Part shown: piece after piece, positions 1 through 64,000 of the stretch
How positions within the stretch are numbered: position 1 is the first letter of the stretch
Layout of the letters: each line of letters starts with the position of its first letter
From: Onchidella celtica
Taxonomy: Eukaryota; Mollusca; Gastropoda; Systellommatophora; Onchidiidae
Length of the DNA stretch: 64,000 nt
Direction: 5' to 3'
NCBI GenBank assembly: GCA_963931925.1
Contig: OZ007576.1
Location: 18,551,811 to 18,615,810 of the forward strand
The notes under the pieces: model-generated
Told to the model about the DNA's origin: nothing
What the model saw: the letters and a program-made list of their open reading frames with translations, nothing else
The model's database searches: none
Program-made: the position numbers and the translations under genes

Positions 1-233
1 TGGAAAAAACCCCACCACCATCCCCATCCCTACCTTGTGGGATTGGGAAATGAGAAGAGGGTGCGACTCCTTTATACGGGAATGGAGACAAAATGGAGAC
101 AGCAACCCATCTTAATGCTCAGTCTAAGGCATGAATTTTCACACCCCGGCCTCCTTTCTCCCAAAATCAGCTCTGTCGTCATTTCTACCAAGTTCATGTG
201 CTTTATGTATGTGTTGAGATACACGTGACCTAC

Positions 234-283
234 CTGCCAGACATCACCTAACATAGCCGCCAGATCCCGATATTTAGACATTC
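234..283 (-). CDS. Exon 24: pore helix start
   Basis: A 50-bp exon, acceptor CTCCTAG, donor GTAGGT, phase 1 in and phase 0 out. It encodes GMSKYRDLAAMLGDVWQ. The L-G-D near its end aligns with the selectivity-filter L-G-D of polycystin-2. S6 and the C-terminus must lie beyond the left edge. Short, so identified by phase, splice sites and the family pattern together. Confidence 0.75.
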
Positions 284-3200
284 CTAGGAGTGACGTCAGC
301 AGTGTAGTGAGAGCAGACAGAACTGAAACAGTGACCAGAACGTACAGAAACAGTCATTGCTTGTAGTTGTGCATGTATTAAGATACTCAAAATCGTCCAT
401 CATCGGTATAAATCTATTGTGGTCCACTGACATACCGTAGGTCTATATTGCTTCGGCCTATCAATTCATTATTAATATTTAGGCCTTTCTACTACAACTA
501 CTGTAGTTCCCGCGTTAACAAATGAACCATTACTGTACTAATTACTATTGTCCCCGCGTTAATAAATGAACCACCTCATCTACTGTTGTCCCCATGGAAA
601 CAAATGAACCACTACATGTACTATAGCCCCCCACGGGAACAAATGAACCACCGCATGTGCTATAGTCCTCGGGGAAGTACATGAACCACTACGTCATGTA
701 GCCTACTAATTTTACTATAGTCCCCGTGGAAATACATGTAAATGATCCACTGCATGTACTATAGTCTCTCTGAAAATAAATGAACCATCACACGTACTAA
801 CTAGGCCTATTATAGCCCCCAAGGAAACAAATAAACCACTACATGTACTATAGCCCCCAAGGGAACAAATGAACCACCACATGTACCATAGCCCCCAAGG
901 GAACAAATGAACCACTACATGTACCGTAGCCCCCAAGGGAACAAATGAACCACTACATGTACCATAGCCCCCAAGGGAACAAATGAACCAATACATGTAC
1001 CATAGCCCCCAAGGGAACAAATGAACCACTACATGTACCATAGCGCCCAAGGGAACAAATGAACCACTACATGTACCATAGCCCCCAAGGGAACAAATGA
1101 ACCACTACAAGTACTATAGCCCCCAAGGAAACATGAACCACTACAAGTACTATTGCCCCCAAGGGAACAAATGAACCACTACAAGTACTATAGCCCCCAA
1201 GGGGACAAATGAACCACTACAAGTACGATTGCCTCCAAGGGAACAAATGAACCATTACATGACTGTGCTCTAGTTCTCGTGGAAATAAATGAACCACTAC
1301 ATGTAGCCTACTATAGTCCCCGTGGAAATACGTAAATGATCCACTACATGTACTATAGTTCCCGTGGAAAATGAATGAACCACTACATGTACTAGATGTA
1401 CTGTAAATCCCCCTGGACAAAAATGAACCACTACATGTACTATTGTATAGTTCTCGTGGAAATAATTGAACCACTACATGACTTACTATACCGGTAGTCC
1501 CGGTGGAAATTAATTAACGTGTTGTTTTTTTTCCAGGATAATTTCGCCCCTTCCTAAATAAAATCCGCGTACCGGTCTCCAAATTTAGCATGGCCTTCTT
1601 AACCATTGTCTTAACTAAAAGGTATTTTGTCATTTAAATTGCATGAATGTGCAATGATATTGCTATTTTATAACCTGGCAATATCACTTATCACTATAAT
1701 ATCAGGTGAGTTGCGCGAACACAAGTTTTCTCAACTTCTACCAACACAGGAGAGTGAGAAACTATCACCAAGTTCGATTCATCGCCAATATGTTAAAAAT
1801 AACAAAAACATGATCGATAAGAAATGGTGAAATCTCGACGCTAAAACGTGTTTTGCCGTTGAATAGGCCCTAAATGATAACATAACGTACTCATATTGAT
1901 GACGTCTTGCTTTCATTCTCATGTGTTCAATAAAACCACTAGTGTACACACAACTCGCTATTTATTATAATAATTATTGTCTTACTTTGTCGTGTTATTT
2001 ACCCTATTCTCTCTCTCTCTTTCTCTCTCCCCCCCCCCCCCCCAATTTTATCCCTAGTGGAATGCTATCTAAACCTAGAGTATTCATTAAGTTTCAATAA
2101 TTTCATAAATCTTTCTTTGCGAGTTCATATCCTCTTTATTTTCTCCAATTTTTCCCTTTCAGGAGGGTGTCACGAGTGGAGTGAGTGCAATTAAGGGGAT
2201 TGCTACAGAGCGGGTGTAGAGTAAGAAGGGCTCACGGCAGACAGGTAGGGAAAGACGTGAAAGGAAGAGAGTAAAATTAACGCACGAAGACAAGTAAGGA
2301 AAGCGTGCATGTTATGAGTGGTGGGGGTCTGAATGAGGCGAAAGCGCTGTATTACTATCACTGCAAGTTAGAAGGTCCTACTGAACGGACGCTAGTAAGA
2401 GCCCAGCGGGCGGACATAAGGGGAGCAGTCGAGAGACCAGTGAGAGAGTTTTTCCAGTGATGACTGGTAGGGAGAACGTTGATTGATAATTATGATTGAT
2501 GTATTATATTATATTCGTCTATTACCATGATGTAAATAAGTATATGTGAGGAATGTGGAAGTCCTTGATATTGGATATAGCAATGTGCGCCATGAGCGAT
2601 AGATGAAAGTGAGTTCATGGATTTGTAGCGCGAGTGAGTAGTGTGTACTCCGATGGAGGTGTGTTACCGTAAGATGTGTGGTGAGTGAAAGGTGAACTAG
2701 TGTGTGTACGCTTCATGGGTTGTAAGGAGAGGTGGAGTGAATAGAAATGGTAGGGTATTATACCAATGTAATGTTATTCTTGTAGGTGCCGAGGTCGGGC
2801 CAAAGAGCGCCGCCTACGGTGATAGGCCAGCATAGGGCCGGAGGCCACACATAGGCCAGAAGTGAGGCTGTCAGTGCAGGACAGTAGAGGCACATAAAGT
2901 CGTGGCAGTCAGGCCACGGACAGGGACGTAGATATGAGCGTGAATGTGATAATGTGTTATTGCCCTGCTGAGGTGCTAGGGGAGTGCTAAGGTGTATGAC
3001 AATAGGAAGGTGATATTGAGAGACTGCGGTGCCAGTGAATTATTAATGTGCTATTAAGACCCTGAGGGGAGAGGCTGAGGCCGAAGTGCCTTTAGGAGTA
3101 ACTACCGGGTTGTGGATCCGAGGGAGAGTGTGTGTGAGAATAAGGCCGTTGTACGGCAGTTAATTTCAATAATATAATGTATGTAATTGCGCTATTATCT

Positions 3201-6200
3201 GTATAATTATGTTTAATAAATGTGTGAGTCTGATGGATTGTTCTGTTAAGTGTTAAACTTGTTTGTTCGTGATTGTTGTCCTGTCATAACTTATTACATC
3301 TCCCAGTCTGGGATTTGTGACAGAGGGTTTCATAGTAAGCTCATAGCGTCACAGACAATTGCTGCCACCAGACTGTACACTAAAGAAACAATGCCAGAAG
3401 TTGACTGTGTTTAACCCACAGAACTCTGGGCGGGAAGTACGTCCGGTCACAGTGCACCATGGTGCCTCGAGGGGAAACAAAAGGAGGGCAAAGTTTCGAC
3501 AAAAAAAAAATCTGAAAAATGGTGCGCACTTGTGTAATATTCCTGTATTAGTCACAATTAGTGTGGGCTGTAAATAAAAATAGTGGCTTGACCTCCTTGT
3601 GTCTGCATGGCATAGCGCTAGGTGGCCACGCAATTGCTGCCATCTTCTACTAGTGGACGGAAGAGAGGCGGTGCAGTTGAGTGCCCTTTCTTGTCTAAAC
3701 GGGCTTAGTGTGATAGTTGCTAATAGGATCTTTCCGGATTTACTTAATTGGGAGATAATCATAATGGTGCGCTTTTCTTGTCCTCCAGCACTTGACTGCT
3801 GTTCCGGGTCTGGTGTGATCCCCCCCCTCCCTCCCTACTCACACACACACACCAACTCCACCTCTCTCGTCTTGTCATCACAAACTTACCTGATCGAGCG
3901 TTGGCACTAACTGGACCAATGGACAAGTAAAAGAATGCAGCAAAAGATATAAGTGCAACGGCTAAAGCCAGCCCCAGCCCCAGTAACAAAGATTGTACAT
4001 TCATCAGTGTCTGACGCATGATGTACAGTTGCGTGTTGACTGCTAGAGGCTCCAGCAGTCTCAATATGCGAGAGAACAATACCCCACTGCTACACACTGT
4101 GTAGACACAGTCATACAGCAATACTGTGTCCAGAGATGCAAACCCTCCTAGTAAACAGAAAGAAATAGGGAGAAACAACAGTGTTAAAATGCAAAGGTCG
4201 ACTGTTCCAGCTTGTAAGATATCTTAGACAACTGTACAGGGACCAGTCAACAATTCCAGACACACGAACATGATCAAATTACGGTTTCCTTGATCAGGGG
4301 ACAAAACCGTGAAAATAGAAGAGACTGAGTACTGAGAAGAGAGAAGTTTTATTGGAGAACATTCAGTTTATCTCTTCACTTAGATGATTTTACACCAACT
4401 CCATTGTGCCTTTTTTTTTTTAGGGGAAAGGCTTGGGGGAGATGGGGGATTTAAAAACATAGATCTAATTATTGTGGGACCAATTTCTCTGTGTCTTTCT
4501 TAGGAAGAAATTTGTATGAATTATTCTCCCTTTATCGTGTACTCAATGATGTCACTTTTCTTCCTTAGGTCCCGAGCGCACCATGTTAAAATTGACCACC
4601 CGTTCAATGCAAGCAATCTTTCGCGCGGTATGCAGCACGGTAAACACTTTGCCAAGCAAGCAAAAATCTGCGTTTGCACACCGTGCAGCAGGCGAAATGG
4701 GATAATGCGCGTGGCCCCTTAGATTGTAACAGACGAGCGGCAAGTGCAACATCTGTTTTTAGCTGGTGAAATAAAAACTTTTAGGGGCGGGGGGCTCTCC
4801 ATTTTAGTTGTCTCTAGAGGAGGAGGACTGGCTACCAGTTAATTAACCATCCACCTCATAGTCATGACCGAATTACTTGGATTGTTGTTGATGTATTCCA
4901 CCAGACTGATGGTGCGGTCGATACGGAGTACGTAGAACACTACAGCTACCATTGAGATCAGCAACTCCACCGCCTCTACCACAATGCCGAGCTGGATGGC
5001 CTTCAGCCGACCACAAGGTCTGGGTCTTGCACACGTCAGAAGATGCACCAGTAAGCAGATACGGATGACCACTGTCCAAGGGAAATCAGAAAAGAAGGAG
5101 AGATTATCTACCTTGGCCGTCTAGTTTTCTACAAAAGGTGTAGTTACCCTCAGGTGAATGTGTTTCCTAAAAATAAGTTCATTAGCGAAGACTGCAGGAT
5201 TGCATGTTAGTCGTGAAGTTTGTATAAGGAACCTCAGAACTGTCTGCGTCCAAGCCCGGACATATCCATTACAAAATACTCTGGAGTGGAATTCACCAAC
5301 AATATAATGCTAGGGTCTAAGCATAGCACATGATACCGGTACATGTATTCTCGATTGTTAATGTAATTTGTCTTCTGACTCATTTAAATACAATTTAAAA
5401 GAATATTGAAGAATTAAATCTACATACAAAAAAACGCTTGTAAGTGGCTCGTCTGAAGGGGCTCCTGGACTTACATATTGCGACAAATATAAGTTGTATC
5501 AGCAGAATGACGTAATCCCATGCGGTAGTGTATGGATACAAATTTGCGGACAGTACTTCCATCTTAGCCAATGCTCCACCATAGGCCGGGGTCTCTATCA
5601 GAACTTTTGCCTGCAAAAAAAGTATAATTATCAACCACAGAAAGGAAGCTCGGTCGTACAGAGATACCGATGATATCCCTGCGGGATTAAGAAACTTACA
5701 ACAAAATCTGCTGTTCTGTCGTCCCAATCTGCTTTGTTTTGAACGGTTCTTTTTAAAAGATCGGAGACTTGCCCTGCAGTTTGATTCCTTTTTGGATCTG
5801 GTGCAAAAACAACAAAAATGATACATATACATTACCCTAGAAACTGCTTTAATCTGTTGTTGTTATAATAATTTTATATACATTGTCAGATTTTTCGGTG
5901 GCATCAGATGTTCATTAACAACAAAAAGCTGGCAACAGTAAAGATAATTTCACATCTTAACCATACTGCAAGGCCTCAAATTTTAAAGATGTTGAAAGAC
6001 GCAGATACTAAGGTGGTTGGCGAATCTAATTGGGCTGAATGTTCAATAACAGAGGACTCCTTCCCCCATCCTCCCACGCCTACCTGAAAAAAAAAAATTA
6101 TCAACAGAGCCCTTCGGGTATGACAGGTTACGGGGAAACTGGACTTCACATGAAAACCGTGACTTACTCAGAAGAGGATGCAAGTTTTCGGTCTCAGTGA

Positions 6201-8397
6201 CTGTAATATAGTACAGACAGCATACGCAAAGGAGATGCACAGGGGTACCTCTTTGTGACTCGCCGTAAAAGAAGAAAAAGTACACTACAACACAGATCAT
6301 GGGAGATCGTTGGTCTAGAGGCAAGGTGCTCGCGTCTCATGCCGAAGGTACCGGGTTCTATCCCCTGTCAGTGCAGGCATGTTGGAATGTTTTTTGGGGA
6401 AACAATTCCTATCTCTGATCCTATAATAATTATGTAGGATCGAGCACCTAGTCTTCTAGGAAAAAGGACAACAAGCTCGGAGCGCAAGTGTGCAGATTGC
6501 GCTCTTTAAAGTTACCTTGGCATTTAAAAGTGGAGACGAGCAGGCGAAACAAGGCCGCTGCCCGAGCAAAATTCTACAAAAAAGAAACAACAAACCAACA
6601 AATCCCTACCACAAAAACGGAAACAAGAAAACTGCCTAGAGTAGAGAATCTCCTAAAATAGAGACCCAAAACACAGCGCAGATCGTAATAACACGCTTGC
6701 AATAAACTATAACGCAAAGCATACCTGAGTAAAAAGCCGAGTGTTTGGGTTGAAAACCGCAAATTCAAGCAGCACAGCTCGCGTGAGTATATCAAGCCAT
6801 TTGTTTTGTTCCAGTGAATGTACAGCGGTGATGGCGTCATTTCGTTCTTGAGCTAAGAGAATTTGGTATCCTCCGGGCTCATATGTGTCCACAGTTCCTG
6901 ACTGGCTGGTGCTCCTTTCATCCCCAGATGTGTAGACGTAACCGTCATCTGTACAATTACTGGAGCATGGCAACCAACCTACTGGGCCGTCACCAAAAAG
7001 GGAAAAAAAATGTGGAATGAAATTCTTGGACCAACTAGACTACAGGAGGTCCTAAGAGAAATAGAACCCCTGCAATGCAATTACAACTTTTAGCGAGAAT
7101 TTCTTGACTTAGTTCAGGGATGAAACCAGGACTAAATGTCTAAAACTTTTTTGGTGGTAAGAATAAAGGCCACAATTATTTTGAGCCGCAACAAAAGAGG
7201 CGGATCTTTTTGGAACAGAAGCAAAACGTATGATCGGAAATTTTGTATTATTTACGTTTTTTTTTTTTTTTTGTATTTCCGTTCAGAGAAAACACTGATA
7301 AAGGGTTCACAAATAATTAAACTTACATTCATCAGTCTTCCAGGACGTGAGACATATTTACTCCTGACCAAAAAAAAAACAAGGGATTTCCATCCTTGCT
7401 TCAATACATTTTATAGCGGCTAGGCCGCGCCACGTATAGGATTATCATGAGTCTATGTGTTCACCTACCCGTCTTCGGGGTAACATATTCTTTAGAAGAT
7501 CGTTTTACCCTCTGTAATTTGCCGCAGCAAGACATTATAGTAGGGATAGCTAGATCTATCATTCTTCTATGCCATATTTGATTAAAGTTCCATACCAGTT
7601 TACTTCATGCAGTAATAACATAAATAAGTTATAACATAAATTATTCAGGGGTGGATGCGCACGATGTGGATGCGCTCTTAACGCTCTGTGAAAGCGAATT
7701 TCTTTCATGGTATACCAAAGTGATTCTTGTCTATCTTATCTTAAAAGCGAGTGCCGGCAATTTACTACTCTTCGTTTACACCTGATAGTGATAACCCATA
7801 AGACAAGTTCCCGATTAATTCCTTCCGCTGTATGAGACCTAGTGAAAGATTAAACTGTAAAAAATACGAAGTTTAAAGGGCAAAGTTGTGGCATCAGGCC
7901 AGGAAATTAAAGCAAAGTTTCATTAATGGTAATTAGTGAGGACGATTTAAGGAAGCATCTGTATGATCTCAGCTTGAGCTAAGGGTCGCCGGAGGGAACG
8001 GGGCGGGGGGGGGGGGTTAGTCCTCTATACAGATGTTTTCACAGATAAGGCGACAGACTCTCTGAAAACAGAACATTGCCTGACCAAAGTTGTGTGATTC
8101 CAAAGATGGTGAATTCACAGACATTTTAGGAAGACGCCCGTAGATTCTGGGGTGTCCTTCCTCCTCATGGGTTGATACAATAAAATATGTTCAGTATGTA
8201 TGCATTAGGTAGATTACTTTTCACATATCGCCCCATCAACGGAATGATCAATCACTGTACTTCGGCGACAGATTTAATTGTGATGGTCAGCCACATCCCA
8301 CATTATTCATCACTACAACATGAGGGTCATCCCATTGTCATGAGCACGGTACAGTGACAAATCAGTGTATGGTGAGTAAATTTTACAGCCCCTGATA

Positions 8398-8448
<51 letters not shown>

Positions 8449-11400
8449 TCTCGTCCCTCTCTCTACCCTTTCTTCTCTCTCTCTCTTTCTTTCTTTCCTT
8501 ATCTGTTACTACTAGTGTAGGACGTAGGACTAGGAGCAATTCTTAACTTTGAACAACACAACGAGGCAACTCGCCTTTATGAAATGCCCCCTTCTCCACA
8601 GTGTTGTCGCCGTAGTCATGGTAACAAATGACTGTTTGGTGGAAATGCTCCTCTATTCCGTCTTCAACAGTGCAGTTACCTGAAGGGACAAGGAACAGTA
8701 TTGAAATCAAGAGTGAAGGAAGGCGATGATTTTTTTTCAGGGGAGCGGGGGAGGGGTGCAGCTCAAATGGAGATCAAATAAAATGAACGTGAAGACATTA
8801 CTGATGGTAGTGATGTTGAAGATGATAATTATTAGGGGTTTATTGTAGATACAAACTTTTTTGCTAAAAAAAAATATACAACAAAACGTCCAAAATGACA
8901 GCCCTTCTTCTTTGAGAAGGGTTTCAATTGCACTTTTTAGGGCGTTCCGTTGATCTTGTTGTTCTGTGTGCGTGGTTGTGCGTGATGGTGAATGTGTGTA
9001 TATGTGTATGTGTGTGTGCATACACTCGTGAGTATAGGCTATTGTTTTTGGTGATAAGAACAGCGAGAAATGCATCTAAAACTTTTTTGTTTATTTCTTA
9101 TATAGCTATATCATAATGTGCACGAGATAGGAATGACCATCAAACTTTACAGCGTCAAAAAAAAAAGGTAGGACTGATCACTCAAACTTTATAGCCGACC
9201 CAAAAAAAAACAACAAAAAAATCTTACGTTTAACTCGTATCTGTGTGAGGCTGATCGGCGTAAATCTGTACATTTCCAGATCAGAGGTGAATTTTTGCTG
9301 ATAGACAGACAGCAGCTGACCATTCGACTGATATTTGGGTAGAAGATTGAACAAAGTGGACTCCGTTAACCAACCGTACACGTCCCGGAAACTGGAGATG
9401 TTCTGGTGATGAAAGACACGGCATGATCAGATCAGATTTAAATCGTCATCGATCTCAGATGCTTGCGACTTAAGTTCTTGTTTATTCCATCTCCATTGTC
9501 TGAAAACCTGGAGATCTTTTAGTACGTAGAAAAGGTATAACAAATGCACACCTTGACATTTGGTTAAAATGCATTGTGGCACTTATCAAGCTGTTTCACA
9601 GTTCCGATGTATTCTAATTCCTTATAACTAAAGCCGCAATAGGTTTAACGCCGACTTTCTCAGTTGTGCAAAAAGTGGAATTATAACAAACAAGAACTAA
9701 GGTCGCGTACAGTAACATTGTCGTCACAACAATTTTTCCCATTTTACAAGTGAGCATTTCGAGGGTGCCTGGGCAAACACCGTAACTTTTTTTTTTTTTT
9801 GCATATTCTGTTTCGCCTTGGTACGTACTTCATTCTGACATGGTGCGAATTCCATTATCAAATTATTGATGAGAATTTAAAGGTCGTAACAGACATTTGA
9901 TACTTCATGTCAAACTTTCAAATCTCTCTCCTGTAAAATTTACAAAACTGGCATTACGGTCTTTGCGCAGGCACCCCACAACTTCGTAGTTTTGGATGTG
10001 AGTGAGATATTCTTATGTACAGATATATATTTTGCAAAAACGTCTCTGCTTTTAATTTCAAAACTATTAAAGATATCAGTAAGACGTGTTCAGAGAATAT
10101 AGATCTCACCATGAACATTGACAAGATAGCCGTAACTAAAAAGCACCTAAATCATCGATACATAATTACGTACGGGAAAGAGATTTGTCCCACCTGGCAG
10201 GCGAAAATCGTTTTGTTCGGCAAAATTTGCATTACCTTTCCATGGCCGGTCAAATTGAGATGGTTTCTGACAATTTCGTTTTGACGAAAAGCTGTTGGTA
10301 CGCTGGTGTGTAAGCAAATGATACCGACGATGATGACGAAGAAAGTGTGGAAGAAAATCCCTCGCAGGACTCCATAGAGACGTTGCTGAAGCTATAAATG
10401 TGGAAGATAACAGAGGGTGTTTAATCATGTAGACCACCCATACACCATTCCAGTTTCCACACTCACCTCCATCAGAATTAGGGGGATATCATAACTAAGC
10501 CCCGAACGCCACAGCCAGTTGCCGCCAGCAAAATATACACCCTAGAAATAATGGCAGCAGATGACTGTGTTTGACCGGACCTAGTATGATAGGGTCTTCC
10601 CAGATTTACTAAAAAAATGGAAGAAATTATGCTGTGCACTTCATGTCTGCCAACAGCTGACTGTGCCGTTCCAGGCTTAATATGATACCTCCGTAAGACT
10701 TTAATTGAATACTGTACTTATTTCGATCAGAAAAGCCAAGGGCTTGTCATAACCATATGTAACAGGACGGGTACGAGCGGTCTCTCTATAGCTAGCTATC
10801 TAATCTGACACCAAATTGTAACAGGACGGGTAACACGAGCGGTCTCTCTATCTAGCTATCTCATACAGTCAAACATACAAACAAAACTATCAGGTTTTGA
10901 GAGGACATTTAAGTTTATTAAAAAGAAAAGGAAAAAAACAAATAATAATACAACAATACAATTCACAATAAACCACAATGAACCAGGACAATAAACAAGA
11001 CAATACAATAAACCACAATAAAATAAACCCAACCGATAGGCGCGGTGAATTAACCAAATGAATTCACACTTGATCCACATCATCAGAGCTGGCACTTCAC
11101 AAATCTTGAAATATTTACAACTTCTTTTATCTTAGCCTGGACAGAATGACACGTCCTGCTGTCTTGAAGACTTGGGCGGAACTGACTGACCCACGCTATC
11201 ATCTAAGCGTCACCCAAAAACGCACAACCCATTTTCTCCTTAACAGTTCACTAAGTGTAAATTCTAACAAGACACTATAACAAATAAAAACATTTTTTAA
11301 GAACTACCCTCTTGCTCGTGTATGTTGTAAATACACTATCTTGATAAAATAGTATCTAACAAGATAAATACTAAACAAACTTATAATGTACTGATACATA

Positions 11401-14400
11401 ACAAGATTCTACTTCTGTCACCAGGGATGGTCACTTAAATTGACCAATCCTGGACAATACAGACAACGCGATCCTACCGCGTCGGTAGGATCGAGTAGTT
11501 CTTGGAAATTGGATTTTTCTCATATTTTCAAGTCCCTGGTCCTATTGGGGGGTAGGATCGAGTACCTAGTCTTCTCGCATAAGGACGAAAAAATTCGGAG
11601 GGCCCGTGTACACGTTGCGCACGTTAAAGATACCTTGGCAGTTGGAAATCGTAAAGAGCAGGCCGAAAGGCCGCTGCCCGGGCAAAATTGAAATTAATAG
11701 ATTAAAAATGTATCCATATCCATCTCCCCCCGCCCCCAGAACAAGAAATAATAAAACAAGTAAAGTGAGGTGTAAATGCCAAGGGCAGCGAACCTCCTAA
11801 AATAAAGACCTCAAATCAATACAGACAACGCTAAGATCATAGTTAAAAATTCGCGCAGTGAGCTAATCAGTCGGGAATGTTACTCAACACTACATGACTC
11901 ATGTCAAGTGCACGATCAAACAATAAGGGGAGATTATCTATGGTTTCTGTGTGGTTACTTCCCCTTGACCACATCTAGTGGTCCAGCTAGTCAAAATAAA
12001 CAGGTTTATCCCCCTTTCACCACAGCGAGCTAAAACTCAGCCCTGTAATGGTTCACCCCATTACACATAGAAGGCGCCAGCAGAGGGATAATGAATAGAA
12101 AATTGCTTCTCTTTGAATTTGTGCGGAAAGGGAAATTCTAGCTGAGTGGACGTGTTAGTTTAGTGTAGTCAGTATGGCACAAACAGGCTATTATTACGTG
12201 ATTTTAACTTAGGTACAATATCTTTCCCAATGTTTATTGTGTAGGAAACGATATGTGGGTGGATATCAAGCGTGAAAGTTGGCGTCTGTGGGTGGGACTG
12301 ATTGATTGCAATGGCAACATTTACATTGCGCCACTCAGGAAATTTTTCTCTTGTGACATGTTTAATTAATGTGGAATACTAATGAATAATTATGTAAATG
12401 TCTCTGTTATAGCTGGAATTTGCACTCTAAGACTTGTTTCATCGGCTTGATGAAGTTCATTTAAAATGGCTGTTTTAGTTTATTGTGTATTCAACGTTGC
12501 ATGTCGCAATTTCGAAGTTGGGGTGTTTGCTGTTTCGGCTTTTCTTCTGATATGTAAAATAATACAGTTTACAAGGATATTTGCTGTATTTGCTGTGCTG
12601 AACATGTTACAGTGCCTTTCCATGTTATTGTGATCATTCAAACAATGCCACTAGAACTTCAATACCGACAGGTTAGATATTTCATTTCCCTTTTAAATTC
12701 TCAAATAACTTATAAGCAAAGCTGGAGCAATACGTCTGGCTTGCATACCAAAACAATAATATACGCCTGCATTAACTGATCGTGTAAAAAGGCTACATAA
12801 AAACGCAATATTATGAAGTATTATGTTTACTCGCAGACTGCCTTTAACTTTAAGTGTCTGCTGTCTTTAAAAAAATGTGAAGAAAAAAAATTACCATCGG
12901 CATGTCAACATTTTGACTTTAGGTGCCGAAACAGATGGGAACCAGGAACATCCCACACCCTGGTCAAGTCCTCTAATATTAATTACTATATACCACTGGG
13001 TCATTGGGTCGGTCCACCCCTTTCTGACAACTTGTGTGTGTATTATGTATTTGCTTATGGCTATATGGGCATGGGAGTTTCACAGTGAGATAAGTATCAT
13101 CACTGGTCTGAGTTTCCATAGGATTTGCGTCACCCTTAGCCGGTCATACATAATCAAGGATGTTTTAAAACATATCCCATAGATTATAATTGTTGTTCCC
13201 ACAGAAAGTGCAATAAAGTTTGGTCACCGAGCACACGAAGAATGGACACATAGCTAGATGATTTCAAAATTATCTTACCAAGAAATGTTTTCTCCGTTGA
13301 CCAATGTCATCATCTAGGTCAAGCCTGTTCACGTCTTCGTCGGGTGGTAAAACTTCTGAGCCAATGTCTGAAGTATAGAAAACACACACACACACATTTA
13401 AGAGACGTTTATATTATGGTTTGTAATTCGTCAACGTTCCCTCCGACTGTAGTTACTCAAAATTCGAAAAATCGATATATATTATATATCTCCAGCTGCA
13501 TTTAAAGCCACATCGCATGATCTTGGTTATAAATTCCTACGCTAAGGATCATAGCAAAAATTCAAACTTCATCGTAAATAAACCAGTTGTGCTAAAGTAT
13601 AACTGTTTTTTGCTTCTCCTGAAAAGTGAAAAGTAACCAATACCGATTACTACAGTTTCATGGAACGGCGGGGAATTGTTTTGGTGTAATTTCCCAAACA
13701 GAATTTGTACGGTCTTCCCAAACCTGCAAATGTTACAATCCCAGAGAAATTTCAGCGATACATCATTAAACTCGGGATTTGTTCTCCATATTAAAAGGCC
13801 CAAAAATGTTGGATAAGATAGATACTCCCAAAATTACAGGGTTAACAAAATCATCTCTGTACTATTATCTATCTGTGTTGCAATGAGAGATGACCATATT
13901 AAGATCTTTACAATGGTGGACAATGCCATTTCCCGCCCTGATTTCAGACTGATTCATTTAATTGTTCGTTTTTCGCAAAAATGCAAAATCCACTTCTTGC
14001 TGTCAGTGCAAAATGAAAGTATGGACAACAATTGTCATATGGAGAGAAAAAGTAGTCAAATGTCTTTCTTGGGTCTCAACAATCACAGTTGACGTCCAAA
14101 TACTTAAAATGAAGAAAATAAAAAGTTGGAAATCGAAAAGTTGTAAACGGGAAAAATCCGCTGAGACAAAATGAATACGCAAGGCTCTTGTAAACTTTTG
14201 AATATGAATAGCCTACATGTACTTTGTTTCTTCTTTATTTTGGCACTCCCATTGCGTTCGATCAGTTCATTAACACCAATAAAATGTCTGGAGCCGATAG
14301 TCATGCATGAGGGTATACAAGAGAGTTCTCTTTCTATACTCTAGACCAGTGGTTCTCAACCTTTTTTTTTTGTTGTCCCACGCCCCACTTCAATTTAAAA

Positions 14401-17400
14401 AAAGTCGGACGAAACTAGTATACAAAATAAAACAAAAATATTTATATATGTATTCAGCATAGTATACATTCAAAAGAAGTTCTAATTAAAATTCCATTTC
14501 AAGTAAAGGCAAAGAACAGTTTTTCTATACGTTAAATTAAAGTATTCTATGAAATTAAGATTTCTATGAAAAATCAATACGCCCCATTCTGAAGCCCCCC
14601 GCCCCCTAAAATATTGCCACGCCCTACCTTGAAAAAGACTGTTCTGATCAGTGGCAGAATGGATGGCAGAATACTTGGATGCCAGTGGGCACTAGTACCA
14701 GGCCCCAGGGCGGGATGTATATTATATACATGTATGCATGTAAGCCTGGTAGGATCGAGTACCTAGTCTTCTCGGAAAATGACGAAAAATTCGGAGGGCC
14801 CGTGTGCACGTTGCGCACGTTAAAGAAACCTTGGCAGTTGGAAATCGTAAAGAGTAGGCCGTACAGGCCGCTGCCCGGGCAAAATTGAAACTAAAAAATT
14901 AATAGATTAAATTTCAGCCATATCACCTCCCTGCTCCATATCCCCAATAAAAAAAAAATGTATATAACTCATTATTAATTATTAAAAATAGGGAGAACCC
15001 CTAAAGGCAGACTACACGGAGGAATGCACCTCCTGCAACACTGTTGATTCCACGCGTATCGACCATGTCGTTCCAATGGATCAAATCAACACTGTAGAGC
15101 GGGGTAAAGTACACCATGGGCTAGGCACTTTCTCCATACCCACACAGCCCAGGCCTGCAGCACAAACACTATTTAGCTGCTGACCGTCTGCCAAGACAAA
15201 AACAGCCAATTATCATTTATGTAAGCCTACCTTCCATGTCAGCTGGCGGTAACCTGTTGAACTGAGGCTCGACTGGTGCCATGTCACTCAATTCGGCCTG
15301 GGCAGAGTCACGGAGGAGACAGGAAAGTAGCAGGGACAGAAGGAGTATCTGGAGGTATAAACCAGCACTGACAGACTAAATCTCATTGTCAAAGCGGCAC
15401 GTATCTACACAATGATCCTAGTAAGTAATATGCCAAGATAAACATACTCAATTTAAGAGTTTTGCCAGGTCAAAACAGCTTTTTTTTTTTTCATTTCAGG
15501 ACTACTAACAGCCCTTCTGAGAAGAGAACAAACAAAAACAACGCGAAAAATGAGGTGCACATGACCACTGCAGTGATCATTTTAAAAAGGAGACCTACAC
15601 ATAGCTGAAAGGGTCTGGCGAAATCGGGAATAAGGTGAATTTTTTTTATACCTGTTTGAAAATCAAAATAATATACTAAGACGATTCCAAGCAAAAACGT
15701 TTAACTGAATGCAGAAAAATGGCTATAAGTTAATCTCAGTTTTTATAGAAAAAGTGTTACCCCATTAGAGGGGTTTTCTCAGGAATTTGAACGTTCAACT
15801 TAAGCCCGATTTATCTAGATCCACCCACATAAAATACCCAAGTTTACATGGTGGAAAAGGAAACACAACAGCCAAAGACATGATGGATGTACAAATGTCA
15901 ATAGTTCAGCTTACTTTCAGTGGCTCAAGCAGGAGCGTGTCCGCCGTCGTTGAAAAGAAAAGAGATGCAATCCATTGTAAAGATACTTCCCCACCCCACT
16001 CCAGACTGTAGAAAACTGTAAACGCCGCCGACACAGCGATGGACAGAAGAGCGAAACTGTATCCAATGAAAATCGCCCACCACGGCAGGAGACAAGGTCC
16101 ATTTAGCCGCTCCTCTTTCGCATTGTTCAAACGCTTCTGTTTGGTCGTATCGTTTTCGACACACCAAATGTCATAGGGCTGCACTGTGTCCGAGTAAGAC
16201 GCGCTCATTGATGGTCCATGGAATGTCACGTTGAGACGAGCATTATCGTCTTGCATCACAGGATACCCGGCGCTGAGTTTGCGAATATTCCTGAAGATCT
16301 TTCTGTCTTCCTTTGATCTGAGCAAAAGAGCATCGCTGTCTGAAGCAGTATATCCGTCTGCTTGAGGGTGAGAGCAGGGCGAGGTGCCGGCTTCTTGGGC
16401 TGGCCATTCTTCAAGGCTATGATTGTCTGTGGGTTGGGGAAATGACATAGGGGCAGTTTTAATCCCTCGCTGGAGATTTATTTGTATATCTGAAAAATCT
16501 TCCTGAGGGCTATCAGCATCTTTGGCATGCACCTCTATTGGAATATTGAAGTTTGCTGCATTTCCTCTTGCTGTCGTGGCTTCATTAGATGCAAGAACTT
16601 TGCTGAGCAATTCGGAAGAATACGCCTGAGCAGCCTGTCTTTTGATTGGTTCAAACTGGTCCTTGGAAGGTATAACTGGCTGAGTGGTGGGTGTCACACG
16701 CTGGCCATTGTGTGGTCGAAGTTTTCTCTTCCGGAACATGCAGGTCATGATGACCCCAGGGACAAGGATAATCACAGCAGAGGCCACGCCCACGTAAAAT
16801 GTCCTGTTGATTGTGCACACGTACGGGCGTGAGACAGGTGTTAACTTTCACAGACAGATAATCTAACAAACAAATAAATGTAATATTAAGAAGTCAGAAA
16901 ATTAACTACAAACACAAGATTAGATGCTCGGGATTAACCCTCTAGAGTTCAGTGTTCTACTTGTGATGCTCTCACCGGATGCTAAATGCTCTATATTTCG
17001 GGGATATTCCATTTTTTCTAATAATAGTACGGATAATGGTAATAATAATAATAATAGTAACAGTGACATTTTAGGATAAGAATTCTATTTTTAGAGCTCA
17101 TCCTACGTTTTTGCAAGTTCAGAGACACCTGTCAATGTCCAGAGCCTCTGGGTTATTTAGGCACAATAACGTTAAAATTGAAAATAATTAAAAGTGTCAT
17201 TTTTATGTAAGAATACGAATTGCTGGTAATTATTCCGACTAGGACTACACATTTCGGATCAAACAGATGTATTGCACGCATTCCGTACATATCCATCCTC
17301 GTCAGGCAGTCGACAAAATAATGATTATCTTAAATGCGCTGCGAGACTTATTTGGGCTGGATTTGGCCTATAATATCTATACAGCTATAGGTTAAATAGC

Positions 17401-20400
17401 CGGTCAGGCCGGAATCGAAAGCCCTATAGGCAGCCAGTCTGTAGGACTAAACCTGGTAAACAAATCCCGAGTGGAGTCCTTGAAGCGGCCCGGCGTGTAA
17501 GACACACTGCTCCAGCAGTTCCTGCAGCCGAGCTGGTGCCAAACACCATGCTCTGCATTCCTTTGGGTCACATCAGCGAGGGAGAGGGGGGTTCTGACGC
17601 CTGGGCAACCCAGGGTCCCTATATTCCATTGCCCAGGTTTGCGCCCTAGAGAGGTCACTCCAGCTTCACTCATAGTTAGGAAAAAAAAAAAAATAAATAA
17701 AAATAAAATCTGGATGTACCTGTATGTCAAGCGAACCATTCCAATGCTGATGCCACTGGTTGTTCCTTCATCGTCTGAACTCTGACCCTGATACCACATG
17801 GCATTGGTAATCATAGCCAAGTACAAGAGAGCAACACCGCAGACAAAACGCTGGACTCGGGTGAACACGCTGTAGACTGGACGCTTAGCAACGGACAACC
17901 ACAAGTGCTCGTCAAAGAGTTTTTTCTTGGAGATTATATCAAACAAACTTCCACCATCAGCCAGACTGGAGTCTAGGACAGGTAAATGACGTAATGTTTT
18001 TCCATCACCGTGTGTTTTTGATAGCCAGTCCTGACACAAAAATGTGTATCTAAAACATGACAAAAAATGCAGAAAAAAGTAAGCATCTCATTACATGATA
18101 TGATTACGACATTTTGATTTCACAAATTAGAGATGAAGAAAAAAATATTTAAAAATATAAGCAGGCGGTTCACTGTTCTTTTGAATATCACACTACTGAT
18201 CATAACTGGATACAAGGCCAGAAGAAGCCCAAGGAAGATGTGGACAGTTGGCGTCAAAGAAACAATGACGACCCACGGCACAAGCAGAATGAAAAACAAC
18301 AACATAAGCGTCTATGTTGGTGCACCTTATGGGAACTCAATGAGTCTCACTGTCTGGACGCCGCCAGCCACCTGCAGAACTATTAAAGTGTTTTGCAACT
18401 ATCCTGAGGAACAATATTATACCTTGCAGCCTCTTGTAAGACTATTCGACATTATGGGCCCTTACTGTTTACAGCTGAATGCTGCTCGGTTGCTGCAGTT
18501 GTGGTAATACCTCAAATGTATATGCTGTAGCTAGAACAACAGCATTTAAGCCCCTACTACCTACAGCTAGGTTCTGCTCGGCATTCATAGTCAAGGCAAT
18601 CTACCATAAGACTCAAATGAATATTACGCTGCCGTCACGCAACAAAATTTACAATTCCAACAAAGTGTACACGTGTAAACAGTGGCCTCTCACTTTATAA
18701 TGCTTGACCTCATGTGGTATTTTTTTTTACTTTGCTTTACATTCATGTTCTGTTTGTAACCTTTTCTTGGGTTTGTCCACACCCGCAGGGCTCCGTAAAT
18801 ACATTTATTTTATTTTATTTTTTTGCCAACTTCCCTTTTACAGAATCAGCTGGTGGTCCATTAAGCTAAAAGTCATTTTCCAACTTACTTGTCTCCGTTT
18901 GCTAAATCCATGATGACAACATTCTCCAGTTTCCAGTCGCGGTATCGCTTTTTCTTTCCGAGTCTCCAACAACAATGACGACAACTTGGTAGGCAGAAGA
19001 TGCCACATTTTCCGCGGTCACCATCAGAATTCTTGGATAAACCTCCTGTTTGATCCGCCCGCTGTCCAGAGGTTTCAGTGGAGTTGAACTGGTCCTTGTG
19101 GGTTGGCTCGCCTCCAAGCCAGATTTTCAGTTCCAGCAAAGATCCCAGGTGGCAGTTGGTGGACATGATGAAATTATTTGTACATCCGCTGGTGAAATTC
19201 TGCAGTTGTAGAAATATAACAATGTAAACTTTTGCGCTTCTTGCTAGCTGTAGCACTGTGGGATGGGCCGGGTCCAGGGGTGCTGACGTTTTTGTTGTTA
19301 TATTCATAAATAAAAGAAAAGGAGACAAAGAGAAAAAGGAAGAAGACGTAAGATACTTAGAAAAAACGAGTATAAAAAAAGAGAGAAAACGCAAGAAAGA
19401 GGAGAGAAGGAAAATAAAACAAGAAAGGAGAAAGATTAGTCGTTTTTAGGCAAAAGACTTACACAGAGGCGGACATATTAAGGCAAACACACAAAAAAGA
19501 CGGAGAGACAAATCACAAAAGACAGACAAACACATACACATACGAAGGCTGATGGGCAAACAGACACACAGAAGACAGACAGGCACACAGAAGACAGACA
19601 GGCGCACAAAATACAGAGAGACAGATAGATTGAGGAAGACAGGCCAAGAACAAACCTCTCGAATTCCATCGTACAGAGCCACACCTTCACTCTGCCCGAA
19701 CTGTCCAATCACTGACAGGCATGGTAAAACATCCAATCGGCTTGGAGAATTCATCGAGGTGTGGACAGAAACGGCGTAGTACCATTGGTCAGATTCTTTG
19801 TTGCTAAGCAAGGGCAAATATGCCCACTGAGGACAAAAGGCGTAACAAACTTTGGTCACAGGGGGTACTTCAGTGGGTATCTTATTCTCAATTCATTCAC
19901 CGTGTTTCAGCAGAGATATTCCGAGCAACTGAGATTCTGGGGGCGAACATTGTAAATTGCAATAATTCGATGGAATTGTGACCCTTAGATCATTAGTCAC
20001 GGTCAAACTAAGCTGTGGGTGTTTGCCTGGGCACGTCCACACGGTATGCACCGCACACAGGAAATTAATGTGTGCACAAACGGTTGATTACCAAAAACAA
20101 TGTATTAAATAATTATATATAATACTGAAAGAAAATAAACAAGTTGGTTAAAAAGTATAGAATAAAATCTTTTAGGCCTACCTCAAAGAATGCAATCCTG
20201 TTTGTATTGCATTACAACATGCCAATACAGTTTTATTAGTAATGAATTATACTGTCAAAATTAATTTTGGGGACCAACTTAAAGTTTACATTTGCACATA
20301 CATTCAATGCACCCAAATCTTTATCACGGGGGAAAAAAACGCACACTCTGCTAAAATTAGAGGGAACCAAGTTCAGTAATGTAATCCATTAGCATCCTGA

Positions 20401-23019
20401 AAGCATCAAATAACTGATAGCAACAGCAAAGACGCTCAAAAGATTAGGAAAGTCACTAAAAGCTTAAATTATATACAAAAAGCCAGTTCAGTGTGTACTC
20501 CTCAAGTGACGCATTGATTAGTTAAGTTTTCTTTCCTTCATTTTGCTTTGTTGGCTGGGGCTTGCGTCTTAAGATAGATAGATTACTATGATGAGTGAAA
20601 GAAAAACAGTTTTCTTTACACAGATAACAACGACCCACGGTTGTTTCAGACTCTTGTCCCATGTTCAGTATTATGTTCTCTACCATACTGGTCAGCTGAA
20701 TGTGAGTTGAAGAAAGACGACAAGGCTTTAGACCTTGCATTTAAGGGATTGATGGTCGATGTAAATTTTTTTTCTTATTATATTATTGATTACAGTAATG
20801 GCTTGAGTGCCCGGAAAAAGATGCACAATATGACACATACAAATCGAAAGTTTAACGTAAGTTTACAATATCACATTAAATTGGCATTCTTCTGTAACTT
20901 CATCAACTTGATAAACCTGTACTTTAACTTTTAAAAACTCAATGAATTGTATTATCAGCAGACATCTATCTGTTGTGATATTCTTGGTATGTTGTGGGTC
21001 TAATGGACCAAGAAACAATTAAAACGTTTGTTATTATCTTATTTGTGGGATTTTTTTTTTGTTGAAATTCCATGTATCCTACAATGAAGACATGACCACC
21101 TTCCCATAGGTTTAAAATATTAAATATGCCTGTGCGTGTTCACCAACGCACATGCATTTTTACTATTTGTACCGGACATCCTGGGGTCTCATACACACGC
21201 CATACTTTTAAAGACGATTTTATTCCAGGATTTTATTGTCATACCCTTAGTCGTACGTACTGTGGTTCCAGATACACCACACTACTAAGGACACTTTTGT
21301 TGTATTGTCCCTATTCGTACGTTCTGGGGTCTGGCAAACACCATACTTTTGAAGAGGGCATCCTACAAATTGTACTTTAGGAGTGTGATGTCGATTTGAC
21401 ACCACGACGTACGGTATGCATAGTTTCTAGCGGTGCACGATGATGAAAAAGATGATGAGATGAGCGGAAGGATCAGAGGTAAAGTGGATTGAGCAAAAAG
21501 CAAATATTTAATAGTGGCCCTCCGGCGAAGAACAATAGATTTCTGGGTTGGGGTGGTCACCTGGCCGTAATCTTTCTTGTCCATACGTCTCAACACAATT
21601 GTCAAAATCACCGTCAGAAACAGCAAGGTACAGTTCAGGGCCAGGACGTAGGGACTGTCTGCAAGCTTGGACGAAAAGTTGACAAACAGCGAGCTGAAGT
21701 CAATGAGGTTAGGCGCTATGAGGACTTCGCTCAAGGAAAAAGATCCAAAGAAATTCGAGGTGAAATGGACATTGCCAGTGGTATCGACATCTGTGATCTG
21801 GGGACAGAGGGGTAGAAAAGGATTTTTTTTTTAAAAAGTGAATTGAGAGAGGTATCAAGTCTAAAGGTTCTTTTTAAGCCTTGATAACGTCCGTGTTAGG
21901 GGTGAAACAGAGAAAGTCTGGTATAGGCACCAGACTGGTGGGTTGCCGCCTTACTGAGGTACAAATTATGAACAGCAAATTTTAATTCGACTTATGTGGG
22001 CAAAAAATAGAATTTTTATCCAGACTTTGCTTGACACTGTCTGCGTAATGACGGGCCTAAATGAATGGCTTGATATTTAGTTGTTGTTTTATTGAAATGC
22101 AACAAAGGACAAAAAAGAAGTAAAGATTTGCTTCGCCCACTGTTAATAAAAAAAATGTTAATAACGAGAAAAGATTATTATTGTTACTATTATCATTTTT
22201 GTCATTCTTTTATTTTTATTTAGAATTTATTTTCTTATCTACATTTTCTGGCATTTTCTCTAACAAAAAATGTAAGTGGAAAGGTGATGTTCTTTTTGTC
22301 TTTAATAATTCTCTGACGTGGACCCACAGTGCGTATTGTCCTGTCTCAAACAGGCTAAGATCTAGAATTTGATTTAAAAACGTTTATACATATTCACAAA
22401 ACTTTATTCAGATCTATACAAAACAATTTTGAAACGTTCACTAATGTAATAAAGTTTATGCGCAACTAATAAATTCTATTTGTAAAATCTACATTGATGA
22501 AGCTCTGAATACCAAACATAAATAGGGTGGTCTAAAGGCAAGGTGTTCGCCTATAATGCCAAGGGTACCGGGTTCAAAACCCGGCCGGTGCAGGCATGTT
22601 GGAAGTTTGGAATTTTTCTCACATTTTCGTGTCCCTGATTCTATTGGAGGGGGGGGGGGGGCAGGGTGCAGAATCGAGTACCTAGTCTTCTCGAATAAGG
22701 ACGAAAACATACGGAGGGCCTGTGTGCACGTTAAAGATACCTTGGCAGTTGGAAATCGTAAAGAGCAGGCCGAACATGCCACTGCCCGGGCAAAATTGAA
22801 ATTAATAGATTAAAATTTATCCCTATCACCCCCCCCCCCTCCCCCACCCCCACCCCCCTACCGCCGACAAAAATGTATTTTTCATTATTCAATATATATC
22901 AATATTATATACTCAAATATTATTATAATACTTTATAATACGGTTGTGATTGTGACTGTTGTGAGTTGTCAACTGCGTCTAACAAGCTGCGTTACAATTT
23001 GCTCTGAGATAGTGAGAGG

Positions 23020-23092
<73 letters not shown>

Positions 23093-23543
23093 CGAGAGAA
23101 CAAGACTTTCCTCTAAACGCCTAGAGCGAACTTGTTTGGATTGGGCGCTATATATAAATCATCTCCATTATTATAATAAAGTATCGAAACAGACCGTGAC
23201 AGGCGCAAAATGGATGTTATCCTGTCGATGTGCCGGGAATGCCAAACCCAAACTCTAAACTCACTAGTTGACTGGACAGTTTATACCTGAACATTGGAGT
23301 TGGCTGTCCAGCATGCACATGTGTTGTCCCAGTAAGCGGCTGCTAGAGAGGTCATGGTGACCGTTGGTGTAGAACTGACTTGTAGGAGCCTTCGCCTTGA
23401 TGGGCTTGGCACTGGGGTTGTTAATGGGGTGGAGATTTGAAAAAAAAACACAATTACTGTGTTCTTTTATTCATCCATGAATGAATTCATTTGTAGAACC
23501 CATGGACTCGTTTTGTTTTACCTCGTAAAGGACGATCCCCCTT

Positions 23544-23619
<76 letters not shown>

Positions 23620-23727
23620 CGATGCTCCCCAAATCCAAGCCCTATTTTTTTCTGCTCTCCTGTAATCAATTGAAAACCAGGACAGAGAGGGGGGGGGCAG
23701 AGAGTGAGAGAGCGAGAGAGAGGGAGT

Positions 23728-23768
<41 letters not shown>

Positions 23769-26167
23769 GCAAAGTGAGTTTGAGAGGACAGAGAGAGAGA
23801 AAGAGAGAGAGAGAGGAAGGGACACTGAAAGAGAGAGGAAAGGACATTGAGAGAGAGAGAGAGAGAGAGTGACACAGAGAGAAAGAGAGGCAAAGTGATT
23901 GAGAGGACAGAGAGGGGAAGAGAGTAAGGGACAGTGAGAGAGAGAGAGATAAAGAGAGAGAGAGAGGACACAAACAATCAGGATAGAGAGAGAGTTACGT
24001 CAGAGAGAGAGTCAGGATAGAGAGAGAGAGAGATGAGAAAGAGAGGGAGAGAGAACATTTTTCTCTATAAGGCTTCATCTGAAAACTGCCTCTACCGAGG
24101 CATTTACCATTCATACCTTCAAAATTTATCTTCAAGTACAAATCATTGCCCAGAGTGAAGGCCCTAAACAGGTAAAGTTTGAGAACTCCGTTGACCAATA
24201 TAATGGTGGCAGTGACATGTTTCTTCTGTGTGACTTGTAACTGGCCATCACTGACCGAGGCCTGGAAATCACGCGATCTATCTGAAGGCCCAGCGTCAAA
24301 GCGTCCCTCTAGTGAAAACTCAGAATTGTTGGCTACGTTGAAGTGTGCAACAAAAGTGGCTTCTCCGTAGTCCCAAAGTGGGATTTTGTAAGCTTTCTCC
24401 TGGTCGATATTCTCTGAGGTGGTTATTTCTGCGGAAACACAATATTCGAGAAAATCTTGAGAACTTTAGAAAAAAAACCCATTATTTTGCTTGGCCACAT
24501 TAAAGATTTCGTCACCGGGGAATTCTATACTTGAGTCTTCCCTTTACTTGCTATGCTGTCAGTTTCCTATAAGATAAGAAAATTCAGATTTTGAGATTTT
24601 TGTTAATTTTAAAAGAAAAGGGACGGAGGAGGGGATGGGAGAGAGAGAGAGAGGGAGAGAAAGAGAGAAATTGGAGGAGTGTGGTGGAGTAGTTATCAAA
24701 CATCGCTTGACGGATGTCCGAAATGCAGAAACTCTAACTGGTCAAAGATTTCTTAAAGTAGGCGTCAAATTTGGCTTTGTGATATATGAAAATATTTTTG
24801 TGAGTTACCATCAAAAGTTGCTTATTTATATAAAAAAAATAGGGTTTTGGACAATTTTTTTGTCTCCTGGGACAGAACGGATGTTATTTCAAAAGGACAC
24901 TTAAATTTGCAATGGTAATGAAGAAGAAAATGCTGTTCAAATCGTTCAAATTCCATAGCCTAAACTCAGCCAAGCCTATATACAAAGTTCATGCAGTGCT
25001 TAGTACATTATTTGAAAAACTAATGAATGTTGAAAATTTGGGGTTCTGTAACCTATTGATTTGTAGATTGATCGATTCTGAATGTTTGATCGCCTGGCGG
25101 TTGCCATGTTCGTCGTGATTGAACTGATGATCGAGGAGCTTGTTTTAAGTTCATCTTTAGCATGGGTTTCAACAAATAATGCCGTATCACGGCGACTGAT
25201 TCCACAGAAGTCAGAAATCCGTTTTAAATGCAAAACTGTGCGAAACGATCGGTAAACAATGTTTAATGTAACCTTCGGCTGCCGTGACCTGAAGTATAAA
25301 GTGTTGCATTTAAAGTTTATTTAAATTCAAACCTCGGTGGACAGTGTTGACATAACATTTCCTAGTTTACGTGCAAATTGCTGGCCGTGTGGTGTAACTC
25401 GGCTTTTTTACACATTTTTCGCAAGCAACAAAATGAAAGGTTTTCTTTATTGGACTTAACAGTTGATACATTTAAAAGAACAACAAACATAATTTGATTC
25501 CCAACGTATACCACTATATTGGGGCTGGTCAAATGCTGCAAGCATGCCAAATACCTCAATTTTTTATAAAGAATTTTGTGACAAGTACGCATGACCCCGA
25601 AGATTTTTGCGATAGGGTACGTATTTTAAAACTTTTTCTGGCTCCAGAGCTACAGGGCTTCTCCCGAAATACTCCTTATAACAGCCTTACTTCAGATTTT
25701 ATGTTTTTTCCACATTGTTTGTTGAAAAATTAAGGGACAGGGTTAGGGATTCGGTAAGATTTAGAGTTGAGGATAAGGACAGGGTTAGGGATAGGTACGT
25801 ATAGGTATGCACCCCTAGGTCAAAACGCTTGGGGTACGTACGTGCTAGTAACAACAGCCTTTAAAACAAAACAAAAAAGCTGAGTTACGCTAGTTTACCA
25901 CGCAGCCTTAGAAATGTGCTTCCACAACCTGGGATAGGCTTAACGGGTTGCAGGGTGGTTGTGCGTATTTATAGTGTTTGGAAAGACAAGGTTCGGTTCC
26001 TTGTAACGATGCACCGCGAGGTATTATGACATGTGACTTCATCCTAAACCAAGGATTGAACGAGGTACATTATTATCTCCATATCTACATATCTATTCAC
26101 CTAGCTATCCACATGCCTAGCCACCAACTCACCTATTTATGCATCTATCTGTTTGTCTGTGCGCCTG

Positions 26168-26228
<61 letters not shown>

Positions 26229-29200
26229 TTAGCGAAGGTATCTCATTAGATTAATACCAGTTAGATAAACACTGCTAGACTGAAATTACATGTCAGGATG
26301 CCACAATAGTTTGCAAGAATAATCTTAATAATGGCCAGGATGTATAAAAAGTAAAGAAAGTATGGCAGCTGTAACAACAAGGAAGTCATCGATTCTTCAT
26401 TTATCATGTCACGCAGACAATAAAACACTATAGTGCTCACATTGGGGCAATCATTGTCTGGTGGGGGGGGGGGAGAAAAGGTGGGGATGGAGGAGAAAAA
26501 GCGGGAGGGAACTGGATGGAGGAGGGCATGGGGGGGGGGCTCATCTGGTGGTAAGGAGATGTGGGAGGGAAGTGGGTGAGGAGGGATGGGAAGGGGCTTA
26601 CCTGATGGTGAGGAGAGGCCGAAGTGAAGAGGGCATGCTGATTGGCTTACCTGATGGTGAGGAAAGGCCGGAGGGAAGCGGAGGCAGGAAGAGGATAGTG
26701 GAGTGAGGGCGGACTTACCTGGTGTTGGTTCGAACTCAATTCTCAAAGGATCGAACGGATCGATTTGTATGTCGTTTCCATCTGTGTCGGAGAGACGGTT
26801 GGAGACGGGCGTCCCCACCAGCTGGAGATTGTTAGCTACCCCAAGGCCTGAAAAACTGGACTCAAACTCCACAATCTGAAACAATGGAGCAAAAATGTCA
26901 TTATGAAAGTCAATTTTGTTGATTTATCGAACCGGCTAAAAGGCCTTTTTTTTTTGGTTTGTTTTTGTTTTGTTGAGATGATAAAGAATCCTTTCTGTTT
27001 TGTAAAGAATAATCAGCATATCTACTGTCGTTAATCAGGCTTTGGGACCGTTCACATATTCTGTCATCAAAAATTGACTAATTTTGACCCCCCTCCCCCT
27101 CCCTTATCATCACCTATCCCCCCCCCACCCCCCCCCCCCCGTTTGACGACGTAATCAAAACTTGACAAATATTGAGTAGTAATAGTAGTCATTCAAGGTA
27201 TTGGTTGATTAATTAATTAGTTATTTTATTAGCAGGTATTATAACAAAAATATGAATTTGATCTATATATTTGTTCTTCTTTTTAAATTTTACCAAACCA
27301 CATTGATGACATCATCAACACCCCCCCCCCACCCCCCCCTCCCCCATGTCATCACTTGTCATCATTCAAGAGACCCCCCCCCCTTCCCCCGTATGCGATG
27401 AGATAATATGTGAACGGTCCCTTTGGAAATCTTACAATAAATTTTGTGCACTGTCTGTCTTCGTGTGAAATGTATGTTGGATTTAACTCGTGATTTTGTT
27501 TGTTCATTTGTTTTGGGGGGGGGGGGGGTTGGGGGCGATAGCTTAACTCTTTGTGTGCCAACCACCGATATACTTGTTCTTTCACTGGTCACTTTGTGCC
27601 AATGACTGATGTATCGATGCAAGAGAATGCTCGGCAATTTTGTTTTTTGGGAAGAAAGAAAGTCGACTTTCAATTAATAGATATAGCTGTAGTTAAGCCT
27701 TCATTCATCTCCGCCTCTATTTTCTTCCTGAATCGGCAAACGTGGAAAAATTCATGGCACACAAAGAGTTTAAGGGGCGAATGCCTGGAAAAGGTTGAGA
27801 ACCACTGCTGTAGAAGAACAGTGAACCCAATTCCGGTATTTTCTCCCTTCGGCTTTGTAATTACAATGTGGCCCCTTAACAATCAGTTCTGTGGACATCT
27901 TTACTTTTTGGGTTTACAGAAGAGCCCGGACTTTTGTTAAAACTTGCCAGACTTATAATTTCATTCCGTGACTCGCACTTTTCACAATAGTTAATCAACA
28001 ACTACAACAAGAACAAAAGGAATAAAAGTATGGCTAAGTTGGCTTAAATTGTCACCTGGGGACACATTTTCTGACACGTATTCAGGGTAATTTCTGTTGT
28101 TTCCTATCGGACAAAAAGCACCAGAATTATGATCACTGAAATTATTCCTGATTTAAGAACTGACGCCACTGCAGCCTAGTGCCATGGTAACATAATAAAG
28201 TATCCCCGCCCCCTCCCCTCCCCCCCCCCATCCCCCTTCCGATCGCTTCAGTTTTGAAAGATCCCCGATGGCTTTCTTATCATAAAAGGTAATAATAATC
28301 ATTATTACTATCATAATTATAATAACAATAATTGTGATAATGATAAACCCTGTCAGAGAAATGTTTTTTCTTGTATTGGTATTTTGTATGCTTCTATAAT
28401 CCTGTTGTCAGGTCAGAAAAATCTGCTACTGGTAACATGTAATCCAATACAACCTGTTTCATGAACTGGTACGCTAGCATGGTATCAGTGGGCGTGCACC
28501 TGTCGGTGCAAACGGCCAGGGCGGAGGAGGTTTCATCTAACCCAACGGCCACATGCTAGGGCACAATGTGACCCTCAGTACTTGAGTCCTTCATATTGGC
28601 CCCCGGTAGCGGTGTGGTCATAGGCTTGTTTGCCTAAATCACAGACGAAGAATTGAGCAAACTTCCCGGACGCAGCTTCGAAGCTGGCGGCAGCAGGCCA
28701 GTGGTTGATTGATAGGGCAGATGGCAATATACCGTCACTCTGGCCTGGATATCGTGACACAGAGCATCCACCAGTATTGGTGTTCTTTGGTTTGGGTCTT
28801 GCACCCTAGTCAGTTGGGACTGCGAGGCTGTGGAGTAGCCTACAGGCAGCCGGTCAGGCAATATGACTGTCCCTCTGGCATCCTCCCGCACCTGGATACA
28901 TTTCCATTCGTCTTGACCCTGTCTTGTCACTTGGATAAGTTGTGTCCAAGCGAGAGAGTGAGTCTGATGTTTGCGCAGCTCTTTCTCACTAAAAACAAAT
29001 TCTTTGCGCCAGTCTTAACACTCACCTCGTCTTCTTTCATCTTTGTCTCGTCTTCTTTCCTCTCAAAATTCCAACGGCGATGGGCGAGTGCGGTGGCAGC
29101 AGGTTTGGATAGACTGGAAGCTGTTAGCACAGACCTACACGTTGGTGGCTGTGGGCTATGGTCGCTTCATCGTCGATTGAAGTGGAGGCGTGGGGAGGCA

Positions 29201-32200
29201 GCACCCACAGTAGCTGAGCAGCCTTATTTAAGGATAGCACTGCTCACCTCAACTGAGGAAGGGGCTAGAAAAGGTGCCCTAAAGAAAGCCCACTTCACAT
29301 CACCCTGACTGGTATACCGCGACCAGTGGGGATCCCTTTTTGCGGTCGAAACAAAAAGAAATTCAGCTTACTCAGGCTAGGAGCCTGGAATATACGCACA
29401 CTACAGGACAACTCAAACAACCCGGAAAGACGCACTGCACTTATTGCCATTGAGCTCAGCAGGTACAACCTGGACATAGTAGCACTCAGAGAGACCAGAC
29501 TCCCTGATAGTGGCCAACTCAAAGAGCTCAGTGGTGGATACACCTTCTTCTGGAAAGGCAAGGGTGCAGACGAACTGAGACAGCATGGTGTTGGGTTTGC
29601 AATTAAAAATGACCTTGTCAGAAACTTGCAGTCCATGCCAATTGAAATAAATGGCAGGCTAATGACACTCAGGATCCCAGTTGGGAAAAGCCAGTCAGCC
29701 ACCCTCGTTAGCGCATATGCGCCCACCATGACAAACCCAGATGAAGCCAAAGACAAGTTCTATTCTGATCTAGAATCTGTCATATGCTCTGTCCCGGCAG
29801 CTGATAAGCTGATTCTCTTGGGGGACTTCAATGCTAGGGTTGGCTCCGAAATCTCAGCGTGGCCAAATGTTTTTGGCCCTCATGGAGTTGGTTCATGCAA
29901 TAACAATGGGTTGCGCTTACTTACTTTGTGCGCTGAATTTGGCCTGTTCATTACCAACACAAATTTTAGTCTCCCCGTGAGAAACAGAACGTCATGGATG
30001 CATCCCCGCTCAAAGCATTGGCATCTCATAGACTATGTCATTGTGAGGAAGACTGACAGAAAGGATGTCCTTGTAACAAAGGCGATGTGTGGTGCCGAGT
30101 GTGGAACTGACCACAGAGGCATTGTTTGCAAGCTCAGACTAACATTGAGGCGCAATAGACGCCCTCAAGGGAAAGCGTCACCTAAACGCCTAAATGTTTC
30201 AAAACTCTGCTCAGCTGAGAAACAGAGCGAGCTCTCATCAGAACTCTCCTCAAAATTGGATTGCGTGACTTTTGACCCTGAGAACATTGAACAGAGCTGG
30301 ACTGACCTAAATACGACTGTACACTCTTGCGCCAGCAGCACAGTTGGTTTTCCTGTCCGCAAGCACCAGGACTGGTTCAATGATAATGGTAATGAAATCA
30401 AAGTGCTCATCAAAGAAAAAAATAGTCTCATCCAAGCTCACTGCAGTGACCCCTCTTCCACAGCAAAAGCTGATGCACTGCGTCCATGTAAGGGTGTACT
30501 CCAGAAGAAGCTGAGGAAAATGAAAAATGACTGGCTTGAAGAGCGAGTAAGAGAAACTCAGAAATATGCCGACACAAACAACACTAGAAAGTTCTTTGAG
30601 AGCCTCCGAGCTGTGTTTGGACCATCCCGCTCTGGCACTACGCCACTTCTTGCGTCAGATGGTTCAACACGCATTGTTGAATTGAATGCCATAATTCAGC
30701 CTTGGGCAGAACATTTCGGAGGTGTGCTAAATCGGCCATCAAATATAAATACTGAGTCCATTGACCGCCTCCCTCAGACTCCTATTAATGCAGCTCTTGC
30801 CAAGCCACTCACAGCAAATGAGACCCGAACTGCCACAAATCAGATGTCCTGTAACAAATCACCAGGCGTGGATTCAATTCCTGCTGAGGTGTATGCCTTC
30901 GGTGGAGAAAAGCTTATTGAAAGGTTGACCGAGTTGTTCAATCATATGTTGAAAGCAGGGAAGCTGCCACAGGACTTCAAAGATGCTTCAATCATCCATC
31001 TGTACAAAAACAAAGGGGACAGCCAAGTCTGTGACAACCATCGGGGAATCTCTCTACTTTCAATTGCTGGCAAAATATTGGCAAGAATGCTTCTGAATCG
31101 CCTTCTTGATCACCTCTCGTCAAATGACTTGCTTCCCGAGAGCCAATGTGGCTTTCGTAAAGAGAGGGGAACGGCGGATATGATTTTTGCTGCCAGACAG
31201 ATTCAGGAAAAATGCATGGAACAAAATAAAGCGCTGTATATCACATTTGTTGACCTCACAAAAGCATTTGACACAGTGTGTCGTGAAGGCCTCTGGAAAA
31301 TCTTGGCGAAGTTTGGGTGTCCACCCGAATTCATCACAATAGTGCGCCAGTTTCATGATGGCATGCAAGCTGCAGTCAAAAGCAACGGCAGTGTTTCAGA
31401 GCCCTTTGCTGTCACAAATGGGGTAAAACAGGGTTGTGTCTTAGCCCCAACCCTGTTCAGCATCATGTTCTCTGCAATGCTACAAGAGGCCTTTAGCTCT
31501 CCTCCTCAAGGGGTAAGCATCAAGTACCGAACTGATGGCAGTCTATTCAACCTCAGGCGACTTCAGGCAAAAACCAAAACCAAAAGTACTCAAGTCTGTG
31601 ACCTACTATTTGCTGATGATTGTGCACTTCTGGCACACGATGAGGATAGCATGCAAAACTTTGTTGATAAGTTCTCCAGTGCCTGTGACAACTTTGGCCT
31701 CACAATAAGCACAAAGAAGACGGAAGTGCTCCATCAGCCTACTCCAGACGACAAGTATCCTGTGACCCCAAATATCAAAGTCCATGACAGTCTTCTGAAG
31801 GTGTCGGAGAACTTCACCTATCTTGGCAGTACACTGTCTTCCGCGGCTCGTGTTGATACTGAAATTCTCTCAAGAATCAGCAAAGCCAGCTCTGCATTTG
31901 GCATGCTTCGAAAGAGAGTATGGGATGTTGCCGGCATTCGCACAGACACTAAGCTGAAAGTGTACAATGCTGTGGTCCTTCCCACCCTACTCTATGGGGC
32001 TGAAACCTGGACAGTGTACCAATCGCATGCCAGAAAGCTAAATCACTTTCATCTGGCCTGCCTTAGAAAGATCCTAAGGATCAAATGGCAGGATAAAATT
32101 CCAGACACTGAGGTCCTCAATCGTGCCAAGCAATTGAGCATCTTCTGCCACCTGAAAAAAATTCAGCTACGTTGGTCAGGACATGTTGTCAGAATGCCCG

Positions 32201-35200
32201 ACTCCAGACACCCTAAGCAAATCTTCTTCTCTGAGCTCTCCAATGGAACGAGGAATGTTGGGGCCCCAAAGAGACGTTACAAAGACACTCTCAAGCAATC
32301 ACTGAAGGCCTTTGCCGTTGATGTGAGTGAGTGGGAAAAGCTCTCGCTTGATCGTGCAAATTGGAGGGCGGCCCTTACCAGAGGCAGCAAAGCATGGGAA
32401 GCTGACAGAGTCCAGCAGGCTATCAAAAAAAGAGAACGGCGCAAGAAAAGGCCCATTGGTACTGAACCAACGGAGCGCTCTTGTCATTTATGCGGAAGGG
32501 TCTGCAGGGCAAAAATAGGACTTATCAGTCACATGAGAAGCCATAAGTCATGAAAGAACAGTCTTTCCATTCTGTCCTCTGTGTCCTTTAGTTCTCTTTA
32601 TGGTCCATGTGTTGAAATTCTCAACAATTTCTGTTCTTTATTCCTCTGGTGTTGTTAAGGTTATCATCATACCTGATGGACCAACTATTATAATCCCATT
32701 AGGGAAATTTGTCTTTGTGCCATGGCAGCCCAGTTAGAACTGGAGCAGGCACGTCGACGCCACAGTGCAGCGCCGGTCGGCGTTTTTTTTTTTTTGGGGG
32801 GGGGGGGGAGGTAGGAAGGATGAATTTTATGTAATTTTTCCCGGGCAGCGGCCTGTTCGGCCTGCTCTTTTCGATTTCCACTGCCAAGGTATCTTTAACG
32901 TGTGCAACGTGCACAAGGGCCCTCCGATTTCTTCGTCCTTATTCGAGAAGACTAGGTACTCGATCCTACCCCCCGTAGGATCAGGGACAGGAAAATATGA
33001 GAAAAATCCCAAACTTCCAACATGCCTGCACCGATCGGGATTTGAACCCGTTACCTTCGGCATGAGAGGCGAGCACCTTGCCTCTTGGCCATCGCCTCCC
33101 GAGATGTTTCGACCCTTGATTTTCTCACACAATTTGAGGATCAAGCCGCGGCCAGGCCTCACCCAGGCTATGAGTAAGGAAAACAAAAACAAACCCACAC
33201 TCGATGTATAGGCTAACTACAATTATCCTAATAATACGCAATCTTCCCGAAACAGGATACTTTTTCTTAAGGCGGTTGTTGTAAGGACGTACACACCCCC
33301 AAGCGTTTTGAACTACGGGCGCTCATGTCTACGTACGTGCCTATCCCTAACCCCGTCCGTTTCCGCAACCCTACATCTTATAGAATCTCTAACCCGGCCC
33401 CCCTACCTTCTCAACAAAAAAGAAAGGAAAATGAGGAGGGGGGGGGGGAAGCAAAAAGAAAATCTAAAAGAATAATTGATCATAATGATTAAGACTGTTG
33501 TTGGGAGTATTTCGAGACGAGCTGTCTAGCTCTGGAGTAACAAAAGGCTTTAAAATATGTACGCCAGCGCAAAGACAACAACAACAAAACCGACTTGGGG
33601 AACATAAGGTATTGCAACAACATTCTGTTTAAAAAGACCCCGGAAAAATTGTGGAGCCGCCGCATGACGCAGGCCTGTGTTGCAAAGCCTCCAGTAGAAA
33701 CATAAATTCATTATAAATCTTTGTGAATGAAAGCGAATGTGTGTTTGTCTGTGTGTTAACAAAAACATATTGGCTCATGCAGCTCCAATTTACATGAAAT
33801 TTTGAAGATGTCTTTTTTTCGCCCTGCAAAAGGTTCTCTTCACATCTGGAATCTCCAACTGGCGGGGATGTATCTTTCTCGTGTTTGCTTTGTATCGCTG
33901 ACTGCTCGCCTTCGATCCCTTTTTCTTTTTCTTTTTTTTCGCCAGCACATGGTCTGTAACTTTAACACTTCCTGCCGGCTGATTTAAATTATGTGACGTG
34001 CTCACGGATAGAACACGGGAATACTTACAATGATCTCAAATTGATTGTGATAGTTAAATTTTATAGCTTCTATTTCTTTATATCAACAAATTGTTTCCCC
34101 ATTAAAATTCGTTTTTATTATTCTAAACCCTTAACTAAAGCCTGTTGTTATAAATGCGTACCGACCCCAACTATCTTTCGCTAGGGGCGCGTAGGTATAC
34201 GTACTATCCCTAACCTCGTCCTTATCCTCAGACCTAAATCTTACCGAAACCCTAACCCTGCCCCACCCACCCTTTCAACAAGAACAACAAAAAAGAGGAA
34301 AAATAGAAAGAAAATCTGAAAGAATAATTAATCATAATTAATTAAAGGCTGTTGTCAAGGAGCATTTCGTTAGGAGCGCTCTAGCTTTGGAGTCACAACA
34401 GGCTTTAATATACACGTACGGCTAGCGCAAAAACCTGGGGTCCTACGTATTTTTAACAAGATTCTCAATTAAATGGGCCCAAAGTCCAAGTAGCCGTCCG
34501 CAAGAGCAAATTTTAAAGCCCGTGCGGAGCGTGCCTTTCAAGCTTGTATAACAATAAATTCCAAACAATAAAATGTTAATGTTTGGTCCATTTCTGGTTC
34601 TTTTGAAGTTTGTTGTATAGTTCCTTCATTGTTTGTTGCTAGCCAGGGCGGAAATGTTCTTTATCTCTTTTTAACTTCTTGGGGCAGGTCAATTTGTTCC
34701 TGCGAGTCCCAAACCGGGAGCCCCCCCCCCCCACACACACACACCTTTTCTTCAAACGTATGGATAGCAATGACAAGGTTTGTGAATAATCTTAACCTTT
34801 TCTGGTTTGACATATTCATAGATAGATGGAATGATCCCGTCTATGTTATTTTGTAAAAATATGTCTTTCTTTGGCTTTTGTGGAGTGGATGTTAAAGCAC
34901 ACGCCAGAGGAAAGATTGTTGTATGACATCGATTGGCCCAATCGCTGGCGGTAGAACTGTATAGCTATGGCCAGGGGAAAGTTTCAATGCACTTGAACAC
35001 ACTTTAAAAGGCGTAACAACAACAGCAAAGAGCAAGGGCACAAGACGTCGTATATGCCGGCCGTAACTGCCTAGAGGAAATGACAAAAAAAAACACCAAA
35101 AAAAATTGGAGACTACATGAACAATGGCTGATCCCAGTATCTAGAAGCGTTCAAGCTGGAACAAGTTTAGGGGGAAAACATGGAGGCTTGAGTAGGGTGT

Positions 35201-38200
35201 GAAAAACGCCGAAGTTCATGGAGTGTTAAGGTGAGAAGAAAATTGTTTAAGGGCAAATATTTAATCACTCGAAAAATGGGACATGCGATAACTTTTATGT
35301 CCGTGATTAAAAAAATTACCAGTATACCCTTTCAACTGATGGACCGTTTGTTCTATTCCAGTAACTAATCTGGATTAGGAAATAAACACATCACTAATGA
35401 GTGCCAGGCCCACTTTCGACAGAAACAAGATCTTCCACTGGCTGGAGCAGATGGCCCACACCCTTAATCCATTCGACACCAGTGTGTTAAATTGACTTAA
35501 TGGGTCTGAAACTGCCTTTCTTGGTGGCGCTGTGATGCTGGACAAATTGTTTCCCTCTCTAACTTGTGAAATAGCACAGGAAATCATTGGTTCAAAGTAG
35601 GCTGGAAGTCAAGAGAGGACGACAACTTGATATTATCTTAGGAAAATGTCCATGATGTGGCGTGCAGAAAGGGGCGTGGGGTGGGGGTGGGGGGGAGCAG
35701 AGGAGGCGAATGCCCTTGGCATCAATTTCAGGGGGCCCCCAATCAAAGGGTGTCTCGGCCCTATACTTGAGTCTTGGGGCTTAAAACTAAGGAGTTGTCC
35801 CCGGGCGTGGTGAGGCATTAGCGAACCTCGGCAGGCCACTGCGTCCATGTTGTCTCACAATTGTCCTTTAAAGGGCAGGAACCTGATGTTGGACAAAAAT
35901 AAATACAACGACCTTCTGTCACAGTATGTCGTGCACTGAACTGTGACAACGTTCACTTTCAGCCCCGTCCCTAAGGTCTGTAGGAAATTGTATAAACTAA
36001 TGGCTACCGTAGTTCTGGTTTCTTCCAACTCCACCTTGTGCACAACTGAGACATCCGATGTTAAACGTTTGCGGCTTTTGTATTATGATAAGGAGTTAGA
36101 ATAAAACGGAACTGTAAAACAGCTTGATAAGTGCCACAACGCATTTTAAACATTACCAATGTGTGCATTTGTTAAATCTCTTGTATATACTAAAAGATCC
36201 CCAATTTTTCAGTAAATGGACATAGAACAAACAAGAACTCAAGTCGTGAAATCTACTGATGAAGGTGAGATTGAACGGACCTGTACAAAGATAGAAATAG
36301 GCCAAAAACCAGATAAGAAATGTAGGCCCCAAATTTCTAAATTGCTCAGTACGTATTTTTGAATTCAGTTCTAAACACATTTATTTTTATTATTGGCATT
36401 AATCTTTTATGACCCCCCCCCACCCCCACCGCAACCTCTTTTGTTCTAGCCTGGGAACGGGGGGGGGGAGGGGAGAGGGGGGAGGGGAGAGGGGGGGTAG
36501 CATATGAGGCATTCAATGGAAAACGCCATCAAACCTACTGGATCTAAGATGTCCAATCCATGCCACACAGGATTTTGTCCAACTGAATGAATCAATCATT
36601 TGATGGAGGCTGTTGTATGTCAGTTCCTACCTGTATCTGGACACCTTTACCACCTGCCCTGTCCCGGATACTGGCAGGCAAGGTCAGGGACGAGGTCTTG
36701 GCCTTGACCTTCCTTCCGGCCACCTGAGCTGCATTTTTGTGTCTTTCAACTGACAGCTCAAGTCCGGGAGAACCTGGTCAGGACAGAGGTCAACACTGAA
36801 CGTCACTCAAACCATAAGCATTGCTACCCTAAAGCCGCTCACTTCCTAACACGGCACCATCTCCCACATCAACACAGTCACCACCCCACGCCTTCTCCGC
36901 CAGTATCACAGTCCGACATTACCACCAACGACATCATCTGTTGCTGCCACCATCAACACTTTCATCGCTGTAACTACAAACAGCTCCCCGCCATTTCCAT
37001 CACCACAAATACCACAACTCACAGAACCCAACCCCAAGAATCCCAGCCCATCACCACTTACAGCCACAACCACCATCACCACCACCAACCACAACATCAT
37101 CCCGCTTCCACCATTAACATCACCAGGTTGTCAACATCCACACAGCACAACAAAACATAACAGTCATTTAGACACAAAAAAGGACTACTAAGAGAGCAAA
37201 TCAGTGTAATCCCCAGCCCCACCCCTAACTACAGCAGCAACAACAATAACAGCAACAACACCAAACAAACATATCGCCTTACTTATTGTTGTAGCAAAGG
37301 ATATCTGGTCCGCGGACTGAGAGACCACAATGTCTCCGATAGCAAACAATGAATTTTGTACTTGGTTCATCACTTTATTCACCTGCCAAAATACGGGAAA
37401 TTTTATCATGTATAAGAAAATTAATAAGGGCATGATGGCCATGACAAGAGGAATATGAAAACAGGGCGGAATAGCAGGAGGGATAAGAGGAGAATACATG
37501 ATGATGTGGCGAAGAAAATAAACGTGAAGCTAAAGAGGAAACGGAAGGCATTACAGTACATACAATACAGGAGAAAGAGGTTCATATAGACCTTAAACGT
37601 TCATGTCTGACCAAACAGCTGAATAGTGTCACGCGAGACACAGAACACCGAGACCAACCATTCATTCTCTCACTAAAGTGTCCACGAATTTCTCGCGTAT
37701 AAATTTTAATACGGTGAGCACCGCACTACTTTTTTTCGTTCTATTATGACGGAGCGTGGTGCGAATGGTTGCACTGTTGACATCGATGATACCCGCGCAA
37801 ATCGGAGGGCGGAATATGACGAATTTATTCACCACAGTATCCTGTGTCCCGGGTGTCAAGGTCTTTGAATTAAGGATATCCTATTAGATAATCAAGGATA
37901 CTAGAAAGGACAAGATGAGACACTACCTTCTTCGCACCACAAAATTAAAAAAAACGTGAATACAATTTGCCCACTGATCGGGGGCGGGGCCCATGGCGCA
38001 TGGTATAAAAAGAATTCTTGATATAATGATACATTTAGTATGCAAAATTGTGTTAGATATACTGCGACTAAGAAAAAAAATAGCCAGAGTTATAATTCCA
38101 CAATAAGTGACGTGAATCAAGGCCTATAGCACAAAATTCAATATTTTCCCTTTTTTGGCTTTGTAAAATACGGCACTATTCATGACTTCTGCGCGTTTGC

Positions 38201-41200
38201 CGCTAGGTGGCGGTGCGAAATCTGTGCGAAATCTGTGCACGCTAAAAGCACTAGCTGTCTTATCGTGTCGGCAGATCAAAATCAGTTAGTGCGCGCCAAG
38301 CCTTACAGTTCTTTCTCTTTCAACATAAAAAAGAACACAAGTTAGAGAAATATTGCACTAAGATAGACAGACTAACCTGATCCTTCCCGCAGATATACGC
38401 TGAGGATTGTCCCCCACACTGGAGAGATGATACAGCTGAGGCAGCGTGTCCACTTGTACCAATTAAACCTGGGGAACGTGTAAACAATTCGTGTCTTAGA
38501 ATAACAAGGTTTTGTCTCCACTTTTTGGCTGAACTGAGTTACACACTACTTCTACGCACCTTTTCCACAGTGTGTCAATGTGTGGAGAGGATTAGGTGTG
38601 TAATTTGTCAGTATAACTAAAAAGAAAAAAGAGTCGTATCTCTAAAAGCTATAGCACCAGATATTTCAATCACCGGTTTCTCGAAAATTGGCGGAAAGAA
38701 GTTAGAACCTTTTCATTCTAAGGGGGTGAACTGATTTTCATGCAAGTAAGAGCCCAGACACTGTGGTTTCGGTTTTGTTTGGCTTCCGGCAGTTTTGCCG
38801 AAAGATGCGTCTCAAGGAGAAGCGAAAGGAGACGAAAGTGGGAGCATTGGGCGCTTTAAAAGGCGCAATGAAAGTTTTTGACAACTCGGCTATTCGGTAA
38901 GACGACATTAACCTTATTCGGCAAACGTACGAAAATGAAACTAAACCGATAACCACTGTGTCCGGTTTCTAACGTAACAATTGCCGTTATAAAATCAGGT
39001 GAAGCGAGACAGAACTGATGACGATCTTCAGAGGAATAATGAATTCTTTCATTAGATGTTTCGGCCTTCAACTTCCTAACATCTTCTAAAAGCCCAGCCG
39101 CACCGAGGGCATGACTCTCGGCCTTCGTCACCCACCTTTTTCGTCACTTTGGATTTGAACCGGAGCCGCTTTTTCGCTGAAAGTGTCTTATCCATTCTGC
39201 CAATACTGCCACAAAGAACAGACCCAGCAGTCCACGACAATAGCAATAATCAATGGCGGACCTACATTTTTGGGACGACCCTGAAGCTTGAACTGTTATG
39301 GAGCCCTTTCGCAACCAGCAACGGTAGAGCAACATCCAAAATTCACTCATTAAACAATGTTTCTTCAATGTCCCTCTGGGATTAGGGTCCCTGAATCTTA
39401 AGCTTCATTAATGTCATAGTAGATCCGCCACTGGCATTGAAACACTCGAGGTTTTGAAACAACATAGAAACTAGCTGGGATTGTCTCGGGGATTGTTTCA
39501 GAGTTAAACCCATTTGTTTTAGTGTCAGTCCAATTTCATACTTGAGCGTGCATTAGGCTATTTTTAAACTCTTCAGACAACACTTAATGATCCATGACGT
39601 CAGATTTACAAACGTGAATGAACATGCAACATGTTTACCTCCGTTGTGGACGTTGGATAGACGGAAAAGAAGGGCGGCCATAGAAATGCCCAATAATTCA
39701 CCAAGATGGTTTTTCTCTACGGAAACAACATTTTTGTTACAGAGCAATTAAAATAGAAATAACAGTTTATATTTGTCCAAAAAAACAACAACACAAACGC
39801 ACACACACACACAAAACTCCGATTTTTTTAACACGCTCTGGCGCTGCTCATACAGCCCGGACTGGCGTGAAATTTGAAGGTGCCTTCCTTTCGATCTTTG
39901 GATGGTTCTTTTGTACATTTGGAGATTTGACATTATATTTTTTTCTGAGTTTGCTTTGTGTCTTTGATTTTGCTCTAATCGTTTTTCTTTTTTTTTTTTC
40001 ATGAACCGATGCGCCAGTGATGTCATCACTTCCTGCTGGTTGTCAAAATATTTTTAAAAAGTGAGACTAAGTACATGAAGAAATCCGTCTAATGAAAATA
40101 AAAATTAAAAACTTCTAAATTCTTTGACCCAGGGTTTATGTTGCAATCATTGTTTCGCAAAAAAAAACAACGTATTACGCAGGATTGCCAACATTTCAAA
40201 TGTTGAAGTTTTTTTGGTTTTTTTTTTGGGGGGGGGGAGGGGGGGGGGTTAACTTTCGTTGCTGTTGTTGTTGTTGTTGTTTTTCCTAACGCAGGTCTTT
40301 GTGCTTTTTTATCCCTTGGCCACATTCTATTTTCGTCAATTTCTTTCTTCTTTCCCGTTCTCGTTTCTTCCCTCAGACTGAAAGAGGCCCGAGTTCGGTT
40401 GAAAACTGGCAAAGCTACTATTTAGTCTGTCAGAAAATGAATTATGAAACCACTTTCCCCGTTCTCTTTTTATTTCGACACTTTTAACGTGAGTAGTTAA
40501 TCGAGAATGTCACCTCAGACTAAATGTTCCAGTTATCATATTTTATTCATAGTTACGTCAGTATCCGTTTCAAGCCCATAACAGTTAACCCACAGAAGTT
40601 GTTTCTTATTGTAGTTTCAGTCAATAAACTCACACATTTACTTTTGTGGTAGCGACAGGCATCAGGGAGTTCTTGAACGCCTATGGTTAATTATTAACTT
40701 TATTTGAACTTGAGGGGAGTGAAAATAAAGACCTGATTGTATTTGGCATGACTGCGTCTCTTTGAAGCATTATTTATTTTGGGATGAAATAAAAATGAGT
40801 TGGCAAGGAAAAGTGGACATTTTAACCGTACAGCTTTAAATTTAGATTTATCACTGAAATAGAAAAGACCGTTGATTCAAAGCTGAGAGGTTTTCACTCA
40901 GGACAGTAATGAAGCTGAATCCAGTCTTATCGACAGAAGGCCGCCTTCAAGCCTTGACGTAAAACTCATTATCCACACCGTGTTCAGTAGAAAAAAAGTT
41001 GTTTTCTTCACTAACACTTGTGTCTGGTCGTTTGTATGTTTTCCCATATAATCAAAGTTGTCCAAAAAGTGGAACAGAATTTCTGTTGCAGGTCAGCTGC
41101 ATTGTATTGATATCAACACAAAGTCTGTCCAGAATAGGATTAAGCAAGTTTTGTTTGTCGTTTTTTTTTTTGCATTGGTGTGAAATGAATGCTCGGAGAA

Positions 41201-44200
41201 GCTTTTTCTCATTGCAGGATTAGAGAAGAGAGGAGTGCTTAGGACTTCTAATTCGTTAGTCGCCGTCTTTCTGTCTGTCTGTCCGCGCATGTCCGTCCTT
41301 CGTCCCTTTTGTCTATCTGTCTGACCAATTAATAATTACACTCAGCGAATTCATGTAAAACAGAAAAAAAAATGCGTTCCTTTGTAATTTAAAACGTCTT
41401 CCCAATACTTGTATTTTCACACACACACACACATATAAGCATGGACATAAAACTAAAGCTCTGTTTGTTTTTCCTTAATTATGACCTGCGTGAACTACTA
41501 GTTACAGCCTCATTCGCCCCAAAATCCTAGGTCACGGTGATTCTCTCAACGGAGAGCTAACATCAATGTCAATCGACTTTCGATTCCTTCACATTTCACA
41601 TTTATGAAAGCCATTAATGTGTGAGTACCTTGTGGAAAACATTTGTTTATCCATTGACACGGATCTCAGGTCGCTGGATCAACAAATAAATTGAATTGGT
41701 ATACTATGAATATTTCATGGACTGAGGCGGCGAAAGTGTAATTACAGTATGTAATTTATATGTTGTCATTATTCAAGGCTTCTGTGAAGGTTGGGTTTTT
41801 ACGCAGCAGTTGGTTTTGCATTCCGGTTGTATAATACACTGAAACAAAGAGTATCTGCGTCACGCCTTTGCAACTAGGCAAGGCCTAATCCAAGGAATAT
41901 AGATTTCTAGGATTTCTACTGGCTTATACCATACGAACACCCCGACCTGCGCCAGGAATTTCACGAAACACGTGCAGTAATAATGGGCGTCACACGTGGA
42001 ATGGGGTTAAGAAAGCCAACCTACAAAACAACTCGTTTTCTTTCACATTATGCATAGTATTATCACTCCTAAATATTTTTTCTAAACATAGGAATGGCAA
42101 ATATTTTTTTGGAAACAGAAAAAGCCAATGTGGCAACTGCCTTATCCATGACAAAGTATTATTAGTATCCTGGCTTTTCTTTTCTTTTTTTTTTTTAACA
42201 CAGCAATGCCTTTGCACACCAAAAGCCAATATTATATGGCAAGTGGTTATCTCTGACATAATATTAAGTAGAACTCCTGGCTTTCTTTTAAAACACAATA
42301 ATGCCAAACATCTCATTTAGACACACGAAAAAAACAGTACGGTAGCTACTTATGTGTGACGTAATGTTAATTGTAACTGCTGACCTTTTCAAAAATTGTC
42401 GTGCCAAATTCTTTTGGACAGAGAAAAAGCAAATGTGGCAACTGCTTAGTTATGGCATAAAGAATTATAGAATTTTAAAGCCAGGGATTTGTAAACACTG
42501 TAATGCCAAATTCTCCTGGACACTTAAACCATTTCATTATCGGCAGTCCCATTCCGGCTTTTTTTTCAAAATGCAACTAACTCCAGCGTTATTTTCAAGG
42601 CATACCTACTTGTGTGTACATCGATCGCCAGTGGCTACCCCAGCACCTTTTCGCCTGATTAGTCAAGCAAGCCCTTATTTACAAGGCATACCTTGAAACT
42701 AACTCCAGGTTTCAGATTTATATTTTTCCAACTTTGATATAAAATCGGAATAGGATGCACAAACGTCGCCTACCTTAATACTGAAACAGCTTCTGATTGG
42801 TCAATGAAATATGCCTTGAAAATAACGCTGGCGTTAGTTCCAAGGCATACTAAAATAACCACTTCGTTTCAATATCTGGTATTGCCCACTCTCATGGATT
42901 TATGGACAATTTAAGAACAGTTTACTGATGACAGGTCGGGATGATTTTTCTCATCAAGTAAACGGTTGCCAGATTGCCACATCTACCAAACACTGTAATA
43001 GTGATCGCTATGAACAATTAATGAATCGTCCACTAGTGAATGAGATCTCTAGCGGGAATGTGACCACCAACTCTATTCCAAATAGTTCTCAGTGATCACA
43101 GTTGTAGTATTCGTTGTGTTAAAAGCCCGGCCATTTGTTTATCCGATAGAATGATCAATTTTCTCCAACACAGACACTTGATCATTACACGTATGACAAT
43201 GATAGTGTACATAAAAATTAAGATAAAAATAAAATAGAACTTAAAAAAAACAAAAAACAATAACAAATTTTGAATAAATCAATACATGAATAAATAAACA
43301 AATAAATACATACATAAGTAAATGATTAATTGATTTATTTAGCCAATAACAAAAACAGAACAGACAAACAAAAAGTCACTATTGCAACTGGGTTTGAAAA
43401 TTTTTACCAGTCATTCTTCCTTCGTTTCTTGCGTCGATCATAGTGCCTCTAAAGATTTTTTTATTTTTGCGGGGATTGGATTGGGACAAAGTTCCGTTGC
43501 AGCATCTAGGACATTCCAGTGTTAGTGAAATTCATTTACAAACAAAGAAACAAACAAACAAAAGTGCTGCCAACTTCTGAAACGTGTATCTAGTCAGAAC
43601 AAGAGTTTAAAAGACAAAGACAAATGCATGAATCTCTCAATGAAAAGCTATGAATGTGAAATTTGGTGTGGCTTTTTTTTAACCTTCAAATATTCCACTC
43701 TCTTGAAAAAGTTCCGGGTGATACAGGATCAAATTAATAAAGAATGACAAAAATCAAATGTTACAGACGTTGTTGAACAATTCAGATCGAGTTACCGATT
43801 GTCTATGTTGTTTTTCAAGAATGCAAGTCTTGCTTTCGCATCTATAATATTTAACCTTTATGACAAAGAGAAATAGTTCAACTTTCGTTTTGTTGGTCCC
43901 TCAAATGAGAAACTGTACCAGTAACATTTATTGTTGTCAATATTTTTCGAGCTCTTGAAGTTATTTTCTTTGGAGAGACGCACTGGGATCAAAGTCCGTC
44001 TACGCCGTGTACGTTTGAAAACAATTTTTTTGGGTGAGACAAGATGGTGAGGGGCCATCCATCAGTACGCAATCTCAGACTTGTGCTTTTCATATCACTA
44101 TGGTAATGAATTTAAAAGTTTCGTTACTTTCTGACTTTCACCGAAAGGCTGTAGAATTATATAGTAATCAAATACTATGGCCTATGTGTCTAGTGAAACA

Positions 44201-44326
44201 CTAAAATCTAAAGATCCACTGCAAATATTTTTTAAAACATCGAGATCTTATCGTGGACATCCATCATTCTAAAAAAAATGGTCGTACGCGTGTACACAGG
44301 AGGAAGGGGAATTGAAACCTCCTTAA

Positions 44327-44358
<32 letters not shown>

Positions 44359-47300
44359 CCTCCCCCCGAAAAAGTGAGGAATGAAAGAGAAAAACGTGAA
44401 CTGAGAAACAAAACTTACTATTGCTGATGGTCCGTATAGCTGAACTGTCAAGTGTAGCCGTTTTTAATTTCTCTGCTACTGTGTTGATGGTGGCCAGAGA
44501 ACTCAGCTGTAGAGAATACACAAGGGACATAGGAATTATTTGGGAGGGCCGTAGCACACGGAGTCAAGTCTGTGTTGCCTCGGTTTTACTGTCAGATAAT
44601 AATAATAACAATAATAATAATAATAATAATAATACACAGCATTTATATAGCCCTTCATCCCGTTAGCGAGAATCTTTTTTACACTGCGTTGCCGGAAATC
44701 CAAACAAAGCTCTACGTCACCACCTCACCGTTTGTGACGATAATAAAATATCGCATGCGCAGTAGGAGGCATTTCCCTCTCCGTCATCGGCCAACTATAG
44801 GCTAACTTATAGGTAGAATGCGCATGACGTCACATTGTGCTTTTGTTTTGTTTTTCCGCCATCGCGATTGTTTAGCCGGTGGATCAGCTGATTAGTTTAG
44901 AGATATATCGAAGCGGTTTTGTTAATTAAAATGCCTGCTAGCTGCATTGTCGTTGATTGCTACGCGAGACAGGGATGGAAAGGATGGATAAAAGTTGGTC
45001 AGATTCCCCACCATTCCTGTAAACAAAGGAAAGGAAGTGAAAGAATTGACCGAACGTCGTTCGACTGTGGTATGGTTGACAAGCTACCAGCAGGAGTGGC
45101 ATAGATCTAGATCTAGATCTAGACATTAAAAAAAAGTGAAATCGACCTATTCTGTTTGTGCCGAGCACTTCATCTCAGGTACTTGTCAGTTTTTATCATT
45201 TATGAATAACGTGATGAAAGTAAGCCCGTCATTTCCGTCACAGAAGAGTTAGATCTAGAATCTAGATCTAGATCAGATAAATATGTACTTTAGCGCTGTA
45301 GGGTTAGAGGTCTAGCGAGTGCGGTTATTTTCATTTTACCGCACAACAAAGTCACCGACTTAATAAAATTAAATCTCAGTTATAATTAAAAACTTTCTTG
45401 TTGACTTGCTTTTAAGCAGTTCTAGATTCACACTGTAGCCTACAAATGAAATGAAGATGATGCACTGGCAAAATAGGCTACTGATTAAAATTCACCAGAG
45501 ATAGCCAGAATGCAGTAGTATGAGGGAGCGAGTCCTGAGTGATGAGGTATGGAATCACAGTCAGATCTAGATCTGATCACACAGATGTTGAATTGCAGCA
45601 CTAACAGAATGAGAGACAGAGAGTGCTTGAATTGTGAGATACAACATTAATAATTAAATGTATCTGTATCACACAGATATGAATAATAAAATATGAACTC
45701 ATAGGCCTAAATAAATCTAGTCTCCTATCAGTAATCACAGGGCTGTTGACCAGCAGCAATATTAGAGATTGAGCCGTGAGCGATGAAAGATAAAATTATG
45801 CTTAGATCTACCCAGCACCACACAGATATGAGAATGTGAGGCTTGAGTGATGAGATATGTAAGGATAATTAGATCTATACCACACACTACACAGATATGA
45901 GATATGTGAGGCTTGAGTGATGAGATATGTAATGATAATTAGATCTATACCACACACTACACAGATATGAGATATTATGTGAGGCTTGAGTGATGAGATA
46001 TGTAATGATAATTAGATCTATACACACACTACACAGATATGAGATATGTGAGGCGTGAATGATGAGATATGTAAGGATAATTAGGTCTATACCACACACT
46101 ACACAGATATGAGATATGTGAGGCTTGAGTGATGAGATATGTAATGATAATTACATCTGGATCTAGATTTATATCACACAGATATGAGAGTGTGAGCTTT
46201 GAGTGATGAGATATAAATGATCTTCAATATTATTATTATTATAGATATGTAATGATAATTAAATCTAGATCTAGATTTATATCACACAGATATGACAGTG
46301 TGAGCCTTGAGTCATGAGATATTTAATGACATTTAAATCTAGATCTAGATTTATATCACACAGATATGACAGTGTGAACCTTGAATCATGAAATATATGT
46401 AATGATATTTAAATCTAGATCTAGATTTATACCATACATATATGAAAGTGTGAGCCTTGAGTGATGAGATATGTGTAATGATATTTAAATCTAGATCTAG
46501 AATTTATACCATGCAGGTATGAGAGTGTGAGCCTTGAGTGATGAGATATATATGTAATGATATTTAAAGCTAGATCTAGATTTATACCATGCAGGTATGA
46601 GAGTGTGAGCCTTGAGTGATGAGATATATATGTAATGATATTTAAATCTAGGTCTTGATTTGTACCATACAGGTATGCGAGTGTGAGCCTTGAGTGATGA
46701 GATATGCAAGGATATGGGAGTGTGAGCCTATATATTATTGCATAACACGAGAGTGTGAGCCGTGAGTGATTAGATCTAGATTTCCATTACACAGATATGA
46801 GAGTGTGAGCCTTGAGTGATGAGATATGTAGCCTAATGATAATTAAATCTAGATCCAGATTTCTATCACACAGATATGAGAGTGTGAGCCTTGAGTGATG
46901 AGATATCTAATGACAATTAAATCTAGATCTAGATTTATACCACACAGGTGTTGAACCACAGCAATGTGTGGGAGTGAGTCTCGAGGGATGAGACGCAAAG
47001 AGTGTGTTCAACAACATACTGTCACGCAGGAAAGTTTTTACGTTCTCGCGGCTATTTCTGTAGAGTGGGCATTACCCAAGGAATTCACCGTTTGTTCGGC
47101 TGTTATAAATTGCCATGTTAAAGGGGGCTGACTCCCAATTCCAATTAATAGGCTTTACCCAAGGAATTCGGTGACGTAATGATCGCCTGTGCGGTTGTTA
47201 TAAATAGTCACGGGGATTCCAAAGAAGTACCGCCTTTCCGGCAACGCAGTGTAAAAAAGATTCTCGCATCCCGTTAACAACCAGGCTCTAAGCGATTTAC

Positions 47301-50300
47301 AATATTTATATCACAATAATAAGCACACACACAATACACAGGCATGCTCAGGAGAAAAAAAAAAAAAAAAAAGGAAATTCAGAATGTTTTCAGCTGATGT
47401 TTAAAAGTCATAAAATTTTCAGTCTCTCTCAAAGACAGAGGCAGAGAATTCCAAATCTGAGGTCCCTTGAAAAGAAAACAGATTTTCACCCATGGTCTTA
47501 AGGGGCATCTTAGGAACTGATGTCAACTACGGGCTTAGACGGGACCTCGACCACTGGCCAAATTGGAGCATGATTATCTTGTCTCCCTGGGCCATTTCAA
47601 AGAAAATTAAAATCTGAATCAAGAACGACGCAGAAGACTTGCTTACAATAAATAAGATTAATTTACAAAGCTCTGCATCTCGTCACATGCAATCTCCATA
47701 GGCCTTTTATTGTCATTCTTCAACTCATATTCAATTCACCAAGACAAAGAACATACTAAACATGGGAGAACAGTCAGAAACAGCAGCTGTGGTTGCATTT
47801 CACCTGTTAAAAAGGTGTATTTTCCAGCGTCTCTTAAACATTTCAGTGTCTATACACGTGTATCTCTTAAAGTCTGAGGCAACGATTTCCCTAAAAACCG
47901 GTGGCTCGTTCACTGATGTCATAATGCGAACATCCAGTTTTTCCCTGTTGTTGATGATTCAACGTGCACGGCATAAGGATTGACGTGTTAATCTTATTAT
48001 CATGGGCTTTCAGCAGAGGTTCCCGCACCAGTTACATGAAGTCTAAGCAAGACAGGTCCACTAACTTTCAAAAAAAGAAAACTCTAATGTGTCTGTCCAT
48101 TGTACAAGCTGCCGCTCAAAATAAATATATATATATATACATAAAAATACGAAATATTTTTTGTTTGCCTTGAACCGAAAGACTGTTCATAGGAAACGGT
48201 AGTATTTTACATAGCAATTGATAGCGGATCGTGGTATCTTACTATAATTGAGCTAGAGGTGAACCTGTAAGCAGCTAAAACTTCGCGACTACGTCATCAA
48301 AAATCATGAAACTTGGTGTACTGCATCAATTTTTGACGAAAGAGTCCCGTGGACACATTCATTTTCAACAGAAACCAATCTTTACTATTATTTATATTAA
48401 AAAATGTTGAGGTGCAAAATAGAGGTGCATTTTCATCGGATAGAACCAAATAGTGTGACTGGAAATTTCGCCCTTGACCTCTCTTTACACATAGGTGGTC
48501 GAAAATCAACGCAATCACGTCTGTGTATTCCCAGGTCAGTTTTATTAGTCATTGCATCGAAATGCTGCTTTTACTGTAGCCTGGATCCAGATAGTATATG
48601 CCTGGGCTTCCAACAAAGAATAAGCAAAATTATCTTGCGCGGGTCAGCTAGTTTTATATATTATTAAGTTTTTAAACAGCTGAGCAGCAAACGGGGAAAA
48701 CGATGGGCGAATAGGCTACTCAAAGTAAAATACTCCACGTATGAAAGTACACATAGGTTGAACGCTTTGTAGTGTACGCTTTTTAGTGTTTAGCACAGTT
48801 TAGTATTGCAGAATTCAAATTTTTAAAGAAATAATTATTTGATCTAACTAGTACACTTTACAAAGCGTAAAGATGTAAATTCAAAATCAGGCTACAATCT
48901 TATCAATCAGAAGTCAGTTCCATAAGGTTTAAGATGAAATATGAGCGTATTGTACAAAATTTGACTTAAGTCTTTGTGTGCCATTAGCCGATGAAACGGT
49001 TCTTCAGCTAGTCACGTTTATGCCAATCACAGATGACGATTTGTGTCGGTGCTCAGGGACACTAGGCTATTTTGTTTCGGGAAGAAAGAAAGTCGAGTTC
49101 CTATTCATAAATGTTGCTGTGGTTATTCTTTATTCGTCTCTCCCACTATTTTTCTTCCAGTATCGGCAAACATGAAAATATTTATGGCACACGAAGAGTT
49201 AAATCCAACAGTTAGTTTTCAAGGAAATCCATTTTGATTGCAAAAAAAGTGTACCTTATAATGTTAAACGTAATTACCATCAAAGACAAAAAAAGGATGC
49301 CTAAAAGCTTTTTTACAAAGAGACCAAGTTATGTACACACTACACTAGTTGTGTATCGAGTAAATTCAGATTGATGACTAGCTTTTCTTGTAGTGATAAC
49401 AAAATATGGATACTGCAGAAAATGTTTACAATTATGAAATTTGTTGTAATGAACAAAATGTATTGTGGCTACAGCAATAAATGACACCCCCCCCCCCACT
49501 TCCTCCGTTCCTTATTTTCCCCTTTCAAAAATATTTTCCGTAAACCCAAACTCGGAGTGGGTGGTCGTTGGACGCCTGTGGTAGGGTCTCTTTCTAGCCT
49601 GTCATTTTGTTATAATCATTATTCTGTCTGCCGTTTTGCTTCTTCCTAGCACAGTATGAGCGTTAAGCTGGGTTCTCATGCATACAGAAACGGAAACGGC
49701 AACGGAAACGTCAAAGAGCTTTCAAGTAGTGAAATAGAAAGAATGTTACCGCACGCCGTTTCCGTACACGTGGAAACACTCTTTCTTTTTATTATAATAA
49801 TGACGGATTTTTTTTGCCGTTTCCGTTTCCGTACACATGAGAACCCAGCGTTATCGTGTGGACGTGCTTTCTCCAAACCCAAACTCAGAACTCGGAAAAA
49901 GGAAAGCAGCGTCTGTAGACCATTGCCTCTGGTCGTATCATTGTATTTTTATGGCTGGACGGTTATTGTCATTTTTACTCCCTGCTAAGTCTGTGTCTAG
50001 TTAACGGGACTGTAGAGTTTCCAGAAGCTTACGATTCTGTCCAATTACCTCTCAAAATAGGACAGATCAAAGGTTATTTCTAGAGCCATTTGAATAATTG
50101 ACACCTTGTATGGTATCAGCACAGTATTGCATTAATGTTTAACATAGAACAAGAAACGATTACGGGTAACTCCTACAATACATAGATTGTTCTCAATGAC
50201 CGATTAATGTTTCAATGCATAATACAAGCAGCTTTATGGGCTACCGTAAGTGCACGTGGCTAATGAAAGGGCGTCCGCTGTTCACTGAGACCCCATACCT

Positions 50301-52463
50301 CCCACTCCCCCTCCTCCAATCAAAGGCTGTTGTTACTTGTCCGTAGATACACCATGCGTTTTGCGCCACGGGTCCGCACGTATACGCACATATCCTTATC
50401 CTCAGCCCTAAATCTTATCGAATTCCTAACTTCGATCCCTACCCTTTCAAACCCCCCACCCCACCCCCACCCCCAAAAGGAGGAAAATGGAAAGAAATTC
50501 TGAATGAATAATTAATTAAGGCTGTTATCAGAAGTATTGCGGGCGGAGCTCTGTAGCTCTGGAGTCAGAAAAAGCTTTGAGACACGGACCCCTAGCGCAA
50601 AACAAAAACAACAACAACCTTGTGGGACGTAAGTACTTGTCACAAAATTCCCGGACAAAACGTGTCGCGGGTTGAGTTACCTGTAGAAATGCTTATGTAG
50701 ACAGCCTTGTACTCATCTGGACCTGTGATTAGGCAGGTGCGTGTTCATTCAACAGTGCTTGAGTGCTTGTCCTTGGAAGGCAAGTCTGAGTTTTTGAGTT
50801 TGAGTTTGGGTTTAACAGCAAGTCGGTTCGTAAAGACCATCCAGAGTGAAAACAACTTAGACTATGTCAGTTAAGCTCTCCAGGTGTCCTCTCTAAAGTT
50901 TGGGTCTGCAGTACTTATATCCTGATATGTTTTTTTTTTCAAAACCCAAGGCTTTAATTTGGTTTTAATTTAACAGTCCAGTTTTGTCTACAGTACCAAT
51001 TTATTTACTCCCGGTTAATTAATGACATACTGAACAAATTCCGATGGCATTCCGGTCGTTTTAAAATGTCAGGTCACAACATAACAGGTCGGTCAAGGGA
51101 ATGCATGGTTCTGATAAAAGCTTTGTGTAGTCAATCATTTAACAAGGCTACATTGGTCTTTCGACCGAACTCGTTCACACAAGTATCGCTCGGCAGGTAC
51201 GTTGCTGTTTGCAGTCATTAATTATTTAGAGTTCGTCATGGGGTTACTACAAAATAGCGTAAAAAGGGCAAAGGTCTTGTCTTTCTCTTCCTTAAATTAT
51301 TCGTCAATGATTCATAGATCCATGTCTACTTGTGTATTTGTCGTTACTTTATTGACCTCCACTCTTCCTGAGCTTCTAAATACTTTCACCTCTGCCGATG
51401 TAAAATTCCCAGTCACCAAACCCATTCCAACTAATTTTCTCCCTGTTTCCTACGTCACTATTATCGCCATCATCATCATTAACATTTTTCTCATTTTTGT
51501 CATAATCTTTCTCTTCGCCTTCCATTCTTGTTATTTAACACGAGTGTAGTTTGGTGGCCGCTTCTGATAGGATCTCTGTCTATCCTACCATTGTGCTGTA
51601 TTCTTTCTATCGTCTTACTACTTCAAAGCACACTATGGCTTTCTCCAACCTTAAACTAACCAAGAAAAAAAAAAGAAGTGTTATTACACTATCCGCCTTT
51701 TCGGTTCCTATCTCGGAAGTTTTCGAAACATAGTAATAGGCTAGATTTCGTTTTGTACTCATAAACCGGGAGCTCACGACAGTTAATAATTACGGGGCTC
51801 TACAAAACGATAGGCACACCAACAAAAGTGTGGGACTGAACATTTGGTCAAAGATATTGCGAGTTGACAGCGTGTTCTGTTACATTCTTTTGATTCAAAA
51901 TCTCCTTCGATTTCAGTTTCTCTGTTCACATTTGGATTAAATGCAACTTTGTAATCGGGACTCTTTTAAGTAATTCACAGATCTGATAAAGATTACATGA
52001 GAACACTCGGAAATGTTCTGTGTGAGGAGGAAGGGAGGGAGAGCAATTTTCTATTTATTATTAATACTTTATTTGTTGTTGTTGTTGTTGTTTTCTATTC
52101 AAATTTTGCGCCCCTAAGAATTTTACGCCAGAGGCAATCGCCTCTTTGGCCCCGGCACGCTACACCACTGTGTATCAAAATATGATCAATTCACAGCGGT
52201 GATGAAAATGATATAATGTATATACATAAGGGTAATCAATCGCCCACGGCAGGTTTGGTGAATAAAGTGTTGTACAATATCAATTAATCACGCACAGAAA
52301 GTTCGTGTTTATGCCAAATTCTTGGAGTCGTTGTGGACAATCCCGGATGCTGAAGGTTGGAGAGTCTAGAGAGACAGAAACTACGATAGAATTAGTTGAT
52401 ACGAGATGAAAGAGAGATAGACAGATAGAGACGGGAGAGAGACAGAGAGGGAGAGAGAGAGAG

Positions 52464-52510
<47 letters not shown>

Positions 52511-52631
52511 GAACGAGAGAGAGAGAAACAGAACGACAGGGAGAAAGAAAGGAAGAGAGAGAGAAAAAAGAAATAGAGGGACGGAGAAAGAAGAAAGAAG
52601 AGAGGGAGGGATGGGGGAGAGGAAAAAGAAA

Positions 52632-52673
<42 letters not shown>

Positions 52674-52688
52674 AAAGGAGAGAACGAA

Positions 52689-52741
<53 letters not shown>

Positions 52742-52774
52742 AAAGGAGAGAACGAAAGAGAGAGAGAGAGAGAC

Positions 52775-52823
<49 letters not shown>

Positions 52824-52881
52824 AAGAGAGAGAAAAGGAGAGAACGAAAGAGAGAGAGAGAGAGACCAAGAGAAAGAGAGA

Positions 52882-52925
<44 letters not shown>

Positions 52926-55900
52926 CTTTGGCCCAGATTACCTAAAAAAAGAACATCGCATATGTATTGCCCCCAGGCTTATTGTCATCACCACAACATT
53001 CTAGAGAAGACAACCCAGAAGAACTTACCACTAAGGATTTGTCCTCTGGAGGGGCACTGTTGATCTGTGACTTCACATCTGACATCAGAGCTAGGACGCG
53101 GCCAGACCCTGTGTTGGGGTCACTGAAGTTCAAGGCCGTGGCTTCCTCGAGCGTCTCACTCTGTGTATCACAGGGAAGAAACATTTCTTATTTCATGGCA
53201 ATAATATTGCATCAACTTTCCAGATCAACCAGGAGCAACAGACACATGGACTGAGAAAGATACAGAAGATCATTTTTCCCCTCCGCAATTCTCTTCAATA
53301 AGACACTTTAGCTAGATGTATGCCATAATATTTCACTAAGGTTCATTGTTATAATTAGTATCACTTCATAATTATATGCCTGTTGTTGAGTTTATTGAGT
53401 CATGATACAAATTATGTTTGTATGTATTTGGAACGACGCTTTAGATGTGTTTACCATGCATGTGCTCTTAAAAGCTCTATGATAGAGAATTTCACTCATG
53501 GGATCATAAAGTCATTCCTATCTTATTTTATCTTATGTTTTTGAGCTTTAAAGAAATGATGATTATCAAATTAAACAAAAATAAATAATAATGAAATAAA
53601 AATAGAACTATCTGGAGGGCGCAGACCACAGGAGATCTTCAGCGTAGGGCAGGCTTCGTCAAACACATACATTGGCTGCCATTTGAGGACATCCATAGAG
53701 ATAGGTGAATGCAAACGAAATAAGACAGGACCGGCGACAGAGAAAGCAGTCAGTCCTCTTGAGGTGGCCTTTTTCAGGTCTTAGTGGTGTTGTCCACAGC
53801 ATCCGCTCCACTCAGCAATTTTACGGAAAATGACGTATGAGGCCAGTATTGGTGTTGACTAATTTACCAAAAAAAAAAACCCCAAAAAATACTGGATTTA
53901 TCTTCTGTTATTGTTATTATATTAAAGAAAAAATTAACAGATTGATTCCATATAAAAAGACTTTTAAAAAATATACCACGCTGAGAACTGAACCACGGTC
54001 TCCCGCCTGTCAGACAAAGATGCTAACCACTACTTTACTGCGGACCGGCTTTAATTGTGAAGGAATTTTTATAGAGTAGAATTTTGATAAGCATCGGCGG
54101 ATAAACACTTCAAACGAAGAAACACTGCAAAGAAACAGAAACAACAACTGGAAACGGAAGAGAAAAGGTTAATGAGCATTCATTCATCAAGAACATTCTT
54201 CAAGCAAACACAATCGAGAAAAGGAAAAAAAGAGTTATTTCTTATGACTCTTTATTGTTTGCTCAGTGTGACGTTCACGAATATTAAAACTGTCTGTCAT
54301 TGAATGAAATTTAAAACACCTTTTCACATTCATTCCGTCTTCTAAATCTTTGTTTTAAGTGTTTCATTTTTTTTCCCAATGCACTTCCTACTGGCAGACA
54401 TACCATGAGTGATTTACTGAAGATTTCGTTAAAACCCGCTTTTTTTTTTTTCACTAACATTTCTACCTCTCACGCTGTGATCGATTTGATCACAGTCCCG
54501 ACATGCGCTGACAAACTGTTGACATTTTATGCATGAACTGTCTGCTTCCTCCGGAAAGCGGTAGATGGGCCCAACAAAGCGTACATAATTACATCAAATA
54601 CCTGCAGTCAAAGCTCTCTCTAATGTTCTCAAACCGCTGAGAGAATCTCTTGATGCTTTTAGCAAAATATTGTAAAATTCAAAGTGAGTGCACGATATTC
54701 TAACTTTTGTGCAGCATTTTGATGTGTTCGGCAACATTCTGATGTGCACTGCACCAGTACAGTGATTGCGCAGCCTCTCACCCTCGAAGCTTAGAGGGGA
54801 CACTGCCGCAATTGTCATTAAACAATTCTACCGACCTGTTCTTCTAACTATCCCATTTCTTTTTCACAAAATTCCTTTGTTCGAGATCTGTACGTTTTTT
54901 TGTTGGTTGTTTTTTTCTTTGCCTTCTTTGATCCATGGACATAGGAAACAGCCAAATGGCAAGCAACACTTCTGTTTCATAAACGAGAGTTAGAGAATTG
55001 AAGTTATTTGATATTAGTTTCTTTGGAAATGAATGGACCATTGTGTTACCAAAAAAAAAAAAAGAACTGTTCAAAAGAAAATCAACCCTTGCCGTGCTGA
55101 CAGCTGACATTTGGCATCAGCACCATGTTCTAGCCAGAATTCTTTCAAGTTCTCTTGTAATTAGCGCAGAGCGGAAGAAAGCAAGTTTTGTGAAATGTTA
55201 GAAGTCGAAGCTCGTTGGAGTTGCAAGACAAGCCTGAAAATCATGAACCACTTCAACTCCTGATTCCCCATTGAAAATGAATGCCGGAGCGATCATTTCA
55301 GGCTTAAAATTGCCATGGATGCAGCTTGTTTTATTTGCCTCGTTCCAGGAAGACAACAATAACGGTACATTACATGCTCGATACAACCTCAATTTCAAAT
55401 AAACAATAATGTGAGTAATCAGCCAGGACAAGTCATCGCAAAGCGTGGCTTGGAAAGGGCGGGAATCGTTGCCAGAGAAACAAACGATTCACTTTGAAGT
55501 CAAATAGGAAGACATATCCTTTAACGACAACTCCATATCGAAAATGTTATGAGAATCAAAACTCCGATCTTGTCTGAAAATGATAGGATAAATGAGGTGA
55601 ATGCCTGCTATTTGAAATAACTCACAGCAATCATCATCATATCATAAAGGAAGTAGGACCTCCAATAAACCCATGTAAGACGTTTTAACCGCTGAGCCTT
55701 AAATTGTACAAAATATCATATTGGGCACACAAAGACTTCAAGATGTACGTGGGCATATTTTAAAAGGTGTTTATGTTCGATATATTTTTAATACTTTCAT
55801 TGATTTTGAGCCACAGCTGAGTTGAACAGAAGAAAGTGTTCCGACATTTTGAGCCGGAAAAAGACGCATTTTCTTCGAGCAGGATTAAAAAGTATGACAA

Positions 55901-57255
55901 GAAAGTTAGTTCTGCGCATCAGTTTACACAGTAGTGATCGAAAATCAACTTTTAAAATGACATCTGTGTATTCCCCGAGTCAGCGGCCCAACTGGTAAAG
56001 CTTAATTAAGGGAATCTCAATCGTGGGGGTGCAGCCCACATAAATTTGCCATGTAAAGCGGCCCATACACGACACAGTGCGTCCGAGAGGACGGCCGGTC
56101 CCAGGCATGAACATGACATGGAGACAAAAGATCAGCGTGTGTGCGTGTGTATTTCTTTCGATCAAGTAGCCATTGTTTGGACCATTCAGGTCTTCTCTTG
56201 TTCTTCCTTTTCATTTTCAATAATAAACACACTGCTGTGTTATGCCAGCTTAAACAACTTCATATGTCTGCGCCATTTTGTAGGTACTGCACAGGCAAGG
56301 CATGCGCTGTCCGTGGGTAAGGGATGGCAGAGGTGATTTCAAGGCCAGGCCTCTGTCAGTGTGCCTATGTCGTGAAGGGTCGCTTAAGGGGTGAAACGGC
56401 CCAAGGCCAATTTTGCTTCACACTAGTACATTAGGCACTGCCGCTACATCCCGCTGGGTGGCTGTGTAGACAATGCATATTGTGTTAGTGTGAAGCAAAA
56501 TGTATGGGCGGCCAGCCACCATGCCGGCGCCTACACCAGCCTAGATCTGTTTCACCCCTAACTTCTTGATCTGAAGTGCTCAAAGGCAAATAATGTGTGC
56601 TTGTGTGTGAGAGCGCTACGAAGAGTTTTTCTAAAATGTGACGCAACGCAACTGTTCGGTCCGGCAGGTACAGGCCTAGTTATTGAGTAATTGCCCAAAC
56701 GAACTTTTCTCAAAACTTTACGTCTTAAAAGAAATGATAGTCATCAGCTTCAATTGTTTATAACAGTCTAAAAATGTTCAGAATTCAATGAATCTACCAT
56801 CAAATCCAAGGGAGAAGAGTTCTCTTTCACTTGTTATCATTATCAAGAACTCAGTTTACCTAAAATGTACCGTGTCGACCGAACCGTCATGATGCATCAC
56901 AATTGGAATATTTTTTTGGGAATTTGTTTCTTAGAGGTCACCATAATACTCGACCAAAGCCAATTCAAAGTGAAAAAAAAAACGGGGTAAATATTACTTT
57001 TCATGTCTTCAAGGACTTTCCCAGAGATATCACTTACGGCTTCAAACCAGCCCTGCTTCTAGAATGAATTACGGTGGATATAAAATGTTAAATGCTTATA
57101 TAACAGCAAGAACACTTTGCAATGAATTTCAATGAATCAAAAATGTGACTGGCGACCAATTTAGGTGCAATTTCTCTGACTAAAAATTCATGCGAAATAT
57201 CTTGACACACCCGAGATCTGCAACCAGATTATAATTATGGAAAGTTTTTTTTCAA

Positions 57256-57286
<31 letters not shown>

Positions 57287-57300
57287 TAGACAGACAGACA

Positions 57301-57340
<40 letters not shown>

Positions 57341-60300
57341 CAGAGAGACAGACATACAGACAGATGGATGGGAGCATAGTAGTAGGTTTATCTCGGCTTA
57401 TGCCGTTTACCCCATCTAGCAATACGAGAAAATTAACCTCAAAACTTACAATTTCGCATTGAGAACCTCGGAAGCCAGTCAAACAGGTGCAAGTCCCTGG
57501 GGCAGGGCCGACACAGTTACCACTATTCTGACAGGGCGAAGCAGCGCAAGGGTACTCAGTGGTCGTCCGTGCAGTCGTGGAAGTGACCGGTGGAGCAGGT
57601 GTCGCTGAAGATGCCGACGACGTAGATGACGAGGCTGTCATGGTCGAGTCAGATGTTGTAGTAGATTGTGTTGTTGTTGCTGATCCTGTTGACGTTGGAC
57701 TGTTTGTCTGGGTGGTAGATGCAGTAGTTGTGTCAGAGGCCGTTGATGATGGTGGTTGTGAAGGTGTTGTTGTTGTTGTTGTGTTGTAATATGGAGTAGT
57801 TGTTGTATTGGCTGGTGTTGGTAATGTTTGTGATGCGTTTGTTGCAACAACCGGTGTTGTTGTTGTTGTTTGGTTGGTGGTAGTAGTCGGGGCGTTTGTT
57901 GTTGCTGTTGTTGTTGCAAATGGTGTTGTTGTCTGTTGACCAGTGGTTGTAGCGGGAGCGTTTGTTGTTGTTGTTGTCGCTGTTGTATTTGGAAGTGTTG
58001 TTGTTGTTGGGAGTGATGTTGTTGACTGGTTCGTAGTAGAAGTAGGAGAGTTTGTTGTTGTTGTTGCAAGTGGTGTTGTTGTTGGTTGATTAGTGGTTGT
58101 AGTTGGGATATTTGTTGTAGTTGCAAGTGGTGTTGTTGTTGGTTGATTAGTGGTTGTAGTTGCTACATTTGTTGTTGTTGCAAGTGGTGTTGTTGTTGGT
58201 TGATTAGTGGTAGTAGTTGGGATATTTGTTGTTGGGACATTTGTTGTTGTTGTTGGTTGATTTGTAGTTGTAGTTGGGATATTTGTTGTTGTTGCAAGTG
58301 GTGTTGTTGTTGGTTGATTGGTGGTTGTAGTTGGGACATTTGTTGTTGTTGCAAGTGGTGTTGTTGTTGGTTGATTAGTGGTTGTAGCTGGGATATTTGT
58401 TGTAGTTGCAAGTGGTGTTGTTGTTGGTTGATTAGTGGTTGTAGTTGGGACATTTGTTGTTGTTGCAAGTGGTGTTGTTGTTGGTTGATTAGTGGTTGTA
58501 GTTGGGACGTTTGTTGTAGTTGCAAGTGGTGTTGTTGTTGGTTGATTAGTGGTTGTAGTTGGGACATTTGTCGTTGTTGCTAGTGGTGTTGTTGTTGGTT
58601 GATTAGTGGTTGTAGTTGGGATATTTGTTGTAGTTGCAAGTGGTGTTGTTGTTGGTTGATTAATGGTTGTAATTGGGACATTTGTTGTTGTTGCAAGTGG
58701 TGTTGTTGTTGGTTGATTAGTGGTTGTAGTTGGGATATTTGTTGTTGTTGCAAGTGGTGTTGTGGTTGGTTGATTAGTGGTTGTAGTTGGGATATTTGTT
58801 GTTGGGACATTTGTTGTTGTTGTTGGTTGATCAGGACTTGTAGTTGGAGCGTTTGGTGTTGGAAATGGTATTGTGGTTTGTTGCTCAATGGTTGTAGTTG
58901 GAGCGTTTGTTGTTGTTGGACTTGGCGATGCACCTAGGGTGGATATGCCAGAAGAGCCTGTTCCCGAAATTGTGGATGGATTTGTCGGTACTGGTGAAGT
59001 CGGTGGCGCGGAAAGTACTGTTGTTATTAGTATTGTCGAAGGCGGTGGTGCTGTTGCAGTTGGTACCCCTGCTGTGTGGAGTGGTGGTGGAGCAGTTGTT
59101 GGCATTGTCAGCACAGTTGTTGATGCTGGTGATATTACTACTGTTGTTGTAGACAATGATGCTGTCGGTTTTAGTGTTGGTGATGTGGCTGTTGATAAGA
59201 CTCCGGATGTTGTTGAAAATGCTGATGGCGTCAGAGGAGTTGATGTTGTTATAACAGAAGGTGTCATTGTTGTTGGGGGCTGTGATGTAACTGATGCAGA
59301 TCCTGTGGTTGAATTGTTTCCTAAGCTTGTTGACTGTACTGTTGTTTGTGGCACAGTTATTGTTTGGGGCACTGTGGTTGTTTGTGGCACTGTTGTGGTT
59401 GTTGTTTGTGGCAGGGCTGTAGTCACCGTTTGTGGGACTGTTATAGTTGCTGTTTGTGGACTTGTAGTAGTTGTTGTTTGTGGCAGAGCTGTAGTCATTG
59501 TTTGTGGAACTGTTGTGGTTGTTATTTGTGGCAGGGCTTTAGTCACCGTTTGTGGGACTGTTATAGTTGCTGTTTGTGGACATGTAGTAGTTGTTGTTTG
59601 TGGCAGAGCTGTGGTCATTCTTTGTGGCACTGTTGTAGTTGTTGAATGTGGCAGACCTGTAGTCATTGTTTGTGAGACTGGTGTAGTTGCTGTGTGTGGG
59701 ACTGTTCTGGTCATTGTTTGTTGCACCGTTGTTGTTGTTGTTTGTGACAGTGCTGTAGTTATTGTATGCGGCACTGTTGTAGTTGTTGTTTGTGGAATTT
59801 TGGTAGCTGTTGTTTGTGGTAGAGCTGTAGACATTGTTTGTGGCACTGTTGTGGTTGTTGATTGTGGCAGTGCTGTAGTCACCATTTGTGGGACTGTTGT
59901 AGTTGTTGTTTGTGGCACTGTTGTAATCATTTCCTGTGGAATTGTAGTAGTTGTTGTTTGTGGCAAAGCTGTAGTCATTATTTGTGGAACTGTTGTGGTT
60001 GTTGTTTTTGGCAGTACTGTGGTCACTGTTTGTGGGACTGGTGTAGTTGCTGTTTGTGGAACATTTGAGGCCATTGTTTGTTGCACTGTTGTGGTTGTAT
60101 TTTGTGGCAGTACTGTAGTTATTGTATGTGACACTGATGTAGTTGTTGTTTGTGGCACCGGTGTAGTCATTGTTTGTGGAATTGTAGTGGTTGTTGTTTG
60201 TGGCAGAGCTGTAGTTATTGTTTGTGGCACTGTAGTTGATTGTGGCAGAGGTGTAGTCACTGTTTGTGGCACTGTTGTGGTTGTTGATTGTGGCGGAGCT

Positions 60301-63179: not shown

Positions 63180-63199
63180 ACTGGTGTGGTGTAGCCTCA

Positions 63200-64000
63200 C
63201 TTGTTGGGACCACTGACAAACAGCAAATTGATATATTGATAAATTCTTTTAAGTTTTAAATTCGAGGGGTACATGCCATATTGCTGTATGCGACATTTTG
63301 CCGATTTTGAGGTTTTGTCATGAAAGTTGTTCTCTCACTCCTATTTCATTATATGTAAGATCATTCCAATCGGTTGGAAAATGATTTTATGTACATTCGC
63401 CACATAGTTCGAATGTGACAAAGAAAAAAACAGGGGGACAAAATGTTGTAAGCCTCGAAGCGCCGCGTAAGAAATAGACAATTACAATCTTTATAGAATG
63501 AATTCCAAAAGAATTGGAAAAAAAAAAAAAAATCGAGTACTTTTAGTATTTTATTATAACGTGTCGGTGATGTAAAGTTGTATGCCTTTTGGCTCTTTTT
63601 GCCGACTAAACTTAAGCCATCATTTTCTCGAAAATTGACATAATTATGTACACTGGCCATACAACAATATGACAAATACCAAAGGCATTCAAAGACAGCT
63701 TCAATTCAAACATCTCTAATGCAAAGCTAGAAAAATCAGATTCTCCTATTATAAGAATGAAGGCCATTATTCCTTTTTCCAATTTTCCAAAGAATTCGTT
63801 CTTCATTGACATTACATCCTTTCTTTTTGTCCAACCGCCTCGAATCCCATTCTTCTCCCCCTTTCAAAATTGACATGAGCGTGAGTTTCGGAACCCAAGT
63901 TCTCTCTCTGGTGTCGTAGCCAAAAATCTTATAAGTTAACGTTGCCTTCTGGTCCGTCATCTCTCATTAACAAGAGCTTACACTGGCGTTTATCCAACTC
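63200..64000 (-). other. Upstream region with possible 5' UTR exon boundary
   Basis: On the minus strand a T-rich tract followed by TTTGTCAG ends at 63213, about 33 bp before the ATG. This looks like a splice acceptor, so exon 1 may begin at 63212 and the promoter may be out of the window. The rest is AT-rich with no recognisable gene, and I see no clear TATA or CpG-rich promoter. Confidence 0.35.

Follow-up and report, generated by a model that had tools for sequence, protein, structure and literature searches.

Our analysis of a 64,000-nucleotide stretch of contig OZ007576.1 from the gastropod Onchidella celtica (this whole stretch is called the window below) indicates that a giant mucin, an EGF module and a polycystin-1-type membrane part very probably belong to a single gene, with a predicted join between the mucin and the polycystin part. 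Judged from the sequence, the product is best read as a cleavage-dead, mucin-tethered polycystin-1 (PC1)-type subunit of a heteromeric sensory channel. We regard this reading and its presumed function as rather probable, a grade that blends high confidence in the single gene with lower confidence in the tether step; use of the mucin as a tether is by itself a tentative proposal, somewhat short of even.

Gene model and membrane part

An open reading frame on the minus strand (63248-57252) runs for 1998 codons without a stop. The assembled model has 24 GT-AG exons on this strand, every join is in phase, and the resulting 3464 codons are stop-free. Exons were placed by homology and phase; ab initio chaining (penalties 8-14) produced between 106 and 38 exons, most of which looked false on inspection, and was not used. 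Comparison with Elysia put the start of exon 9 at 23411, restoring PSPSRRRLL, and a start at 23339 gives 3440 codons. A preliminary description of this DNA had counted 24 in-phase exons, which stand, and 3450 codons, a figure close to the 3464 obtained here with exon 9 starting at 23411.

Exon 1 (57450-63179; all exons are on the minus strand) begins at the ATG at 63179 and encodes a signal peptide (MEGITLILIVLI...), a 1847-residue mucin and a complete six-cysteine EGF, followed after base 57450 by a GTAAGT donor (score 6.1) in phase 0. Exon 2 (53029-53160, phase 0-0), which by eye contains the helical start of a GAIN-like region, and exon 3 (44419-44506, phase 0-1) were ranked first and second in the leave-out ranking described below. 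Exon 4 (38377-38468) was placed by alignment to Elysia marginata protein P0001. The GAIN-like region occupies exons 5 (37283-37382), 6 (36631-36773), 7 (26719-26875) and 8 (24117-24428), as judged from the relatives' alignment and a profile comparison. Exon 9 (23287-23411), whose acceptor is weak (3.1), carries the conserved polybasic PSPSRRRLL and the first half of a degenerate GPS, and exon 10 (21561-21797) carries the second half of the GPS, lacking HL/T and the canonical cysteines, together with TM1.

The PLAT domain is located between TM1 and TM2. Its first part is in exon 11 (19656-19826) and its second part in exon 12 (18889-19199), both placed by Pfam and the relatives' alignment, and its end shares exon 13 (17720-18049) with TM2. 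TM3, a cytosolic loop and TM4 are in exon 14 (15915-16803) and TM5 is in exon 15 (15231-15348); exon 16 (13279-13367), a linker placed by the relatives' alignment, leads to S1 in exon 17 (10236-10391). The polycystin (TOP) domain is encoded by exons 18 (9228-9402), 19 (8575-8679) and 20 (6725-6978; the acceptor at 6978 is weak at 1.6, with an alternative at 6948) and ends in exon 21 (5475-5610), which also holds S2; Pfam and the relatives' alignment support exons 18 to 21. S3 is in exon 22 (4877-5071), S4-S5 in exon 23 (3890-4147; supported by Pfam as well) and the pore helix in exon 24 (234-322), which has a strong donor (10.6). Exons 10, 13, 14, 15, 17, 22 and 23 rest on the relatives' alignment and hydropathy. 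Exon 12 includes a Cys-rich and basic PLAT insert (CGIFCLPSCRHCCWRLGKKKRYR), which varies in length in sea-slug relatives and keeps its richness in cysteine; it is perhaps a membrane-anchoring loop.

The gene had been described as ending at 234. Exon 24 encodes the pore helix, and the gene continues past base 1 with an S6 exon, in phase and ~480-760 bases beyond base 1 on the same contig (flanking piece L002, 9521-9239). With this exon added, the PKD_channel profile was matched to its last position, and no C-terminal exons past S6 were found in the 50 kb compared. In the non-mucin part, Polycystin_dom (2.4e-30), PKD_channel (3.8e-12) and PLAT (3.7e-6) exceeded the Pfam cut-off. The TOP domain and channel segments S1-S6 are present, S6 being outside the window. 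A hydropathy scan of the window model gave nine distinct segments and did not call S4, and the S6 exon outside the window matches the channel profile. Solved structures of PKD2L1, polycystin-1, polycystin-2 and PKD1L3 were matched (20 sequences, E<=0.001). An arginine present in both aligned PKD1 rows is missing from this S6, as it is from the PKD1L2 and PKD1L3 rows. In human PC1, R4100, R4107 and H4111 plug the pore, according to the accessible text of PMC12799467. The in-phase model and these domain matches support the single gene model proposed earlier, which joined mucin, EGF, GAIN, TM1, PLAT and channel.

Several repeats lie in and around the gene. The largest foreign reading frame is of LINE type (29269-32553, plus strand; 1094 aa with endonuclease and reverse transcriptase) and is inserted between exons 6 and 7, antisense to the gene. 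A dispersed intron repeat at 33027-33098 (minus strand) has related copies near 6498, 11616, 14748-14902 and 22528-22813. In Rfam, one copy region passed the tRNA cut-off of 29 bits with a score of 29.7 (ARAGORN found none), and on this score the repeat may be a tRNA-derived SINE. Intron minisatellites of 38, 70 and 78-79 bp were found at 543-1480, 45802-46158 and 46241-46947. The translated plus strand upstream of the gene (~71-75 kb in window numbering) showed by eye protease, reverse transcriptase and integrase-like reading frames, which are fragments of a Ty3-type retroelement.

The mucin and EGF exon

The mucin consists of 42.9% Thr, 14.6% Pro and 7.9% Ser, with one Cys, nine N-glycosylation motifs and 939 Ser/Thr residues. 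It has the PTS tandem repeats that are a feature of gel-forming and multidomain mucins; VWD, SEA, NIDO and AMOP modules were absent from the Pfam matches at E<=1 (model with the shorter exon 9). The EGF gave only sub-threshold Pfam matches (EGF_TEN 0.005, EGF_2 0.04), yet all six cysteines are present. In Markov shuffles of the mucin DNA (300 for each order), the longest reading frame was 414 codons at order 1 and 538, 634, 604 and 714 at orders 2-5, against 1847 in the real sequence. Periods of tandem repeats were divisible by three in 27/27 rows inside exon 1 and in 6/30 elsewhere (our own count of overlapping rows). The shuffles and the repeat periods together reject the idea that the mucin frame is a chance product of simple repeats. 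The second codon position was the C-rich one in all 183 windows of the mucin.

The share of synonymous codon differences was 17/52 (33%, expected 29%) in one repeat family and 80/353 (23%, expected 28%) in another. There was thus no excess of synonymous change between repeat units in these two families, the values being about those expected at random; this counts against strong selection, and the repeats give no sign of purifying selection at the codon level. So the frame and composition of the mucin are kept while single codons drift. Such drift is common in many mucins.

The longest Ser/Thr/Pro stretch in this protein is 1902 residues, compared with 207 aa among 45 relatives; these relatives are what the homology searches returned, many of them vertebrate PKD1, and they do not amount to a survey of mucin rarity. 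The 207-aa stretch is in the ectodomain of Diadema PKD1L1 (P0017, residues 1580-1786) and is a separate case of a mucin-like insertion. No mucin-bearing orthologue was found in a search of proteins of ~1900-6060 aa.

The mucin may be devoid of a specific sensing role and serve as a fast-evolving, passive glycan coat or as a spacer that protects the receptor. The repeats evolve without visible codon constraint and no relative was found with a mucin of comparable length, as would fit a coat of this kind; however, frame and composition are maintained across 1847 codons, and we consider this explanation doubtful.

GAIN region and degenerate GPS

Pfam found no GAIN or GPS model in the non-mucin part. 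When a profile built from the window together with two Elysia proteins was aligned by hhalign to the pre-TM1 region of eight other polycystins, the probability was 88.9% (87.7% without the GPS), compared with 0.04-0.18% for 10 column shuffles. The GAIN domain named in the preliminary description is borne out by this comparison.

The window has lost HL/T and the four cysteines at the canonical places of the GPS, as have the two Elysia proteins that span this site, and a CAC pair is nearby. The preliminary description left the degenerate GPS unmentioned. The Plakobranchus protein covers only the second half of the GPS and also lacks HL/T. PKD1L1 and PKDREJ, which belong to other clades, are said in the accessible part of PMC9672506 to lack the HL^T/S triplet, like this gene, and not to be cleaved. 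Loss of cleavage is therefore not new in the family, and a cleavable GPS is not required for membership among polycystin-1 proteins. The window and the two Elysia proteins all keep RRRLL, which precedes the YWD of the GPS by 21 residues. A Mytilus protein (P0014) has SRRRRS near a GPS that keeps its cysteines and lacks HL/T, and this suggests that changes of protease site and GPS may go together more widely in molluscs.

These basic motifs raise the alternative that the mucin is split off after synthesis by a proprotein convertase cutting at RRRLL. The freed mucin would then be secreted, or stay attached non-covalently, and would serve as a ligand or as an anchor to the matrix. A furin site has an arginine at P4, which RRRLL lacks. 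The cleavage site is a predicted one, and at this position the Plakobranchus protein is unaligned and the Littorina protein stops short. We hold cleavage at RRRLL to be unlikely. In its favor, the basic motifs (RRRLL here and in the Elysia pair, SRRRRS in Mytilus) are close to the lost HL/T. The N-terminal part of C. elegans LOV-1, as reported in the accessible text of PMC9829181, is cleaved off and secreted, which favors the cleavage explanation and argues, by precedent, against a tether that is permanent.

Paralogues in the same genome

A search of the O. celtica genome (1.14 Gb, 43 contigs) with the TM1-TM3 part returned 14 exon matches, five of which were the window's own. Of the remaining loci, on contigs 6 and 2, the two on contig 6, with the most exons or the highest identity, were inspected: paralogue A at 36.8 Mb and paralogue B at 57.4 Mb. 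Exons matching the polycystin domain numbered 16 at 14 places including the window, on contigs C1, C2, C6, C10 and C16 (our own count), which is an expanded family.

Both paralogues have an EGF exon upstream, on the correct strand and in the correct order (tblastn with the window's EGF, 5.9e-4 in A and 5.7e-4 in B). Pfam EGF matches in the paralogue upstream exons were 3.5e-6 and, at the cut-off, 2.8e-4. The EGF exon precedes GPS/TM1 and PLAT exons in A, and GAIN-region and PLAT exons in B. For the EGF exon of A, a strong donor (11.6) allows a phase-0 end that matches exon 1, though the exon scorer chose a different frame there; in B only weak donors were found, in phase 1 and not 0, a mismatch with exon 1. 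FTSN replaces HL/T in paralogue A. Just upstream of the EGF, paralogue B has an Ig domain (Ig_2, 9.4e-7) and a further piece with a sub-threshold match to Ig_3 (0.0079), and a further piece from paralogue A had no Pfam match.

Both paralogues share the upstream EGF exon with this gene and differ from it in having no mucin in the DNA read; in B, the EGF is preceded by an Ig domain. No Ser/Thr/Pro stretch longer than 115 aa was found upstream of the EGF exons in ~38 kb of A (with 2500 N) or 26 kb of B, lengths that possibly fall short of the 5' ends. Since an EGF lies upstream of polycystin exons in both paralogues, the combination of EGF and GAIN was apparently already present in the ancestor of these three genes, and the outermost part would have changed with the mucin.

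Linking exon 1 to the polycystin exons

In the leave-out ranking, a codon model was trained on exons 4-24 only and applied to non-overlapping candidates (acceptor >=4, donor >=5) between 57449 and 38469 on both strands. Exons 2 and 3 were the two top candidates with scores of 23.3 and 18.4, the best score on the opposite strand was 15.5, and the phases of the two exons chain with exons 1 and 4. Exons 2 and 3 have no counterpart in the aligned slug proteins. Compared with exons of the paralogues, they showed a weak likeness to one (16/500 shuffles were as good) and none to others (485/500 and 462/500).

An independent first exon with a signal peptide in the first two introns was rejected, as no exon combining an ATG, a hydrophobic start and a phase-0 donor was found between exons 1 and 2 or between exons 2 and 3. 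These two gaps contain three AATAAA, with 2.7 expected. Among 10 reading frames in the large introns no known domain exceeded the Pfam cut-off, and one was sub-threshold (zf_Tbcl, 0.0055). The leave-out ranking, the lack of an alternative signal-peptide exon and the upstream EGF exons of the two paralogues support the predicted join between the mucin and the polycystin part.

The weakest explanation is that of two genes, a secreted mucin-EGF protein ending near 57 kb and a separate downstream polycystin gene with its own first exon: the mucin is absent from the annotated slug models, and the mucin frame if unspliced continues to a stop at 57252, but such a product would terminate in simple-repeat residues, the donor immediately follows the EGF in a phase that matches exon 2, no alternative signal-peptide exon is present in the first two gaps, both inspected paralogues have the EGF exon upstream of polycystin exons, and we consider two genes very unlikely.

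Relatives and family placement

Homology searches found 11 proteins at E<=0.001, including those of Elysia marginata, Plakobranchus, E. chlorotica and Littorina; a wider alignment-based search gave two matches, both already known. The gastropod proteins aligned to exons 4-24 are 37-46% identical to this gene, and no one relative spans every exon. In a tree of 18 proteins and 938 columns, which includes two long-branch rows (P0044 and P0016), the window grouped with three sacoglossan proteins (100/99), next with Littorina (100/100) and then with Mytilus (89/93, not starred). The wider group of the window takes in Dreissena, Macrostomum and Penaeus (97/97). Vertebrate PKD1L2, PKD1L3 and PKDREJ are apart from it and group with the nemertean Lineus (100/99), so that not all protostome rows are on the side of the window. 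By its position in the tree, the gene most likely comes from a heterobranch gastropod.

The preliminary description had left a choice between an extreme relative of PKD1L3 and an independent invention. This is now settled: kinship of the gastropod clade with PKD1L3 was rejected (AU p 2.6e-46, one PKD1L3 row), as was its grouping with PKD1L2 plus PKD1L3 (AU p 1.8e-5), and the gene belongs to a gastropod clade. Vertebrate PKD1L3 has the same polycystin-1 layout and, in the preliminary description, a Ser/Thr-rich ectodomain region; by the measure used here, Dasypus PKD1L3 (P0015) has no Ser/Thr-rich stretch. The Dasypus protein is listed with a lectin domain and has HLT, whereas this gene lacks HL/T and its model (scanned with the shorter exon 9) gave no C-type lectin match.

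The proteins of Elysia marginata (P0001), Plakobranchus (P0002), E. chlorotica (P0003) and Littorina (P0004) are in the same clade (100/100) and are 36.5-48.8% identical to this gene over the GPS-to-pore columns. P0001 and P0002 are named PKD1L2, P0003 is hypothetical and P0004 is named polycystin-1-like 2. The two Elysia proteins have GPS loss and RRRLL in common with this gene. Unlike this gene, the annotated models of Elysia, Plakobranchus and Littorina have neither mucin nor EGF; E. chlorotica P0003 starts with a Ser/Thr/Gly/Glu repeat of ~170 aa, which may be an annotation error. A cephalopod TRP survey placed mollusc sequences named PKD1L1 or PKD1L2 in a non-vertebrate clade (PMC13402157). 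Apart from this survey, whose accessible text does not contain the word 'mucin', our literature search found nothing relevant on mucin-bearing polycystins in molluscs.

Proposed mechanism

This gene bears on the way in which giant polycystin-1 ectodomains gate the channel; its sensor function is an inference here, as it was in the preliminary description. In the mucin-tethered reading, O-glycans on up to 939 Ser/Thr residues would make the mucin a stiff tether, hundreds of nm in length. A mucin rod measures ~0.2-0.25 nm per residue, and 1847 residues in glycosylated form would thus reach about 370-460 nm. The tether may extend into mucus, glycocalyx or matrix at a ciliated or sensory surface, and the subunit would co-assemble with a TRPP (PKD2-like) partner. 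In vertebrates, PC1 proteins join TRPP channels at 1:3 and their ectodomain is regarded as a sensor of mechanical or chemical cues, according to the accessible text of PMC12799467. Because the GPS lacks the cleavage triplet, a pull or a ligand on the mucin/EGF end could act through the uncleaved GAIN on TM1 and the channel with no shedding of the ectodomain. The mucin would have taken the membrane-distal place that is held by the Ig domain in paralogue B.

A broader scenario, which we rate as quite improbable, is that a mollusc polycystin subfamily gave up GPS self-cleavage and rebuilt its outer end by exon exchange, from Ig-EGF-GAIN to mucin-EGF-GAIN, possibly with a basic protease site replacing the GPS. 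The outcome would be a channel subunit covalently coupled to mucus that responds to mucus flow or viscosity, or to ligands that bind glycans.

The membrane part and EGF are kept, the outer module is a simple glycan rod and the GPS triplet is absent; the gene is therefore a natural experiment on the need for self-cleavage and folded adhesion modules and on the ability of a mucin to be the handle. For comparison, the genome also contains paralogues, one of which has an Ig domain. With its mucus-like, sugar-bearing stalk on a known sensor family, the gene could help to reveal how channels of this kind respond to force or mucus.

Comparison with known systems

The EGF-TM7 adhesion GPCRs (EMR, CD97) combine EGF, a mucin-like stalk and GAIN as does this gene, but they are 7-TM receptors without a channel. 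C. elegans LOV-1 is a polycystin-1 described with a Ser/Thr-rich, mucin-like N-terminus, for which our literature search found no printed source. This N-terminus and the Ig plus EGF of the paralogue speak against treating the list of polycystin-1 ectodomains in the preliminary description as closed. With LOV-1 as a precedent for a mucin-like ectodomain, what is new here is a mucin-EGF-GAIN polycystin-1 whose GPS lacks the cleavage triplet. A fly screen of 2005 noted two putative mucin genes that resemble lov-1 (PMC1173111, accessible part). LOV-1 has GAIN/GPS, PLAT and TOP like this gene, as compared by description in the accessible text of PMC9829181. The GPS cysteine of LOV-1 is needed for its localization and function, whereas in this gene the canonical cysteines are lost.
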